A stretch of DNA of 64,000 bases from Bacteroidales bacterium (GTDB lineage: Bacteria > Bacteroidota > Bacteroidia > Bacteroidales > F082): contig JAEEON010000044.1 of assembly GCA_016284305.1 (NCBI GenBank), positions 1 through 64,000 on the forward strand. Reading direction: 5' to 3'. Under the pieces are notes generated by a model. The model did not search any database, was not told where the DNA came from, and saw only the letters and a list, made by a program, of their open reading frames with translations. Made by a program: the position numbers and the translations under genes. Of this stretch, positions 1 through 64,000 are shown one piece after another (within the stretch, counting starts at the first letter, position 1; every line of letters begins with the position of its first letter).

Positions 1-112
1 GGGCGTAGGTCCGGAAGAGATAATGGTTGACCAGAGAGATCAAGGCATAAACGACCGCGGCAGCGATGAAAATCGCCGCCGTGGTCCATCGTATAGTCTT
101 GTTCTGAATCAT
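1..112 (-). CDS. Partial membrane protein, N-terminus only (possibly DUF2079)
   Basis: The 37 visible codons start at ATG 112 and run off the left edge. They encode a short basic N-terminus followed by a hydrophobic segment (about residues 12-28) that looks like a first transmembrane helix. The text after it (SLVNHYLFRTYA) reminds me of DUF2079 membrane proteins, but too little is visible to be firm. The ATG overlaps the TGA of the upstream prolyl oligopeptidase gene (ATGA), so the two are probably translationally coupled in one transcript. Confidence 0.45.
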   Translation of the reverse strand, partial: MIQNKTIRWTTAAIFIAAAVVYALISLVNHYLFRTYA

Positions 113-2259
113 TTCGCAGGATACTTCAGTCCCATGTTGTAGAGGATGAAGGAATAGATATCAGCCTGTTCCTCAACGACTTTTGCTATTGGCTTGCCGC
201 CACCGTGACCGGCTTTGGTGTCGATGCGGATGATCTTGGGTTCCGGGCCAGTCTGGGCAGCTTGCAAGGTAGCAGCATATTTGAATGAATGCGCAGGAAC
301 CACACGGTCATCGTGATCAGCAGTAGTCACCATGATGGCTGGATAATGCACATCTTCACCACTCTTGATGGTGTGAACTGGACTATAAGCATACAAAGCC
401 TTGAACATCTCCTCGTCATCCTCGCTGGTGCCATAGTCGCTGGCCCAGTTCCAACCAATGGTGAACAGATGGTAACGCAACATGTCCATCACACCCACCT
501 GAGGCACAGCCACACGGAACAGGTCGGGACGCTGGTTGACCACTGCTCCGACCAGCAATCCTCCATTGGAACCGCCATTCAAAGCCAGGTAATCTGGAGA
601 GGTGTAGCCGTTCTGAATCAGATATTCGGCACAAGCGATGCAGTCGTCAAACACATTCTGTTTCTGTAACTTGGTGCCAGCAAGGTGCCATTCCTCACCA
701 TATTCATTTCCACCACGAAGGTTCATCATCGCATAGATGCCACCGTTCTCAAGGAAAGGCAGGCGAGAGACGGAGAATCCAGGATTCAACGTGATGTTGA
801 AACCACCATAACCGTAAAGCAAGGTGGGATTTGTACCATCCTTCTTCAAGTTCTTCTTATAAGTCAAGAACATAGGCACCTTGGTGCCATCCTTGCTGAT
901 GACAAAGACTTGCTCCGTGGTGTAATCCTCGGGTTTGAAGTCAACTTTGGGTGCACGGAACACCGTGGAGGTGTTCTTCTCGATGTCGTATTTGAACACC
1001 GTCATCGGATACACAAACGAAGTGAAGCCGTAATAGACCTCATCCTCATCGTAACGGCTGCTAAAACCGACTTCGCCAAAGGTGGGCAGATCGATTTCGT
1101 GAAGCATCTCGCCATCCAAGGTATAAACGAAGGCGTGGTTGGCAGCGTCTTTGTCGAAGGTGACAATCATCTTGCCGGCAGCCATCTCAGCCGAAACAAT
1201 CACGTTTTCCGACTCAGGAATGATCTCTTCCCAGTTGGCAATCTGAGGAGCCTTGGCCGTCACACGGCAGATGCGTCCCTTGTCAGCACCATAGTTCGTA
1301 AAGATATAGATTTGGTCGTTGATGACATCAACGGGGCTGAAGAAATAATCCTGTTCGTCAGTGATGCGCACGAAAGGAGCCTTTGGATTGCTCATGTCTT
1401 TGATAAGCAACGAGTTGCCGGAACCAGCACCGCTCTCGAACAAGAAGCAATACTTTTCGTCGTCAGTGACACTCACTGAATGGAAGAAACGGGGTTCGTT
1501 CGGGTTTTCATAGAACAGCTGGTCTTCCGACTGAGGAGTGCCCAGTTTGTGGTAATACACTTTGTGATTCTCGTTTACGTTCGAGAATTCCTTGCCCTCG
1601 ACGGGAGCATCGTAGGCGGAATAGAAGAATCCATCCTTATACCAAGATGCACCAGTGAACTTGGCCCATTCGATATGGTCGGGGAGGAGCTCTTTGGTTT
1701 CAATGTCCATCACATAAATCTCCACCCAGTCGGAACCACTACGCTGAATCGTATAGGCAAAATACTTGCCGTCGTTCGATTGTGAACCACCACCGAAGGC
1801 CACAGTGCCGTCATCCGAAAGCTTATTGGGATCCAGTAATACTTCGGGTTGGGCATTGGGACCGTTTTGGATGTACAACACACTCTGGTTTTGCAGTCCG
1901 TCGTTCTTGCTGAACAGATAACGGCCGAAACGCTTTGATGGAACACTGTAACGCTCATAGTTCATCAAACCTAAGAGTCGTTCCTTGATGGCATCACGGA
2001 AGGGAATGTGGCTGAGATAATCGGCGGTTACCTCACGTTGGGCTTTCACCCAAGCAGAGGTCTGTTCCGAGGTGTCATTTTCGAGCCAACGATACGGATC
2101 GGCAACCAAGGTTCCAAAATAATCGTCCACCACGGTGGTGTCCTTAAAAGTCTCAGGATAAGCCGGCACCTCATAACGAGGTTCTGGAGGAGTAGTCTCC
2201 TCGCAAGCAGCAAATGCAATTATACTGCTCATAATCAGTAGTTTTGATCCTAATTTCAT
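109..2259 (-). CDS. Prolyl oligopeptidase family serine peptidase (S9A), lipoprotein
   Basis: A 716-residue post-proline peptidase that cleaves short peptides. The N-terminus is a lipoprotein signal with lipobox FAAC (Cys19), so it should be anchored in the envelope. Residues about 35-430 form the beta-propeller that restricts substrate size. The C-terminal alpha/beta-hydrolase carries the nucleophile Ser564 in GGSNGG, the acid in the DHDDRVVP segment and the base His in KAGHG. These blocks are nearly identical to those of mammalian prolyl oligopeptidase, and the length is normal for the family. It overlaps the partial membrane protein downstream by 4 nt. An intact catalytic triad and typical length make the call secure; the physiological substrate cannot be read from sequence. 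Confidence 0.95.
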   Translation of the reverse strand: MKLGSKLLIMSSIIAFAACEETTPPEPRYEVPAYPETFKDTTVVDDYFGTLVADPYRWLENDTSEQTSAWVKAQREVTADYLSHIPFRDAIKERLLGLMNYERYSVPSKRFGRYLFSKNDGLQNQSVLYIQNGPNAQPEVLLDPNKLSDDGTVAFGGGSQSNDGKYFAYTIQRSGSDWVEIYVMDIETKELLPDHIEWAKFTGASWYKDGFFYSAYDAPVEGKEFSNVNENHKVYYHKLGTPQSEDQLFYENPNEPRFFHSVSVTDDEKYCFLFESGAGSGNSLLIKDMSNPKAPFVRITDEQDYFFSPVDVINDQIYIFTNYGADKGRICRVTAKAPQIANWEEIIPESENVIVSAEMAAGKMIVTFDKDAANHAFVYTLDGEMLHEIDLPTFGEVGFSSRYDEDEVYYGFTSFVYPMTVFKYDIEKNTSTVFRAPKVDFKPEDYTTEQVFVISKDGTKVPMFLTYKKNLKKDGTNPTLLYGYGGFNITLNPGFSVSRLPFLENGGIYAMMNLRGGNEYGEEWHLAGTKLQKQNVFDDCIACAEYLIQNGYTSPDYLALNGGSNGGLLVGAVVNQRPDLFRVAVPQVGVMDMLRYHLFTIGWNWASDYGTSEDDEEMFKALYAYSPVHTIKSGEDVHYPAIMVTTADHDDRVVPAHSFKYAATLQAAQTGPEPKIIRIDTKAGHGGGKPIAKVVEEQADIYSFILYNMGLKYPAK

Positions 2260-2283
2260 AATTTTATTATTCTGTCTTCTGTC

Positions 2284-2315
2284 TTCTTACTTCTTACTTC
2301 TTACTTCTTACTTCT
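2284..2315. repeat. Heptanucleotide tandem repeat TTCTTAC x4.6
   Basis: Four perfect copies of TTCTTAC plus a partial one. The array supplies the TAA stop and the last codons of parE (minus strand), so the end of that protein is read from the repeat. The same heptamer recurs near 10785-10896. Confidence 0.85.
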
Positions 2316-4255
2316 ATTTTATCTATATCTGTGTCGTCTTCAATTCTCAAGTTGTCAATAATGAACCTTTGTCTTTCAGGCGTATTGTTCCCCATATAAT
2401 ACTTAAGGAGCTCCTTGATACCGAAGTCGTATTGCAGGATGACTGGCTCCAAACGCATATTGGGTCCTATGAAGGCACGGAACTCGTCAGGGGAGATTTC
2501 GCCCAAGCCTTTGAAACGGGTGATTTCGGCCTGTTTGCCACACTTCACGATGGAGTTGACACGCTCTTCTTCGGTATAGCAATAAAAAGTCTCCTTCTTG
2601 TTCCTAACCCGGAACAACGGAGTCTGCAGGATATATACATGGCCGTTTTTTACCAGGTCAGGGTAGAACTGAAGGAAGAAGGTGAGCATCAGCAACCGGA
2701 TATGCATGCCATCGACATCGGCATCTGTGGCGATGACGATGTTGTTATAACGCAGATTCTCAATATCTTCTTCGATGTTCAGCGCAGCCTGTAGGAGGTT
2801 GAACTCCTCGTTCTCGTAGCACACTTTTTTAGTCATGCCAAGGCAGTTGAGCGGTTTGCCTCGAAGGCTGAACACGGCCTGAGTTTGTACGTCACGACTC
2901 TTGGTGATGCTTCCCGAAGCGGAGTCACCCTCAGTGATGAAGATGGTGCTCTCCAGGCGTTTCTCATGATTGGTGTTCAAGTGAATGCGGCAATCCCTTA
3001 ACTTCCTATTGTTTAAACTCACTTTCTTGGCACTCTCTCGGGCTGCTTTTTTGATTCCTGCAATTTCCTTGCGTTCCTTTTCGTTGGCCTGAATTTTCTG
3101 CTGCAACACGGACACCGTCTCCGGATTCTTGTGCAAGTAATTGTCGAGATGACGTTTCAAGATGTCGAAGACATAGGTCTTGAGGAAAGGACTGTCGTTG
3201 GTGCCATCAGGGTTGTTGGGAGCCAGGTGAGTAGAGCCGAGTTTTGTTTTTGTTTGTGCCTCAAATACAGGCTCTTGTATCCTGACACATAAAGCACAGA
3301 TTAAACCTTGACGAATGTCAGCGGGTTCATATTCTTTTTGATAAAACTCGCGCACCACACGGGCATATGCCTCACGAAAAGCCGACTGATGAGTGCCTCC
3401 TTCGGTGGTGTGTTGACCGTTAACGAAGGAATAGAAGTAATCGCTCGACTGCCCGTTGACATGGGTGAACGCTGCCTCGAAATCGCCATCCTTGATGTGG
3501 ATGATGGGGTAGAGGCCTTCACCTTCCATGTTGTTGTTGAGCAGGTCGAGCAAGCCGTTCTTTGAATAGTAACGTTTATCGTTGTAAATCAGGGTCAAAC
3601 CGCGGTTCAGGTAGGCATAGTTCCAAACTCGTTTCTCCACATAGTCATCCACATAATGGTAGTTGCCGAATTTGGCACTGTCGGGGATGAACTCCACGAG
3701 GGTACCTGAATCTGTCGCGTTCTCATAGGGCATGATGCCCGAATCCGAAGTCATCTTGCCTTGAGAGAACTCCACGATGCGGGTCTTGCCTTCTCGGACC
3801 GATTGTACCTTAAAATAGGAGGATAGTGCATTGACTGCCTTGGTACCCACACCATTCAAACCCACGGACTTTTGGAAGACCTTGCTGTCGTATTTGGCGC
3901 CAGTGTTGAGTTGCGACACCGCCTCGACAAGCTTGCCCAGCGGGATTCCACGGCCATAGTCGCGAATGGAGACCTTCTTCTCATTCTTGTCAATCTTCAG
4001 CTCGATGCGCTTGCCAAATCCCGAGGTGAACTCATCGATGGAGTTGTCCATCACCTCCTTGATCAACACATAGATGCCATCATCCTGAGAGGCGCCGTCA
4101 CCCAACTTGCCGATATACATGCCTGGACGCAGGCGGATATGCTCCATGTCCTCAAGGTGGATGATTTCCTCATCGCCGTAGTTGGACGTCACCATGGGGG
4201 CTTCCTCCGGTTGATTGAAAATGTCGGTATTATCTTCTATAGTATCGTATTCCAT
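2294..4255 (-). CDS. parE: DNA topoisomerase IV subunit B
   Basis: The ATPase subunit of topoisomerase IV, which decatenates daughter chromosomes. The 653 residues contain the GHKL ATPase ([11 protein letters not shown] at about 35-45, [23 protein letters not shown]), the transducer domain, and the TOPRIM domain (EGDSASG and the DADVDGMHI metal-binding acidic cluster). Compared with GyrB, the [16 protein letters not shown] start and the [13 protein letters not shown] loop favour ParE, and gyrA elsewhere in the window has the GyrA box. No parC lies next to it. The final residues (EVRSKK) are encoded by a heptanucleotide repeat and may vary between strains. Confidence 0.92.
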
Positions 4256-4260
4256 CGTTT

Positions 4261-5553
4261 TTATTTTTTTGCAAAGATAGCAAAAATCTCCTCTTTAAAC
4301 CACGTCCAATCCTCTTTTGTCAGCAACAGTTCTTTCATCTTGACACCGGTCAACCGTCTAAAGACAAGCCACTGATAAACGATAATGGCCAGATAGGTAA
4401 TTGAGAACGAAATCGCCGCACCTTGGATGCCCAAGCGAGGGATCAACAACAGGGTAGAGGGTATGGTGGCCGCCAACCCGACCAAGGAGGCATAGAGATT
4501 GTATTTTGGAACCCCGGTGCCCATGAAATAGTTCGCAAAGATCAACTGCACGGCAGAAAACAGCAAACCTGGCGACAACAGCAAGAGGATCACTTTCACC
4601 TGGCCGAATTGGTCGGAGAACAGCCATTCGTAAAAGTCCACGGGAAGGATGGCAATGACCGCCAAGGCAATCAAGGTCAACACCACAGTGATTTTCAAGA
4701 ACTTGACGGTTAACTTCGCAATCTTTTCTTGATTGGTGAGGTTGCTTAACCTTGAGAACTGGACCATGGACACGCTCACACCAAACACCTTCACACCTTC
4801 ACCCACTTGGGTGCCGGCACCAAATACTCCCACCGCATCCTCCGAACAATGCTGGCGCAACAAGAAAATGCTTAACCGTCGGTTCAGCGTGCTGACTAAA
4901 GTGGATAGCTGGATGACACTTCCATAACGCAGCATCTCTTTCGCAGTGACCAAGATAGGATCATAGCCTTCGTTTTTGATCATTGGCAGCAAAGCAAAGA
5001 AACCCACGAGGAAGGCTGTTGAGTAACCACACAGCAGGGAATAGATGAAGGCATGGGCGTCATGAAGGTGGAACACGAAAATGAACAGAGCCATCGAGCT
5101 TACTTGGACGAGGATTTGCAACAGGAAGATCCAGTTATAGGTGCTTACCTTCTCTTTGCCCAGGAAGATGTTCAGGTTAAAGCCATGGAAACTATAAATC
5201 AAGGTCAATAACAAAGTCAGGCCCTCGTAACCTCTCGGAACTAGTCGATCGAAGGTGACAGGGTAGTGGGAGAGGATCCAGAACAGCAAGGCATAAAGCA
5301 CAATCACAAAGATGATCCAGACGTAGGAGACCAGCATGAGGGTGGGGAGCTTCTTGCGAGGTGTGAAATACACCAAGCCATTGCCGGCAATAAGCTCCAC
5401 GCCGATAAGGAGAAAGGTTAAGTCGGTCAACACGGTGAAGCCGATGCCCCATTCCGCTGGACCCAAAACCTTGGTACCCATCATCATGGTGATGAAACCA
5501 ATCAAAAGGTTCATCACCCGCGTAACTCCTGTGCCAAGAATCTTCTTAAACAT
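4261..5553 (-). CDS. Polysaccharide flippase-like membrane protein (Wzx/MATE superfamily)
   Basis: 430 residues with about twelve hydrophobic segments and short polar loops, an N-terminal [19 protein letters not shown] block and an amphipathic basic C-terminus. This is the pattern of O-antigen/polysaccharide flippases of the MOP superfamily, which move lipid-linked sugars across the inner membrane. It lies 5 nt upstream of parE and is divergent from a glycosyltransferase, which supports a role in glycan export. Substrate unknown. A multidrug MATE exporter is less likely given the neighbour. Confidence 0.8.
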
Positions 5554-5577
5554 GAAAACTGATCGTTATTTCGGGGT

Positions 5578-5585
5578 CAAAATTA
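5578..5585 (-). promoter_or_regulatory. Candidate -7 element of the flippase gene
   Basis: TAATTTTG on the minus strand fits the Bacteroides -7 consensus TAnnTTTG, 25 nt before the ATG at 5553. I see no convincing -33 TTTG. Confidence 0.4.
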
Positions 5586-5637
5586 CAATTCTTTTGGGGA
5601 TTATGCGTTATTGAAATGTCCTTAACGGAAAAATTCC

Positions 5638-5645
5638 TATTTTTG
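5638..5645 (+). promoter_or_regulatory. Candidate -7 element of the glycosyltransferase gene
   Basis: TATTTTTG matches TAnnTTTG, 16 nt before the ATG at 5662. It argues against the in-frame TTG at 5647 being the start. Confidence 0.4.
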
Positions 5646-5661
5646 CTTGCTTTTTTACGGT

Positions 5662-7623
5662 ATGAAGATTTCCATTGTCATCGTCAACTATAACGTAGAG
5701 TATTTTCTCGAGCAATGCTTGTATTCGGTACGCCGAGCTTTACAAGGTGTTGAAGGTGAGGTGTTTGTAGTTGACAACAACTCCGTTGATGGATCCCTGA
5801 AGATGCTTGCGGAGAAGTTTCCTGAAGTGAAGGTCATCGCCAACAAGGAGAATGTGGGCTTCAGCCGTGCCAATAACCAAGCCATTCGTGTCTCGACAGG
5901 TGAATATGTGCTCCTGCTGAATCCTGACACTGTGGTTGAGGACGACACTTTCACTAAGTGCATCGCCTTTATGGATAATCATCCCGATGCCGGAGGCTTG
6001 GGTGTCAAGATGGTTGATGGTAAAGGTAATTTCCTCCCTGAGTCAAAGCGTGGACTACCCACTCCGGCAGCGGCTTTCTACAAGATGTTTGGCTTAGCCA
6101 AGTTGTTTCCGCACTCCAAGCGCTTCGCCCGCTATTACATGGGCCATCTCTCTAACGACGAGACCAACGAGGTGGAGATCCTGGCGGGTGCCTTCATGTT
6201 GATGCGTCGGGAGACCCTTGACAAAGTGGGGCTGCTTGACGAGACCTTCTTCATGTACGGTGAGGATATCGACCTGTCGTACCGTATCACCCAGGGTGGC
6301 TACAAGAACTACTATTTCCCGGAGACGCGCATCATTCATTATAAAGGAGAAAGCACCAAGAAGACCAGTGTCAACTACGTGTTGGTTTTCTACAAGGCCA
6401 TGGAGATCTTTGCCAAGAAACATTTCGGTCAGAAACGTGCCTTCTGGTTCTCTTTCTTCATCAACATGGCCATCTATTTCAAGGCGTTCCTGGCCTTGGT
6501 AAGCCAACTCTTCCACAAAATCGCCATCCCGTTCCTCGATGCGGTGTTGGGTTATGGTGGCTTGGCGGCTATCAGTTACTTCTGGGGTAAGTCGATGGTT
6601 TACGGAGGGACGGGAAGTTACCCCACCACGCTCTTCGCATTGGTCTTGCCCGCCTATATCTTGATATGGCTGTTATCCACTTATTTCGCTGGTGGGTATG
6701 ACAAACCCTATAACATAGGCAAAGGTGTCTTTGGTGTTGCCATCGGCAGTGTGTTTGTGCTGATGCTTTATGCCTTGCTGCCCGAGTCGCTGCGTTTCTC
6801 CAGGGCTTTGATCCTTTTCGGGACCTTGTGGCTGGCCATAGAGATGAGTGTCACCCGACTCATTGGAATCATGATGGGCAATGAGAACTTCCAGTCGAAA
6901 CGTACGGCCAAGAAACGTTTCCTTGTCATCGGCAGTCCCGAAGAGACCAAACGAGTGAACACTTTATTGGAGAGCACCTCCATCAAGCCCGACTTCATCG
7001 GTTTGGTGAGTTCGGAATCGCAAGGGGAGGCCCCGGAGGGATTTATCGGCAACATCTCACAGGTACCCGACATCATCACGATCTATAAGATCACCGAGGT
7101 CATTTTCTGCTCGAAGGACGTGCCGCACCAGGTTATCATCGACAAGATGGTGGAATGGCATGCTGCCAACGTTGATTATAAGATAGCTCCTGAAGACAGT
7201 TTGAGTATCATTGGAAGTAACAGCATCAACACGAGAGGTGATCTTTACACGGTGGATATCAAAGCTATCGATACGGTGGCTAATCGTCGTAGCAAACGCT
7301 TACTCGACTTCGTATTGTCGGGTTTCAGCATCTTGTTCTGGTTGCCTTTGGCTTTGGTGGTGAAGAGACCTATTCGTTTCCTGAAGGATGCCATCTTGGT
7401 GTTGTTGGGCCGCCGAACCTGGGTGGGGTATTGCAGTCCTGCTGACGACACTCAGAAGCTTCCCACCATCCGACGCGGGGTGTATTCACCAGCTACACCA
7501 TTAGAAAAAGACGGTGCCAGTAACGACACCGCCTTCTATAACCAACTCAACCTCCTTTATGCCCGTGATTACACGGTATGGAAGGATGCTGAGATCTTTT
7601 TTAAATCAGTTGCTGCAAAATAA
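5662..7623 (+). CDS. Family-2 glycosyltransferase fused to a membrane/sugar-transferase-like module
   Basis: 653 residues from the ATG at 5662; a TTG at 5647 would add five. Residues 1 to about 270 are a GT2 domain: SIVIVNYN, VVDNNSVDGS, NVGFSRANNQ, LLLNPDTVV (the metal-binding acidic motif) and the EDIDLSYR acceptor-site block, as in rhamnosyltransferase-like enzymes. Membrane helices follow (about 290-430), then a Rossmann-like segment (FLVIGSPEETKRVNTLL) like the nucleotide-binding domain ahead of polyprenyl sugar-phosphate transferases, then RSKRLLDFVLSG, which resembles the start of the sugar transferase domain. The catalytic half of that domain appears absent or strongly diverged. The gene is divergent from a flippase, consistent with surface glycan synthesis. 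Its stop abuts the GH109 stop. Confidence 0.8.
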   Translation: MKISIVIVNYNVEYFLEQCLYSVRRALQGVEGEVFVVDNNSVDGSLKMLAEKFPEVKVIANKENVGFSRANNQAIRVSTGEYVLLLNPDTVVEDDTFTKCIAFMDNHPDAGGLGVKMVDGKGNFLPESKRGLPTPAAAFYKMFGLAKLFPHSKRFARYYMGHLSNDETNEVEILAGAFMLMRRETLDKVGLLDETFFMYGEDIDLSYRITQGGYKNYYFPETRIIHYKGESTKKTSVNYVLVFYKAMEIFAKKHFGQKRAFWFSFFINMAIYFKAFLALVSQLFHKIAIPFLDAVLGYGGLAAISYFWGKSMVYGGTGSYPTTLFALVLPAYILIWLLSTYFAGGYDKPYNIGKGVFGVAIGSVFVLMLYALLPESLRFSRALILFGTLWLAIEMSVTRLIGIMMGNENFQSKRTAKKRFLVIGSPEETKRVNTLLESTSIKPDFIGLVSSESQGEAPEGFIGNISQVPDIITIYKITEVIFCSKDVPHQVIIDKMVEWHAANVDYKIAPEDSLSIIGSNSINTRGDLYTVDIKAIDTVANRRSKRLLDFVLSGFSILFWLPLALVVKRPIRFLKDAILVLLGRRTWVGYCSPADDTQKLPTIRRGVYSPATPLEKDGASNDTAFYNQLNLLYARDYTVWKDAEIFFKSVAAK

Positions 7624-9030
7624 TTATTTCACAGCATGTTTGTAACCATGCACCTTGTCCCAATCACCACGAGTGAAGTCGGGGATAGCCACAGGCATGC
7701 CACCATTGGCAATGGAGGCGGCAGTGAGCTCGCCTAAGCAGGACCATTCAGCGGCATCATACACGTCTTGGTCCAAAGGCAGACCGTTGTGTAAGCAGTA
7801 GATCAAACGGTAGTCCATGATGAAATCCATGCCACCATGGCCACCGACTTCCTTGGCTTTCTCCTCAATCTCTACAGCGATGGGATGGAGGTATTCGCTC
7901 ATGATCTTGTCGCGCACTTCAGCAGGGACAAAGGCATGTGGGTTAAGATGTTGGCCCTCTGCAATGAATCCAGCCGGCAACTTCTCGTCGAGCAAGGTGA
8001 ATCCTTCAATGGGATACTTGTTGGCAAATCCATCCGTACCCGTAAGCTGATATAAACGGTTGTAGGGACGGTAGGTGTAAACGTTGTGCTCGATAAGCAA
8101 GGTCTTATTTTTCTCCGTTGAGATCATCGTTGTGGTCATGTCACCATTGGCAAACTCATCCACATTCATCATCTCCTTGGCAATCTTTTTGCCGTTGTAA
8201 GAAGGTGTTGACATGGAGACCAAGGTTTTCATGCGGTCGCCACGATGGATGTTGAAGGCTTGGCAGAGAGGTCCAAGGCCGTGGGTGGGATAAACGTCAC
8301 CTGCATGGTTTTGGTTGAATTTCAGACGCCAGTTGTCGTAGTATTCGTGCCAGAAAGGCTCCAGGTTATGGATATAAGCTCCTTCGCCATGAATCAGCTC
8401 CCCAAACATACCTTGTTGAGCCATGTTGAGTGCGGTCAGCTCAAAGAAGTCGTAGCAGCAATTCTCCAGCATCATGCAGTGGCGTTGTGTCTGTTCGGCC
8501 ACGTCAACCAACTGCCAGCATTCGGCGATAGAGGTGGCGGCAGGAACTTCCACAGCCACATGCTTGCCATGTTGCATGGCATAGACAGCCATGGGAACGT
8601 GTTTGATCCAGTCGGTGCAGATATAGACCAAGTCAATATCGTCGCGCTCACAAAGCTGTCTCCAACTTTCCGAACCCGTATAAGCAGCTGCTCGAGACAT
8701 TCCACGTGCCTCTAAAATGTTGGTTTGGACACTCTCCACACGGTCAGGGACGATGTCACACAAAGCAACTATCGTGATGCCGTCGATATAGGTGAAGCGG
8801 TCAACGGCATCGTAACCACGCATGCCCAATCCGATGAAGCCGACACGGACGTTCTCGATGGGATCGACAGTGAATTGAAGGACACTCTTTTGACCCTCGA
8901 CACGTTGAGGCTCGTCGAAGACAATCACATTGTCCTTGATTACATAGTTTCCGTGACGGTTTTCCTTGGGAGCACATGCAGCGAACAAGGCCGACACGAT
9001 GAGAATCATTGCGAAAATTTTCGTTTTCAT
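7624..9030 (-). CDS. GH109-type Gfo/Idh/MocA glycosidase (alpha-N-acetylgalactosaminidase family), lipoprotein
   Basis: 468 residues starting with a lipoprotein signal (lipobox FAAC), so envelope-located. A Rossmann fold with VRVGFIGLGMRGYDAV (about 60-75) binds NAD. The C-terminal blocks HGGMDFIMDYR, GLPLDQDVYDA and PDFTRGDW are characteristic of GH109, whose members remove terminal alpha-N-acetylgalactosamine by an NAD-dependent redox mechanism. An ordinary sugar dehydrogenase would usually be cytoplasmic and lack these blocks. The gene is divergent from an N-acetylhexosamine kinase with back-to-back promoters, which suggests coordinated release and activation of amino sugars, for example from mucin or blood-group glycans. 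Confidence 0.85.
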   Translation of the reverse strand: MKTKIFAMILIVSALFAACAPKENRHGNYVIKDNVIVFDEPQRVEGQKSVLQFTVDPIENVRVGFIGLGMRGYDAVDRFTYIDGITIVALCDIVPDRVESVQTNILEARGMSRAAAYTGSESWRQLCERDDIDLVYICTDWIKHVPMAVYAMQHGKHVAVEVPAATSIAECWQLVDVAEQTQRHCMMLENCCYDFFELTALNMAQQGMFGELIHGEGAYIHNLEPFWHEYYDNWRLKFNQNHAGDVYPTHGLGPLCQAFNIHRGDRMKTLVSMSTPSYNGKKIAKEMMNVDEFANGDMTTTMISTEKNKTLLIEHNVYTYRPYNRLYQLTGTDGFANKYPIEGFTLLDEKLPAGFIAEGQHLNPHAFVPAEVRDKIMSEYLHPIAVEIEEKAKEVGGHGGMDFIMDYRLIYCLHNGLPLDQDVYDAAEWSCLGELTAASIANGGMPVAIPDFTRGDWDKVHGYKHAVK

Positions 9031-9058
9031 AGATGAATTTGTTTTTGAGAAAGAGAAG

Positions 9059-9091
9059 CAAAGTTAGGTAAAAAAGTGTAACTTTGTCAAA
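9059..9091 (-). promoter_or_regulatory. Promoter of the GH109 gene
   Basis: On the minus strand, TTTG (9091-9088), a 21-bp spacer and TAACTTTG (9066-9059) match the Bacteroides -33/-7 consensus; the ATG at 9030 follows 28 nt later. Confidence 0.6.
9079..9086 (+). promoter_or_regulatory. Candidate -7 element of nahK
   Basis: TAACTTTG, 16 nt before the ATG at 9103, the same octamer as on the opposite strand for GH109. The two promoters interleave, so one regulator bound here could affect both genes. No clear -33. Confidence 0.5.
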
Positions 9092-9102
9092 AATAATCAA
9101 CT

Positions 9103-10173
9103 ATGAACGAAAGAAATACCCTTTTTGACATCGCTGCCCATTTTGTCGATGCCAATACCATTTCAGAAATAAAGCCTTTAGGCAACGGCTTGATTAACGA
9201 CACCTATAAAATCATGACGTATGGTCGTGAGCAGCCGAGCTATGTATTGCAACACATCAACGACAAGGTGTTTACCGATGTCGAGATGTTGCAGCGCAAC
9301 ATCGGCATTGTCACCGATCACATCCGTCGCAAGTACGAGGCAGCACACGTGTCCGATATCGATCGTAGAGTATTGCATTTCCTTAAGGCTGACAACGGCA
9401 AGACCTATGTAAAGGAAGGGGAGGAGTACTGGCGTGTGATGGATTTCATCACTGACTCAGTGACCCAAGAGGCAGTCACTCCACAGTCTGCGTACGATGC
9501 AGGTCGTTCTTTCGGTGATTTCGAGGCCTTACTCGCCGATGTGAAGGAGCCGATAGGGGAGATCATCCCCAACTTCCACAATATCGAATTTCGTTTAAAG
9601 CAACTCGACGACGCCATTCATGATGACCTTGCGGGAAGAATGAAAGACGCTGAGGTACAGGACTTTGTAAAGAGTATCAAGGAACATGCTTCGGCAATGT
9701 GCTTGGGTGAGAAGCTTCATCGTGAAGGATTGTTGCCGAAACGCATTTGCCATTGCGACACCAAGGTGAACAACATGCTTTTTGATAAACAAGGTAATGT
9801 GCTGTGTATCATTGATTTAGATACAATCATGCCCAGTTTTGTCTTTTCTGACTTTGGTGACTTCCTTCGTTCGGCGGCCAATACGGGTGCCGAGGACGAT
9901 CCCGACCTCGGGAACATACATTTTAACATGGAGATATATCGTTCCTTCTTGGATGGTTATCTTGAAGGCACGAAATCATTCCTTTTGCCTATTGAGAGGG
10001 AAAATCTTCCATATGCGGCATGTTTATTCCCATACATGCAAGCGGTTCGGTTCTTCACGGATTATATTAATGGTGACACCTATTATAAAATAAGGTATCC
10101 CGAGCACAACATGGTTCGCACACGGGCGCAATGGAAGCTTTTCATGGAAGCGATGAAGGAGTTGAAAGGTTAA
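9103..10173 (+). CDS. nahK: N-acetylhexosamine 1-kinase (NahK-like phosphotransferase)
   Basis: A 356-residue aminoglycoside-phosphotransferase-fold kinase that phosphorylates GlcNAc/GalNAc at C1. The order and spacing of blocks match Bifidobacterium NahK: FDIAAHF and GNGLINDTYK (nucleotide loop), YVLQHIN, catalytic HCDTKVNNML (HxDxxxxN), metal-binding IIDLDTIMPS, DFGDFLRSAAN and the C-terminal YPEHNMVRTRAQWKLF. Length is normal for the family. It is divergent from a GH109 glycosidase, making a small amino-sugar release/salvage pair. A convergent DUF3127 gene follows after a bidirectional hairpin. Preference between GlcNAc and GalNAc cannot be told from sequence. Confidence 0.88.
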   Translation: MNERNTLFDIAAHFVDANTISEIKPLGNGLINDTYKIMTYGREQPSYVLQHINDKVFTDVEMLQRNIGIVTDHIRRKYEAAHVSDIDRRVLHFLKADNGKTYVKEGEEYWRVMDFITDSVTQEAVTPQSAYDAGRSFGDFEALLADVKEPIGEIIPNFHNIEFRLKQLDDAIHDDLAGRMKDAEVQDFVKSIKEHASAMCLGEKLHREGLLPKRICHCDTKVNNMLFDKQGNVLCIIDLDTIMPSFVFSDFGDFLRSAANTGAEDDPDLGNIHFNMEIYRSFLDGYLEGTKSFLLPIERENLPYAACLFPYMQAVRFFTDYINGDTYYKIRYPEHNMVRTRAQWKLFMEAMKELKG

Positions 10174-10229
10174 AGGTGAAAGGTGAAAAACACCTTTCAA
10201 TTTTCACCTTTAACCTTTAACCTTTAACC
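10171..10229. terminator. Bidirectional hairpin of AAAGGTG/CACCTTT repeats
   Basis: A perfect 9-bp stem (TGAAAGGTG at 10177-10185, CACCTTTCA at 10191-10199, loop AAAAA) lies between the convergent nahK and DUF3127 genes. The whole gap is built from AAAGGTG/AAAGGTT heptamers, which also supply the TAA stops on both sides. Confidence 0.6.
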
Positions 10230-10643
10230 TTAGAATGGTAGGTCATCGCCGTTGTTGTCGTCGCCGAAATAGGAAGGCTCTTGTGAGCTTTGTACACTTG
10301 CACTAGGTGTTGGTGTTGGGTGCATCGGTGCTGGTGCAGCAGCTGATTGTACTTGACCTGTAGCGGGAGCTGTTTGTCCCACAGGATCGAAACGCCATAC
10401 ACGAATGTCGGTGTACCATTTTCCATTGAACTCACGCGATGAGATGTCAATCTGAGCTTTGATCATCTGTCCAGGTACCATGTTCTGGATTTCGTCAACC
10501 TGGTTTGTCCAACAGGTCAAGCAAATCGTTTTCGGATATTGCTCATCCGTTTCAATAATCAGATCTTGTTTGCGCCAGGGACCGCGGGCACTAGTGCCTT
10601 CAGTTAAACCGCCGAGTCGTACGACTTTTCCAATAATTTCCAT
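10230..10643 (-). CDS. DUF3127 domain protein (OB-fold-like)
   Basis: 137 residues. The first 90 match DUF3127, a small Bacteroidetes family with predicted OB fold: MEIIGKVVRLGG, a central WRKQDLIIETDEQYPKT block, then GQMIKAQIDISSREFNGKWY. The rest is a low-complexity Pro/Thr/Gln/Ser linker ending in an acidic, hydrophobic tip (NGDDLPF). That tail plan is shared with single-stranded-DNA-binding proteins, where the tip recruits partners, so a nucleic-acid-associated role is plausible but unproven. Monocistronic, convergent with nahK. Confidence 0.8.
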   Translation of the reverse strand: MEIIGKVVRLGGLTEGTSARGPWRKQDLIIETDEQYPKTICLTCWTNQVDEIQNMVPGQMIKAQIDISSREFNGKWYTDIRVWRFDPVGQTAPATGQVQSAAAPAPMHPTPTPSASVQSSQEPSYFGDDNNGDDLPF

Positions 10644-10784
10644 AGAGCTTAGTATTTATTTGTTAGACATATATTCGCTATTGTTTTCCGGTGCAAAGAT
10701 AACAAGGGATTTCCAAAATTGCCTTATTTTTGGAATTCTTTTCCAAGATATTTTCCAATATAATCGATATTATGTTAAATAGAA

Positions 10785-10896
10785 GACAGAAGTAAGAAGT
10801 AAGAAGAAAGAATGTAGAAATAAAAAAGCCCTAGGGACTTCCCCAGGGCCTTCTTCTTGCTTCTTGCTTCTTACTTCTTACTTCTTACTTCTTACT
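10785..10896. repeat. Inverted heptamer arrays flanking a terminator
   Basis: GAAGTAA copies at 10789-10809 and TTACTTC/TTGCTTC copies at 10851-10896 are inverted relative to each other and enclose a GC-rich hairpin. The right array supplies the TAA stop of the TPR gene. Same heptamer family as at 2284-2315. Confidence 0.75.
10822..10849 (-). terminator. Intrinsic terminator of the TPR gene
   Basis: Read on the minus strand: GCCCTGGGG, loop AAGT, CCCTAGGGC (one mismatch), then TTTTTT. It follows the TPR-protein stop by about 40 nt. Confidence 0.8.
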
Positions 10897-12049
10897 CCAA
10901 CGCCTTGGCCTCTTCAAGCATGTTCAACTGAACATACATGCTCCTCAGCACTTGCTTGATGTCGTCAGCGGGCTGAGCTTCGTAGGCTTGCTTCACATAA
11001 GGAAGTCCAGTGCGAACCAATTCCTCAGCCTGGTGTACGAGTGAATCGTATCTCTCGATCTCAGCCTTGGAGAAACCAGTGATCTCGTTGGCCTCAGCCT
11101 TCAGCTTGTTCGACATGGTGATGTACATGGCGCCCAAGTTGTAAACTGCATCGTAATACTCAGGGTTCAAAGCAATGGCTTGCATGTAGTAGTCGATAGC
11201 CTTCTGACCGTCGAAGATGTCGTTCTTCTCATCGCCATAGATGGTTCCCAAGATGAACAGAATTGACGGGTTGTTAGGATCAAGCTCCTGCAGGCGGTTG
11301 ATGTCAGCGATAGCCTCTTCACCTTTGCCCATGCGGAGATACAGGTTAACCTTCTCGATGATCATGCCAGCGTCGCCGGGGAACTTCGTGAGACCTTCTT
11401 CAATAGTCTCAACGCTCTTTTCCTGATTGCCCATGCTGGTATAGCAAGCGGCCATGTTCTTGTAAAGGTCAACGTGGTTGTAGCCCAAAGTTTTCAGCTC
11501 GTTGTACTCGTTAATGGCTTGATCGTACATCTCAGCACGTTGATAAGCAAGAGCTGAGTTCACCAAAGCCACCGTGTCGGGATTGGCACCGTTCAGAGAG
11601 ATTTCATAGGACTTTCTGAAGCTGGTAGCTGCCTCTGGATACACCTTGTTATTGAAGTTGGTAACACCATCCTGGAAATAATTCACTGCGATGGCTGCAA
11701 TACGAGGATAAACCTCGGATGCATTGTCCTTTGCATAATTGGGATCAACCTTGATGCAGTTTTCCAGGGCTTCGTAAGCTCTCTGAAGAGCGTTCGGATA
11801 TTTTGCAGCGAGCTCAGGGTTCTGGTGCAGATTCAGATAAATCGTTCCGCAGTAAAGCCAAGCCTGTGCCTGATCTTTCGGCTTCATGCCAAGGAATCCT
11901 TCGTGATTCACGCATTTCTCGATGGATTCGGCAGCCTTCTCGTACTGACCGTTCTTATTGTACATGAATGCATTCGTACGGTCGGTTTTCTGAGCCATCA
12001 TTACATTTGCTGTAAATACGACGGCCAATAAAATCATTAACTTTTTCAT
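10892..12049 (-). CDS. Exported tetratricopeptide-repeat protein
   Basis: 385 residues with an N-terminal signal peptide (cleavage near AQKTD at about residue 20) and no lipobox Cys, so periplasmic or surface-exposed. Most of the chain is TPR-like helical hairpins: AFMYNKNGQYEKAAESIEKC, ALAYQRAEMYDQAINEYNEL, AACYTSMGNQEKSVETIEEG, AIDYYMQAIALNPEYYDAVY. Such arrays are protein-binding scaffolds. It lies downstream of gyrA on the same strand with a 77-nt gap and ends in a strong terminator. Partner unknown. Confidence 0.8.
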   Translation of the reverse strand: MKKLMILLAVVFTANVMMAQKTDRTNAFMYNKNGQYEKAAESIEKCVNHEGFLGMKPKDQAQAWLYCGTIYLNLHQNPELAAKYPNALQRAYEALENCIKVDPNYAKDNASEVYPRIAAIAVNYFQDGVTNFNNKVYPEAATSFRKSYEISLNGANPDTVALVNSALAYQRAEMYDQAINEYNELKTLGYNHVDLYKNMAACYTSMGNQEKSVETIEEGLTKFPGDAGMIIEKVNLYLRMGKGEEAIADINRLQELDPNNPSILFILGTIYGDEKNDIFDGQKAIDYYMQAIALNPEYYDAVYNLGAMYITMSNKLKAEANEITGFSKAEIERYDSLVHQAEELVRTGLPYVKQAYEAQPADDIKQVLRSMYVQLNMLEEAKALE

Positions 12050-12126
12050 TTTTGTTCAGATTATAGTTCTACAATTTATTATTTTCAATATCAGGATTCA
12101 ATCCTTACACAATTTCCGTTCCATTT

Positions 12127-14676
12127 TTATTCTTCGACTTCCTCAACGTTATTCTCACCAGTCGGTTCGGGATTCTCGGGAGAAGACTCTGGGTTCTCAT
12201 CCCCCACTTCTTCTTCCTCATCGTCTTCCCTCTTCACTTTGGTGACAGCGGCGATCTCGTCGTTGTTTTTGAGGTTGATGAGTTTCACACCCTGGGTAGC
12301 ACGACCCATCACTCGCAAGGTGTCCGCACCAATACGGATCAGGATGCCTGAGCGGTTGATGATGATCAAGTCGTCTTCGTCGGTGACGTCCTTGATGGCG
12401 ATAAGGTCGCCGGTCTTCTCAGTGATATTCAAGGTCTTGACACCCTTTCCACCACGATTGGTGACGCGGTAATCCTCGATGCCACTGCGTTTGCCGAAGC
12501 CCTTCTCAGAGACCACCAGTACGGTCTGTTCAGGGCTGTGGAGGCAAATCATGCCGATCACCTCGTCGTTTTCAGAAGCCAAGGTGATGCCCTTCACACC
12601 GGAGGCGGTACGACCCATCGGACGGACGGTTTTTTCGTTGAATCTCACGGCTTTACCAGAACGCAATGCCATCAGCACCTCGTCCTCGCCACTGGTCATG
12701 CAGGCGGTCAACAGCTCATCTCCTTCACGGATATTGATGGCGTTGATGCCGGCTTTGCGCGGACGTGAATAGGCTTCGAGCGAGGTCTTTTTGATGATAC
12801 CTTTCTTGGTACAAAGGATGACATAAGTGTTGTTGATGAACTCCTCGTCTTTCAAGTCTTTGACGTTCAGTCCAGTGATGATCTTGTTGTCTTTATCGAC
12901 GTTCAGCAGGTTTTGGATTGCCCTACCCTTGCTGTTCTTGCCTTCTTCGGGAATCTCGAAAGCCCTGAGCCAATAGCACTTGCCCTGCTCAGTGAAAAAC
13001 AGCAGGTAGTTGTGGTTGGTGCAGGTGAAGATATGTTCGATAAAGTCGGTGTCGCGGGTGGACGAGCCTTTGGAGCCCTTGCCTCCCCTGCTCTGACGAC
13101 GGTATTCTCTCAGCGGGGTACGTTTCACATAGCCGAGATGTGAGATGGTTACCACCACGGTGTCGTCAGCGATCATGTCCTCGATGCGGAACTCGCCTGC
13201 AGCGGGAACGATCTTCGTGCGACGGGCGTCACCATATTTTTCTTTGATGGCGAGTAATTCGTCCTTGATGATTTGGAACTGCATTTCCACATTTTGTAGA
13301 ACATCGTGGAAATGACGGATCTTTTCCTCAAGGTCTTCCAATTCGTCCATGATTTTCTTGATCTCGAGACCGGCCAACTGACCCAAGCGGTAAGCTACGA
13401 TGGCTGAGGCTTGAGGATCATCGAAACCGAAGCGCTCCATGATGGCTTGTTTGGCTTCGGAAGAGCCGCCCTTACAAGCACGGATGGTGGCGATGATTTC
13501 GTCAACGATATCGATGGCACGGGCCAAACCTTCAAGGATATGGGCACGTTCTTCAGCTTTCTTCAGATCGAACTTGGTACGACGGATGACGACTTCATGG
13601 CGATGGTCCACGAAATGCTTGATCAGGTCTTTCAGGTTCAAGGTATAGGGTCGGCCATTGACCAGTGCCACGTTGTTCACGTTGAAGGAACTCTGCAGGG
13701 CGGTCATCTGATACAGCTTGTTCAGCACGATCTCCGCGTTGGCGTCGCGTTTCAGTTCATAAACGATACGGATACCTTTACGGTCCGACTCGTCGCGGAT
13801 GTCGGAGATGCCGTCGAGTTTCTTGTCATTGACCAGGTCGGCGGTCTTCTTGATCATGTCGGCCTTGTTGACTTGATAAGGTATGGAGGTGGCGATGATA
13901 CGCTCGTGGCCGTTATGTTCTTCGATGGTGGCTTCGCCGCGGACGACGATACGTCCCCTACCCGTCTCAAACGCCTCGCGGACGCCCTCGTAGCCGTAGA
14001 TCACGCCGGCGGTGGGGAAATCCGGAGCCTTGATGTATTCCATCAGCTCTTGGATGGTGATGTCGTTGTTGTCGATATAGGCGATGATGCCATCAACGCA
14101 CTCGCTGAGGTTGTGAGGAGCCATGTTGGTGGCCATACCCACAGCGATGCCGTTGGTGCCGTTGACCAGCAAGGCCGGAATCTGCGTGGGCAGCACGGTA
14201 GGCTCTTGCAGAGAGTCGTCAAAGTTATTCTGGAAATCAACGGTATCCTTGTCAAGGTCATCGAGCATCTCTTCAGCGATCCTCTTCAGACGTGCCTCGG
14301 TGTAACGCATGGCTGCCGGGCTGTCGCCATCGACGCTACCGAAGTTACCTTGGCCATCGACCAAAGGATAACGAAGTGACCAAGGCTGTGCCATACGCAC
14401 CATGGCGTCGTAAACCGACGAGTCACCATGGGGATGGTACTTACCCAGCACTTCACCGACGATTCTCGCCGACTTCTTGTAGCCGCTGTGAGAGCTTACT
14501 CCCAAACCCAACATGCCATAAAGCACACGCCTATGTACCGGCTTCAAGCCATCCCTAACATCAGGCAATGCACGGGAGATGATCACCGACATCGAATAGT
14601 CGATGTAAGCCGATTTCATCTGATTCTCAAGGTTTACCCTGATTATTTTTTCACCGGATAAATTCTCTTCTTCCAT
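12127..14676 (-). CDS. gyrA: DNA gyrase subunit A
   Basis: The 849-residue breakage-reunion subunit of gyrase, which introduces negative supercoils. The N-terminus holds the winged-helix domain with [19 protein letters not shown] (the quinolone-resistance region, carrying the Ser and Asp of susceptible enzymes) and the catalytic Tyr in AMRYTEARL. The C-terminal pinwheel has the GyrA box QSRGGKG (about residues 535-541), which separates gyrase from topoisomerase IV. The last 30 residues are an acidic Glu/Pro tail, a known modulator of wrapping in GyrA. gyrB is not in the window. Confidence 0.96.
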
Positions 14677-14839
14677 TCTAATCGATCTTTCTTTAGTTTT
14701 TCAAAAATTCAAAATAAAGCCTTTTTTAAAAGCAGATGCAAAGGTACAAAATCTCCCTTTACCTACCACGTAAAAATTCATTTTTCATGAAAATTTGTCA
14801 AATTGGCTCAAAAAACAAGCAAGGAGCGATTTTTGTTAT

Positions 14840-14847
14840 TAACTTTG
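14840..14847 (+). promoter_or_regulatory. Candidate -7 element of clpC
   Basis: TAACTTTG, 39 nt before the ATG at 14887. It lies inside the longer reading frame that would begin at 14803, which favours the 14887 start. No clear -33. Confidence 0.45.
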
Positions 14848-14886
14848 CAATCTAATTTTTCACGACAAACGAAAACTATCACATCT

Positions 14887-17460
14887 ATGGATGCCAAATT
14901 TTCACCAAGAGTACGTGACATTTTGTCATACAGCCACAGCGAAGCCTCAAGACTGGGTAATTCCTACATTGGGTTGGAGCATCTCTTCTTGGGGATGCTG
15001 AAAGAAGGCGGTAGCTGTGCGATACAGTTGTTGATCAACCTCAACCTCAATATCGAGGTCTTCCAGAAGAAATTGGAAGCCTCTATCAAGATTGTCAACC
15101 CTACCAAGGCACCGAGCGATAACTTGCCTTTGACCAAGCAGGCCGAGCGGGTGCTGAAATATTCCTATATCATCGCCAAGGAGTTCCGTAGTGAGTTGGT
15201 GCGTTCGGAGCATCTGATGCTCGCTATCCTTCATGAACGGAACAACATCATTTCACAGAACTTGGAGTTCGAGGGCATCACCCACGAAAATTTCAAGGCT
15301 GAACTGATCCGTTACAACACTGAGATGGGTAAAGACCTTCCACCCCAACCGGCACAAGAGGAGGCACCGCAGGATATCTTCGGAAGCAACGACGATGATG
15401 ATGACGACGAAGACACCATGATGCCCCCACCGGAGAAGCCCAAGAAGACTAGCAACATCAAGAGCAAGACTCCGGTGCTCGACAACTTCGGTCGCGACTT
15501 GACCCGAGCAGCTGAGGAAGGACGGTTGGATCCCATCGTCGGACGTGACAATGAGTTGGAACGCATTGCGCAGATTTTAAGCCGCCGCAAGAAGAACAAC
15601 CCAATCCTCATCGGTGAGCCTGGTGTGGGCAAGTCGGCCATCGCTGAAGGCCTTGCCATCCGCATCACACAGCATAAGGTGTCGCGTACCTTATATAATA
15701 AACGAATCGTGATGCTCGACATTGGAAGCGTGGTAGCGGGTACCAAATATCGTGGACAGTTCGAGGAACGTATCAAAGCCATCCTCAACGAGCTGGAGAA
15801 AAACCCCGACATCATCCTCTTCATTGACGAGATCCATACCTTGGTGGGCGCCGGCAATGCCAATGGCTCACTCGACGCCTCCAACATGTTCAAACCCGCC
15901 TTGGCACGAGGCGAATTGCAGTGCATCGGCTCCACCACCCTCGACGAGTACCGTCAGTATATTGAGAAAGATGGTGCCCTTGAACGCCGTTTCCAGAAAA
16001 TCCTTGTCGATCCCACCTCTCCTGAAGAAACCGTGGAGATCCTCAACAATATCAAAGCCAAATACGAAGACCATCACCTGGTGACCTATACGCCCGAAGC
16101 TATCGAGGCCTGTGTCAAGCTGACCAACCGCTATATGTCGGACCGTCACCTGCCGGACAAGGCCATCGACGCCCTCGACGAAGCCGGAGCAAGAGTGCAT
16201 ATCCGCAATATCAATGTCCCGACAGAGATCACCCAACTCGAGCAGGAGATTGAGGAGATCCGTAAGCAAAAGAAACAAGCCATCGCCGAACAAAAATTCG
16301 AGGATGCCGGAAAGTTCCGCGACCAGGAGGTGAAAACCATGGATAGACTCGACAAGGTGAAGAAAGATTGGGAAAAAGACAGCATGACGCACCGCCAGCC
16401 TGTGACCGAACAAGACGTTGCTGAAGTCATTGCCATGATGACGGGAGTTCCAGTCCAACGCATCGCCCAAAACGAAGGCTCTCGCTTGATGGCCATGGAG
16501 AAAGAACTGGCCGGGACCGTCATCGGACAAGACGACGCCATCAACAAGGTCACCAAGGCTATTCGCCGTAACCGTGCTGGACTCAAGGATCCCAATAAGC
16601 CTATCGGCTCTTTCATCTTCCTCGGTCCCACCGGCGTAGGTAAGACTTACCTTGCCAAGGTGCTGGCCAAGTACCTGTTCGACTCGGAAGAGGCCTTGAT
16701 CCGCATCGATATGAGTGAGTACATGGAGAAGTTCGCCGTGTCGAGACTTGTTGGTGCTCCTCCAGGCTATGTGGGTTATGAAGAAGGCGGACAGCTCACC
16801 GAGAAGGTGCGTCGGAAGCCCTACTCCATCGTGCTTCTCGACGAGATAGAGAAGGCTCATCCCGACGTGTTCCACCTGTTGCTTCAAGTGCTTGATGATG
16901 GACAACTCACCGACAGCCTTGGCCGTAAGGTCGATTTTAAGAACACCATCATCATCATGACCTCCAACATTGGAAGCCGTCAGCTCAAGGATTTCGGACA
17001 AGGAGTGGGCTTTGGCACCGAGGCTAAACGTAACGCTGCCGACCAATATTCGCATAGTGTGATTGAAAACGCTCTCAAACGCACGTTTGCTCCGGAGTTC
17101 CTCAACCGTATCGACGATGTCATCATGTTCAACTCGCTGAAACGCGAGGACATCCATCGCATTATCGACATCGAACTGCACAATGTGTTCAAACGTGTCG
17201 AAGACATGGGCTACAAGCTGGAACTCACCGAGAAGGCTAAGGACTTCATCGCTGATAAAGGCTGGGATGACCAATTCGGTGCCCGTCCGTTGAAACGTGC
17301 CATCCAGAAGTATGTCGAAGACGTTCTTGCCGAAGAGATTATCAAGACTCCGATGAGCATTGGAAGCGTCATCAACATCGACCTCAACGAAGAGAGCCAA
17401 GAGATTACTATCAATGTAATCCCTGCCGCTACCAAGATATTGGAGGAAGTGAACGCCTAA
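14887..17460 (+). CDS. clpC: ATP-dependent Clp protease ATPase subunit ClpC
   Basis: A 857-residue Hsp100 unfoldase that feeds substrates to ClpP. The start at ATG 14887 (MDAKFSPRVRDILSYSH) fits the family; an upstream in-frame start at 14803 would add 28 unrelated residues and overlap the promoter. Two Clp_N repeats (1 to about 150), an acidic linker (Asp/Glu run near 175), D1 AAA with Walker A GEPGVGKSA, a UVR-like motif (QKFEDAGKFRDQEV) typical of ClpC, and D2 with Walker A GPTGVGKTYLAK plus Arg-finger FAPEFLNRID. It heads a clpC-cca-miaA cluster. It is distinct from the T6SS ATPase TssH at the other end of the window. Confidence 0.95.
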   Translation: MDAKFSPRVRDILSYSHSEASRLGNSYIGLEHLFLGMLKEGGSCAIQLLINLNLNIEVFQKKLEASIKIVNPTKAPSDNLPLTKQAERVLKYSYIIAKEFRSELVRSEHLMLAILHERNNIISQNLEFEGITHENFKAELIRYNTEMGKDLPPQPAQEEAPQDIFGSNDDDDDDEDTMMPPPEKPKKTSNIKSKTPVLDNFGRDLTRAAEEGRLDPIVGRDNELERIAQILSRRKKNNPILIGEPGVGKSAIAEGLAIRITQHKVSRTLYNKRIVMLDIGSVVAGTKYRGQFEERIKAILNELEKNPDIILFIDEIHTLVGAGNANGSLDASNMFKPALARGELQCIGSTTLDEYRQYIEKDGALERRFQKILVDPTSPEETVEILNNIKAKYEDHHLVTYTPEAIEACVKLTNRYMSDRHLPDKAIDALDEAGARVHIRNINVPTEITQLEQEIEEIRKQKKQAIAEQKFEDAGKFRDQEVKTMDRLDKVKKDWEKDSMTHRQPVTEQDVAEVIAMMTGVPVQRIAQNEGSRLMAMEKELAGTVIGQDDAINKVTKAIRRNRAGLKDPNKPIGSFIFLGPTGVGKTYLAKVLAKYLFDSEEALIRIDMSEYMEKFAVSRLVGAPPGYVGYEEGGQLTEKVRRKPYSIVLLDEIEKAHPDVFHLLLQVLDDGQLTDSLGRKVDFKNTIIIMTSNIGSRQLKDFGQGVGFGTEAKRNAADQYSHSVIENALKRTFAPEFLNRIDDVIMFNSLKREDIHRIIDIELHNVFKRVEDMGYKLELTEKAKDFIADKGWDDQFGARPLKRAIQKYVEDVLAEEIIKTPMSIGSVINIDLNEESQEITINVIPAATKILEEVNA

Positions 17461-17475
17461 CCCTGCAACACCCTT

Positions 17476-18963
17476 ATGGAATACGACTTCAAACCCCATA
17501 TCGACAACAGTCTGTTCCGACTTATCTCGAGATGCAGCAAAGAGCTCGGCGTGAGAAGCTACGTCATCGGTGGCTATGTCCGCGATATCCTACTTCGAAG
17601 AAAGTCGAACGACATTGACATTGTGACTATCGGTAGTGGCATCGAGTTAGCCAAGAAAGTGGCTTCTCGGTTGCCTGGAAACAAAGAAGCCAAGTACTAC
17701 GGTGCATTTGGGACGGCGATGATTCGGCACCAAGGCATTGAGATCGAGTTTGTCGGGGCGCGTCGTGAGTCGTACGACCGCAACAGCCGCAAACCTGCTG
17801 TGGAGGATGGCTCCCTTGAAGATGACCAGAACAGGCGTGACTTCACCATCAATGCCATGGCTGTTAGCCTTAATGAGGATGATTTTGGAGCCTTTCTTGA
17901 CCCCTTTGACGGTCTGAGCGACTTGGAGGATCTCACCATCCGTACTCCACTCGACCCCGATGTCACCTATTCCGATGACCCATTGCGTATGATGCGCGCC
18001 ATACGATTTGCCACCCAACTGCATTTCTATATCGACCCGGACTCGTTCTATTCCATCACCCGCAACGCGGAACGCATCAAAATCGTCTCCATGGAACGCA
18101 TCACCGAGGAGCTAAACAAGATCATGATGTCGTCGCGGCCTTCCACGGGATTCTTGCTCCTCGACGAGTCGGGGTTGCTGAAGTACATCTTGCCGCAACT
18201 GACGCTACTCAAAGGCGTTGAAGTCATCCGTGGCAAAGGCCATAAAGACAACTTCTATCACACCATGCAAGTGCTTGACCAGGTGGCCGAGATGAGCGAC
18301 AACCTATGGCTACGTTGGGCGGCATTGCTTCATGACATTGCCAAGCCTCAGACCAAACGCTGGGAAGATGGCACGGGATGGACCTTCCATGGGCACGAGT
18401 TCAAAGGTTCCAAGATGGTGCCCAAGATCTTTGCCCAGCTGAAACTTCCGCTCAACGAAAAGATGAAATATGTGGAGAAGCTCGTCTTGCTCCACCTCCG
18501 CCCCATCGTCCTTGCTGAGGATATCGTGACCGATTCTGCTGTCAGGCGACTCCTCTTCGACGCTGGCGATGACATCGACGACCTGATGATGTTGTGCCAT
18601 GCCGACATCACTTCCAAAAACGAGGAAAAAGTCAAGAAATACCACCGTAACTTCGAGATTGTCAAAGAGAAACTCAAAGAAATTGAAGCCAAGGACCATC
18701 TCCGCAACTGGCAGCCACCTATTGATGGATCTGCCATCATGGAGACCTTCGGTATCCCCGCCAGTCCTGTCGTCGGTGTCATCAAGAACGCCATTCGCGA
18801 TGCCGTTCTCGACGGAGTCATCGGCAACAACTTTGAGGAGGCCTATGCCTATATGAAAAAGGTCGGTGCAGAACAAGGACTCAGCATCGTCAAAGAGCTC
18901 GAAGCACCGATCGTGGTCAACAACAACGGTCCTGTCCCTCAAAAAATCGAGCCTCATGAATGA
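17476..18963 (+). CDS. cca: CCA tRNA nucleotidyltransferase with HD domain
   Basis: 495 residues; adds or repairs the 3' CCA end of tRNAs. The nucleotidyltransferase head shows YVIGGYVRDILL and the metal-binding NDIDIV motif, followed by RRDFTINAMA and the RMMRAIRFATQL neck, all class II tRNA nucleotidyltransferase signatures. An HD phosphohydrolase-like domain follows (LLHDIAKP at about 285), common in Bacteroidetes members. It starts 15 nt after clpC and its end overlaps the miaA start by 8 nt, so translation is probably coupled to miaA. Confidence 0.94.
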   Translation: MEYDFKPHIDNSLFRLISRCSKELGVRSYVIGGYVRDILLRRKSNDIDIVTIGSGIELAKKVASRLPGNKEAKYYGAFGTAMIRHQGIEIEFVGARRESYDRNSRKPAVEDGSLEDDQNRRDFTINAMAVSLNEDDFGAFLDPFDGLSDLEDLTIRTPLDPDVTYSDDPLRMMRAIRFATQLHFYIDPDSFYSITRNAERIKIVSMERITEELNKIMMSSRPSTGFLLLDESGLLKYILPQLTLLKGVEVIRGKGHKDNFYHTMQVLDQVAEMSDNLWLRWAALLHDIAKPQTKRWEDGTGWTFHGHEFKGSKMVPKIFAQLKLPLNEKMKYVEKLVLLHLRPIVLAEDIVTDSAVRRLLFDAGDDIDDLMMLCHADITSKNEEKVKKYHRNFEIVKEKLKEIEAKDHLRNWQPPIDGSAIMETFGIPASPVVGVIKNAIRDAVLDGVIGNNFEEAYAYMKKVGAEQGLSIVKELEAPIVVNNNGPVPQKIEPHE

Positions 18964-19843
18964 CCGCACCTTGATTGTCGTTGCAGGTCCTACCGCCTCT
19001 GGGAAGACAGCCACTGCCATCCGACTCGCTAAGGAGCTTGACACGGAGATTCTCTCTGCTGACAGCCGACAGTTTTATAAAGAAATGTCTATTGGAACTG
19101 CCGCTCCTACACCTAAAGAATTACATGAAGTAAAACATCATTTCATCCACAATATCAGTATTTTCGATCAATATGATGTTGCTACTTATGAGAAAGATGC
19201 CCTACTCTTGTTGAGTCAGTTGTTCATGGATCACCAAGAGGTGATTTTAACTGGTGGCTCAGGGCTATTCATCGATGCTGTTTGCAATGGAATCGATGCC
19301 ATGCCTGATATTGACACTGCGGTACGTGATCGGGTGAGCAAGCTTTATCAACAATATGGACTTATTGCATTGCAGGAGGAACTGAAACAGTTGGACCCCG
19401 AATACTGGGCCATTGTTGATCGAAAAAACCCACGTCGTCTGCAACGAGCCTTGGAGGTCTGTTATCAGTCGGGAGACACCTATACCTCCTTCCGCAAGGC
19501 TACCAAAGCCCACCGAGACTTCAATATCAAGAAGTTTGCGCTGTTATGGGATAGGCAGGAGTTGAACAACCGAATCAACCAGCGGGTGGAACAAATGCTT
19601 GCTCAGGGATTGGTGGATGAAGCCAGAAGACTCTACCCCTATCGACATCTCAACGCCCTTAACACAGTGGGATACAAGGAGTTATTCGATTATTTCGATG
19701 GAAAGATCGATTTGATGGAAGCTGTGGAACAAATCAAACTCAACACCCGTCACTACGCCAAGAGGCAGATGACGTGGTTACGTCGGGATCAAGAATATCA
19801 GTGGGTGTCGGCAGATGGCTTAATAACCTTGTTTGAAGGTTAG
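18956..19843 (+). CDS. miaA: tRNA dimethylallyltransferase
   Basis: 295 residues from ATG 18956; transfers a dimethylallyl group to A37 of tRNAs reading UNN codons. P-loop VVAGPTASGKTATAIRLA, substrate-binding ILSADSRQFYKEMSIGTAAP, LTGGSGLF, the RLQRALEV block and the C-terminal TVGYKELFDYFDG/KLNTRHYAKRQMTWLRRD signatures are all present. The start overlaps the end of cca. The stop overlaps the convergent tssF stop, with no room for a terminator, so transcripts from both sides may run into each other. Confidence 0.95.
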   Translation: MNDRTLIVVAGPTASGKTATAIRLAKELDTEILSADSRQFYKEMSIGTAAPTPKELHEVKHHFIHNISIFDQYDVATYEKDALLLLSQLFMDHQEVILTGGSGLFIDAVCNGIDAMPDIDTAVRDRVSKLYQQYGLIALQEELKQLDPEYWAIVDRKNPRRLQRALEVCYQSGDTYTSFRKATKAHRDFNIKKFALLWDRQELNNRINQRVEQMLAQGLVDEARRLYPYRHLNALNTVGYKELFDYFDGKIDLMEAVEQIKLNTRHYAKRQMTWLRRDQEYQWVSADGLITLFEG

Positions 19844-21489
19844 GAATTCACTAAAATCACTTGCACGGGCATCAATCCAGAGCTATGTACGTCGATAAGT
19901 CGTTGTAAACGTTGTTGAATATCCTCAAGATTCAGCTGGGGGTTGACTTCTGAGATGAATGCTACAACAGTCCGAGTGCCTTCTTCGTTGGAAGCTACCT
20001 CAACTCGGTTCACGCTACCTATGTCGTATTTGTATAACTCTTTGACACAGAACGATTTTAGATCAGATCTGGTCACTAATTTGTCGTTAGTTAGAGCGTA
20101 GTATCGTGCGAGCATCTTTCGTTCTTCTGAATTGACTACCTCATCGCGCCCGCCGGTAGATCGGGTAAGGATGCGGGTTCGGGAAGGGTCGTAATCGGAG
20201 GGTGCGGACAATAAAAGGGAGCCTGGCTCTACCCCATTTCCCAAGGTGCCACTAGTATAAAGGGCCTTTAATGGGACGGCTATTTCCACGTTGGCATTTT
20301 CCTTTAGCATGGCATATACCCCTGTCTTGGCACTGCCGTCCTTTTGGATTTCGTTCATGAGGTCTTTGAGAAGCACCTTCAGCTTGCGCATTTTGTCACC
20401 GTCTTGAAGCGATGCAATCAGTTGGTAGGCATAGAAGTCCGTTTGGCTTTTCTTTTGAAGCGTGTCGGCAAGACGAAGCAGTTCGGCAAAGCTGAATCGT
20501 TCGCTTCCGAAACGACGTAGGATAAACTTGTCAGCCTCTTCCAGAGTATCGTATTCTCCCACCAGATTCATGAAGAAATCGTTGTCGTTAGCGATTTTCA
20601 CGATGGGTTCAGAAGGCGTCAGCGAGAAGGTTCTTTTGCTCACATTCACAACAGGGAAACTGTTGATAAACACTTGGTTGGCTCCGATGTTCTTGTTTTT
20701 CAGCCCGATAAAATCGAGGGTTAGCTCCACCGTCCCTGAGTTGAGCATCACGTTGGTGTAAGGGTCCACCATGTAATAATTCACTTGCTGTTCTGCCCAA
20801 AGGTCAAACCACTGTTCGTTGGTGCCAAACACCAATGACTGGTTATAGATGAGGTTCCAGAAGGAGAAGTCGGGATTCATGGGAAAGCGGTCGTACTCCC
20901 ATGGGTTGATCAAGTTGATTTCCTTGTCGTTAAGGTGCATTGTCAGGGCTTCGAACTCGATGTCTTTGAAGAAGAACCCCACTCCACCGATTACTGCCTT
21001 CTCGTCTTCCACTTCCAAGGTCAGTTTCCATTGTCCGTTGAGAGTTTGGCTGAGGTTGATGACGGAGGCGCCGATGATATTCGATTCAAACAGAGGACAG
21101 AAGTTGAGGTTGGTTCGTTCCATGAACGATTCTTTTTGCACGATGAATTCGGAACTCTCGCCCACGATGCAGCGTGAATGGTTGCCTTTGGCCTTGGCGG
21201 TACACATCATGGCAATGGAAGGTGTGGCTTTGAGTAGATGGAAAGGCAGTACAGCTTCCTCCAACTCGCTTACCATACCGTTTCGAAAATGTTCAATATC
21301 GGTTTCGATTGCTTGCTCCTGGTATGCCAATGCGGTAATCATCATGGTCACCAAAGGGTCTCTTTCCAACCCATACATGGGTGAGTTTGGATTGGAATGG
21401 TCCCATTTACCTTCTTTAGCCCATAGCGAGAATACTTTGTTTCTCAGCTGTTCGACTCGGTCTCTAATATCATAGTTGTTCATGCTCAT
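19840..21489 (-). CDS. tssF: T6SS baseplate protein TssF (module A)
   Basis: 549 residues; wedge component of the baseplate that docks tail tube and sheath. The family start is clear: RDRVEQLRNKVFSLWAKEGKWD then NPNSPMYGLERDPLVTMM, followed by FRNGMVSELEEAVLPFHL. The module-B paralogue (33013-34764) is collinear over the whole length, including FDRFP/FDRYP and the RRFGSERF motif near 340. Last gene of module A; 1-nt overlap with tssE upstream. TssF normally acts with TssG, TssE and TssK, all of which are the preceding genes here. Confidence 0.9.
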   Translation of the reverse strand: MSMNNYDIRDRVEQLRNKVFSLWAKEGKWDHSNPNSPMYGLERDPLVTMMITALAYQEQAIETDIEHFRNGMVSELEEAVLPFHLLKATPSIAMMCTAKAKGNHSRCIVGESSEFIVQKESFMERTNLNFCPLFESNIIGASVINLSQTLNGQWKLTLEVEDEKAVIGGVGFFFKDIEFEALTMHLNDKEINLINPWEYDRFPMNPDFSFWNLIYNQSLVFGTNEQWFDLWAEQQVNYYMVDPYTNVMLNSGTVELTLDFIGLKNKNIGANQVFINSFPVVNVSKRTFSLTPSEPIVKIANDNDFFMNLVGEYDTLEEADKFILRRFGSERFSFAELLRLADTLQKKSQTDFYAYQLIASLQDGDKMRKLKVLLKDLMNEIQKDGSAKTGVYAMLKENANVEIAVPLKALYTSGTLGNGVEPGSLLLSAPSDYDPSRTRILTRSTGGRDEVVNSEERKMLARYYALTNDKLVTRSDLKSFCVKELYKYDIGSVNRVEVASNEEGTRTVVAFISEVNPQLNLEDIQQRLQRLIDVHSSGLMPVQVILVNS

Positions 21490-21956
21490 TACCAGATTCT
21501 GATTTTGTTATGGTAGGTGTATGGGGTGTCGTAACCGTCATCGATGATCCCGTTGACTGTGATTAAGAGGACAGAGCCATGAGCCATTAACTCCATGCTC
21601 ACCACCACGTCCTTGAGTCGTCTCTCGTAAATCGCTATGGCTTCACTTAAGTCCTTGGCGAAAGTCCCCGTATTGATACTTGATCCTGACATCTTATGTT
21701 TTCGGGTAGGATCCTCAATGGAGCCTATGATGTCTTGCTTTCGCTTCTTTTGGGTGTCGTGGAAGAGTCCAACTTCTGGGTCATAGATTTCAAAGCGATA
21801 GTCCTCCAACGAGAATCCAAATTCATCATCAGCTTTAAAGCTATCCTTGCTGGAGGAAATCAGCAAGTTGAGAAAAGCGTCGATAGCTGGCTTGATGGAT
21901 TCCTTGGAAGCTACCGTCACTGGGTATTTCATGATGATGGGGAGTTTGACGTACAT
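21489..21956 (-). CDS. tssE: T6SS baseplate protein TssE (gp25-like, module A)
   Basis: 155 residues, homologous in layout to phage T4 gp25, which nucleates sheath polymerisation. The sequence MKYPVTVASKESIKPAIDAF leads into DDEFGFSLEDYRFEIYDP, then a helical segment AIYERRLKDVVVSMEL, the core of gp25-like proteins. Its module-B paralogue shares IERYERRLKDVVVSM. Between tssK and tssF in the conserved tssG-tssK-tssE-tssF block. Confidence 0.85.
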   Translation of the reverse strand: MYVKLPIIMKYPVTVASKESIKPAIDAFLNLLISSSKDSFKADDEFGFSLEDYRFEIYDPEVGLFHDTQKKRKQDIIGSIEDPTRKHKMSGSSINTGTFAKDLSEAIAIYERRLKDVVVSMELMAHGSVLLITVNGIIDDGYDTPYTYHNKIRIW

Positions 21957-21966
21957 GGCGATTCAG

Positions 21967-22851
21967 TTAGAGAATTGGACATTCATCTTCAGGCTCAGGT
22001 TCGGGTTCGTCATTCCGTTCTTGTTTTTGAATCGGATGATATTCGACTATTTCCAATGCAGGAAGATAGTCGTAGAATTGAATAAGGAAGCTACATATGC
22101 CGTTCAGGAAAAGCTGTATGTCATAGGGATTATAGTTGATTTGAGTGATTGGAATCTCCGAGCTCAAATAGGAAAGCATTCGGACGAACCTTCGGCAAAG
22201 AGTCACAAAGTCCTTTGGGTTTTGGTTTTTATCAAGGGAATCCATCTCTTCCACCAGAAGATACATTATATCGTGGTTGTTCAAGAACTTGAACTTTTCG
22301 TGGTGGGTAATCTGTTGGGCCAAATGTTGTATGGCACCTGTCATTTCCATCATCACAGGTGAACTCTCCATGGCAATGACAGGCGTAATGTAGTCGTCTT
22401 GGACTTTCCATACCCCGTCGTCCAGTATGATTTTCACCAGAGGCATACGGTCGGGAAGCTCATCCAACGTGCACAGACCAAATTGATATTCGTTCTCGAT
22501 GAAGGGAACCTCGTCGAGTTCGTACTCACGCACTTCTGCTGTTGGCCACACGGCAAGATAGCAATCGTTGGATCCCACAATCTTGAGTTCCACCTCTTCG
22601 GTACTTTTTAGGTTTACCAGATCTCCTTTGGGGAGCAAAGCATGGCATTCCACCTCAGCCAAGATGAGTTTGTCGCCTTGGATTGATACTGGTGCCTTGA
22701 ATACCGTATTAGGAATCAGGCCGAATTCCTTGGATGCTTGCACTTTACGAAGCAAAAGCCGGTATTCGGCCAAAAGGTTTTCCTGATGGATGAAGGTTTC
22801 AGGGGTGAGTTCCATCCCGACATTCCAGTTGATTCTGATATCCTTGTTCAT
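21967..22851 (-). CDS. tssK: T6SS baseplate protein TssK-like, short form (module A)
   Basis: 294 residues from the ATG at 22851, chosen because the module-B paralogue starts at the same point (MNKDIRINW versus MNTDIRIDW) and because the longer frame from 22884 would overlap tssG. The NWNVGMELTPETF start matches the shoulder domain of TssK. The chain is far shorter than the roughly 440 residues of proteobacterial TssK: the C-terminal head that binds TssL/TssM is apparently missing, replaced by an acidic Glu-Pro tail (DEPEPEPEDECPIL). This fits the absence of TssJ, TssL and TssM. Confidence 0.75.
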   Translation of the reverse strand: MNKDIRINWNVGMELTPETFIHQENLLAEYRLLLRKVQASKEFGLIPNTVFKAPVSIQGDKLILAEVECHALLPKGDLVNLKSTEEVELKIVGSNDCYLAVWPTAEVREYELDEVPFIENEYQFGLCTLDELPDRMPLVKIILDDGVWKVQDDYITPVIAMESSPVMMEMTGAIQHLAQQITHHEKFKFLNNHDIMYLLVEEMDSLDKNQNPKDFVTLCRRFVRMLSYLSSEIPITQINYNPYDIQLFLNGICSFLIQFYDYLPALEIVEYHPIQKQERNDEPEPEPEDECPIL

Positions 22852-22858
22852 CGTTTGT

Positions 22859-23629
22859 TCAGTGTTTTGAGGTTGTCTTGCCAAGGGTGGCGTTATAGTC
22901 GAGCATCAGTTTGTTAGGTCCTTCAAAGTGATTGTCGCGTGTGTAGTCTCTGATTTTGAACTCACATTGCAGTTCGAAAGGTACGAACCATTCTTCAACG
23001 AAACGGAAGAAGGGTTCGAGAGTCTTTTGAAATTGAAGGAAGCTGTCATGGTGGAGATTGGGCCGGTGGACGGTGAAACGCACACGGTTGTGGAATCTTT
23101 TGAAAGTGGTGTTGAAGCCTACAACAATGCTAATCAATTTGCACAGGAAACGGTAGTCGCCTCTGATTTGAGCGGCATGGCTGACCATGGGTGCCATGAG
23201 TCGTATGTAAGGATTCTGGTCGTTTTCAATCGTTACGCCGAGGAAGTCTTTCAAGATCACCTCGTTTTTCTCGACCAAGGTATGGTTCAGTTGGCTTTCC
23301 AGAGCCAGAGAGAGGTTGAAGTAGGTGGAATCGAAAGGCATGAAGGCCGTCTTAATGCGCTCGACCCGTTGCTGAAGAACTTTATCGGTCCATTTATGGT
23401 CTTCCTTGTCGAGATTCAAGAGTTCTCTACCTGTGGAGAACATGCCATTAGGCAAGATTTCGTATAAGCCGTCGCGTGAAAGTTCGAGTGTAAGCTCTTC
23501 TGGATTACACTCGCGCAGATCGCTCGAGTAATTCCTGGAGAAGATGCCCTTGTGTTTGACGATCCATTCCTTTTGGGATGGGTAATGCACTGTGATCCAG
23601 GTTTCCGCTTTAATATCGTTGCGTTCCAT
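22859..23629 (-). CDS. tssG: T6SS baseplate protein TssG-like (module A)
   Basis: 256 residues from ATG 23629, whose A overlaps the upstream TGA (TGATG). Identified by position in the tssG-tssK-tssE-tssF block and by collinearity with the module-B copy: FSRNYSSDLRECNPEELTLELSR versus FSRNYSGDLKSCDPNAKTISISR, RDGLYEILP, PFDSTYFNLSL, NPYIRLMAPMV and VVGFNTTF. TssG is the baseplate wedge partner of TssF. Direct similarity to proteobacterial TssG is weak by eye. Confidence 0.7.
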   Translation of the reverse strand: MERNDIKAETWITVHYPSQKEWIVKHKGIFSRNYSSDLRECNPEELTLELSRDGLYEILPNGMFSTGRELLNLDKEDHKWTDKVLQQRVERIKTAFMPFDSTYFNLSLALESQLNHTLVEKNEVILKDFLGVTIENDQNPYIRLMAPMVSHAAQIRGDYRFLCKLISIVVGFNTTFKRFHNRVRFTVHRPNLHHDSFLQFQKTLEPFFRFVEEWFVPFELQCEFKIRDYTRDNHFEGPNKLMLDYNATLGKTTSKH

Positions 23630-25971
23630 CACTTCCGGTCTTTTTCAATGTAGGTGAATGTGGTGCTTCCGATATGGAAGGAACTACCATGGGTGAGTCT
23701 TCTTACCTCATTGGTTTTCATTATCTTACAGTAAGGCAAGTCGTTTTCAATGAAGACTTCGGCTTGTAAACCATCGATGCCCTCACTGTTGTCCCAGTCC
23801 ATGTCGATATAGCAGCGGTCGGACCGTCCGATGGTAACCATCCGATGTCCCCCGAGGCGATTCATCCATTTGTAAACGGCTACATCGCGGCTTTTGAGGT
23901 TCCCGTCGATATGAAGGAAGTAGCGTTCGGAGTGGTGCTCGGGTGAAGCTATGCAGGCATACAAACCGCCGGCGAATGTCATCACCGCAATCAATCCTAA
24001 TACATTGGTCAACAAGCCGATATTATGGATTTCCAAATCACTGCCGTCGAAACTGAGGAGGTAGAGAAGACAGAAACCTGCCATGGCGAATAGCATACCA
24101 CATAACATGGCTTTTTTCACGGAGACCTCATTGCGATACGAAACGATCCATCCCACCACCAATCCCATCAACAGCCACGGGATGATATCCAGGATGAAGT
24201 TGTTGTAGTCCTTGCCCGTAATGATAACGACAATGGCTCCGATGAAGAAAGCGATGAGGCATCCTATGGCACCGGCAAGTGAACGACCGAAAATAACGAG
24301 AAGGCGTTTCGGAGTCTTTTTGCGCCGTTCCAACAGCCAGGAAGCTCCCAAGGTGACAAAGAAACCCATAATGATGCCGAAAATCAGCAAGTCATGGATC
24401 TTGTCAACCAAGGTGTTTCCCGTGACATCCAGACCTACCCGTTTGGAAAGAGTCAGCGTGTCTCTGATGAAGCCATATAACAACTGGTTATGGGCGCAAA
24501 GGCGGAACACTAACCAACCCAACATGGCAAAAAGGAATCCGGTGACAAGCCAACGCAGGAAGTAAGGGGTGTTGCGTTTGTCATAAGGATGGTCCTCGTC
24601 GTAGCGGATCGGGCCATGATCACATTGTTGGTCATATTCAGGACATTGACATCCGTTCTCTTTCCAGCACTCGTAATGCATGGTATGTTCGCAGCGAGTC
24701 ACAACCTCCTCCCCTGGCTGGAAGGCATCTTTGCAATAATAACACTTTTGCGCCAGATAATCTTTGGCTTTTGCGGGGAGAATGTTAGCTTTTTCGAACC
24801 GTTTGACGTAGCGTTTTTTGAACACCTTGTATCTCCATTTGGGGAAAAGGAACCGGAAGAACAGGTAAATCAAGCCTGTCAATGCCAGGGCCATAATGAG
24901 GCACATGGCCAACAATTGCAACATGCGTCTCGAAGTGTTGTTGACGAGGACAGGGTCGATGAGGGTGCCCAAGGTAAACGTACGTGTTCCGTAGGCCTCG
25001 ATATCATCTTGTTCGAGATAGACATGTAGGGTAACTTTCTGCCCATCGTAGAGTCGATACAGGTCGTTGACGATCACCATACGATAATCCATGGCCTCTG
25101 GGTTTGGGCGCATGACCAGTTGTTCTTTCAAACGCTGGGCGTTGAATTCAGGAATGAAACGGTCGCCATCCTTGAAGACATATTGCACCTCATGCTGGAA
25201 ATCTTCTTGAAGAATGCTTTCACCAAAATAAAGGAAGTTTAGCGTGACCTCCTTGTTTTGGTTAAGTTCGGAGATGAGCGCCATTTTGATTCTGAAAAAG
25301 TCTTCCCCACCGATATAGCTCCCATCGGGTTTTGTATATATGCCATTAGTTAACACGAAGAGCTCTTTTTTGCTCTTGTCTCTTAATGAAGGGTTGTATG
25401 GAGTCTCAGGATAGAAGTCATGGGCTTCAGTATCAGTTACTTCTTCAAGAACAGAAGCGAGAGCTTTGTAGATAAACTTGTCGTTTTTTGAAGGGGTGTT
25501 GAGGGTGGAGTCGCACCAGAGGGTGAGTTGGTAAAGGTCTTGAACTTCCATCGTTGGAGTACGTTGATCATCCATTGCCGTGACATAGAAATGTGCTTTG
25601 GGGAAGGTCAGGAACAGTTCGTGGAGGGCATTGCGTTCAGCTTCCAGTTGTTCTTGTGTGACCGACCTGTCGGCGAGGACGATGATGGAATAGTTGCCTG
25701 CCGCATAGTCTGGGTCATATTCGCGTATGTCGAGCACATCGACGAGTGAGGTGACGTCTTCGATACCGTTGTAGCCAGTTCTTTGGATGCTGATGGACGA
25801 TTTGTCGAGCGTTCCAAGGTTCAGTTTCTTTCCGTTTTTCACCACTTTGAAATCCACCAAGACGGTGTCGAGGCCAGTTTGGAAATGGGGGTAGTCGATC
25901 ACCAGTTCTTGGGCAAGGATGCTCGGAATGGCGAGGATGAGGAGCAACGATGTCAGGATGAGTCGTTTCAT
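23629..25971 (-). CDS. Seven-TM protein with vWA-like, RING-H2-like and FHA-like domains (candidate E3, module A)
   Basis: 780 residues. Signal peptide (cleavage near AQ, about 21); a periplasmic domain (about 25-340) with a vWA-like core (SIIVLADRSVTQ, degenerate metal site); TM1 at about 350-372 followed by a strongly basic stretch, so the next part is cytoplasmic. Residues 410-450 form a RING-H2-like finger: C410, C413, C427, H429, H432, C435, C443, C450, with an extended last knuckle. Six further hydrophobic helices (about 475-690) precede a cytoplasmic FHA-like domain (about 700-780, VTIGRSD and HGSSFHIGSTTF) lacking the canonical Ser/His pair. With E1, E2 and Ubl genes nearby it is a candidate membrane ubiquitin-type ligase. 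Length and position recall TssR of T6SSiii; I cannot confirm homology. Confidence 0.65.
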   Translation of the reverse strand: MKRLILTSLLLILAIPSILAQELVIDYPHFQTGLDTVLVDFKVVKNGKKLNLGTLDKSSISIQRTGYNGIEDVTSLVDVLDIREYDPDYAAGNYSIIVLADRSVTQEQLEAERNALHELFLTFPKAHFYVTAMDDQRTPTMEVQDLYQLTLWCDSTLNTPSKNDKFIYKALASVLEEVTDTEAHDFYPETPYNPSLRDKSKKELFVLTNGIYTKPDGSYIGGEDFFRIKMALISELNQNKEVTLNFLYFGESILQEDFQHEVQYVFKDGDRFIPEFNAQRLKEQLVMRPNPEAMDYRMVIVNDLYRLYDGQKVTLHVYLEQDDIEAYGTRTFTLGTLIDPVLVNNTSRRMLQLLAMCLIMALALTGLIYLFFRFLFPKWRYKVFKKRYVKRFEKANILPAKAKDYLAQKCYYCKDAFQPGEEVVTRCEHTMHYECWKENGCQCPEYDQQCDHGPIRYDEDHPYDKRNTPYFLRWLVTGFLFAMLGWLVFRLCAHNQLLYGFIRDTLTLSKRVGLDVTGNTLVDKIHDLLIFGIIMGFFVTLGASWLLERRKKTPKRLLVIFGRSLAGAIGCLIAFFIGAIVVIITGKDYNNFILDIIPWLLMGLVVGWIVSYRNEVSVKKAMLCGMLFAMAGFCLLYLLSFDGSDLEIHNIGLLTNVLGLIAVMTFAGGLYACIASPEHHSERYFLHIDGNLKSRDVAVYKWMNRLGGHRMVTIGRSDRCYIDMDWDNSEGIDGLQAEVFIENDLPYCKIMKTNEVRRLTHGSSFHIGSTTFTYIEKDRK

Positions 25972-25989
25972 AAGCGTTCCTTTCGTTGG

Positions 25990-26745
25990 TTACAGGGTTG
26001 GGGTGTCGTCCCCTCCCATCATGAGTTGGTTCATTTGTTTCTGGGTCTCTTTAGCCATTTTCTTTGCTTTTATCTTGGATTTCAGCATGTTAACTAAAAG
26101 AATGAGCATGGAAGCGACCATGACGACACGGAATAACAATTCATAGAGTTGCCCCTTGTTGCGGCATTCCATGGATTCGATTTGCTCATTATAGGCTTCG
26201 ATGGATTCGATTAGTTGCTGCATGGCAGGGTCATTGTCGATCAGTTGCTGTTGCGTTTCGGTCTCCCCTATTGTTTTCCCATAGACCCTGCTCGCTTTTT
26301 TCTTGACGATGAGCAGGGAGTCTTGTTCGTTAGCTTCAACGTAGTGTTCTCCATCGGCTTGCAAGGTAGAGAGTTCGGCAATGGCGTCTTGCAAATGGTT
26401 CATCAGGGCATCGTAATCTCTTTTGTGGTTATGGTCATCCTGAAGGTCTTCGATACGTTTTTGCAGTTGATAGAATAGGTAGTTGCAGTCGCTATAGATG
26501 TCGTAAGGAGGGGTTCCTTTGGAGACGAGTGCGGCGAAGGAACGCAGACGGTTTCCTGCTTCTTGATAGGCATAGTCATAGATGGCGATGTCATCGTAGG
26601 TCATCAGTTTTGAGCTGATCTGGTTCAGGTCGGAGAGCAAGGTGTTAAGATTCAGTTCCAAACTGTTGTCTTCTGCCTCTTGGGCTGGCAGTGGTGAAAG
26701 GGTCCAGAGGCAAAACAGAAGCAAGATGGCGGTTAGTCGTTTCAT
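25990..26745 (-). CDS. Periplasmic coiled-coil protein with C-terminal TM anchor (module A)
   Basis: 251 residues: signal peptide (LSPLPAQEAED, cleavage near 21), a long helical, Glu/Gln/Leu-rich periplasmic region likely to form coiled coils, one TM helix at about 200-221 and a Lys-rich cytoplasmic tail of about 30 residues. No known domain recognised. Its paralogue at 43434-44207 has the same plan and also sits next to a vWA/RING/FHA gene, so it is probably a conserved envelope component of this T6SS. TssO-type proteins are also small helical TM proteins, but equivalence is unproven. Confidence 0.6.
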   Translation of the reverse strand: MKRLTAILLLFCLWTLSPLPAQEAEDNSLELNLNTLLSDLNQISSKLMTYDDIAIYDYAYQEAGNRLRSFAALVSKGTPPYDIYSDCNYLFYQLQKRIEDLQDDHNHKRDYDALMNHLQDAIAELSTLQADGEHYVEANEQDSLLIVKKKASRVYGKTIGETETQQQLIDNDPAMQQLIESIEAYNEQIESMECRNKGQLYELLFRVVMVASMLILLVNMLKSKIKAKKMAKETQKQMNQLMMGGDDTPTL

Positions 26746-26765
26746 GGTGCAGGCGATTAGTGGTG

Positions 26766-27080
26766 TTAGCCGGCGACGGGGTCAGGGACGACATCGAGGA
26801 TGTCTCCGTTTTGGATAGCATAGTCTGACATCCTCATGTGGGTCTTGCCAACACGGGGATGAAGGATAATACATTGTCCGGTGGTTTCGTCCATTTTTCC
26901 AAAGTAATATTCGGTGGGCGTGAAATCAATCATCTCAGGTAGGTTGAAGAAACGTTTTCCGGTTTTGTCAACAGCATTCTTCAAATTGTTCATGAGTTGC
27001 TCCATTTCATAGTTTGGGTCGGAGATCTTGAACTTGATGGTCTTATTGCGGTATCGGATATGAACGTAGAAGTCTTCCAT
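26766..27080 (-). CDS. Ubiquitin-like protein with C-terminal Gly (module A)
   Basis: 104 residues from ATG 27080, the same length as the module-B copy; an upstream GTG/ATG would add 13 unrelated residues. Beta-grasp signature: an N-terminal hairpin (FYVHIRYRNKTIKFKISDP), a helix (MEQLMNNLKNAV), and a C-terminal half that reads like ubiquitin (MSDYAIQNGDILDVV beside ubiquitin LSDYNIQKESTLHLV). The chain ends exactly at PDPVAG, so the terminal Gly104 needs no processing before activation by an E1. Classical ubiquitin ends GG; here it is AG. It is followed after 20 nt by the coiled-coil/TM and RING genes. Inferred to be a conjugated modifier, though a purely structural role such as that of YukD in type VII secretion is possible. 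Confidence 0.75.
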   Translation of the reverse strand: MEDFYVHIRYRNKTIKFKISDPNYEMEQLMNNLKNAVDKTGKRFFNLPEMIDFTPTEYYFGKMDETTGQCIILHPRVGKTHMRMSDYAIQNGDILDVVPDPVAG

Positions 27081-27116
27081 GATGGTAAGGTGTTGATGGT
27101 GAGAAGGTGTGATTGG

Positions 27117-27149
27117 CAAAGATAAAAAAACTTTTCATACAAACTCAAA
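27117..27149 (-). promoter_or_regulatory. Candidate internal promoter before the module-A Ubl gene
   Basis: On the minus strand TTTG (27149-27146), a 21-bp spacer and TATCTTTG (27124-27117) match the Bacteroides consensus, 36 nt before ATG 27080. It could drive Ubl through tssF separately from the tube and spike genes. Confidence 0.55.
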
Positions 27150-27525
27150 CATGACCCGAATTTGTGAGGTCGATGACACCGCCCCACATACACATCAGTT
27201 TGCTTGTCGTGGTGAGTGTTGGGGCTCCTTGGGTGAGCACTTGGGGGTTGCCTGGAGCCCATGGAGCCACTGTGTTGGGGATGCATGGCATAGGAGTGAG
27301 TACGCCACAGGCAGCAGAGGTGGCGGAAGCCACCGTTGGGTTGGCTAATGAGCGGCACATCCCAAAGGTTGGGATGTTGACCATTGGTTTATTGTCCAAT
27401 ATGTTGGCCACAGGCATTCCGTTGATTGTTTTGGTTCTCGGGGTAACCACAAGGGGCGCGGGGGTCATGCCCATGCTGCATTTCATCATGGCTCCCATAC
27501 ATACTGTTTTTGAGTCTCCAGCCAT
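27145..27525 (-). CDS. PAAR-like DUF4280 spike-tip protein (module A)
   Basis: 126 residues, a single DUF4280 domain: CMGAMMKCSMG, PMVNIPTFGMCRSLANP, CGVLTPMPCIPNTVAPW and the C-terminal MCMWGGVIDL block. DUF4280 proteins are PAAR-like tips placed on VgrG. The next upstream gene is vgrG, as expected. Unlike the module-B version it has no N-terminal extension and no adjacent effector candidate. Confidence 0.85.
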   Translation of the reverse strand: MAGDSKTVCMGAMMKCSMGMTPAPLVVTPRTKTINGMPVANILDNKPMVNIPTFGMCRSLANPTVASATSAACGVLTPMPCIPNTVAPWAPGNPQVLTQGAPTLTTTSKLMCMWGGVIDLTNSGHV

Positions 27526-27560
27526 ATTGAGGTGAGGTGTTTAAGGTTAAGGCTTAAAGA

Positions 27561-29870
27561 TTACACATCCATCCAGGTGCCTTTCCGGGTACCCATGGAG
27601 GTATCGATAACCATGTTGGTTCCTTTGAGGGTGGTTGATTTACCATCAAGGGTAACGATTTGGCCCTTAATTGTGGTCATGTCCGCTTCCTCTTGGATTT
27701 CTTCTGCTTTGACTTTGGCGGTTATTTTGGCTCCCAGTTCCAAGTTGGATTTGGCCTCGAACTTCATTTCATTGGCCTGCATCGTCGTTCCTTGTGTTGA
27801 TTCGGCAGTGATGGTATTGGCATTGATTTCCAGGGTGTCTTTGGTTTCGAGTTGGACGGCTTTCTTCACTTTCATCGTCATGGATTCTTCGGCATCGAGT
27901 TTGACATTGGCGGCCAACAACGAGGTGTCACTGGTTTGGATGTGTTGTTCGCCTCCCACTTTAACGATGCGCTTTCCCTGAATGAGGGAAGTGCTATTGC
28001 CACGGGCGTTGATATGGATGTTGTTTGCGTTGAGAAAGATGTCGCCATCGCCAGCGTCGAGCATGATATCTCCTCCATTGCTTCGTACCAGGATGCGGAG
28101 TTTTTCGGCCTTGTATTTTTTCTCCTTAATGTTTTCGGAAGCCTTAGCCTCGTCATCGGCACTGTCCAATTGGAGGTCATTCTTTTGGTCGCCTTCTTTT
28201 TGCTGGATTTTATCGGTGGAGAGGATAATGTCGTAGTTGGGTTGGTCGGACTTCTCGTTGCCATAAATACGGATAAAGCCATCCCCCTCTTTGGTGTCGT
28301 GGAATTCGATGGTATGGCCTTTCTTGGAACGGAAGGACTTTACCTCGTTTTCTTTGTTGTTGTCATTGTCTTCCACCCACGCTGCATCAGGCATTTGTTT
28401 CTCTGCAGCAGTGTTGGAGTCGTGGAATAAGGTTCCAATCACGAAAGGCTTCTCCAAGTTCTCATGTTCGAATCCAACCATGACTTCTTCCCCGATTTCA
28501 GGTAGGATGTAAAAGCCTTTATTGTTGCCTCCATAGGGTTGGGAGATACGGATCCACGGCAAAGTAGCAGCTTGATTTTGGTCGGCGGGAGGCTGCTGCC
28601 ATGAGAACAACACCTGTACCCTGCCCATTTTCTTTGGATCCTTGTTATTAAGCACCACGGCGCGTTGTGCGTTCGACCTTGGATAGACATTGATGTCGGT
28701 GTAAGGTGGATAGATATTGTCTGTGTTGTTCTGTTGTTCGGATTTTGGAAGAACGATGGCGTTGACTTCACTTTGCGGCGATCCCTCACAATCCCAAGTG
28801 AAACAGATAGAGGTCACCAGAAGTACTTTGTCCAAGTTTGGGGCCTCGGCTATGGTAATCAAGGAACCTATGTCTAAATCGAATTGGTAACACGTGAATT
28901 TACAGGTGACAAAGTCATCAACGGTTGTTGCCAACAATGCCTTGCTATGAGCATCCGCTGCCTGATCCACGTACAAGCTTTGGGGATTATCCACAAAGAA
29001 TTTGTAATCCGCAACCGTTGCTTCGGAATGATCGACGGCCATCTTAACCAGATTAACAGCTCCAAGTGCACTATAATTGTCTGGTGTCGAAGTCAATGTG
29101 AGGTTTTTTTCGTACTGATAAGCTGAGAGCCTAAGATTGGGGTCACCTGTCTGGAGTTCATAGCTGAATGATGTCGCTTTCTTTGGCAAGACATTGATCA
29201 CCCCGCCATTGGGTAGTTTTCCAAAGACGAGATGGGAGGTTTTGTCGAAATAAAAGAACGCGCCAAAGCGTTTGGCTAAACGAACGAGGAAGTCGTAGTC
29301 GCTCTCGTTGTATTGGACAATAAGAGGGAATGGTTTGCTTTGGAAAACCGAATGAAGCGCAATGGTCTTTTGAATATCATCTTGACTCGGAGGGTTGGAG
29401 ACGGGAATCACTGCATCGACGATTTGGTCGATCGACATGCCTGTGAAGCATCGGCTTTTAGGGGGTCCTTGAAGCTTGGAGTCTTTGCTGTAGGCAATGC
29501 AGACCAGGCTAATGCCTTTCATTGACACTTTTGCGACAGTCCCTTTGAATTCGAGAGAGCTGAGGTTGACGATGTTGCTGGCGTTGGGACCATCGGTTTT
29601 GAATGAGCAGCTTATGCTGGTAGTTACTTTGCAATCCACTTCTTGACCGATGATGTCCTTGACAATGTCAAAACTGCTGGTTTTCGCTGTTTTATCGACA
29701 GAATGGCGTCGTAAGGTGAAGGTCAACTCGTTGGGTTGAAGCATTTTCTTCACAAGCATGACTTCTGTCACTGCATAGCAATCCAAAGTATCCTCATCAA
29801 TGTTTCGTGCTGATCGGGTACCTACTGCCTTTCCACCGATGGTGAATCGCTCCATTAAACACATCGTCAT
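27561..29870 (-). CDS. tssI: T6SS spike protein VgrG/TssI (module A)
   Basis: 769 residues. The gp27-like base (1 to about 370) includes the ESDYDFLVRLAKRFGAFFYF block; the OB-fold needle (MGRVQVLFSWQQ, PWIRISQPYGG, LPEIGEEVMVGFE) and GHTIEFHD follow; from about 600 a beta-prism of short repeats (LDAGDGDIFLNANNIHIN and similar) forms the spike shaft. ATGs at 29864 and 29855 are alternative starts. No enzymatic C-terminal extension is visible, so it is a structural spike probably capped by the following DUF4280 protein. Confidence 0.9.
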   Translation of the reverse strand: MTMCLMERFTIGGKAVGTRSARNIDEDTLDCYAVTEVMLVKKMLQPNELTFTLRRHSVDKTAKTSSFDIVKDIIGQEVDCKVTTSISCSFKTDGPNASNIVNLSSLEFKGTVAKVSMKGISLVCIAYSKDSKLQGPPKSRCFTGMSIDQIVDAVIPVSNPPSQDDIQKTIALHSVFQSKPFPLIVQYNESDYDFLVRLAKRFGAFFYFDKTSHLVFGKLPNGGVINVLPKKATSFSYELQTGDPNLRLSAYQYEKNLTLTSTPDNYSALGAVNLVKMAVDHSEATVADYKFFVDNPQSLYVDQAADAHSKALLATTVDDFVTCKFTCYQFDLDIGSLITIAEAPNLDKVLLVTSICFTWDCEGSPQSEVNAIVLPKSEQQNNTDNIYPPYTDINVYPRSNAQRAVVLNNKDPKKMGRVQVLFSWQQPPADQNQAATLPWIRISQPYGGNNKGFYILPEIGEEVMVGFEHENLEKPFVIGTLFHDSNTAAEKQMPDAAWVEDNDNNKENEVKSFRSKKGHTIEFHDTKEGDGFIRIYGNEKSDQPNYDIILSTDKIQQKEGDQKNDLQLDSADDEAKASENIKEKKYKAEKLRILVRSNGGDIMLDAGDGDIFLNANNIHINARGNSTSLIQGKRIVKVGGEQHIQTSDTSLLAANVKLDAEESMTMKVKKAVQLETKDTLEINANTITAESTQGTTMQANEMKFEAKSNLELGAKITAKVKAEEIQEEADMTTIKGQIVTLDGKSTTLKGTNMVIDTSMGTRKGTWMDV

Positions 29871-29890
29871 AGTTGTATCCTCCCTTTCAT

Positions 29891-30871
29891 TTAAAAGAAC
29901 TGAAATGTTTCTACTGCTTTTGATGCTGCTTGTCCAGCCACGTTAGCACCGGTAACCTCAAGAATACCGGGTTTGATGCCAATCTCAATCAACCAGGGAT
30001 AGGATGCATCCAAGGAGCCTTGGTTGTTGGGGTCACCTTTGAAATGTTCACGGAGGCTGATGCAATAAGCGTTTTTGAACGTGATGGAACGTGCCGACTC
30101 CAACACTCCTTTGACGATCGTGTTAGCTGCACTTGAAACGTTTTTCGTAGTGGACTTCTTTAAGGTCTCCACCCTTTTTTTGGCGACATTATCTTCCAAT
30201 TTGGCTTTGGTGCTGTTGTTGTATTTTTCCAATGCTGCCAAACACTCTTCTTTGGTTGCTGTGTCCTTGATGTTCGAATCTCTGCTTTTGGCCTCCTCGA
30301 GCAGTTCATCTTTAGTCATGTTATGAATCTTCTTGTAATAGCGGATTTTCCCCTTGATCGTTTCAACGGAATCATTGTCATCGACCTCAATGTTGAGTTG
30401 TTTGGTTTCGATGTAACTCATTAATTCCGAACGGTCCATCTCCTCGAAGATATCGTCAGCAGCAGGAGTGTAATGCGATTCCTCATCCATTTTGTTGTTC
30501 AGGTTTTCCTCGATTTCATCTCTGAGCAGGTCACTGCCTATTTCTAAATATTCCGTGGTCTCTCCTCCTGTCAGGTCCTGGGTCAATGCAGTGGCATAGC
30601 CTGTGGAATCGAAGATTTTGATGACACCGTCCATCAGTTTATCATCCGTTTTAATCCACTCGTGGAATTTGGCGGTCATCTCTTTAGTCCCTCGGATGGT
30701 GACTTTAATAAAGTCCAGACTGGCTTTGGACGAAGGTCGCCCAGTTTTGTCAATAGACCTTTTCAGCGTGTAGTCCAAATCGACTACGGTATAGGATTTA
30801 AATAGGAATCCATAAACGGCGGAAGCAGCGCTCCCCGACTCCCTGAGTTCAAATGTTGCAGATATAGCCAT
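29891..30871 (-). CDS. Hcp/TssD-like tube protein with internal insertion of helix-extension-helix modules
   Basis: 326 residues from ATG 30871 (MAISATFELRESG). The first 95 or so residues match Bacteroidetes Hcp (SYTVVDLDYTLKRSIDKTGRPSSKAS). The last 70 resume the Hcp fold (ITFKNAYCISLREHF, WLIEIGIKPGILEVTGANV). The roughly 160 residues between them replace a surface loop and include two helix-extended-loop-helix (HeH/SAP/LEM-like) segments: DRSELMSYIETKQLNIEV and MTKDELLEEAKSRD with ATKEECLAALEKY. Hcp rings stack into the T6SS tube, so an insertion this large would project into the lumen or outwards. It is the only Hcp-like gene of module A. Confidence 0.7.
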   Translation of the reverse strand: MAISATFELRESGSAASAVYGFLFKSYTVVDLDYTLKRSIDKTGRPSSKASLDFIKVTIRGTKEMTAKFHEWIKTDDKLMDGVIKIFDSTGYATALTQDLTGGETTEYLEIGSDLLRDEIEENLNNKMDEESHYTPAADDIFEEMDRSELMSYIETKQLNIEVDDNDSVETIKGKIRYYKKIHNMTKDELLEEAKSRDSNIKDTATKEECLAALEKYNNSTKAKLEDNVAKKRVETLKKSTTKNVSSAANTIVKGVLESARSITFKNAYCISLREHFKGDPNNQGSLDASYPWLIEIGIKPGILEVTGANVAGQAASKAVETFQFF

Positions 30872-30897
30872 ATTGTTCAAATTTCAATTTTCATAAT

Positions 30898-32037
30898 TCA
30901 ATTCTTCACCAACTTTTTAGCCATCTCATAGTTTTTGAGAGCGGTGGCATCGACTTTCTTGAGACATGCTGGGGCGAGCGCGTTGATTTTGGCATCGGTC
31001 TCCTTCACCAGGCTGTCAAACGCAAGCTTTTTGGCTTGTTTAATGGCAGCATCAGAGGCTGACATCCAGTCATTGGCATAGGTGTTCATCTTGACCACGG
31101 CTGCTTTCAAGTCCTCGTTGGTCTTTTTGATGTTACAGTCTTCTGCAATCGGGCTGCTTGCCTGTCCAGCACCCCCGCTCCCACTCCCGCTCCCACTCTT
31201 GGGCGTGGTATCAAACTTTTTGATTCTGGCAATCAAGTCCTTCAATGAAACCAAGGCTTCATCAATGTCTTTGCATTTCGTGTTCTCGAAACGCTTCAGA
31301 TCAATATGAGTTATTTCGTTGACAAGCAGTGTTTTAACCTTATCAATGCCATTGCTTTTCGCTTCACTCATCTCTTGAAGAGTCTCCTCTCCTTCCCCGA
31401 AAATGCCCAGATACTCGTTAAGTTGTGTGAGTAGTTCAGCGTGTACGGTACAGTATTCATGGACAACATCAATATCCAACGATGTCTCATTGCCAATGAA
31501 AGACAGTTCGTAACGGTTATTTTCATAGTAGAGGAGCAGCGGGTTTTTCAGTGTCAAGGTGACGGTTTCCACGTTTGGATCCACCGCTACGTTCAAAGAC
31601 AGCGTGGATCGATTGTCAAGAGGTAGGATCTGTTTTTGCAGCTGTGTTTTGATGCCTTCCTTGGTTTGTATGGTCATCTTGCCTGAAGGTGAAGCACCTG
31701 TGAAATGGATGACGGTTTCAGCAGTTTTCTCCTTAAGGTTCATGAAGCTTATCTGTTCCTTGGCGAACGAAGAGACGGACAGTTTCCCCTCCTGTTGTTT
31801 GGCGTATTTGTCGAGAGAACTATAGCCTATATTGTCCTGAAGCAGCCATAAGGCATTGGCTTCCGCAGTGTCGTCACCGGTCATAGTAATTGTAAGGATT
31901 CCTTTGTCTTGGTCGAAATCGGTTTTCACTTGTAAAACCACGGGGGCAACCTTGTCGTTGGGGCCTTCGATGACCAAGGTCTTTTGGGCCCATACCAAAG
32001 CTGGAGACAACAGCAGGAAAAGGAGCAGTCTTTTCAT
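30898..32037 (-). CDS. Exported T6SS-associated protein, paralogue of 44219-45367 (module A)
   Basis: 379 residues with a signal peptide ending near VWAQ (about 18) and no TM or lipobox, so periplasmic. The first half is beta-rich; residues 200-290 are helical; a Gly/Ser/Pro linker lies near 285-300; the end is helical with Cys in EDCNIKK and PACLKKV. These Cys and the ENTKCKDID segment recur in the module-B paralogue, suggesting conserved disulfides. No known domain. First gene of module A; its presence in both modules suggests an envelope component rather than an effector. Confidence 0.55.
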   Translation of the reverse strand: MKRLLLFLLLSPALVWAQKTLVIEGPNDKVAPVVLQVKTDFDQDKGILTITMTGDDTAEANALWLLQDNIGYSSLDKYAKQQEGKLSVSSFAKEQISFMNLKEKTAETVIHFTGASPSGKMTIQTKEGIKTQLQKQILPLDNRSTLSLNVAVDPNVETVTLTLKNPLLLYYENNRYELSFIGNETSLDIDVVHEYCTVHAELLTQLNEYLGIFGEGEETLQEMSEAKSNGIDKVKTLLVNEITHIDLKRFENTKCKDIDEALVSLKDLIARIKKFDTTPKSGSGSGSGGAGQASSPIAEDCNIKKTNEDLKAAVVKMNTYANDWMSASDAAIKQAKKLAFDSLVKETDAKINALAPACLKKVDATALKNYEMAKKLVKN

Positions 32038-32079
32038 CGTACAAAGATTAAAAGATTAAGAGAAAATACATTAACTCAG

Positions 32080-32115
32080 CAAATTTACAAACTATCTTGA
32101 AGTTATCCAAGATAG
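32080..32115 (-). promoter_or_regulatory. Candidate module-A promoter with overlapping palindrome
   Basis: Minus strand: CTTG (32111-32108), 20-bp spacer, TAAATTTG (32087-32080), 42 nt before the ATG at 32037. A perfect 8-bp inverted repeat (CTATCTTG 32092-32099, CAAGATAG 32108-32115, loop 8) overlaps the -33 site. On the plus strand this hairpin precedes nine T residues, so it could alternatively be a terminator facing the other way. Confidence 0.45.
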
Positions 32116-32157
32116 ATCGTTTTTTTTTGCTTTTTTTTAGAAGCTTCAGAGAAAGGA

Positions 32158-32997
32158 TTACGAATACCTACGGATTAAACCCTCCATAGGAGTTTTCATG
32201 ACCTCGCCCATTTGGCAGCCTTCCTCGTCCAAGCATTCTTTCAAGATGCTTTGAAAGTGATAGGCCACTGAGCCCACGAAACTGATGGGCAGCGATCGAT
32301 AATCCCGGAAGCGCATCACAAAGGCCTCAATGAAGTCGGTGAAACACTGCTTTACCAGATTTCGGATATAGGGATGATCCTGATGGTCACCAGCGAACTT
32401 TGCAAACCCAGCGAGATAACGAGAGGCAGCTTCTTCATGATATGTATGTTGAATGAAATCATTGATTTCCAAATGATAACACTGCTCAAATTGAAGCTTT
32501 AGTTCAGGTGGAATCAAGTCATAAAAATAAGCTCTCACCACCTTCCTTCCGATATAGCATCCACTACCTTCATCACCCACCAGATAGCCTAAAGACACGG
32601 CTTTATCGACGATGCTGACTCCATCATAGAGGCAGGAATTGGCACCAGTACCCAAAATGCAAGCAATGCCTTTTTGATCACCGAACATGCCTCGAGCGGC
32701 CCCCATCATGTCGGTTTCAACCTCAATCTCCGCTTTGGGGAAATGGCTTTTCAATACCGTTGAGATGAGTTGCTTGTTAGCCTCCAGCCCACAGCCCGTT
32801 CCGAAATAGTGGATCTCGTCCACGTTGGTGGGGATTGCCTCTATATCTTGTTTGACAATCCTCTCCAACAGACTGACATCAGCATAGTTGGGATTAAAGC
32901 CAAGTGTTGTATAGCGAATTGGTGTATCACCATTTCGTATTACAGCCCACTCCATCTTGGTGGATCCAGCATCAACAATGATCTTCACTCCTCTCAA
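32158..32997 (-). CDS. BadF/BadG-family kinase, probable N-acetylglucosamine kinase
   Basis: 279 residues of the ASKHA fold: phosphate-1 loop IIVDAGSTKMEWAVI, adenosine-binding CILGTGANSCLYDG and VGDEGSG, as in eukaryotic-type GlcNAc kinases and BadF/BadG ATPases. The start is a TTG at 32997 (MRGVKII) or a GTG at 32988; no ATG fits, and the start lies inside a TCTCAAC repeat. It separates the two T6SS modules on the same strand without an obvious functional link. It may act in amino-sugar or peptidoglycan recycling, alongside nahK and GH109 elsewhere in the window. Confidence 0.8.
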   Translation of the reverse strand: MRGVKIIVDAGSTKMEWAVIRNGDTPIRYTTLGFNPNYADVSLLERIVKQDIEAIPTNVDEIHYFGTGCGLEANKQLISTVLKSHFPKAEIEVETDMMGAARGMFGDQKGIACILGTGANSCLYDGVSIVDKAVSLGYLVGDEGSGCYIGRKVVRAYFYDLIPPELKLQFEQCYHLEINDFIQHTYHEEAASRYLAGFAKFAGDHQDHPYIRNLVKQCFTDFIEAFVMRFRDYRSLPISFVGSVAYHFQSILKECLDEEGCQMGEVMKTPMEGLIRRYS

Positions 32998-33019
32998 CTC
33001 TCAACTCTCAACTCAACTC
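32991..33019. repeat. Heptanucleotide repeat CTCTCAA x3 plus partial copies
   Basis: Three perfect CTCTCAA units (32991-33011) then CTCAA units, spanning the start of the kinase gene and the TGA of module-B tssF. A third sequence variety of the window's 7-bp intergenic repeats. Confidence 0.75.
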
Positions 33020-34764
33020 ACTATCGCCAAAAAGTCCACCACCAAGGGCAGCACATTGATGCTACGAGCTTCAATCAGTTTCTTGAGGCGGTCAATCAGC
33101 ATTGGTACATCTTCCCGGTCACGGACGAAGTCGTTTTTCAGATGAATTGTGACATGTTGTATGGCACCTGATTCTTTGCGTTCGACGTTGCTGACGACAT
33201 CAAGCATGGCTTCTTTAAGGCCTATTTGATGGAAATAGCGCAGGCAGAAGGCCTTCAGGTCGGCTCGAGTGACGATGCGGTCGTGTGTCTGGACATAGTA
33301 TTTCGACAACATGATCCTTTCTTCTTTGTCGATGATCTCTTCTTTACCACCGAACGTCTTCATCAGCAATCGGGTCTCCTTCTTATCAAAGGTTTTAGGG
33401 GCAGATACATCGCTGAACAAGTCGATGTCGTTTGCGTAGGCACCATCAGTAAACAAGGCTGTAAGGTGGATGGCAGGCATCTCGCCCTGGAGTTTTCCCC
33501 GTTTCAGCACCGCATAGACTCCTGATCTGGGCACTCTGTTGTTGGTGATGATGTCAATCACGTCTTTGAGTACGATATCCAGTCGGCGGATCTTGTCGGT
33601 ATTCTGCATCTTATGCAGCTTCTGGAAGGCATAGAAATCCGATTCATAGCGTTTGCAGAGTTGGTCGGCAAGACGCACCAAGGCATTGATATTGAATCGT
33701 TCGCTGCCGAATCGACGGATGGTGAAACGGTCAAAGTCGTCAAGGTTATTGTCGGAATTCAGCACCATGCCCATGAAATAGTCATCGTGGTTGTTGTCGG
33801 CATGCACCGAACTGATATTGCGGACCACTCCCCCGTCTTCATCAGTGAACTCTGATTCCGTAGTGAGTTTGATGATGGGCTCTGCAGAAGAAAGGTTGAA
33901 GTCTTTCTTGACCACATTGACCGCAGGGAAACAGTTGAGCATCAGGTTATCTTGTTCGAAATTAAAGGGTTTCGACATTCCAGAGAACTCAAACACGAAG
34001 TTGATCATATCTGAATCCATGGGACGCTTGAAGGTCGGTGCCACCATATAGAAATTGGTGTTCAGTTCCGACCACAGATCATACCAGTTGTTATCGCCAT
34101 TGTAGAGGACGTTTTTATTCAGGACGAAATTGGATTCGTTGAACCAAGGTATCCTCGGGTAACGGTCAAACTCCCATGGCTTGATCAAAGGCAGCTTCTC
34201 GTTGTTCCAATACACATTCAAATCAGTGTATCTCAGTCCAGTCACGACAAATCCGAGGCTTGAGAGATCGGCTGACTGGTCGCTAACATCGATATTGACA
34301 TTCCATTTGTCGGATGCGATCTTGGTCACGCCGTTCACATTCATGCCAATGATCTTGGTTTTGAACAGAGGCTGGAAAGGAAACAATTCCTTGACGCGAA
34401 GCGACTCTTTCTTGACCAAGAAGGTAGTGCTCTCATCGCAGAACACGTCATCTTTCTCTTCGGCATTCTTAGAGGTTTTGATCAAGGTCATTGCTGGAAC
34501 AGCTTGGGTCAACCGATACGGCAATATGGTCCGTTGAAATTCGTCAACCACGTCGCTCTCAAGGTTTTGGATCTCCACACGCAATCCATTGTTCTGATAT
34601 ACGAATGCTGTCACCAGCACACGCAGCAAGGGATCCTTCTCGAAGCCATAGAAAGGAGAGTTCGGGTTATTGCCATCCCATTTTCCTTCGCGTCTCCAGG
34701 TCTCGAGGACCTTTTGCATCAGATTGTCAACCTGTATCTGAATATCATATTCTTCTTGTGTCAT
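33013..34764 (-). CDS. tssF: T6SS baseplate protein TssF (module B)
   Basis: 583 residues from ATG 34764 (MTQEEYDIQIQVDNLM); a TTG at 34785 would overlap tssE. Collinear with module-A TssF: EGKWDGNNPNSPFYGFEKDPLL, FQRTILPYRL, PWEFDRYP, AVNVVKKDF and RRFGSERFN. It has about 35 extra residues near 330-350, rich in Asp and Asn. The gene ends module B; a repeat and the GlcNAc-kinase-like gene follow. Confidence 0.9.
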   Translation of the reverse strand: MTQEEYDIQIQVDNLMQKVLETWRREGKWDGNNPNSPFYGFEKDPLLRVLVTAFVYQNNGLRVEIQNLESDVVDEFQRTILPYRLTQAVPAMTLIKTSKNAEEKDDVFCDESTTFLVKKESLRVKELFPFQPLFKTKIIGMNVNGVTKIASDKWNVNIDVSDQSADLSSLGFVVTGLRYTDLNVYWNNEKLPLIKPWEFDRYPRIPWFNESNFVLNKNVLYNGDNNWYDLWSELNTNFYMVAPTFKRPMDSDMINFVFEFSGMSKPFNFEQDNLMLNCFPAVNVVKKDFNLSSAEPIIKLTTESEFTDEDGGVVRNISSVHADNNHDDYFMGMVLNSDNNLDDFDRFTIRRFGSERFNINALVRLADQLCKRYESDFYAFQKLHKMQNTDKIRRLDIVLKDVIDIITNNRVPRSGVYAVLKRGKLQGEMPAIHLTALFTDGAYANDIDLFSDVSAPKTFDKKETRLLMKTFGGKEEIIDKEERIMLSKYYVQTHDRIVTRADLKAFCLRYFHQIGLKEAMLDVVSNVERKESGAIQHVTIHLKNDFVRDREDVPMLIDRLKKLIEARSINVLPLVVDFLAIVS

Positions 34765-34778
34765 AATTACTTCAGTTT

Positions 34779-35255
34779 TTACCAAACATCAACATTAAAC
34801 TCATTATAATAGATTGCATTGGATGGATTGTTGATCTTCCCAGTGACGATGATATGAATCACTCGTCCATATTTTTGGAAGTCCATGCTGACGACAACAT
34901 CTTTCAGTCTTCGTTCATAGCGTTCGATGCTGTTTTTCAACTCACGGGCAAAGGTGTCGGCACTCTTGCTGGATCCTACAAGTCGTTTCGCGTAAAGCGA
35001 ATCATGGATGTCACGGAGTTCCGTGTTCTCTGTCTTATCCTTGATGGGGAAATTTCCATGGAACTTCGCCTTATCGATATTGAACGACTCAAAGCGGAAG
35101 TCTTCGAGGCAGAAGCCAAATTCCTCATCAGCGATGCTGTCGTACTTGTTCGACGAGATCAGCAGTTGGATGAAGGCGTCGATGGAAGCCTTGAGGTTAT
35201 GCTCGTCGAGATCGACAATCGGGTAACGGAGTTGTAATGGATTACGGATAAACAT
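34779..35255 (-). CDS. tssE: T6SS baseplate protein TssE (gp25-like, module B)
   Basis: 158 residues. LRYPIVDLDEHNLKASIDAF, ADEEFGFCLEDFRFESFN and the helix IERYERRLKDVVVSM align with module-A TssE. gp25-like proteins join baseplate to the first sheath ring. Located 14 nt upstream of tssF. Confidence 0.85.
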   Translation of the reverse strand: MFIRNPLQLRYPIVDLDEHNLKASIDAFIQLLISSNKYDSIADEEFGFCLEDFRFESFNIDKAKFHGNFPIKDKTENTELRDIHDSLYAKRLVGSSKSADTFARELKNSIERYERRLKDVVVSMDFQKYGRVIHIIVTGKINNPSNAIYYNEFNVDVW

Positions 35256-35274
35256 AACTACACCGGTTAAAAAG

Positions 35275-36162
35275 TTAAATCATCGGGAACCATTCCTCTT
35301 CTTTGGGTGGTTCGGGTTCTGGTTCGGGTTCTTTGACCACCTCTACCACCTTGGGTTGAAGGTCGTTCATGGCGGTAGCGATGTCGGACAAGAACGAGAG
35401 GAAGGCGTTCAGGTAGGGTTCTGCATCCATGATGAATGGCGTGGGCAGTTCGACTTTGTTTTGCATGACTGAATAGCCCAAGGCGGTGGAGATACGCCGG
35501 CAAAGGAGCATCAGCTCACGCAAGGAATCGTCGAGGGAGAACGACCTCAACTGGTCGATGAGAAGCATCACCAACACGCGATCATCCAACAGTGAAACAT
35601 GTTCGTGTTCGATGATCTTATCCGTGGCTTTCTTCAGTTCTTCGATTTTCTCCAAAAGCGGCACGGAGGAACGACAGGAGATGACGGGAAGGATGTAACT
35701 CTCATGAACCGTCCAAGAGCCGTTGTTCTGCACCAGTTTAAGCAGAGGCTGTGCCACACGGATCTCGTTCAGCTCCTTGAAGTCGAACTTGTATTCGTTA
35801 GTGACAAGAGGAATACCGTCCTTCTCGAAAGTCATCATGCGCTCACCCACTTCCAAAGTCAGGAACAGTTCTGGCACTTGACGTTCTGGGATGTTGAGGG
35901 TGATGGGCACTCGGGTCTCCACCACGGCCACTTGCCCCGAAGGCAACAGCACGTTGCAAGTCACCTGTTTTAACACCAGGGAACCATTGACGACCTCGTG
36001 GTTAATGGAGAATTTTGTCCACGGAATAATACCAAATGCTTTGGCGGCAAGTATCTTACGCACTAACAGGCGGTTCTCTGAAATGTTGTTTTCCATTTCG
36101 ACAAAGGTCTGCGGGGTGATTTCCATCCCTGACCGCCAATCGATTCTAATGTCCGTATTCAT
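35275..36162 (-). CDS. tssK: T6SS baseplate protein TssK-like, short form (module B)
   Basis: 295 residues. The start DIRIDWRSGMEITPQTF matches the TssK shoulder; middle blocks VTNEYKFDFKEL and LLIDQLRSFSLDD match module A. It ends at the acidic Glu-Pro tail EPEPEPEPPKEEEWFPMI instead of the receptor-binding head of longer TssK proteins. Both paralogues independently keep this tail with a hydrophobic tip, which suggests a short docking peptide for a different membrane partner. The basis for the name is position and the N-terminal motif. Confidence 0.75.
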   Translation of the reverse strand: MNTDIRIDWRSGMEITPQTFVEMENNISENRLLVRKILAAKAFGIIPWTKFSINHEVVNGSLVLKQVTCNVLLPSGQVAVVETRVPITLNIPERQVPELFLTLEVGERMMTFEKDGIPLVTNEYKFDFKELNEIRVAQPLLKLVQNNGSWTVHESYILPVISCRSSVPLLEKIEELKKATDKIIEHEHVSLLDDRVLVMLLIDQLRSFSLDDSLRELMLLCRRISTALGYSVMQNKVELPTPFIMDAEPYLNAFLSFLSDIATAMNDLQPKVVEVVKEPEPEPEPPKEEEWFPMI

Positions 36163-36183
36163 AGTATGCTATAGCTTATATTC

Positions 36184-36957
36184 TTATAATTGAGTATTAT
36201 AGTCGAGCACCAGAGGCTTCTCTTCAGATAGCACAAAACGGTGCTGATAATCTTTGACTTTGAAAATGCAATCCATCTGCATGGGGATAAACCATTCAAC
36301 GACAAAGGCGAACAATGGTTTCAATTGATCGTTAAAGGCCAAGTATTCCTTTTGGTTGAGATCGAGCTTATGCACAATAAACTGAATCATGTCCTGCGAC
36401 GGGAAAGAATAATCCACTTTACAGCCGATGACTTCAGCCAGCATTTGAGTCAGGCTATCAAAGTCACCACGCAGCTGGGTGATGTTCAATAAGAGCGGTG
36501 CCATGGTCCGCACATAGGGATTGGTCTCAGCCTGGAGGTCATAGTTGAAGAACAACTTCAACAATAAGGCTGGCTCTTCTTCAATCATGCGCTGGGCATT
36601 CAGATGGATGTTCAGCGAACGGTTAAAGAAGAAAGAGTCAAAAGGCTGGAAGTATTTCTGGATGCTCCTCTCCTCTTCATAGATTTCGTTGACTCGCAGG
36701 GAGAAATCGCGACTTTCACGGTTTCTCAGTTCTTCGGGGTCAAAGAACAGCTTCTCTGGAAGGATGTCGTAAAGGCCGTTTCTGGAGATGGAGATGGTCT
36801 TTGCGTTCGGATCACACGACTTCAAGTCGCCCGAATAGTTTCTCGAGAAGAAACTCCCATAGTTGACCGTCCACTCCTTGATGTCGGGAAAGAAAACCGA
36901 AAGCAGCAATTCAGCAGACAGTTCCTCAAAACTGGGGTCGATATTGAAGTTTGACAT
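36184..36957 (-). CDS. tssG: T6SS baseplate protein TssG-like (module B)
   Basis: 257 residues, collinear with the module-A copy (FSRNYSGDLKSCDPN, RNGLYDILPE, PFDSFFFNRSLNI, NPYVRTMAPLLL, VVEWFIPMQMDC). The predicted role is the TssF partner in the baseplate wedge. It lies between E1 and tssK with gaps of 9 and 21 nt, so the E1 gene is in the same transcription unit as the baseplate genes. Confidence 0.7.
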   Translation of the reverse strand: MSNFNIDPSFEELSAELLLSVFFPDIKEWTVNYGSFFSRNYSGDLKSCDPNAKTISISRNGLYDILPEKLFFDPEELRNRESRDFSLRVNEIYEEERSIQKYFQPFDSFFFNRSLNIHLNAQRMIEEEPALLLKLFFNYDLQAETNPYVRTMAPLLLNITQLRGDFDSLTQMLAEVIGCKVDYSFPSQDMIQFIVHKLDLNQKEYLAFNDQLKPLFAFVVEWFIPMQMDCIFKVKDYQHRFVLSEEKPLVLDYNTQL

Positions 36958-36966
36958 GTTTATTCG

Positions 36967-38175
36967 TTATTTGATGATGATTGGGTAACGCTCTTCATCG
37001 CCACTGAGTTCAACGTGATAAACGGCGTTCTCCGTGGTGATTTCAATGACATCATAATATGGGATGCCAATTTCACGCAGCGTCAGTCGCTGGTATGGGA
37101 AAGACTCATTGATGTTTTCGAAAGCGTTTTGGTTCAAATCCGCCCTTGAACGGGTGTAGAGATCGTAGTTTGAGTCAATATAGTCCGAGATCTTCGACTC
37201 AGGCAACATGGGGGTAAACCGTTGGTTGTCGTTTTTGGAGACGATGAGATCGACGAACTTGTCGTTTCGAAGGTTGATTTCCACTTCGTTGACGCCCAAG
37301 GTGTTCTTGATAAGGGTGAAGACGTCATTGATACGCATGTCGGCAGTAAGCGTTGGCATTTTGACAATGTCGGTCCAGCATTCATGCGACGGGCAATCTT
37401 CAAAGAATGCTGAGGAGTCGTAAACGGAGATGTGGTTGTGCATGCCTTCATAATGGAACCATTGTCCCAGGAGTGTAGTGAACACCCCCGACTCCACTTC
37501 ATCTTTGTGGATCAGCTTCATAGCTTCTTGGACTTCAACGGCGCCGATAATCGAGGCGATGACAGGTGTGGTTGGGATGCGTCCTTGTTTCTCGTTACGA
37601 TGGGCGACACCTGCGCATGAGAGTTGTTGGAAGATGTTCTGTTTGGCGTTCTCGGTAAGACCGCATTCATAGCAGTTTACACCTTGCTTGAAAACCCGAA
37701 CGTTACCCGTTAGGTTCTCCATGCCACCTTCGACCCAGGGTACATTGGCACGCATGCACAGACGGTTCAGTTGCAAACGAGCCAAACGACTGTCGAGGCA
37801 ACCGATCACGACATCCATCTTGCGATACAAGCCCAAACCCACATCGGTATTGAGTTTGCCGCAGATGCACTGGACGTTGATATTCGGGTTGATCTCACGC
37901 GCTTTGCGACAAGCCACTTCCGCCTTGAAATAGCCCTTGTCGGCGTCCTCTTCCCTGAACAACACCGAACGGGTCAGGTTGCTGTATTCGATGGTGTCGA
38001 AGTCAACAATATAGATGTTTCCCACACCAAACAAGGCCAAATTCTTGATCACCTCGTTGCCCAAGGCACCGGCACCAATCACCAAGACTTTGGCGTTCTT
38101 GACGACGTCCATCTTGTACCACGACAACAAGTCGAAGACCTCCTTGCCCCATTCTTTGATTTCCAGTTCTTCCAT
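36967..38175 (-). CDS. E1-like ubiquitin-activating enzyme with ubiquitin-fold-like C-terminal domain
   Basis: 402 residues of the ThiF/MoeB/E1 superfamily. Adenylation domain: VLVIGAGALGNEV (GxGxxG at 34-39), IVDFDTIEYSNLTR (Asp58/Asp60, Asn66, Arg69), KAEVACRKAREINPN, and GCLDSRLARLQLNRL. Candidate zinc ligands are Cys168/Cys171 (CYEC) and Cys261/Cys266 (CPSHEC). Candidate catalytic Cys is Cys187 in QQLSCAG, at the place occupied by the active Cys in Uba3/SAE2-type E1s. Residues about 270-402 form a separate domain ending LTLREIGIPYYDVIEI..., resembling the ubiquitin-fold domain with which eukaryotic E1s recruit E2. Expected to adenylate the Ubl C-terminal Gly, load it on Cys187 and pass it to the E2 at 45374. 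Plain MoeB/ThiF sulfur-transfer enzymes lack such a C-terminal domain. Confidence 0.82.
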   Translation of the reverse strand: MEELEIKEWGKEVFDLLSWYKMDVVKNAKVLVIGAGALGNEVIKNLALFGVGNIYIVDFDTIEYSNLTRSVLFREEDADKGYFKAEVACRKAREINPNINVQCICGKLNTDVGLGLYRKMDVVIGCLDSRLARLQLNRLCMRANVPWVEGGMENLTGNVRVFKQGVNCYECGLTENAKQNIFQQLSCAGVAHRNEKQGRIPTTPVIASIIGAVEVQEAMKLIHKDEVESGVFTTLLGQWFHYEGMHNHISVYDSSAFFEDCPSHECWTDIVKMPTLTADMRINDVFTLIKNTLGVNEVEINLRNDKFVDLIVSKNDNQRFTPMLPESKISDYIDSNYDLYTRSRADLNQNAFENINESFPYQRLTLREIGIPYYDVIEITTENAVYHVELSGDEERYPIIIK

Positions 38176-38184
38176 GATTAGCGT

Positions 38185-39465
38185 TTATTTTAAGTTGTAA
38201 ACCACGCCGACTTCCACACTCGGAATCACGGCCTTGCCTCCATTGCTGAGCACTGCGGCATGGCTTCCAGGAAGGAAATGCTCCGTTTCAGCAGCAGTTC
38301 CAAAGGTCCCCAAAGGGAAGTCCAACTTCAATCCGGCATTCAAAGCCACTGGCGATCCTTTGAAAGGAACATAGGCTCCTAAGGCCAAGTTGCCCCAAAG
38401 GACAAACGACTTCAGCTCGGGCTCGAACTCGGCATCATAACAATCCAAATTTTCGCCATAGCCTAACTCGGTGATATTCTCAAGGGTGACATCCCATTGG
38501 GAATAATAGCCTTTCAGATCATATTTTCCAGCACCTTCAAACGAAGAAGATACTTTGATGGAGGGAGTCAATCCCAACTTTGCATATACCGTCACACGGT
38601 CCTTGATGGGCAAACCGATGCTCAAACGCACGGGAATGTCGAGATAGGTCAAGGAAAGTTCTTCATTGAGATCCCTGAACGCATAGATGGCGTTAGCATC
38701 GTCGTTGTCATTGTCCTTGCCGGTGATGGTAGTGGAATACTCTGCCAAGTTCGCCGACATCTTGAATGAACGAATGCCCAATCCTGCTTCAACCGAGATC
38801 GGGAATGAAGGCGAAAATGAAGCGGTTCCAAAATAGACAGCCAACTGTTTTGCCCAATTGACATCGTTGGCCCACTCCTCGGGAGTACTCTTGCCCATGA
38901 GAACGGGACCTAAGCCAATCTCCAAACCAATCACGGGACTCGTAGGTGGAAGAGCCGCGCCTTTCAAGATTTTGACCTCTTGATCTAAGTCTTTGATTTT
39001 CTGATTACAAGCGTCAATCACTTTATTCATCTCTTCAATAGACTTCTCTTGATTTATAATGGTCTCTCTATAATGGGCCATGGTTTCTTCGCTGGCCAAG
39101 CCATCATGGCTTGTTGCCTCACGCAATTCATCCAATGTCTTGTTCAGGGTCTCAATCTCAGTTTCGTAGTCTTTGACTTTCTTGCGAAGCCTCTTCACTT
39201 CAGAATCCCCTCCACCAGGCTTAATGCCTTTGAGCTCCTTGTTGGCTTTGTCAAGGTCTTCTTGAAGCGTCTTGACCTTGGCACGAAGCTCATCAACGAC
39301 CTCATAGTTGACCGACTGGATCACGTCTTCAACGTTTCCCTTGTAATACTCCACCTTGATTCGTTTGCCGTCCTTGGTCTTGCCTCGAACGGTTGAAAGT
39401 TGTGATTGGGAATAGGCTGTTGCAGTGACAGCGGAGACCACAAGAAATAAAAACAACTTTTTCAT
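38185..39465 (-). CDS. Outer-membrane beta-barrel protein with N-terminal coiled coil
   Basis: 426 residues: signal peptide (ATAYSQSQ, about 19), a charged heptad-rich segment at about 55-170 predicted as coiled coil, then about 250 residues of alternating amphipathic strands typical of small OMPs (GLEIGLGPVLMGKS, SVEAGLGIRSFKMS, LGAYVPFKGSPVALNAGLKL) ending in VVYNLK. Located between E1 and the RING gene. Inference: the coiled coil crosses the periplasm and the barrel anchors the apparatus in the outer membrane, the task TssJ has elsewhere. It has no module-A paralogue, so both modules would have to share it. Confidence 0.65.
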   Translation of the reverse strand: MKKLFLFLVVSAVTATAYSQSQLSTVRGKTKDGKRIKVEYYKGNVEDVIQSVNYEVVDELRAKVKTLQEDLDKANKELKGIKPGGGDSEVKRLRKKVKDYETEIETLNKTLDELREATSHDGLASEETMAHYRETIINQEKSIEEMNKVIDACNQKIKDLDQEVKILKGAALPPTSPVIGLEIGLGPVLMGKSTPEEWANDVNWAKQLAVYFGTASFSPSFPISVEAGLGIRSFKMSANLAEYSTTITGKDNDNDDANAIYAFRDLNEELSLTYLDIPVRLSIGLPIKDRVTVYAKLGLTPSIKVSSSFEGAGKYDLKGYYSQWDVTLENITELGYGENLDCYDAEFEPELKSFVLWGNLALGAYVPFKGSPVALNAGLKLDFPLGTFGTAAETEHFLPGSHAAVLSNGGKAVIPSVEVGVVYNLK

Positions 39466-39482
39466 ATGATACTATTTTTAAA

Positions 39483-41828
39483 TCATTTGTCTTTTTCGAT
39501 GTAAGTGAACTTGGTGTTGCCAATGAAGAAACAGCTACCATGGCTCAGAAGGATGGAGTCGCCCTCCTTAAGCGCACGCTGGTCTTCTCCATAGGTCGTA
39601 CCGTCAGTGAGCGCATGGCAATACGGATGGTCGTTGTCGATGTACAACTCCACCTGTTTATCCATGATTTGGTCACTCGGATCCCAGTTCATTTGGATGA
39701 CGCAGTTGGGTGAGCTGCCGATGGTGACGTGGTTGGAACCTCCAGCAACGTTCATCCATTTGTAGATGGCGATGTCGCGCTCCTTGGTAGGACCTTCAAT
39801 ATGGAGATAGTAGTTTTCCGAAGTGTAGTGAACCACAGCTATGGAAGCGCCCAGACCTGCGGCATAGACCATGAAGCCAAACATGCCGATGACCTCCATG
39901 TTAATCATATATACGGCGACAAAACTCAGTGCCACCGAAACCAGACCGCCAATGAAGGCTTCCTTGAACTGGATATCGGTTTTCTTCGACAAGAGATAGG
40001 TGATGCTGATACCGAAGAACAGCCACGGCACCCAGTCAATCCACCAACAGTTGCTCGACTTGCCCAAGGCGATGATGATCACAGCGCCCAGCAAGAAGGC
40101 CAAGCAACCGATAATGGCATTGCCCAGGGAGCGGGCAAGGATGAGCAAGATGGTTTTGAAGGTCTTCTTTCTGAACTCGATCAAATAGCTGAACAAGAAA
40201 GTAATGACGAAGCCTAAGATGAGGCCGCACATCAACAAGGGTTGGATCTTTTGCACAAACTCATTGGCAAACAGCTCAGCATTCTCTCCATGGAACAGGC
40301 CGACGATCCAGCGAATCAAAGTCTCAAAGACAGGGATGCTGGGGATCACCTTGAACAGGAGCCATGAAATCAGACCGCCTGCCAAACCATAGAGGAGCCA
40401 GGAGGTGAAATAGGGTGAGTTGCGTTCGTCCGTCAGGCGTTTCTTATTATAGAAATAGATGCCTTCCTTGCAGCTGTTAAGTCCGTACTCAGGGCAACGG
40501 TCGTGATTTTCTTCCCAACACTCCCAGTGTACGGTATGTTGGCATTTGGTGACGATGAGATCGCCCTCCTCGAAGTTGTCCTTGCAGTAGTAGCACTGTT
40601 GAAGCACCACATTCTTGCCATCGTCTCTTACATCGGATGGTTTGAACTTCTTCACGTATTTCTTGCGGAAGATCTTATATTGAACCCAAGGCACCAGGAA
40701 TTGCATGACGAGATAGGTCAGGACGATGAATCCCAAGCCTAGCAGAAGTCCATAAAGCAGGATGGAGAGTTTACCACGGTTGGTTGCCACCTCAGCGGGA
40801 GCCAAGGTAATGGGCGACAGTGCAGAACCGAAGGAATACTTTTTCTCGCCGTGTGCCTTGGCCTTGTCGATATCCAAGAAGAGGTTCAGCGGCTGTCCGT
40901 TATAGGTCACCTTCTCTCCTACCGTATAATACATACGATAGTCCATGGCGATGGAGTCGATGGCACCAAGCAGCATGGATTTCAAGGAATCGATGGAATA
41001 CTGTGGATAGAAACGTCCTTCGGGCGTGCGGTGGCACATGAACTTAAACTCGTTCTCCATCTCAGGCTCGAGTTCCTCGCCGAAATAGATGCAATAGATG
41101 GCTTTAAGTTGATCTGGAATGGTCAGGTAATCGGGATTGTTGAAAAGCAACTTGTCGCGGAAGAAGGTTTCGTCCTCGTCTTGCTCCACCTTACCGGACA
41201 GGATGAACAGCATCTTGTCGGAAAGCGTATCGGCACTCAGCTCTTGGTTGTGAGGGATGTCGGGATAGAAACATTCGTCCTCATCCAAGTTGGCGATTTC
41301 CTGGATTTTGGAGATGACTGAAGCATAAATCGACTTTTCTTCCTCTGCCTGCGACACCATGTTGTCGCGACGCACAAAGGAGCGGATGCTCTCGCCAGCA
41401 TAGACCCTCTCGGTCTCGGTGACGTCAGAGCCCATCATGGTGATATAAACCTTAACATACTCGGGCAGAGCATCAACGAAGGTGACGATGGCCTCTTTCA
41501 CTTTCAGGTAGTCCTCTTCACTGAGCATGGAACCTTGGTCAGCCAGGATCACGATGGTCAGGTTGTTGGAAACCAATTTCCGACTCGAGATATCGACCAA
41601 GCTATCGATAGTCAGCTCGATGGTATCGCCATTGACGATTTCAAAACACCGACAGTCATTAGCATTCAAACCGAAATAAGGGACTTTGACACCGTCACGC
41701 ATCAGTTTGAAGTCAACGAAACGGGTGACATCTGTCGATTCCACCGATCCAAACTCCATCTCAACCTGAGCAAAAGCAGGTCGGAGAAACAATGTGATAA
41801 ATAACAGTAATATTGATAAACGTTTCAT
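39483..41828 (-). CDS. Seven-TM protein with vWA-like, RING-H2-like and FHA-like domains (candidate E3, module B)
   Basis: 781 residues, collinear with the module-A protein. Signal peptide; periplasmic vWA-like domain (ILADQGSMLSEEDY, a near-canonical DxGS metal-site loop); TM1 near 355-375 with a basic cytoplasmic flank; RING-H2-like finger C412, C415, C429, H431, H434, C437, C445, C453, with seven residues between the last pair; six more TM helices; cytoplasmic FHA-like domain (HVTIGSSPNC and LSHGSCFFIGNTKFTYIE). Only the last knuckle departs from classical RING spacing. It is flanked by JAMM and OMP genes. The candidate role is to bring the charged E2 to substrates at the inner membrane; a purely zinc-binding structural finger is the alternative. 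Confidence 0.68.
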   Translation of the reverse strand: MKRLSILLLFITLFLRPAFAQVEMEFGSVESTDVTRFVDFKLMRDGVKVPYFGLNANDCRCFEIVNGDTIELTIDSLVDISSRKLVSNNLTIVILADQGSMLSEEDYLKVKEAIVTFVDALPEYVKVYITMMGSDVTETERVYAGESIRSFVRRDNMVSQAEEEKSIYASVISKIQEIANLDEDECFYPDIPHNQELSADTLSDKMLFILSGKVEQDEDETFFRDKLLFNNPDYLTIPDQLKAIYCIYFGEELEPEMENEFKFMCHRTPEGRFYPQYSIDSLKSMLLGAIDSIAMDYRMYYTVGEKVTYNGQPLNLFLDIDKAKAHGEKKYSFGSALSPITLAPAEVATNRGKLSILLYGLLLGLGFIVLTYLVMQFLVPWVQYKIFRKKYVKKFKPSDVRDDGKNVVLQQCYYCKDNFEEGDLIVTKCQHTVHWECWEENHDRCPEYGLNSCKEGIYFYNKKRLTDERNSPYFTSWLLYGLAGGLISWLLFKVIPSIPVFETLIRWIVGLFHGENAELFANEFVQKIQPLLMCGLILGFVITFLFSYLIEFRKKTFKTILLILARSLGNAIIGCLAFLLGAVIIIALGKSSNCWWIDWVPWLFFGISITYLLSKKTDIQFKEAFIGGLVSVALSFVAVYMINMEVIGMFGFMVYAAGLGASIAVVHYTSENYYLHIEGPTKERDIAIYKWMNVAGGSNHVTIGSSPNCVIQMNWDPSDQIMDKQVELYIDNDHPYCHALTDGTTYGEDQRALKEGDSILLSHGSCFFIGNTKFTYIEKDK

Positions 41829-41838
41829 AATGTGACAA

Positions 41839-43437
41839 TTAAACTCTCTTTCTTCTAATCCATTCTTTCATTTGGGTCATCGTTGTAGAACCCGTCTTGG
41901 CAAAGCTGCCTGATGAGTTGCGCGTCCAGACATCCAATTCATTATCCGTCTTACAGCTGACCAGGAACTGGCATCCGTTAAGTTCGGAGGCATATTTTTG
42001 AAGTGAAGCTTCCGTCAGGTCATCGTCATTGATCAGGCAACCGCGTTTTTCATCATTCTCATAGGGCAAGCAGCAACCTACTTGGATATAGCCATTTTCT
42101 TCTTCACCAAACAAGTAGCCGATAACACCTTTAACATTGGAGAACAAGGCGTTATCCACTTGGTTGATGGCATGGCCTGCGAAGCCGATGTGGTGTAGTC
42201 CTTCCCCATTCAATGCAAGGTTGAAATAGTCGGGGTTGGCTTTGAATTCCTCAAGCAGGTCGTTAGCCTGATAACCGTTACGGTTCATCTCACGGCTTTG
42301 GCGATAGATCTCTTCAAAGGAGAACCAACGTTTCACCTCCTCTTGGTTGTTCATCTTGCCATCGGCCTTTGCGGTGAAGAATCCCACCTTGAAATCTGGT
42401 GTATTGGTGTCGATGACAATGGCTATCAGACGTTTAGGATGGTCAGGATAGGTCAGCTGACGTTGCACGATCAAGTCTTGGTTCGACAGGAAGAGTCCCA
42501 ATCCAGGGTGCGAGTGCATCCAGCAGGTGAGCACATAGTCGCGTTTCGACTTGGTAGCCAGAGTGTTGATGACCGATGCGGTGTTGATTCCAATCTTCTT
42601 GCCAAAGTTCAGGCTATACTCACCAAAGTCGGCGTCATCGCCAGGTTCAACCATGTACTCCAAGCTGATGTTGTAGCGATTCGGTTTTCCTTGTTCGTGA
42701 TCCCAGCAACCGAGGATGAAGCACCCCGTCTCGTTGGTCCTGCCACCATCTTCGAGGGAATTGTTGAAGAAGTCGTACAGTTTTTTGATGAGTGCGGCAC
42801 TGAAATACACCTTGTTGATGGCCGTATCGGTGAACACCATGTCCATGTCGAAAGCGAGGTATTCGTTGAGATGGTCGTAAACATGTTGCAGTCCCTTTTC
42901 ATAAACGATCGACTCGTCATTGATCATGTTGAGCACATTAGGATCGTTGGTCTCAGGTTTCACGGCTGGTCTTTTTCTCTTTCGTTGGACAACGAAGATA
43001 AAGATACCGATAAGCAGGAGCAGTGCGGCAGAGCCAATGATATAGATAATATTGCGTTTCGACGCGGATCCTTTGAATTGGTTGCCGGGTTTCAGTCGCT
43101 CCATCTGCGGCATCATATCCACGTTGATGGTGATTTGTTCACCATTAAAGAGCCCTGGCACACTCACTTTGTCATTGGTTGAAAGTCCAATAGGATGAAG
43201 GATGTAAGGCTCTGAATTTGACATGAAGAGGCAAGTATCGCGTCCTCCCCATTCGAAGCAGTTGCGGATGGGATCGTTGGTGATGGCTTTCTTCACGAAC
43301 TCAAGGTGCCCGGAAGGCACGTTGACGCTGAGTTTTCTGCCATCGAAGCTCATCGTTGGGTTTTGTCCCATCAACGCTGAAGCTGACAACAGGATGACAC
43401 TGATAAACAAGCCAATATAATACTTTGTCTTAATCAT
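41839..43437 (-). CDS. Membrane-anchored JAMM/MPN metalloprotease (candidate Ubl deconjugase)
   Basis: 532 residues. Signal peptide (ASALMGQ); a periplasmic domain of about 100 residues; a TM helix at 129-150 followed by QRKRKR, placing the rest in the cytoplasm. The JAB1/MPN core carries the full JAMM set: Glu236 in NETGCFILG, His308 and His310 in HSHPG, Ser318 and Asp321 in SNQD. JAMM enzymes with these residues cleave isopeptide bonds after ubiquitin-like C-termini. The two Ubl genes already end at Gly, so maturation is unnecessary and deconjugation is the likelier task. About 130 C-terminal residues of unknown fold follow. There is a 4-nt overlap with the coiled-coil/TM gene. Module A has no counterpart. 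Confidence 0.82.
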   Translation of the reverse strand: MIKTKYYIGLFISVILLSASALMGQNPTMSFDGRKLSVNVPSGHLEFVKKAITNDPIRNCFEWGGRDTCLFMSNSEPYILHPIGLSTNDKVSVPGLFNGEQITINVDMMPQMERLKPGNQFKGSASKRNIIYIIGSAALLLLIGIFIFVVQRKRKRPAVKPETNDPNVLNMINDESIVYEKGLQHVYDHLNEYLAFDMDMVFTDTAINKVYFSAALIKKLYDFFNNSLEDGGRTNETGCFILGCWDHEQGKPNRYNISLEYMVEPGDDADFGEYSLNFGKKIGINTASVINTLATKSKRDYVLTCWMHSHPGLGLFLSNQDLIVQRQLTYPDHPKRLIAIVIDTNTPDFKVGFFTAKADGKMNNQEEVKRWFSFEEIYRQSREMNRNGYQANDLLEEFKANPDYFNLALNGEGLHHIGFAGHAINQVDNALFSNVKGVIGYLFGEEENGYIQVGCCLPYENDEKRGCLINDDDLTEASLQKYASELNGCQFLVSCKTDNELDVWTRNSSGSFAKTGSTTMTQMKEWIRRKRV

Positions 43438-44207
43438 ATTGATGGGATGTTTTCTTCTTCTTTCTTCGGTTTCTTCTCCTTTTTGGGCTTTAACGCTTTG
43501 GCAGCCTTGACCTTAGTGCTGATCAGTGTGATGATCATGGTGATGGCTGCGACGATGCCCACAATCTCAAGGATGAGCGTCATGTTGATGGGGCTCTTGA
43601 TCACTTCCATGGCTTGGATCCGGGTATAGGTGTCCTTGATGTTTCTCCAGAGTGAGGTGAGTTCCTCATCTTCATCGACAAAATCGCGGTTAGCGCCATA
43701 TTCCACGGTGGCTTCCTCAACATAGCATTCTTGGGCCAGTTGTTTGACAATGCCGAGCGAGTCGATACGTTTGTTTTCGACGCAACGGCTCCCAGCCTCT
43801 TCCAGTTCAGCGAGATGTTCCAGATAGCGGTTCATCTTGATGTTGAGCTTTTCGAGCTTGTCTTGTTTTATCTTTTCCGCCTTCAACTCTTCGATACGCT
43901 TGCCGATTTGCTGGTGCAAGACGGTGTAGTTGTCGTAAATCGTGTAGAGTTTTTTGTCGTAACGGAAGAGCTCGCTATAGTCGTTGTAGCACGACTCCAC
44001 CAACTTGATATGGTTTTTGTAGCGAGGTTCCAAGTTTTCGGCATCTTCGGCGGTCACAATCTGGCTGTCGAGTTTGACCAGTTCCTTGTAATAGCCATTG
44101 AGTTCTTCCTTGACCATATCGACAAGGTCGTCTTGGGCCATGGTTCTCATGGGCGACAGCAGTGCCATCATGGCAAGGAGAAGAAAACAACAACGATGGT
44201 TTTTCAT
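43434..44207 (-). CDS. Periplasmic coiled-coil protein with C-terminal TM anchor (module B)
   Basis: 257 residues: signal peptide (PMRTMAQ), a Lys/Glu-rich helical periplasmic part with heptad-like segments (RIEELKAEKIKQDKLEKLN), one TM at about 207-229 and a very basic cytoplasmic tail (about 28 residues). Same plan and position as 25990-26745 in module A. The ATG side is preceded by the periplasmic protein and the stop overlaps the JAMM start. A likely link between periplasm and the cytoplasmic baseplate. Domain not recognised. Confidence 0.6.
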   Translation of the reverse strand: MKNHRCCFLLLAMMALLSPMRTMAQDDLVDMVKEELNGYYKELVKLDSQIVTAEDAENLEPRYKNHIKLVESCYNDYSELFRYDKKLYTIYDNYTVLHQQIGKRIEELKAEKIKQDKLEKLNIKMNRYLEHLAELEEAGSRCVENKRIDSLGIVKQLAQECYVEEATVEYGANRDFVDEDEELTSLWRNIKDTYTRIQAMEVIKSPINMTLILEIVGIVAAITMIITLISTKVKAAKALKPKKEKKPKKEEENIPSI

Positions 44208-44218
44208 GATTCAGGGGT

Positions 44219-45367
44219 TTACTTGATAAGTTTCTTGACGAACTCGTAGTTCTTCAACAGTTTCTTGTCGAGCTTGTCTTTGCATCCGGAAGGCAGTTCG
44301 TTGAGTTTGGCGTCGAACTTCTTGACTTCCGATTCAAAGGCAGCTTTCTTTTCTGCTTTGGCGGCAGCGTCGCTAGCCAGTGACCAGTCGTTGACCAAGT
44401 TGTTGAGCTTGTTGGTCACGGTCTTGACTTCGGCATCCAATTTCTTGGTATCGCAGGAAGGTTGTGTGTTGTTGTTGTTATTATTGTAAGTCTCTTTCTT
44501 GCCCATATCCTCGATACGTCCGATGCAATCCATCAAGCTTTGGTAACTTCTTTGGATATCTTCGCAGTCAGCGTTTTTGAAACGGTTGAGGTCAATCACG
44601 TTGAACTCATTCATGACGAAGTCCTTGAAGCTCTTTTGCGTGCTGGGGCTTTTCTTGAGTTCGTTGAGTTTGTCTTCGGCAACTTGGAACAGAGCCTCAT
44701 ACTCTTGGATGGTTTGGATCATCTGCTCGGCATCCTTGCAGCGTTCCAACTTGATGGTGATGGTGATGTCGTCTGCCACGAATCCCAAGGTGCCTTTACG
44801 ACCGCTACGATCCATCGGGATGGGGTTGCGGAACTTCAAGGTAACGTTGCTGTTACCGGGATTCACCTTGAAACTCAGATCGAGTTCCATTTTGCCATCG
44901 AGGGGAACCATTTGGTGATCCAGTTCCTTTTTGACTCTTCTGGATGACTTCAGATCATATACGCCGCTGAAGGTCATGCCAGTAGCTTGGATTGAAGCAT
45001 TAAGGGTCTTGTTGGAGAAGTCGATGAAGCTTTCTTGGTCGGAATAGTTGAATGATTTGATCATCTTGACGCCATGGTTGCTCATATAGCTTCCAAGTTC
45101 GGCGAAGGCAACATCATGTTGGGGCAGCCACACCTTGTCGTAGTTTGAATTGATATTGGCGGCACCGCAGCGCACGAGCAGGGTCTCCGAAGCCTGGTCG
45201 AATTCGAACCTAAGGTTCATGCTTGCCTTAGGTACACGTTCGTTATAGCCAGGGATATCCACAGTCAGGTCAGTGGACTCTTCGGTGGAGACAGACACTT
45301 TATATTGGGCGAAAAGCATCGCCGGTACAAAAAGGATGGTTAGTAAGAATAATGCGATCTTTTTCAT
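44219..45367 (-). CDS. Exported T6SS-associated protein, paralogue of 30898-32037 (module B)
   Basis: 382 residues, signal peptide ending near AMLFAQ. Beta-rich first half; helical second half with conserved Cys in NADCEDIQ, PSCDTKK and SGCKDK at the positions seen in the module-A copy; Asn run in the linker near 300. No catalytic motif. Two copies, one per module, suggest a structural or regulatory periplasmic part. Confidence 0.55.
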   Translation of the reverse strand: MKKIALFLLTILFVPAMLFAQYKVSVSTEESTDLTVDIPGYNERVPKASMNLRFEFDQASETLLVRCGAANINSNYDKVWLPQHDVAFAELGSYMSNHGVKMIKSFNYSDQESFIDFSNKTLNASIQATGMTFSGVYDLKSSRRVKKELDHQMVPLDGKMELDLSFKVNPGNSNVTLKFRNPIPMDRSGRKGTLGFVADDITITIKLERCKDAEQMIQTIQEYEALFQVAEDKLNELKKSPSTQKSFKDFVMNEFNVIDLNRFKNADCEDIQRSYQSLMDCIGRIEDMGKKETYNNNNNNTQPSCDTKKLDAEVKTVTNKLNNLVNDWSLASDAAAKAEKKAAFESEVKKFDAKLNELPSGCKDKLDKKLLKNYEFVKKLIK

Positions 45368-45373
45368 GGCTTT

Positions 45374-45967
45374 TTAATTTTCGTTTCTGAGTTGTTCTAT
45401 CCAGCCGTTAGGTTCAGCTTGTTCAAGAACCCATTCGGCCACTTTGTTATCCTCCGGGTAAGGAGGTGTATTCAATGCATGGTATTTCTCATATTTCAAA
45501 TACAACATCACACGGTCAACATACCAAGCCAAGTCGGTAAAGGTGCCACAGGCCGGGGTGTTGAGGCAAACGCGACCGGCGAAGTCGCCGAAGAAGCGGA
45601 TGTTGGGATGCCAGGGGTGCGGTATCTCGTTGCCTTGGTCGTCCTTGGTGATGAACTTGAACTCGAGCTTGCTGTCCACTGCAGGATAGTTGTTCGGGAT
45701 GGTGATGTGCATCCTGAATTCATCGGCGCATATCGGCTTGCAGAGACCGTTCTCATCCGGTTCCTCCACATTGCAGAACGACTTCACCTTGAAGATGATC
45801 TCGTATTGAATTGGCAAGTTCTCGGGATTGCGCTTTCTGATGACATAGGTGATGTCGGGATCATCCTTGAAACGTTGGTCGATGGCCGACCATTCGTGCA
45901 TCAGACGGCGATTCCGTCCAACAAAACGGATTTGCTTGTACTGATCTATTTCTCTGGGCTGCTCCAT
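45374..45967 (-). CDS. E2-like ubiquitin-conjugating enzyme (UBC fold)
   Basis: 197 residues from ATG 45967; a GTG at 45991 would add eight. The UBC fold is recognisable: EFRMHITIPNNYPAVDSKLEF corresponds to the E2 strand-turn before the active site, His120-Pro121-Asn122 is the HPN motif, and Cys134 in GRVCLNT sits twelve residues after HPN (eight in UbcH5-type enzymes). A helix follows (FTDLAWYVDRVMLYL), then NTPPYPEDNKVAEW, which matches the DPLVPE-to-helix region of E2s. Extra cysteines lie upstream. It is directly downstream of a Ubl gene (33-nt gap) and upstream of the membrane genes. Expected to take Ubl from the E1 and deliver it alone or with the RING proteins. A catalytically dead UEV is unlikely because the Cys is present. 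Confidence 0.8.
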   Translation of the reverse strand: MEQPREIDQYKQIRFVGRNRRLMHEWSAIDQRFKDDPDITYVIRKRNPENLPIQYEIIFKVKSFCNVEEPDENGLCKPICADEFRMHITIPNNYPAVDSKLEFKFITKDDQGNEIPHPWHPNIRFFGDFAGRVCLNTPACGTFTDLAWYVDRVMLYLKYEKYHALNTPPYPEDNKVAEWVLEQAEPNGWIEQLRNEN

Positions 45968-46000
45968 ATCAAAAAGGGTTTGGCAAATCACTCCATCAAT

Positions 46001-46315
46001 TTAACCGGCAATAGGATCGGAGATCACTTCCAGAGTGTCGCCGGCCTTCACGTTATAGTCAAGCAGCGTCTTCTTGGTCTTGCCCACCTTGGGTTGCAAG
46101 ATGATGTCGCGTCCTGTCACCTCGTCCTTCTTGCCGAAGAAATACTCGGTGGGGACATAGTCAATCATCTCCGGCAAGTCGAAGATGCGTGTACCCGTGT
46201 TGTCCACTGCCTTACGCAAGTTGTTCATCAGAACTTCAAGATCTGTAGTGGGATCGGTAACTCTGAACTTGATCGTCTTGTTCTTGTACCTTAAGAATAA
46301 AAAGAAGTCTTCCAT
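46001..46315 (-). CDS. Ubiquitin-like protein with C-terminal Gly (module B)
   Basis: 104 residues, collinear with the module-A copy: hairpin FLFLRYKNKTIKFRVTDP, helix LEVLMNNLRKAVDNT, insert with EMIDYVPTEYFFGKKDE, then LLDYNVKAGDTLEVI like ubiquitin's LSDYNIQKESTLHLV, and end SDPIAG with Gly104 last. No internal Cys. It lies immediately upstream of the E2 gene. Internal Lys residues (several in 1-50) could allow chain formation. Inferred substrate of the E1/E2/JAMM set. Confidence 0.78.
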   Translation of the reverse strand: MEDFFLFLRYKNKTIKFRVTDPTTDLEVLMNNLRKAVDNTGTRIFDLPEMIDYVPTEYFFGKKDEVTGRDIILQPKVGKTKKTLLDYNVKAGDTLEVISDPIAG

Positions 46316-46349
46316 GGTCGATTATTTTTTTTGTTGTTATTGATTATTG

Positions 46350-47672
46350 TCATTGAATTACTAATTTCTGCACAGTAGGTTCAGCAATGCCATCGGAGAG
46401 GTGGCAGAAGTAGATGCCTTTGGCCAGACTGACGGTGATGGTGCTGTTACCGGGTTCCACGTGTTGACGGTGCAACAGCTTGCCCTCGAGGGAATAGATG
46501 CTCAGCTCAGCCACGTTTTGGCTTTGGTTGTTGATGACCAGGCCTTCGTTGGTGGAGGCTGGATTTGGCCAAATGTCAAATCCTCTGCTGCTATTGTTGA
46601 CGGTGTGAGGTGCGGTGAAAGCTCCACAGAACAGATTGCCATTGGCATCGGAGTTGTTGGAGACATATACCGTATATTCGCCGTTGTCCAAGCCACCCGA
46701 TTTGTAATAATATTGACCAGTAGCACCAGCGATCTTCTCGCCGTCCTTGTACCATTGGTATTTATATACATCGGCAGGATTGGGATAGATAAGGATGTAT
46801 TCCTTGCCATCATGCACTTTGGCCACAATGTTGTTCAGCTCGGTCACAAACGATTGGACGTTAACGTTCAACTCGTTCGTAACAGAACAACCCGTAGAGG
46901 TGTTCTCTACCACAACCGAGACTTTATGGGCACCTGGGGTGACCCAGAGCACCTTCACCTTGTGGTTGCTGGCCGTTACCGTGGCATTTTTGTCTGTCAC
47001 CGACCAGGTAAAGGAGCAATGGCTGTCTTTGGTAACACTATATTCGGCCTCCATCATCGTGCATGTACTGTTCTCCCCTGTCATCGTTGCGTCAGGCATG
47101 GGGTTTACAGTGATGGTGACGGGAGCACTTTCCGTGTACCCCATGGCGTTGGAAGCCCAAAACACCAGCGACCATTGGTTATATGACACGTCCAATGGCT
47201 GGTTTGTATATTCAATGAGTTCATCTTGTTGAGAGTTGGGTTTAAACAAGTACCAACCCTGACTGGTGGCATTGGTAACCTCAGGAACCGTCAAAGTAAG
47301 AGACTCACCATCGCAGATGGGAGCCGGCGCCACTACTTGTCCGTTGATGATGGGGCCATTGCCTCCAAAGACAGCCGAGACCACCACATTGAAGTTCGGC
47401 ATGATGAAGACGTTGTCTTCAATGGCTACCGTTTGCGACTGATGATCTTTACGATAGGCGGTCACTGAAACCACATGGTAATTGTTGTCAGGGACTGCAG
47501 TTACCATTACCCTTGCGCCTACCTGAACTTCACCTATGGGACGCACGTTGACCGATCCATGAGTGATGTATGGATCCACTTCAACCGTGTAAACATTCAG
47601 GCTGTCGGTCCCTTGCGCCATCAATGCTGTGGCGCCGAACAGAAGCATCAAAAACAGATAAAACTTTTTCAT
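46350..47672 (-). CDS. Exported multidomain protein with T9SS C-terminal sorting domain
   Basis: 440 residues: signal peptide (ATALMAQG); an InlB-type/MPNFNV repeat domain to about 105; Ig/PKD-like beta domains (APICDGESLTLTVPE, TMMEAEYSVTKDSHCSFTWS); and a C-terminal type IX secretion sorting domain (FDIWPNPASTNEGLVINNQ, ELSIYSLEGKLLHRQ, LAKGIYFCHLSDG, KLVIQ). T9SS cargo is moved across the outer membrane by a separate machine, so this is an odd member of a T6SS operon. It may be a surface partner of the system or a passenger insertion. Confidence 0.75.
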   Translation of the reverse strand: MKKFYLFLMLLFGATALMAQGTDSLNVYTVEVDPYITHGSVNVRPIGEVQVGARVMVTAVPDNNYHVVSVTAYRKDHQSQTVAIEDNVFIMPNFNVVVSAVFGGNGPIINGQVVAPAPICDGESLTLTVPEVTNATSQGWYLFKPNSQQDELIEYTNQPLDVSYNQWSLVFWASNAMGYTESAPVTITVNPMPDATMTGENSTCTMMEAEYSVTKDSHCSFTWSVTDKNATVTASNHKVKVLWVTPGAHKVSVVVENTSTGCSVTNELNVNVQSFVTELNNIVAKVHDGKEYILIYPNPADVYKYQWYKDGEKIAGATGQYYYKSGGLDNGEYTVYVSNNSDANGNLFCGAFTAPHTVNNSSRGFDIWPNPASTNEGLVINNQSQNVAELSIYSLEGKLLHRQHVEPGNSTITVSLAKGIYFCHLSDGIAEPTVQKLVIQ

Positions 47673-47725
47673 CGGATTATGTATTTTTTCAATTATTTCA
47701 ATATAAATATAGTTATCTTTGATAA

Positions 47726-48211
47726 TTATGAAATTTTTGTCAAATATAGTAATTCTTGGCCATTCAACGCATCAAGATCGAAATTAATTAATTTGACAAA
47801 GGCTTGTCTCAATTTCACAGGTCCTTCACCATCTTCTCGTTGGATATCGCACCCCACGCTCGCTGTAAGTTTCAAGTAAAGCACTCCATCATCGTCTTCC
47901 CCGTTTTCAGGCATAAGGTCATCAAGGAATAGCCATGTACGAGAATTACGAAACACTCGTTGAGTGTTGATTTTCAGTTCATTATAGAACTTCTCATCAA
48001 ACTCATCCCCTATTTCAGGATAAATTGCAACATGTTTTAAGTCATGAGCAGTGACAAGGTGGTCATAGGCATTCCGAATCACATTTTGGATTTCTTTGCG
48101 AATATAGCCTTGTTCATAATACCCCAGGCCAAAATCCATCTTCATCCGCAAGATAGGAAGATGCGGGAAGTAGTCGTAAAAACGTTCTTTTTTGTTGAAG
48201 ATATAGTTCAT
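47726..48211 (-). CDS. Small protein of unknown function (possible immunity protein)
   Basis: 161 residues from ATG 48211; a TTG at 48226 would add five. No signal peptide, TM or known domain. Mostly soluble, with acidic stretches (YPEIGDEFDEKF, PENGEDDDG) and a Leu-rich end. Three genes downstream of the zincin-like protein, 18 nt after the 165-residue gene. Position makes it a candidate immunity or chaperone protein. Not recognised. Confidence 0.5.
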   Translation of the reverse strand: MNYIFNKKERFYDYFPHLPILRMKMDFGLGYYEQGYIRKEIQNVIRNAYDHLVTAHDLKHVAIYPEIGDEFDEKFYNELKINTQRVFRNSRTWLFLDDLMPENGEDDDGVLYLKLTASVGCDIQREDGEGPVKLRQAFVKLINFDLDALNGQELLYLTKIS

Positions 48212-48229
48212 AGTCAATGAATTCAAGGT

Positions 48230-48727
48230 TTACTTAATGTTTTTTGATTCATGCTCGATGACTTCACCATTTATTGCATCCACAAGTATGGTTTCTCTGA
48301 CGCCATGAAGGGTTTTCATCACCGCCAGCCAAACCGGTTTCTTGTGTTCATCGTAGAATCGCGACAATTGTTGTATGTTCTCCAATCGGATTTCATTAGC
48401 GATCAAGATGCCTTTCAGTGCTTCCCATTTCAACGGGAATCCCTCATCCATATCCTTCTCTTCAATCACTTCTCCATCGGCGTTGTAGCTTTTCCAGGTT
48501 CCAATCATGATGTAGAAATCCTTAAGGAATTGTCCTTCAGTGGTCAAAGCAAGCGTTTCCGGGTCATAATTGTATTGTTTACAGACCATTTCAGGCGCAT
48601 CGGGGATGATTTGCTTTCCGTAGGAGTCATCGGTTTCGAAAAGCACGATGGTATTATGGCCATCGCGGAATACGCACTGACCGTGGGCAAAGTTCTGTTC
48701 GTAGGCAAAAAGGTCGAATCCGTTCAT
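48230..48727 (-). CDS. Small protein of unknown function next to zincin-like protein (possible immunity)
   Basis: 165 residues, no signal or TM. The C-terminal third (VWLAVMKTLHGVRETILVDAINGEVIEHE) looks like a compact alpha/beta segment. The gene starts 10 nt after the zincin-like gene, the usual place for a cognate immunity protein. No recognised family; the function is inferred from position only. Confidence 0.5.
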   Translation of the reverse strand: MNGFDLFAYEQNFAHGQCVFRDGHNTIVLFETDDSYGKQIIPDAPEMVCKQYNYDPETLALTTEGQFLKDFYIMIGTWKSYNADGEVIEEKDMDEGFPLKWEALKGILIANEIRLENIQQLSRFYDEHKKPVWLAVMKTLHGVRETILVDAINGEVIEHESKNIK

Positions 48728-48737
48728 CGCTAAATCA

Positions 48738-51146
48738 TCATTTGGGTGTTTTATGCTCCTCTATCATCGCCATTGTATAATCCTCCTTAAACCAGATGTG
48801 CTTCATCAGGGAAATGTATCCATAATAGGCGTCTATCCATTGGTCATAGCTCAATGAGTACCTTACATCACTGAGATCCATGATGTTGGTCGTACACCCG
48901 GCTTTAAAGGTGTATTTATTTTGGTTCAAGAAACGATGGCCTAGGTCCAATGACTTGAACAACTCATGGGCAACGGCATTGGCTTCCTTATGGTCGTTGA
49001 CTTCAATGGACTTTTGGAAGATCAAGGCACTCTCTTTTTGGGCAGGTAGCACATAACCATCAAAATAATTGAATCCATCATCGGTGCGCAAATGCCTGTC
49101 AATCAAATACACTCTCATGTGTTCCAACAATTCGTTATAAAAAGCAACGACACGTTGGTCGAGATAGGCAGGTAAAGTTGGTCTTTTTTCCTTACTAATC
49201 TGATCGCTAATAAAAGCCTTCTCCCCTTCGTTTTTGGCCGCGCAAGTATTAGTGAAGCGTTCAAACATGGGTATGGAGAATTCATCATCGAGATACATGT
49301 AAGAAATATCACCATAACTGGTGGTGCCCGTCACGATGTCAATTTCTTCCGCAGAGACATCATTTTGAATTTCTTGATCCCCACCCTCCGGTGTCCCTAC
49401 TAGACCATATTCGCTCTCCATGCCATATTGGTAATCATCATCCATATTCCTGATGATCACACCACATTGACCAAGCAATTCAATGAAGTGTTCATCTTTG
49501 AGCGACCAGGCATTCGAGCTTGAATTTTGTGGCTGTTGGTATTGGTAGCGGGAGACGGTAAAAGTGTCAATGTCCATTTTCCGTCCTGCCAGATTGATGT
49601 GAATGAAATCCAAGTCGAGCGGATTCGGCATGTCGAACACGACGACATTCAGTTGTCCGACGAGGACTCCTTCTTCCGAAAAGGCTTTGATGGTATGTTC
49701 GACGAAGCCCTCTGTCGAATCTTGTGTCCGCACGGATCCATCGATTTTGACTTTGACTGTTCCGTTTTGCGTCAGTTTTTCAGGGCTGACTTTCAGATTC
49801 TTATGAGATGACTCAAATCTTATTTTTTCGTATTCGCCCTCGATGGTCACTTGGATTTCAGCTTCGCTTTTCAGTCCTCGCCGTTTGTCTTTGCTGCTAA
49901 ATTCAATCAAGCTTAGGTAAGGGAAGAAATAATACTGCATCCCTTTGTCTTGGTCATTGGCAAACAGGAATTGGAATCCACGTCCATCGAAATAATCCTT
50001 CCAATAGGGCCTGATTAGGTCTTTTTCATCGGTGCCTTCCCAAACGGCTTGCACGATTTCTTCGCCGTTCACCGTCTCCTTTTCCACATCCAGATTTCCT
50101 TTCTTCCCCACGGCATTGAGAATGGTCACCGTTGCTTTGGTCAGTTCTTCCGTATTCGCTACCGTACCGAATGGGCACTCGGGGTCAAGCAATGCTTCAT
50201 CAACCCCTGCACTCGAGGCTTTTTTCTTGGCTTTATCATACCCCACACCCGATATGGTGACTTTAGGTTCGCTCGATTTCTTCTTTACAATTTCCTTGAA
50301 GTGATATAGCTTTAAATTCTCAAATTCAAGACATTGTGTTACTTCATCATCCCCTCTTTTCAAGAACAGCTCAAGCTTTTTATAGGAGCCAGGTTTCACC
50401 GAGACCATTGAAAAATGTTTATAGTCTTGAGTGAGTGCTGGTTCGATCATATTTTCATGAGCATAGATACGATCGATCAGGTTCTTGTCGAAGTTGTAGT
50501 TCTTGTACAGGGGTGAGGTCGTAATGGCATTTTTATCATTAGGGCCAAAGGTAACGATGAATCTATCGAGTTCGTCATAGATATGAAGATGTTTTACCTT
50601 CTCATCTTCATAATCGATCTTGAATAAATACGTCAGCTCTTTCTTTTTCTTTTTGTATGTGTAATAGAAGCTGACGCTCTTTTCTTTGGCTTTGTTTGGG
50701 ACATAATAGTAATAATAGAAGCTATCGCCATCGCGAACCACAGGGATCTGCAGTTTGCTATTAAAAAGATAATAAGTGCCGAAGGGGGAATCTTTGGCCA
50801 CAACGGGGAACAGTTTGTCATCTTGCTTTTTGATGACTTCATTCCTTTTCACTACTCGATCGTCCTCTTTGTAATAGTCCATGACGAGTTCATCGAGTTC
50901 GGCGCCGGTGTATTTGCCTATGCAGTCGTAATAGGAGGCGGCTTTCTTGCCGTTGTTGTCCACATCTTCCTTGAATGCGTCATCAGCGGTGCGGAACCAG
51001 TCGAAGCCATACTCCCCTTTCCAGCCATCCTTGGGCCAGAACTTGACGATGCATTTCTTCACTTCAGCATTGGACGATTGCGACGAATCGTTGCTATCGC
51101 CACCTGCTCCTGGAACAAAACCGACATTTTGTGCTACTCCTGTCAT
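48738..51146 (-). CDS. Large effector candidate with degenerate metzincin-like C-terminal domain
   Basis: 802 residues, no signal peptide, as expected of T6SS cargo. The N-terminal 450 residues are Lys/Tyr/Asp-rich with no recognised domain. The C-terminal domain (about 600-802) has the layout of metzincin metallopeptidases, HExxHxxGxxH followed by a Met-turn, but reads His727-Glu728-Leu-Phe-Lys731-Ser-Leu-Asp734-Leu-Gly-His737, so the second His and the Gly are replaced. The Met-turn NIMD (Met756) is intact. Only two of three zinc ligands remain, so it is either inactive, a repurposed binding domain, or uses another ligand. It follows vgrG, the PAAR-like gene and the Cys-rich gene and is followed by two small possible immunity genes. 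Confidence 0.6.
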   Translation of the reverse strand: MTGVAQNVGFVPGAGGDSNDSSQSSNAEVKKCIVKFWPKDGWKGEYGFDWFRTADDAFKEDVDNNGKKAASYYDCIGKYTGAELDELVMDYYKEDDRVVKRNEVIKKQDDKLFPVVAKDSPFGTYYLFNSKLQIPVVRDGDSFYYYYYVPNKAKEKSVSFYYTYKKKKKELTYLFKIDYEDEKVKHLHIYDELDRFIVTFGPNDKNAITTSPLYKNYNFDKNLIDRIYAHENMIEPALTQDYKHFSMVSVKPGSYKKLELFLKRGDDEVTQCLEFENLKLYHFKEIVKKKSSEPKVTISGVGYDKAKKKASSAGVDEALLDPECPFGTVANTEELTKATVTILNAVGKKGNLDVEKETVNGEEIVQAVWEGTDEKDLIRPYWKDYFDGRGFQFLFANDQDKGMQYYFFPYLSLIEFSSKDKRRGLKSEAEIQVTIEGEYEKIRFESSHKNLKVSPEKLTQNGTVKVKIDGSVRTQDSTEGFVEHTIKAFSEEGVLVGQLNVVVFDMPNPLDLDFIHINLAGRKMDIDTFTVSRYQYQQPQNSSSNAWSLKDEHFIELLGQCGVIIRNMDDDYQYGMESEYGLVGTPEGGDQEIQNDVSAEEIDIVTGTTSYGDISYMYLDDEFSIPMFERFTNTCAAKNEGEKAFISDQISKEKRPTLPAYLDQRVVAFYNELLEHMRVYLIDRHLRTDDGFNYFDGYVLPAQKESALIFQKSIEVNDHKEANAVAHELFKSLDLGHRFLNQNKYTFKAGCTTNIMDLSDVRYSLSYDQWIDAYYGYISLMKHIWFKEDYTMAMIEEHKTPK

Positions 51147-51149
51147 GGG

Positions 51150-52301
51150 TTATTCTTTATTGATTCTACACTCTTCATATTCCTCACATCCCAAGCCAAA
51201 GCAATTGAGGGTCAAGGCATCATAAACGGCTTGTGAAATCAATTCGGGATTGTATTTGGCCACGTCCTCCGGATGGGTCAGATACAGGTAATTGATTTGG
51301 ACGGTACGGTCGCGAAGCGGATTGCCCTCATCGAAAAGCGGTGTTTTGGCAAGACGACGCACACCAAGGCATTTCAGTCCGGTTGCTTTTGCAATACTAT
51401 GACTGATTCGACATGCGATGCACAGGGTGTAACGCTGTTGTTTGGTGAGAGGGGCTGCATAACTCGACGTGTTGAAGATCTTACGGTCGTTTTTGCCATC
51501 AGCACTGGCGACATAGGTGACTACCCCTTCGGTATAGGCATGGTCTGGAGCCACAGGTGCATAACATTCACAGGGTGCCATCAGACCTTTGAGGGTACAC
51601 ATTCCTTCAAAGGATGGACTTTGTTCGTTACGACAGGTGCCAGTCTCGCAGAAGCGACAGTCCGCAGCACTGAAGCGATGGGCCAAAACCAGTAAAGAGT
51701 CATTTTTAGGATCGGCGACATTGTACTTGGCGTTCAAGTCATAACAAGGTTCACCATCTTTGCGTTTGAAACAACGGCGATAGGCCTCCTCGTGGTATTG
51801 GCATTCGGTATCGTCATAACCGTCATTGGCAAAGCACACCAGTGGATTTCCATCGAGTTCCAGATTGCGTTCACAGATCGGAAGCTCACGTTCTCGGAAT
51901 GGGCAATGGTAGCCTTCGTCACGTTGTTTTAGCATTCCACCATAGCCACTCCAGTCACGGTTTAGGTGACAGTCCGGACCACATAGTTTCAACTTGTTGA
52001 CGACGCTTTCCACGTTTTTTTTCTTGAGTTTACGGACACATTTAGGTTCGTTACACTCGATGAAACGTACTGGGAACTCCTCTTTGTTTTCTTCGACACG
52101 TTGTCCTAGTCGATCCATCAACTGCTGGGAAAGTTTAGCTTCGGCCAAAACTATGGGAGGATCGCCGACAGTGAGGGTATATCCACGGTCATTGCATCCG
52201 TAATAGCCGCAATACTTGCACTTCTCCTCATCATATGCGGAAAGTGTCGTCGTGTTCACGAGCACCAGCTTGGGTGATATGTATTTAGGTTTATACTTCA
52301 T
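51150..52301 (-). CDS. Cysteine-rich protein of unknown function
   Basis: 383 residues from ATG 52301 (MKYKPKYIS), 11 nt after the DUF4280 gene; an upstream start at 52349 would overlap that gene by 37 nt. About 25 cysteines, many paired (CKYCGYYGC, CNEPKC, CGPDC, CRFCETGTC, CIAC, CFGLGC), plus several His. No signal peptide. Either a multi-zinc cytoplasmic protein or a disulfide-stabilised secreted one. Its place between the PAAR-like tip and the effector candidate suggests an adaptor or a second cargo. Family not recognised. Confidence 0.55.
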   Translation of the reverse strand: MKYKPKYISPKLVLVNTTTLSAYDEEKCKYCGYYGCNDRGYTLTVGDPPIVLAEAKLSQQLMDRLGQRVEENKEEFPVRFIECNEPKCVRKLKKKNVESVVNKLKLCGPDCHLNRDWSGYGGMLKQRDEGYHCPFRERELPICERNLELDGNPLVCFANDGYDDTECQYHEEAYRRCFKRKDGEPCYDLNAKYNVADPKNDSLLVLAHRFSAADCRFCETGTCRNEQSPSFEGMCTLKGLMAPCECYAPVAPDHAYTEGVVTYVASADGKNDRKIFNTSSYAAPLTKQQRYTLCIACRISHSIAKATGLKCLGVRRLAKTPLFDEGNPLRDRTVQINYLYLTHPEDVAKYNPELISQAVYDALTLNCFGLGCEEYEECRINKE

Positions 52302-52312
52302 TACGGCATCAG

Positions 52313-53410
52313 TTAGGGCAATATAGTAATCACGCCACCCCAAAGGCACTGACAGGTACTGGTGTTCAGCAATGCCGGTTGGTTCTCAACAAGCACATCC
52401 ATTTTACCCGGTTGCCATGGTGCAACAATATTGGGAATGCATGGTTGTGGTGTCAATGTACCTAAGGCAGCAGCTGTGGCAGAGGCTACTTGGGGATTCG
52501 CCAGCGAATTGCACATTCCGAAGGTAGGGATATTAACCATGGGTTTGTAATCCATGATGTTGGCCCAGGGGGAGTTTTCCAACAAGCACATAGGACGTTG
52601 GACCACCAAACTTGATTGTCCACCCATGGCAAATGGGCAAGAAAGTTTGGCACCCATGCTCACAAACTTCTGCACCAGGGGTGCTGAGGGAGCTTGCGGT
52701 TGAGGCGGATCCGTTGCAGGAGGTGTTTGAGGGGCGGTGTTCTCTAAATTGGTTGTATTGAATTCTATTACCTTGACAAGGTCCTGAATGATACCAATTT
52801 GATATTGGATGTGGTAATAATGCTTGTTATGATCGAACAAGGCATAGCGAAGCTTATGTTCCTCATAATCATCCATCATCTCCTTGAGCTTCTTGTTATG
52901 CTCCTCCAAGGTCTTCCTATCTGCTTCGATCTGAGCCTTCAAAGCGTCCACATAATCCTGCTTAATCTGGTCATGATTCACTGAGGAACTATTAACCTCC
53001 TCAACTTTCAATTCATCAATCTTCTGATTTGTTTCCTTGATTCGATTACGATGAAACCGGATCGAGGATGCCTTTTGGGCTACTGAGCGGTCATATCCGC
53101 CACCCGAAGAATTGGCTATAAACAGATTACCCAAACGATTTCCGGCGACACCGTCTGCGTCTGCTGGATTCGGATGGTCTTCCGAGTCCAATGCCAACAG
53201 TGCTTGACGTTGACGTGAGTTGTCAGAGTTCCCGTCTTCATCGTACCATGGACCACTTTGGACAGGTGAACCATCATCCCCCAAATCATATAAAGCGGCT
53301 TGGTTCCGCTCTCTGTCAGCATACAATGGATCCAATTGTGAGTTGTAGGCCTCCTGTTGTTCTGGAGTCCAGTCGTTGAACACCTCGCCTGGTGGTTTCA
53401 GTTTTCCCAT
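52313..53410 (-). CDS. PAAR-like DUF4280 protein with N-terminal coiled-coil extension (module B)
   Basis: 365 residues. Residues 1-100 are charged and of unknown fold; 105-200 are a heptad-rich helix (ALKAQIEADRKTLEEHNKKL) likely to form a coiled coil; a Pro-rich linker follows; 230-365 is a DUF4280 PAAR-like domain (MGAKLSCPFAMGG, MVNIPTFGMCNSLANPQVAS, CLWGGVITI). It lies 12 nt after vgrG. The extension could carry cargo such as the two proteins encoded next. The module-A copy has only the DUF4280 part. Confidence 0.8.
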   Translation of the reverse strand: MGKLKPPGEVFNDWTPEQQEAYNSQLDPLYADRERNQAALYDLGDDGSPVQSGPWYDEDGNSDNSRQRQALLALDSEDHPNPADADGVAGNRLGNLFIANSSGGGYDRSVAQKASSIRFHRNRIKETNQKIDELKVEEVNSSSVNHDQIKQDYVDALKAQIEADRKTLEEHNKKLKEMMDDYEEHKLRYALFDHNKHYYHIQYQIGIIQDLVKVIEFNTTNLENTAPQTPPATDPPQPQAPSAPLVQKFVSMGAKLSCPFAMGGQSSLVVQRPMCLLENSPWANIMDYKPMVNIPTFGMCNSLANPQVASATAAALGTLTPQPCIPNIVAPWQPGKMDVLVENQPALLNTSTCQCLWGGVITILP

Positions 53411-53421
53411 GAGCGACCTCC

Positions 53422-55752
53422 TTAGTTCACTTTTACAGGTTTGCCCTTGATTTCAGTTGGACCGCTGGATTCAGATTTAATGGACGAGGCCTTGATCTTG
53501 ACTTCCATGTCGCCATCGACACTGATCTGTTTGCCTTTGACTTCGGTTTGATTATCCGATTGAAGAATGATTTTTTTCTTTCCGTCCAAAGAAATCTCAT
53601 TCTCCGACAGCACGCCGATTTTTGTGCCGGATCCAGCTTCTTTGACAGCGATACCTTTGTTAGCATCCAAAACCATGATTTGCTTGTTACCGTCGAGTTC
53701 GAACTGCAACCTGTCTTTGACCATATGGATATGTGTAGCGGTTTGACTGATATAGGTGTTGTAGTCATTGGCAACACTATTCATGTAATCATGGCCTTCC
53801 GTATCCGACACGTCATGGTCAGCAGTGCGTTTGATATCGTTTTTGGCGTGGGATTGTATATTGTTGTTCGCCTCCATCACGATGTTGTTTTCAGCATGAA
53901 GGACGATGTTCTTTTTGGCGCTCAATTCTATGTTTCCTTTGGATTCCAGACGGATTAGCTTCTTGTCTGTATCATAGGTGATCACATAATTATTGGTTTT
54001 CTCATCATAGATTTTGATTAAGCCATGATCCTCTTTGTCGTGAATTTCAATGGTATGGCCATTACGGGTACGGAAGGCTTTTACTTCATTGGCCTCCACA
54101 GCATTCTTCTCCACCCAATTGCCTTCCACTGCATCCATATAGGAGTTATGCAGAGAGCAGATCACGTATGGGCGTTCGGCGTTGTTGCTTTCAAAGCCCA
54201 CCAAGACCTCATCATCAATTTCGGGCACCAAATAACTTCCTTTATGGTAACCGCCATAGGGTTGTGCTACTCGAATCCAAGGGGTATAGTTGTCCAAAAC
54301 GTCTTTGGTATCATTGATGCCTCTTTCATATTTCTCAACACCATACTGCCAGAATAAGGCCACTTGGACTCGTCCAATCCCATAAGGATCACGGTTGTCA
54401 ATCACTCGTCCCGACATGGGTCCGCAATGGGGAAACACATCAAAATCGCCGTAGATAAGAAAACCATCCTTGTCTCTTTCCAAATATGGCGGCACCTCCA
54501 TCGTTTGCGGTATTGCTTTGAAATCATTGTTAAGGGTGAGGCTGCTCTCCCCTTCCCAAGAATAAGTCAAATCAATGATTTTCAATGGTTCATGTTGAAC
54601 AACATCGTTACTGTTGTCTTGCGTTTTTGTTTCTTCTTCGATGACAATGACGCTCCCTAGTTTCAAATCGGGTCGATTGATGCTGCCTTTGCACAACACG
54701 GTGTCGGTAAGGACATATTGTTCAAGAAGATCTCTATGTTCGGCATGGACCGACATTGGTGGATCTCCTTTAGGTTTCCCTGAATTGGCTGCGTACTCGT
54801 CCTTATATCCTATCGATTCTGCCTCGTTCAAGATTCGGAAGGATTCCAAATAGGACAAGTTGTTTCGGTCAGCATTGAAGAACTCTGTGGAGTGTTGATA
54901 AACCGATTTAGCCATCTCAGAATCGACAGTCTTAGCCTTGAGGGGTGAGTGGTAGTCACCTTTTTCGGCACCATGACCCGATCGATTGCTACTCATATAG
55001 TCATAAGCATACAAGGTGATTCCTGTATGCTGGTTCATGTTGAGATCATAATCATAGTTCTCAACATCGACCCCCGCCTTTAAGGTGAGAGGGTCGTATT
55101 CTTTCATTTTCCCAAAGATGATTTTGCCATCTTCATAGTAGAAAAACTCCCCATAACGTTTGGCCAAACGTTTCAGGAAGTCATAGTCGCTTTCTTTGTA
55201 TTGGACAGTATATGGCATGACTTCGGTATATCTTGGGTCGATCTCCATGTCCATTGGTGACCAATCCTCATATTTACCGCTGTTGGAGTCGAATTTACGG
55301 GGATGGTCGGTAGGGCCGCGCAAGATATAGGAGACATAGTTGGCCAAGGTATCATCGACACGCGAGCTGCATGCCGGATACGTTTTTAAGCGAGCGTCCG
55401 GGCTGTATGCCGTACAATGGATTTCCGTTTGTGCCATGTTGACGTTCCACGCCACCCGGATATTTTGGATGTATCCGCGGAAGAAGTCTTGTACTTCAAT
55501 TTTTTCGATGTCATCGTCAACGTGATATTGGTTAGACGTGACAGAACACTCCACCAGAGCTCCCAAGAGTTTCTCTCTGAGCTCAAACTTGATGTCGTCC
55601 TGAGTGAGTGAAGGATCTTCTTTTCGGAAGACAAATGCCAACCGATTCGGTTCGAGAAGTCTTTTTGTCATCGTAAAGCGAAGAAAGACATAACCTTCAA
55701 GTTGCTCACCATTGATCTTAATTATCGGGTCGCTTGCTAATTGGATTGCCAT
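53422..55752 (-). CDS. tssI: T6SS spike protein VgrG/TssI (module B)
   Basis: 776 residues: gp27-like base with KESDYDFLKRLAKRYGEFFYY, OB fold (GRVQVALFWQYG, PWIRVAQPYGG, YLVPEIDDEVLVGFE), GHTIEIHD, and a beta-prism shaft of repeats (IELSAKKNIVLHAENNIVM...). No enzymatic extension at the C-terminus. It is only moderately similar to the module-A VgrG outside the core blocks, so the two spikes are old paralogues rather than recent copies. Confidence 0.92.
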   Translation of the reverse strand: MAIQLASDPIIKINGEQLEGYVFLRFTMTKRLLEPNRLAFVFRKEDPSLTQDDIKFELREKLLGALVECSVTSNQYHVDDDIEKIEVQDFFRGYIQNIRVAWNVNMAQTEIHCTAYSPDARLKTYPACSSRVDDTLANYVSYILRGPTDHPRKFDSNSGKYEDWSPMDMEIDPRYTEVMPYTVQYKESDYDFLKRLAKRYGEFFYYEDGKIIFGKMKEYDPLTLKAGVDVENYDYDLNMNQHTGITLYAYDYMSSNRSGHGAEKGDYHSPLKAKTVDSEMAKSVYQHSTEFFNADRNNLSYLESFRILNEAESIGYKDEYAANSGKPKGDPPMSVHAEHRDLLEQYVLTDTVLCKGSINRPDLKLGSVIVIEEETKTQDNSNDVVQHEPLKIIDLTYSWEGESSLTLNNDFKAIPQTMEVPPYLERDKDGFLIYGDFDVFPHCGPMSGRVIDNRDPYGIGRVQVALFWQYGVEKYERGINDTKDVLDNYTPWIRVAQPYGGYHKGSYLVPEIDDEVLVGFESNNAERPYVICSLHNSYMDAVEGNWVEKNAVEANEVKAFRTRNGHTIEIHDKEDHGLIKIYDEKTNNYVITYDTDKKLIRLESKGNIELSAKKNIVLHAENNIVMEANNNIQSHAKNDIKRTADHDVSDTEGHDYMNSVANDYNTYISQTATHIHMVKDRLQFELDGNKQIMVLDANKGIAVKEAGSGTKIGVLSENEISLDGKKKIILQSDNQTEVKGKQISVDGDMEVKIKASSIKSESSGPTEIKGKPVKVN

Positions 55753-55770
55753 AACCTATCCATTTATTAA

Positions 55771-56301
55771 TTAAACATTCCAGCTATTAATGTAAGCTAA
55801 CTCCAGATCCTTTCTACGCCCAAAAATCTTGTCCAAAGCAACATCTTCATTGGAACAATTTAATATTGCTTTCCTTTTATTTCTGAAGTCATATCCGAAG
55901 GCCTCATCACCATCCATTGTGTCATCAGCGAAATACATGCGAGAGGGTTGAATTTTGAGTCTTGTAACCATCATGGAACTATTCTGATTGTTGAAATAGT
56001 CAAGAAGAGCTACGCATTTGGCATTCTCAAAAAAAATAAATCGAGATGCTTTCGTGTTGGAATTGACATTGATAACCAGCTCAATGTATCCATTCTTAAA
56101 TGCAAATTCATCAATCATCCATTCGTATAAAACTTGGCCTGATGGAGGTGTGATAATGGTAACTGACAGCGGGGTGGCATCGAGGCCTGAGATAGGAATA
56201 CCGGTACTGTTGTTCACTTGTTGCATCAGCTTGTATTGGCATTCAACGACGTGGTAATCTTCTTTCGCGCCTTCAATACAAAATCTTCCTTTAATTGCCA
56301 T
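55771..56301 (-). CDS. Hcp/TssD-like protein, extended (module B, second copy)
   Basis: 176 residues. The N-terminal 130 follow the Hcp plan: VECQYKLMQQVNNSTGIPISGLD, WMIDEFAFKNGYIEL, ASRFIFFENAKCVALLDYFNN, MMVTRLKIQPSRM. A C-terminal extension of about 40 residues (GYDFRNKRKAILNCSNEDV) is unlike usual Hcp. It sits between the main Hcp and VgrG genes, beyond a strong hairpin, so it is probably expressed less than Hcp; it may be a tube cap or adaptor to the spike. Confidence 0.65.
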   Translation of the reverse strand: MAIKGRFCIEGAKEDYHVVECQYKLMQQVNNSTGIPISGLDATPLSVTIITPPSGQVLYEWMIDEFAFKNGYIELVINVNSNTKASRFIFFENAKCVALLDYFNNQNSSMMVTRLKIQPSRMYFADDTMDGDEAFGYDFRNKRKAILNCSNEDVALDKIFGRRKDLELAYINSWNV

Positions 56302-56325
56302 GGTTTGTTATTATTAGGGTTTAAC

Positions 56326-56367
56326 CACAATTAAACAAAGAAGTGGCGGAAGTGTTTCCGCCACTTC
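56326..56367 (-). terminator. Strong hairpin after hcp (terminator or attenuator)
   Basis: A perfect 12-bp stem with 4-nt loop (56340-56351 and 56356-56367), followed on the minus strand by TTTGTTTAATT. Located 10 nt after the hcp stop. It would stabilise or end the abundant hcp message and reduce transcription of hcp2 and beyond. Confidence 0.7.
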
Positions 56368-56376
56368 AACATACGA

Positions 56377-56769
56377 TTAGGCCCAATCGTTGGTGTAGGT
56401 GACCGAGCCGTTCTTGATTTCACGGCAGGAGATGACAATCTCCTCGTAATGACCCATCTTGTCCTCCCACATCTCCACGAAGTTGATGCAGTAACCATCG
56501 GTGAACTCGATTTTCTTCATCAGGTTGCCCGATTTGGTTTCATTGAACTCAATGGCGCCGTTCTTGGCGAGGTTCGGGGCAATCATCCAGTTCAAAAGAT
56601 CCGGATTGCCGTCGTTCAGAGCTTTCACGCGCAGGGTAATCAAACCACCTCTCGGAATACCGGACATCTGTCCTTCGGTATCGACAGCTTGGTTGAATGA
56701 ATAGGTGACCATCATGACCTCGCGTTCGGTGAGGCCGTCAACTTTTAATGTTACAGGTGTTTTTGCCAT
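56377..56769 (-). CDS. tssD: T6SS tube protein Hcp/TssD (module B)
   Basis: 130 residues, standard Bacteroidetes Hcp: VMMVTYSFNQAVDTEGQMSG, NPDLLNWMIAPNLAKNGAIEF, KKIEFTDGYCINFVEMWED, ISCREIKNGSVTYTNDWA. It forms hexameric rings stacked into the inner tube. It lies 42 nt after tssC; the strong hairpin downstream suggests high, separate expression. It is the only plain Hcp in the window and so is likely the main tube subunit for both spikes. Confidence 0.92.
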   Translation of the reverse strand: MAKTPVTLKVDGLTEREVMMVTYSFNQAVDTEGQMSGIPRGGLITLRVKALNDGNPDLLNWMIAPNLAKNGAIEFNETKSGNLMKKIEFTDGYCINFVEMWEDKMGHYEEIVISCREIKNGSVTYTNDWA

Positions 56770-56811
56770 TTTGTATTACTATTTAAGGGTTAATGATTAA
56801 AACTGTTTTTA

Positions 56812-58188
56812 TCATTCCAATGCGGTATCAGCTCCCATATAATCTTTGTTGTCCGCTTCGAGTTTGATGACGAAGTTCTTGGCAGCAAAGTACGGGGTGA
56901 TGGAGATATCCACGGTGACCACTTTGGTCTTGGGATCTTGTTTCGGGTCGCCCAGTTTATACTTCGAGAAGAAGTTCTGGTAGCCCTGGTAGTGGTTGAG
57001 GAAGTCCTGGATCTTGTCCTTCAGCTTCTGGGGTGACTTGTAAGGATCCCAGTTCTCGAGGGCAATTTCGTGGACATAGTTCATCAACACCTTCTTGACC
57101 CAGTCGAAGACACGCACGATAGGATATTCCATCATGGCATCGAGGTCGCCATTATATAAGGTGTTGTTGTTGAAAGCCATGACGCGGCCTTCCGAGAAGA
57201 CCATAGGCACCACATGGTCGTCCATCAGCGAGGCGATCTCTGACTTCAGCAGGTCGAGTTTCACGCCCTTCACGTCCGAAACGGTACCATACTTCTTTCC
57301 GGCGCGTCCTTGAGAGATCGGGGAGCTCTCGTCGTACATCATACCTGCCAAAGCACCGGCGGGCGAGATGTAGAAGGCATCCTCGTACTGTTCATCGTAG
57401 CTGAGTTTCTCGCTCTGACGGCCAACGAGCCAGTTGCAGGCCATGACGACGTTCTGCAGCGAGGCATCACTGTCAACGAAGCCACGGGTCACTTCCTTCA
57501 GGTCTTCCAAGGAGTTCTCGTCTTCGATGGAGGTGTCGGTGACCAGCATGACTTTGTATTTATGTGCCATCTTGGCCCAGCGGAGCAACTCCACGCGGTC
57601 TTTGAACACGCCACCGGGGATGACGACGAAGCTGTAGCTATCCTTCAGGCTCAGACGGTCGAAAGCATGCTTCAGCAGGTCATCCACCTGATCCTTAAAG
57701 CTAGAGTCGGTGTCGGTGATAGCATCCTTGGCCACGTTGATCACTTTGAGTTTGTCCACCTTCTCTGCACCAGCGTTCTTGAAGAACATGTCGAGGGCAC
57801 GATAGGAACGTTCCAAGTTCTTGGAGGCATCGAGGGCATCGGTGATTCCTTGGGTCAACACTTTGAGGTGTTTCTCTTCTTGAGCCTTGCAGCTATCGAC
57901 GAGGTCGGTGGCTGAGGTCTTGTCCTCGTTGAGGATGGAGAGCCAAGCCTCAAGTTCGGTGGCTAAAGCCTTGCGTTTGCCTGCTTTGCGGCTGTCCTTC
58001 AGGAAGGAGTCCTTGATGGCTTTCTTGGTAGGATTCATGTCCTCGGCGGTAGGAATGATACCTTTGACGGCCGAGAACCCGCCAAACTGCTTAAGCAGTT
58101 CGGTGACTTCTTTTTTGGACTGTTGTTGTCCTTGTTGGTTCTGAGCTACTTGGGCTTCAGTAGCTTTTTGTAATTGAGGATCTGCCAT
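56812..58188 (-). CDS. tssC: T6SS large sheath protein TssC
   Basis: 458 residues; pairs with TssB to form the contractile sheath. T6SSiii TssC features: Gln-rich N-terminus, PGGVFKDRVELLRWAKMAHK, VDSDASLQNVVMACNWLVGRQ, YISPAGALAGMMYDE, MVFSEGRVMAFNNNTLYNG, EYPIVRVFDWVKKVLMNYV. Single copy in the window. 24 nt after tssB. Confidence 0.92.
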   Translation of the reverse strand: MADPQLQKATEAQVAQNQQGQQQSKKEVTELLKQFGGFSAVKGIIPTAEDMNPTKKAIKDSFLKDSRKAGKRKALATELEAWLSILNEDKTSATDLVDSCKAQEEKHLKVLTQGITDALDASKNLERSYRALDMFFKNAGAEKVDKLKVINVAKDAITDTDSSFKDQVDDLLKHAFDRLSLKDSYSFVVIPGGVFKDRVELLRWAKMAHKYKVMLVTDTSIEDENSLEDLKEVTRGFVDSDASLQNVVMACNWLVGRQSEKLSYDEQYEDAFYISPAGALAGMMYDESSPISQGRAGKKYGTVSDVKGVKLDLLKSEIASLMDDHVVPMVFSEGRVMAFNNNTLYNGDLDAMMEYPIVRVFDWVKKVLMNYVHEIALENWDPYKSPQKLKDKIQDFLNHYQGYQNFFSKYKLGDPKQDPKTKVVTVDISITPYFAAKNFVIKLEADNKDYMGADTALE

Positions 58189-58212
58189 AATATCTAGATT
58201 CTTAATTCTTGA

Positions 58213-58674
58213 TTATTCATTGTCCTTCAGTTCATTCAACAAATACTCCAGATAGTCCTTGAGTTCTTCTTTGCTCTTAGGATCCTTGAGGATGTCGCGG
58301 AGTTTCTTGTTTTGTTCGATCTGTTTCCTCACCTTGGCATAGCTATCCATTTGAGCTTTCTCGCCCGAGAGGAACTCGCTGTTGGCTACGAGGTTACCTC
58401 TGCCGCCATCAGCCTCGAAGTCCTTGATTTCATTGAAATGCAGGGTCTCGGAAACGACGCCACCGTCTTCACCAGTGAACTGCACTTCGACATTGGGCTT
58501 GAAATGGTCGAACACGTCGCCAATGGTCTTGGCATCCTCGAACAACTCTGGATCTTCCGACTGGGCGTCAGTGGTGTACTGGTCGATGAACAGAGTCTTG
58601 TTGGTGTCCAATGCACTTACCTGACTCCCTGATTCTTCATCAGTAGCTTTTGAAATGAAATTTTTCTCTTCCAT
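58213..58674 (-). CDS. tssB: T6SS small sheath protein TssB
   Basis: 153 residues. GDVFDHFKPNVEVQFTGEDGG and LHFNEIKDFEADGG match the TssB core that interlocks with TssC (the usual fold starts with a sheath-interaction strand then DFxP); a charged helical C-terminus (KQIEQNKKLRDILKDPKS) follows. Directly upstream of tssC, as in all T6SS loci. Confidence 0.88.
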   Translation of the reverse strand: MEEKNFISKATDEESGSQVSALDTNKTLFIDQYTTDAQSEDPELFEDAKTIGDVFDHFKPNVEVQFTGEDGGVVSETLHFNEIKDFEADGGRGNLVANSEFLSGEKAQMDSYAKVRKQIEQNKKLRDILKDPKSKEELKDYLEYLLNELKDNE

Positions 58675-58712
58675 AATGTTAGATTTGTTAATTTATGATT
58701 TGTTTTAAATGT

Positions 58713-58748
58713 CTTTCATCTTTCACCTTTCATCTTTCACCTTTCAAC
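58713..58748. repeat. Heptanucleotide repeat CTTTCAT/CTTTCAC
   Basis: About five alternating CTTTCAT and CTTTCAC units between tssH and tssB; the right end supplies the tssH TGA. Same CACCTTT family as at 10171-10229 and 63277-63331. Confidence 0.75.
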
Positions 58749-61248
58749 TCAACTGGTATTCAGTCTTCACGTCATTGACATAGAAAGCGACCTTCCCCTC
58801 CTCCATCTTCACTTCGACGGTGTCACCCGGCTTAAGTTTGCCGGAGATGATCATCTTGGAGAGTGGACGGCGCAACTCTTTACGGATGGTGCCGATGATA
58901 GGACGTGCACCGAACTGTGGACTGAACTCGAGCATGGCGATGGCTTGCTTGGTTTCATCATCAATCTTGAAGTTGATGTTTTGCTCGGTGAGCAATTTGA
59001 CCAAGCCTTTCAGGTGGATACTGAAGATACGGGTGACCGTAGCAGGAGTGATCGGCGAGAACGGCACAATCTCAGTGAGACGGCCAAGGAACTCGGGACG
59101 GAAATAGTCTTGCATGATGGTCATCAAGTCGTTGTTCTTCGGCACCACGCCTTTCTCGAACGAATCCACGATGAACTTGCTTCCGATATTGGAAGTAAAG
59201 AGGATCAAGGCATTCGAGAAGTCGCCGACACGGCCAAGACGGTCGTGGAGCTTGCCCTCGTCGAGGATCTGCAGGAACAGGTCGAACACCGACTTGTGGG
59301 CCTTTTCAATCTCGTCGAACAGCACGACGGAATAGGGCTTCTGGCGGATCTTGTTCACCAGCAGACCACCCTCTTCGTAGCCGACGTATCCTGGAGGCGC
59401 TCCATACAGCAAGGCCACGGAGTGCTCTTCCTTGAACTCCGACATGTCGAAGCGGATTAGCGACGACTCTTCTTGGAACAAGAACTCTGCCAAAGCCTTC
59501 GAAAGCTCAGTCTTACCGGTACCAGTGGGTCCGAGGAAGAAGAATGAACCCATGGGTTGGCCTTTCTTGTTGAGGCCGGAACGAGATTCGTAGATGGAGT
59601 CGAGGATGATCTTGATGGCGTGGTCTTGACCGACGACCCTGTTCTTGAGGATGGCCTCAGCGTTGACCAGCTTTTCTCTTTCCTTCGACTGAACTTTGCC
59701 CATCGGGATGCCGGTCTGCTTGGCAACCACGGCCAACAGGTCGGTGTCGAGCACCTTGGTGCGCTTCTCTGCGGTAAGCGGCTTCAGCTTGGCGATCATC
59801 TTGTCGAGATAGGCGAAACGCTCTTCCTTGGTTGGGATCTTCAGGAAGTCAGTGTCATCATCCAGCTGGGCAACCAACAAAACGTTGATTTTGTTGAACA
59901 GCTCGTAATGCAGCCAGTTCTGCTCCACCATCAGACGCTTGTCGTCCAAGCCTTCGGGATTCTGTTTCAGACGGTTGACTTTCTCTTCGACAGAGGCGAG
60001 GTCTTTCTCTGAGACGTCGTTCATGGTCTTGATGAGCGCCATGGTACGGTCTATGAGGTCAAACACGGAGTCCGGAAGAGCCTTTTCAGTCATGTAACGC
60101 TTGGAGAGACGGATGGCTTCGTTGATGACGCTGTCGTCCATATCAAGGCCGTGGTATTTTTCGTAGGTGGTCACGGCACCTTGCACGATACGGAAGCAGG
60201 TGTCGAGATCAGGTTCATCAATGTTGATCTTTTCAAACTTACGGACCATTTCCTTGTCGGTTTCGATATTCTTTGTGAAACCGTCCACGGTAGAGGTGCA
60301 AACCACGCGGAGCTCACCCTTGTTGAGTTCCTGTTTCAGCAGTTCGCCCGTGCCGTGCAAGGCGCCCATCTTATCCATCATCTTGTCGAGTCCTTCGATG
60401 ACGAGCACGGCATTGCCGAAGGCACGCAGTTCGCCGAGGACGCTCTTGAAGCGGTCTTCCGTCTCCATATTGTTGACGGCACCCGAGGCCAGGGCTGCCA
60501 GGTCAAGTTCATACACAGGAGCTCCTTGCAAGAAGGCAGGGACGGCGCCATAGAGCAGACGGTTCACGAAGCCGTTCACGAGGGAGGTCTTACCCACGCC
60601 CGACTCACCTACAATAAGGAGGTTGGATTTGGTCTTGCGGCCCAGGACTTCGAAAAACACGGCGATTTCACGTTCGAAACCGATGACTGGCGTGGTCTGT
60701 CCTGAGGCCACTTGTTCATTTTTATTGATACAGAAGCGCGACAGCACCTTTTTTGCATTTTGCGACAGCTGCACCGTGGGTTGGGCAGCACCGCCTTCGG
60801 CAGCTGCTGGTTTTCCGAGTGCGTCAAGCACTTCGTTGACATTCAAGGGGAGGTTCTTCATTTGGTTGAAGTTGAAGCCCACTCCTGGAGTGACCAGAGC
60901 AGCCAACAGACAATAGTTGTCAGGCTCCTCCAGTCCCAAACGTGCACGGTAGTCGTCAGCCATGTCGAACACGGCAACCGACTCATCCGAGAGGTTCAGG
61001 TCACTGTTGGGACGCGATGCCTTAGGCGTCATGGAAATCTCCACATCGGCCCATTCCACCAAGTAATAGTAATCTTTGTCGAGATTGCCTTCAAGGAAAG
61101 GAACCAAGCCCATATCCTTGTGTAGCAAAGCTTTAAACAAATGGCAGGGATACACCGCATCATTGGCATTATCGACGGCGTAACTCATCGCCCGCTTCAA
61201 TAGGTCCTCGTAAGAGGTAAGGATTGTCTTTTTCATAGGCATAATCAT
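58744..61248 (-). CDS. tssH: T6SS sheath-disassembly ATPase TssH/ClpV
   Basis: 834 residues; AAA+ unfoldase that recycles contracted TssBC sheath. N-terminal domain (1 to about 160), D1 Walker A GESGVGKTS (Lys220), D2 Walker A GPTGTGKTELSK (Lys579) and Arg-finger FRPEFLGRLTE. It lacks the ClpP-binding loop and UVR motif seen in the ClpC of this window. ATGs at 61242 and 61236 are alternative starts. First gene of module B, divergent from speA; being single, it must serve both modules. Confidence 0.9.
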   Translation of the reverse strand: MIMPMKKTILTSYEDLLKRAMSYAVDNANDAVYPCHLFKALLHKDMGLVPFLEGNLDKDYYYLVEWADVEISMTPKASRPNSDLNLSDESVAVFDMADDYRARLGLEEPDNYCLLAALVTPGVGFNFNQMKNLPLNVNEVLDALGKPAAAEGGAAQPTVQLSQNAKKVLSRFCINKNEQVASGQTTPVIGFEREIAVFFEVLGRKTKSNLLIVGESGVGKTSLVNGFVNRLLYGAVPAFLQGAPVYELDLAALASGAVNNMETEDRFKSVLGELRAFGNAVLVIEGLDKMMDKMGALHGTGELLKQELNKGELRVVCTSTVDGFTKNIETDKEMVRKFEKINIDEPDLDTCFRIVQGAVTTYEKYHGLDMDDSVINEAIRLSKRYMTEKALPDSVFDLIDRTMALIKTMNDVSEKDLASVEEKVNRLKQNPEGLDDKRLMVEQNWLHYELFNKINVLLVAQLDDDTDFLKIPTKEERFAYLDKMIAKLKPLTAEKRTKVLDTDLLAVVAKQTGIPMGKVQSKEREKLVNAEAILKNRVVGQDHAIKIILDSIYESRSGLNKKGQPMGSFFFLGPTGTGKTELSKALAEFLFQEESSLIRFDMSEFKEEHSVALLYGAPPGYVGYEEGGLLVNKIRQKPYSVVLFDEIEKAHKSVFDLFLQILDEGKLHDRLGRVGDFSNALILFTSNIGSKFIVDSFEKGVVPKNNDLMTIMQDYFRPEFLGRLTEIVPFSPITPATVTRIFSIHLKGLVKLLTEQNINFKIDDETKQAIAMLEFSPQFGARPIIGTIRKELRRPLSKMIISGKLKPGDTVEVKMEEGKVAFYVNDVKTEYQLS

Positions 61249-61337
61249 TGAAACTACAAAGTTCTAATCTTTTTTTAATTAAAACAAAGTATTTCAAGGT
61301 TTTTTTTCAAATTAATTATCAACAGAAGTTTTTTTTA

Positions 61338-61345
61338 TAGCTTTG
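61338..61345 (+). promoter_or_regulatory. Candidate -7 element of speA
   Basis: TAGCTTTG matches TAnnTTTG, 37 nt before ATG 61383. It supports that ATG over the TTG at 61356. No convincing -33. Confidence 0.45.
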
Positions 61346-61382
61346 CAGGCACTTTTTGTTTAACCAACTTGAAGAGATACAA

Positions 61383-63272
61383 ATGAGAAAATGGCGCATC
61401 GAAGACTCCGAGGACCTTTACAATGTGAAAGGCTGGGGTGGTAACTACTTTTCAATCAGCGAGAATGGTCACATGTTAGTGACCCCTAAGGAAGGCTGTG
61501 CCTCCGTCGATCTTCCCCAGTTGGTGGATGAGTTGGCACTTCGCGACGTCTCAGCTCCCATGCTGATCCGCTTTCCCGACATCCTCGATGACCGTATCAA
61601 CAAGATCGACTCCTGCTTCAAAGAAGCCGCCAAGGAGTACGAGTTCAATGGTCAGAACTTTGTGGTGATGCCCATCAAGGTGAACCAAATGCGCCCCGTG
61701 GTCGAAGAGATTGTCAGCCACGGCAAGAAATGCAACATCGGTCTGGAAGCCGGCTCCAAACCGGAGCTCCATGCCATCATCGCCCTTGGCACCGACTCCG
61801 ACTCGTTGATTATCTGCAACGGTTATAAAGACGAAGAGTTCATCGAATTGGCATTGCTCGCTCAAAAGATGGGTCGCAAGATCATCATCGTTATTGAGAA
61901 ACTCAACGAGCTGAAAATCACAGCTAAGATCGCTCGACGTCTGAAAGTCACCCCCAACTTGGGTGTACGTATCAAGTTGGCAAGCTCTGGAGCAGGCAAA
62001 TGGGAAGAATCGGGCGGCGACGGCAGCAAGTTCGGCCTCACCTCCTCAGAACTCCTCGAAGCTCTTGACTTCTTGGAGGAACACGACATGAAAGACTGTC
62101 TCAAGTTGGTCCACTATCACATCGGAAGCCAAGTCAGCAAAATCAAGAAAATCAACGTGGCCTTGCGTGAAGCCGCGCAGTTCTATGTGCAACTCTACAA
62201 GATGGGCTACCATATCGAATACGTTGACATGGGCGGCGGTCTGGGCGTCGATTACGACGGCACCAGCTCCAGCAGCGCGAGCTCGGTCAACTACAGCATC
62301 CAAGAATACGCCAATAATGCGATTTACACCATCGTCGATGCCTGCGACAAAAACGAGCTCCCCCACCCTAACGTAATCTGTGAATCAGGTCGCGCACTCA
62401 CGGCTCACCACTCTGTGCTGATCTTCGAAGTTCTGGAAAAGACCTCCTTGCCTGAATGGGACGACAACGAGGAACCGGAAGAAAACGACCATGAGCTCAT
62501 CAAAGAGCTCTACGAGTCATGGGATGAACTCACAAAGAGCTCGTCCTTGGAGATCTGGCACGATGCTCAGGAGATTCGCGAAGAGGCCCTGAACCTGTTC
62601 AGCCTTGGCTTGCTCGACCTGAAGTCACGCGCCAAGATCGAGCGACTCTACTGGAGTATCGCTCGCGAGGTGAACCATATCGCCAATAGTTTGAAACGCG
62701 TTCCCGAGGACTTCACCTCGCTGCCAAAGCTGTTGGCCGACAAATACTTCTGCAACTTCTCTCTCTTCCAGTCACTGCCCGACCTCTGGGCTATTGACCA
62801 ACTCTTCCCCATCATCCCCATCCAACGCCTCGATGAAAACCCCACCCATCTTGCCACCTTGCAAGACATCACTTGCGACAGCGATGGCAAGATCACCAAT
62901 TTCGTGGCCAAGTCAACACAACACACCATCCCGCTGCATAATTTCAGCGACAAGGAACACTACTATATTGGGGTGTTCTTGGTTGGCGCATATCAAGAGA
63001 TCCTAGGTGACCTCCATAACTTGTTTGGCGACACCAACGCGGTTCACGTATCGGTGGATGAAAAAGGCTACTACATCGATCAAGTCATTGATGGTGAGAC
63101 CGTTGCCGATGTTCTTGAATACGTACAATACAGTCCCAAGAAATTGGTCCGCACCGTCGAGACCTGGGCTACCAAGTGCGTTAAGGAAGGAAAAATAACC
63201 GTAGAAGAAGGAAAGGAATTCTTGTCGAATTACCGCTCCGGCCTCTACGGATATACCTATTTGGAAAATTGA
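61383..63272 (+). CDS. speA: Biosynthetic arginine decarboxylase
   Basis: 629 residues from ATG 61383 (MRKWRIEDSEDLYNV); a TTG at 61356 would add nine. PLP enzyme making agmatine for polyamine synthesis. Fold-III barrel with the PLP Lys in MPIKVNQMRPV, GLEAGSKPELHA, FGLTSSELLEAL, HIGSQVSKI and GGGLGVDYDG; substrate-site blocks ICESGRALTAHHS and HVSVDEKGYYID; C-terminus FLSNYRSGLYGYTYLE. Closely matches Bacteroides SpeA over its whole length. Divergent from tssH, convergent with the alkaline phosphatase. Confidence 0.96.
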   Translation: MRKWRIEDSEDLYNVKGWGGNYFSISENGHMLVTPKEGCASVDLPQLVDELALRDVSAPMLIRFPDILDDRINKIDSCFKEAAKEYEFNGQNFVVMPIKVNQMRPVVEEIVSHGKKCNIGLEAGSKPELHAIIALGTDSDSLIICNGYKDEEFIELALLAQKMGRKIIIVIEKLNELKITAKIARRLKVTPNLGVRIKLASSGAGKWEESGGDGSKFGLTSSELLEALDFLEEHDMKDCLKLVHYHIGSQVSKIKKINVALREAAQFYVQLYKMGYHIEYVDMGGGLGVDYDGTSSSSASSVNYSIQEYANNAIYTIVDACDKNELPHPNVICESGRALTAHHSVLIFEVLEKTSLPEWDDNEEPEENDHELIKELYESWDELTKSSSLEIWHDAQEIREEALNLFSLGLLDLKSRAKIERLYWSIAREVNHIANSLKRVPEDFTSLPKLLADKYFCNFSLFQSLPDLWAIDQLFPIIPIQRLDENPTHLATLQDITCDSDGKITNFVAKSTQHTIPLHNFSDKEHYYIGVFLVGAYQEILGDLHNLFGDTNAVHVSVDEKGYYIDQVIDGETVADVLEYVQYSPKKLVRTVETWATKCVKEGKITVEEGKEFLSNYRSGLYGYTYLEN

Positions 63273-63276
63273 ATGG

Positions 63277-63331
63277 TGAAAGGTGAAAGGTGAAAGGTAC
63301 CTTCGGACGCTAGTCCACCTTTCACCTTTCA
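63277..63331. terminator. Bidirectional terminator-like inverted repeat (AAAGGTG family)
   Basis: A perfect 15-bp inverted repeat (63277-63291 with 63317-63331) separated by 25 nt between convergent speA and alkaline phosphatase genes. The left arm has three GTGAAAG units, so the pairing register can slide. Confidence 0.6.
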
Positions 63332-63335
63332 ATTT

Positions 63336-64000
63336 TCAATTTTCACCTTGTACAGCTTTTAGTATTTTTTCCTTGACGGTGTTGTTCTGCATCCAGCCAG
63401 AGAACAGCTCTGCACCGGGACCGTAAGCATAGAGGATTACGGGCAGGCAGGTGTGGCTGCTGGTGGAATAATGGAACGAAACGTTGGTGTATTTCCCTTC
63501 CAAGTCAGGCATGGTCAAACCACCTGTCTCATGATCGGCGGTGACCAAAACCAAGGTGTTGCCTTTCTCTTTGGCATAATCCAAAGCAACTTGGATGGCA
63601 TTGCTGAAATCGACACATTCATCGACCATATAAGCTGAGTCGTTTGCATGGCAAGCAAAGTCGATCTGCGAGCCTTCCACCATCAGGAAGAAACCTTTCT
63701 CGTTTTTGTCCAAGGTCTCGATGGCAATCTGCACCGCTTCAGGCAGGAAGTTACCACGGTCAGGCATCTGAGGCATATGTCCATCGTTGGCCAACACCGC
63801 ATATTTCTTGCAATCAGTGTCGATACCATAAAGGGTGTCATAGACTTTCCAACCCAGTTCCGTCTCCATGCGTTGAATCAGGTCGATGCTGTCTTTGCGT
63901 TGGTTGAAATGTTTAAGGCCGCCACCGATCATCAAGTTCAGCTTTTCGCTTTCAGCCATCTGAACGGCAATATCCTCATACATAGAACGTTTCGGGACTT
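63336..64000 (-). CDS. Alkaline phosphatase, C-terminal part (truncated by window edge)
   Basis: The last 221 or so residues of a PhoA-superfamily alkaline phosphatase; the frame continues past 64000, so the internal Met at 63983 is not the start. Visible: FFLMVEGSQIDFACHANDS (metal-binding Glu, Asp and His), VLVTADHETGGLTMP (metal site), and FHYSTSSHTCLPVILYAYGPGAE with the last metal His. Active-site Ser and signal peptide lie outside the window. Confidence 0.92.
   Translation of the reverse strand, partial: VPKRSMYEDIAVQMAESEKLNLMIGGGLKHFNQRKDSIDLIQRMETELGWKVYDTLYGIDTDCKKYAVLANDGHMPQMPDRGNFLPEAVQIAIETLDKNEKGFFLMVEGSQIDFACHANDSAYMVDECVDFSNAIQVALDYAKEKGNTLVLVTADHETGGLTMPDLEGKYTNVSFHYSTSSHTCLPVILYAYGPGAELFSGWMQNNTVKEKILKAVQGEN

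Follow-up and report, generated by a model that had tools for sequence, protein, structure and literature searches.

The 64-kb window of a Bacteroidales MAG, by which we mean the whole stretch of DNA analysed, holds a T6SS cluster in which all features lie on the minus strand and which includes two ubiquitin-like proteins (Ubls), an E1, an HPN-type E2, two membrane proteins bearing a RING-H2 motif and a JAMM protein. Genes for the sheath, tube, spike, baseplate and ClpV are clustered, with TssF and TssG assigned by co-linearity. The sheath and spike region comprises the ClpV/TssH AAA+ protein (58744..61248), TssB (58213..58674; assigned by position and family co-linearity), TssC (56812..58188; PF17541, 4e-104), two Hcp-like proteins (55771..56769) and a PAAR-like protein with VgrG1 (52313..55752; DUF4280, 2e-30). 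Ubl1 (46001..46315; 104 aa, C-terminus PIAG) and the E2 (45374..45967; 197 aa, HPN at 120-122, Cys134) lie beside a 382 aa protein with an N-terminal hydrophobic segment (44219..45367), a 257 aa protein with hydrophobic segments at its N- and C-terminus (43434..44207), the membrane-anchored JAMM protein (41839..43437; 532 aa, internal TM at about 130-148), RING1 (39483..41828; 781 aa), a coiled-coil and outer-membrane beta-barrel-like protein with weak Pfam matches (38185..39465) and the E1 (36967..38175; 402 aa). A baseplate set completes this part: TssG1 (36184..36957; co-linearity, no Pfam match), TssK1 (35275..36162; Pfam VasE, 0.043), TssE1 (34779..35255; gp25, 1.2e-5, slightly under the cut-off) and TssF1 (33013..34785; Pfam TssF, 0.15).

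Several of these genes recur in a second set, module B. It has counterparts of the 382 aa protein (30898..32037; 31% identity) and of the 257 aa protein (25990..26745; a paralogue), an Hcp with a long additional stretch (29891..30880; TssD, 4.5e-16), VgrG2 (27561..29870; 26% identity to the VgrG at 53422), PAAR-like 2 (27145..27525; 57% identity over 115 aa to the copy at 52313) and Ubl2 (26766..27080; 104 aa, C-terminus PVAG, 60% identity to Ubl1). Ubl2 and RING2 (23629..25971; 33% identity to RING1) stand alongside TssG2 (22859..23632; 35% identity to TssG1), TssK2 (21967..22884), TssE2 (21489..21956) and TssF2 (19840..21489; 34% identity to TssF1). The E1, E2 and JAMM are single-copy in the window, while Ubl and RING are duplicated together with the baseplate; genomes G057 and G091 likewise combine a single E2 with a pair of RINGs encoded on one contig. 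From this gene content, each machine seems to have a Ubl and a RING of its own, with the E1, E2 and JAMM as enzymes in common.

We found 131 E2 loci, and the locus figures given here refer to the best (closest) 80 of these 131. The E2 has the features of a UBC protein, its catalytic Cys134 and the HPN being kept in 81/81 alignment rows. It had no match in phage or plasmid records, and an origin of the E2 from a mobile plasmid or phage was rejected on that ground. The E1, of the ThiF/MoeB/UBA kind, combines an adenylation domain with zinc pairs of the CxxC and CxxH type, their likely ligands being C168, C171, C261 and H264, and with a catalytic cysteine, Cys187, which was assigned by position and is kept in 74 of 75 rows. 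A second Ubl-like domain at the E1 C-terminus was rejected, as profile comparison gave no match. The Ubl has the beta-grasp fold and C-terminal Gly expected of a conjugatable Ubl, with thioester and isopeptide formation predicted; Gly104 is kept in 81/81 rows, with the stop codon immediately 3' in 79 of them, and talin F0 and ubiquitin matched it about equally well. Relative to locus L016, dN/dS was low (0.03 for E2, 0.02 for Ubl1), which, dS being saturated, indicates only that the genes are retained.

The metal and catalytic residues of the JAMM motif (E, HxHP, SxxD) are kept in 20/20 rows, and the domain is predicted to be cytosolic and membrane-anchored. JAMM was found in 19 of the best 80 of 131 loci but not in the other 61, some of which are incomplete; in a search of 29 whole genomes it went undetected in 23. 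JAMM was therefore rejected as a universal component, and JAMM-based recycling of the T6SS cannot be a general function. C-terminal extensions of the Ubl were observed in JAMM-bearing loci alone (4/22 compared to 0/61 without JAMM; p 0.004 in a post hoc Fisher test that ignores relatedness). G979 is a fifth case, added after that count, and G218 and G556 combine a JAMM with a Ubl that has no extension. No deconjugase is known for the lineages in which JAMM is missing, and this counts against the cascade model.

RING1 consists of an N-terminal hydrophobic segment, a VWA domain (about 85-295), a TM, a RING-H2 motif (412-453), further TMs and an FHA-like C-terminus. In the RING proteins the VWA domain is predicted to lie outside, and the RING and FHA-like domains inside. 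The eight zinc ligands, in the order C-C-C-H-H-C-C-C, are kept in 77/77 rows, with the last pair spaced 6 or 7 rather than 2; prokaryotic RINGs with a longer final gap are described in the accessible part of PMC11354881. RING was matched in all 46 E2 entries (43 distinct genomes, as the entries include the same-genome pairs G057/G561, G349/G562 and G084/G564) and in 0/6 TssC genomes without E2. The idea that the RING protein is the general membrane complex was weakened by G428, whose T6SS groups with the cascade type and is without RING, and by G188, which has a RING and no TssC. The sequence-only reading had placed a Ubl-E1-E2-RING-JAMM cascade within one same-strand T6SS cluster. Domain assignments and near-invariant key residues bear this out, and the E1, E2, RING and JAMM identities all stood, with structure searches giving the RING fold no match of its own.

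Were the cascade cargo active in the target cell, the position of Ubl2 after PAAR2 in module B would make sense, but the RING and JAMM proteins are predicted membrane proteins and the key residues are near-invariant, so that injected effectors are highly improbable. The charged Ubl might also be passed to a lipid or small molecule in an LC3-like manner, or serve as a sulfur carrier, and we regard such a non-protein target or non-conjugating use as very unlikely. Sulfur transfer needs neither a dedicated E2 with HPN nor a RING motif, both present here, and the only sulfur-pathway family in 30 Pfam-scanned window proteins was the E1's own ThiF. The predicted location of RING and JAMM at the membrane would suit a lipid target, as would the single terminal Gly, which is as in Atg8/LC3 according to the portion of PMC10097602 available.

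Among relatives, T6SS genes lay nearby in 78 of the best 80 of 131 loci. Ubl was present in 80, E1 in 74 and RING in 76 of these 80, and the loci without E1 or RING stop or are cut around or before the expected place of the gene. Ubl, E1, E2, RING and a baseplate gene occurred together in 68. The distance from E1 to TssG was at most 150 bp in 68/71 loci (median -3, using longest-ORF starts), TssF adjoins Ubl in 57/60 and Ubl adjoins E2 in 76/80. Of the 34 distinct E2 genomes, 33 had TssC. The cascade itself is rare (E2 in 6/393 Bacteroidales genomes sampled); its carriers include bacteria of the gut and the rumen. The earlier proposal that a contractile secretion system has such a cascade, RING candidates included, as an integral part thus gains from both the component identities and a linkage to T6SS genes that is consistent in relatives. 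Conjugation was there suggested to regulate assembly, spike choice or recycling. Since E1-TssG and TssF-Ubl are so tightly adjacent, gene order favours the baseplate over spike choice as the part to which the Ubl would be related.

The cascade also occurs outside this setting. In 3/3 genomes of another genus, from another order, it shares a contig with an eCIS, with the sheath 18 to 42 kb off. The Ubl of this lineage matches YukD at 1.3e-5, slightly under the cut-off. Within the lineage, G747 has lost part of the RING ligands, and G653 fails the same ligand pattern. In G188 the cascade lies beside SrfB/SrfC-type genes in a genome with no TssC, the only sheath sought there, so the cascade is not strictly bound to the T6SS. 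G428 has a T6SS without E2 or RING and a TssC that groups with that of cascade-bearing G556, indicating that the cascade is dispensable for this T6SS type. The eCIS-linked cascade is flanked by nSTAND1 and an ion channel, as might be expected if the genes formed a Bil-like anti-phage system, directed at the tails of incoming phages as its tagging targets, with no more than an operon in common with the T6SS. PADLOC generic E1-E2 models match the E1 (1e-15), and characterised bacterial Ubl conjugation of such kind is defence in what is accessible of PMC10097602. Against this, E1-TssG and TssF-Ubl are closely spaced in most loci, cascade parts are co-duplicated with the baseplate and the E2 is without match in phage or plasmid records. 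PADLOC, whose library may lack Bil models, also gave no match for E2, Ubl, JAMM or RING (six other proteins). We consider a defence function quite unlikely.

T6SSiii comprises the core Tss proteins plus TssNQOPR and is called the sole T6SS type of the phylum in the available text of PMC10781749. The cascade T6SS resembles it in having TssC, Hcp, VgrG, ClpV and TssE/F/G/K relatives and in its Bacteroidota hosts. It differs in carrying Ubl-E1-E2-RING, in its TssC and in having no detected TssN. PF17555 gave no match to TssN, the T6SSiii marker, in the window genome (MAG 89% complete); the control genomes also gave no match, but in another search this model placed 8 genomes over the cut-off. TssN was over the cut-off in 1 of 34 distinct cascade genomes (35 E2 entries including one same-genome pair, as for TssC), and that genome also carries a second, T6SSiii-type TssC; a 19.3-bit match in E2 genome G582 was under the cut-off and left out of the count. 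TssO, TssP, TssQ and TssR had no Pfam match in 30 window proteins and no phmmer match in the 80 loci with one query each, searches of low sensitivity. A 100/100 branch separates TssN-linked TssCs from cascade TssCs in a midpoint-rooted tree from which rows under 380 aa were removed, in which long branches were flagged and L021 and L107 are the same genome. Across 18 TssC genomes of an even sample, E2 and TssN did not overlap, which is not significant (p 0.10, Fisher, relatedness ignored; G443 contributes just a 42-position fragment).

The TssN/EccD ubiquitin-like domain shares the beta-grasp fold with the Ubl and, as is predicted for the Ubl, is located at the membrane complex of a secretion system, but it sits unconjugated in the same chain. 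The Ubl could be a constitutive scaffold, attached once to an anchor or baseplate protein as a docking piece that replaces TssN's in-chain cytosolic domain. Profile comparison gave no match between Ubl and TssN (hhalign probability 0.1%), so a detached TssN domain was rejected on sequence, and none between RING and TssN (3%) or RING and TssR, whose alignment had 2 rows. Ubiquitin folds are generally alike, as the similar talin F0 and ubiquitin matches illustrate, and the transmembrane RING and the JAMM point to regulation. A constitutive scaffold is therefore unlikely in our judgement.

The T6SS threonine phosphorylation pathway, PpkA-PppA-Fha, uses an envelope sensor with a periplasmic VWA and an FHA partner. 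The cascade shares with it the VWA envelope sensor, FHA and, as predicted here, post-translational control, and differs in having a RING in place of the kinase. Kinase and FHA genes were present in the T6SS loci of G428, G417 and G500, all without E2, and phmmer queries for the kinase, the only search made, matched in 0/80 E2 loci. G556 has both the cascade and kinases, which lie near it.

We propose, with a probability of about one in two, that the cascade attaches Ubl to membrane-associated targets, either baseplate or anchor proteins, and that the contractile tail would thereby be licensed to assemble or dock. The E1 would charge the C-terminal Gly of the Ubl, processing being unnecessary where the Ubl ends at Gly, and the E2 would receive the Ubl from it. 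The RING would recruit E2~Ubl to the TssK-TssG-TssE-TssF baseplate, and the membrane-anchored JAMM, where present, may trim or remove the Ubl. More tentatively, Bacteroidota contractile machines (TssN-less T6SS and eCIS) may run on their own Ubl pathway, in which an envelope-spanning RING E3 senses the outside via its VWA domain and directs covalent attachment of the Ubl to the baseplate, so that the tail is docked and armed. Such a pathway would be the ubiquitin-style equivalent of both TssN and the kinase/FHA switch.

Prokaryotic RING-E1-E2-JAB-Ubl operons were reportedly predicted by Burroughs, Iyer and Aravind in 2011, and the genes described here are likely of the same broad kind, including YukD-like Ubls. 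We know of no T6SS or eCIS link in those operons. As far as the accessible parts of PMC11354881 and PMC10097602 describe them, Bil and CBASS Cap2-Cap3 similarly have an E1, an E2, a JAMM and a C-terminal Gly donor; Cap2 conjugates cGAS itself, with no E3 known in that system. Unlike these, our cascade has E1 and E2 as separate genes (Cap2 is a fusion), an HPN in the E2, a RING candidate and a T6SS/eCIS setting. The TssN-less cascade T6SS contradicts the view of T6SSiii as the only T6SS type of the phylum, as put in the available text of PMC10781749. Cultured carriers exist, among them Xylanibacter ruminicola D31d and Bacteroides mediterraneensis An793, making direct tests possible. If true, this would be, on a partial search of the open literature, the first bacterial E1-E2-RING pathway whose role lies in a secretion machine and not in defence or the making of cofactors.

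The window lies on contig C37 of a 2.59 Mb Bacteroidales MAG that is 89% complete; among the close homologues of its E2, one is named Candidatus Limimorpha. The T6SS and cascade genes form one cluster from 61248 down to 19840, all on the minus strand. ClpV, TssB, TssC, two Hcp genes, VgrG, a PAAR-like gene and five genes mostly without a family are followed by Ubl1, E2, two envelope proteins, JAMM, RING1, an OMP-like protein and E1, and then by TssG1-K1-E1-F1, one unrelated-looking gene and module B, the second baseplate-spike-Ubl-RING set. Module B consists of an envelope protein, Hcp, VgrG2, PAAR2, Ubl2, another envelope protein, RING2 and TssG2-K2-E2-F2. E1, E2, JAMM, TssB, TssC and ClpV are each present in single copy in the window. 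Most module B copies share 23-38% identity with their first-set partners (VgrG 26%), but PAAR reaches 57% over 115 aa and Ubl 60%. Module B (19840-32037) has no E1, E2, JAMM, sheath or ClpV of its own, and a second RING on one contig is likewise seen in two other genomes, G057 and G091.

Several other genes of the cluster stand out. The gene between the two modules (32158-32997) has, by eye, the look of a BadF/N-acetylglucosamine-kinase-type protein. The large protein at 48738-51146 is an effector candidate with an HE..GH-like stretch at its end, and its GFDWFR-like start resembles, by eye, a protein of a T6SSiii locus (L119:3181-4569). A cysteine-rich protein without a convincing family match adjoins the PAAR gene (51150-52349), and an Hcp-like protein at 29891-30880 has two TssD stretches and a long extra stretch.

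RING1, RING2 and JAMM each have a hydrophobic segment at the N-terminus and contain TM segments as well; neither feature was found in the E1, E2 or Ubls of the window. Since a basic stretch follows the JAMM TM, the JAMM, RING and FHA domains are predicted to be cytosolic and the VWA domain periplasmic. A Ubl ending at Gly would require no processing; single-Gly donors are known to conjugate (PMC10097602). Residues past the Ubl Gly occur in L028, L048, G188, G747 and G979, all with JAMM, and were seen nowhere without it. This would fit JAMM trimming the extensions, although most JAMM loci have a Ubl without one.

Linkage was counted over the closest 80 of 131 confirmed E2 loci. Near E2, 78 of these had a T6SS gene, 80 Ubl, 74 E1, 76 RING and 19 JAMM, and 68 had Ubl, E1, E2, RING and a baseplate gene together. 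T6SS genes are missing from two loci: L034, in a genome whose TssC is on a different contig, and L090, whose contig measures 5 kb. Among the carriers are Xylanibacter ruminicola D31d, Prevotella sp. ne3005, Bacteroides mediterraneensis An793, Mediterranea massiliensis, Millionella massiliensis, Caecibacteroides pullorum AN421 and Parabacteroides distasonis An863. Two gene orders were seen: that of the window in 20 of the 80 loci, all with JAMM except L029, and E1-TssGKEF-Ubl-E2-..-RING, from which JAMM is absent (L090 could not be assigned to either). In most loci E1 adjoins TssG and Ubl adjoins TssF. JAMM was present in 6 of 29 whole genomes. Our literature searches on a T6SS-linked cascade found no description of one; prokaryotic RING-E1-E2-JAB operons were reportedly predicted in 2011.

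The cascade accompanies a T6SS without the T6SSiii anchor protein TssN. Among 393 Bacteroidales genomes, TssC was found in 18, E2 in 6 and TssN over the cut-off in 8, and E2 and TssN never occurred together. TssC was present in 33 of the 34 distinct E2 genomes and TssN over the cut-off in one, G574, where two further contigs carry, respectively, a second TssC and TssN, O, P, Q and R-like genes. In the TssC tree, a 100/100 branch separated all eight TssN-linked rows from the cascade rows. Two label changes are required for the 15 cascade rows, since G428, which has a kinase, groups with the cascade-bearing G556 (99/97) and G218 falls just outside the TssN group. Kinases were likewise seen near the T6SS of G556. 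Six of the 18 TssC genomes had neither E2 nor TssN over the cut-off. Three of them (G428, G417 and G500) have a protein kinase and an FHA protein near the T6SS (L101, L102, L127, L128), with PP2C also nearby (L127, L128) in G417 (by Pfam) and G500 (by phmmer); the other three are G409 and G440, both on contigs below 7 kb, and G443.

The cascade also occurs beside other machinery. Of 395 genomes sampled across the phylum, only G000, G653 and G747 had an E2. G653, G747 and G979, the three genomes examined from one genus in another order, have nSTAND1-E1-Ubl-E2-JAMM-VWA/FHA protein and an ion channel, nSTAND1 and the channel being recognised by eye in G747 (loci L132, L136, L139; L134, L135, L138, L140, L142; L143-L145). 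A divergently oriented PAAR gene lies next to this cascade in G653 and G747 and 12 kb from it in G979. The same contigs carry an eCIS set of sheath, tubes, gp25, spike, Pvc16 and tape measure, with the sheath 18 kb (G653), 42 kb (G747) and 23 kb (G979) from the cascade; in G653, eCIS-core proteins lie between them. The G747 protein has partly lost its RING ligands and is U-box-like, and the G653 protein does not match the RING ligand pattern. In G188, E1-Ubl-E2-JAMM-RING lies beside SrfB/SrfC-type genes and the genome has no TssC, which counts against a strict cascade-T6SS rule. At the G188 loci (L113, L114) the cascade adjoins SrfB (PF07520) and SrfC-like (PF10139) genes, and a second JAMM, Ubl-like proteins, a subtilase-like protein and a papain-like protein are also present.

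Collectively, we regard the cascade as almost certainly real and very probably dedicated to this machine. The E1-TssG and Ubl-TssF adjacency and the duplication of Ubl and RING together with the baseplate genes suggest that its site of action is the baseplate or anchor. This site leads us to favour a reading in which Ubl conjugation would be regulated at the baseplate or anchor, and we put baseplate licensing as such at a probability of about 0.5.
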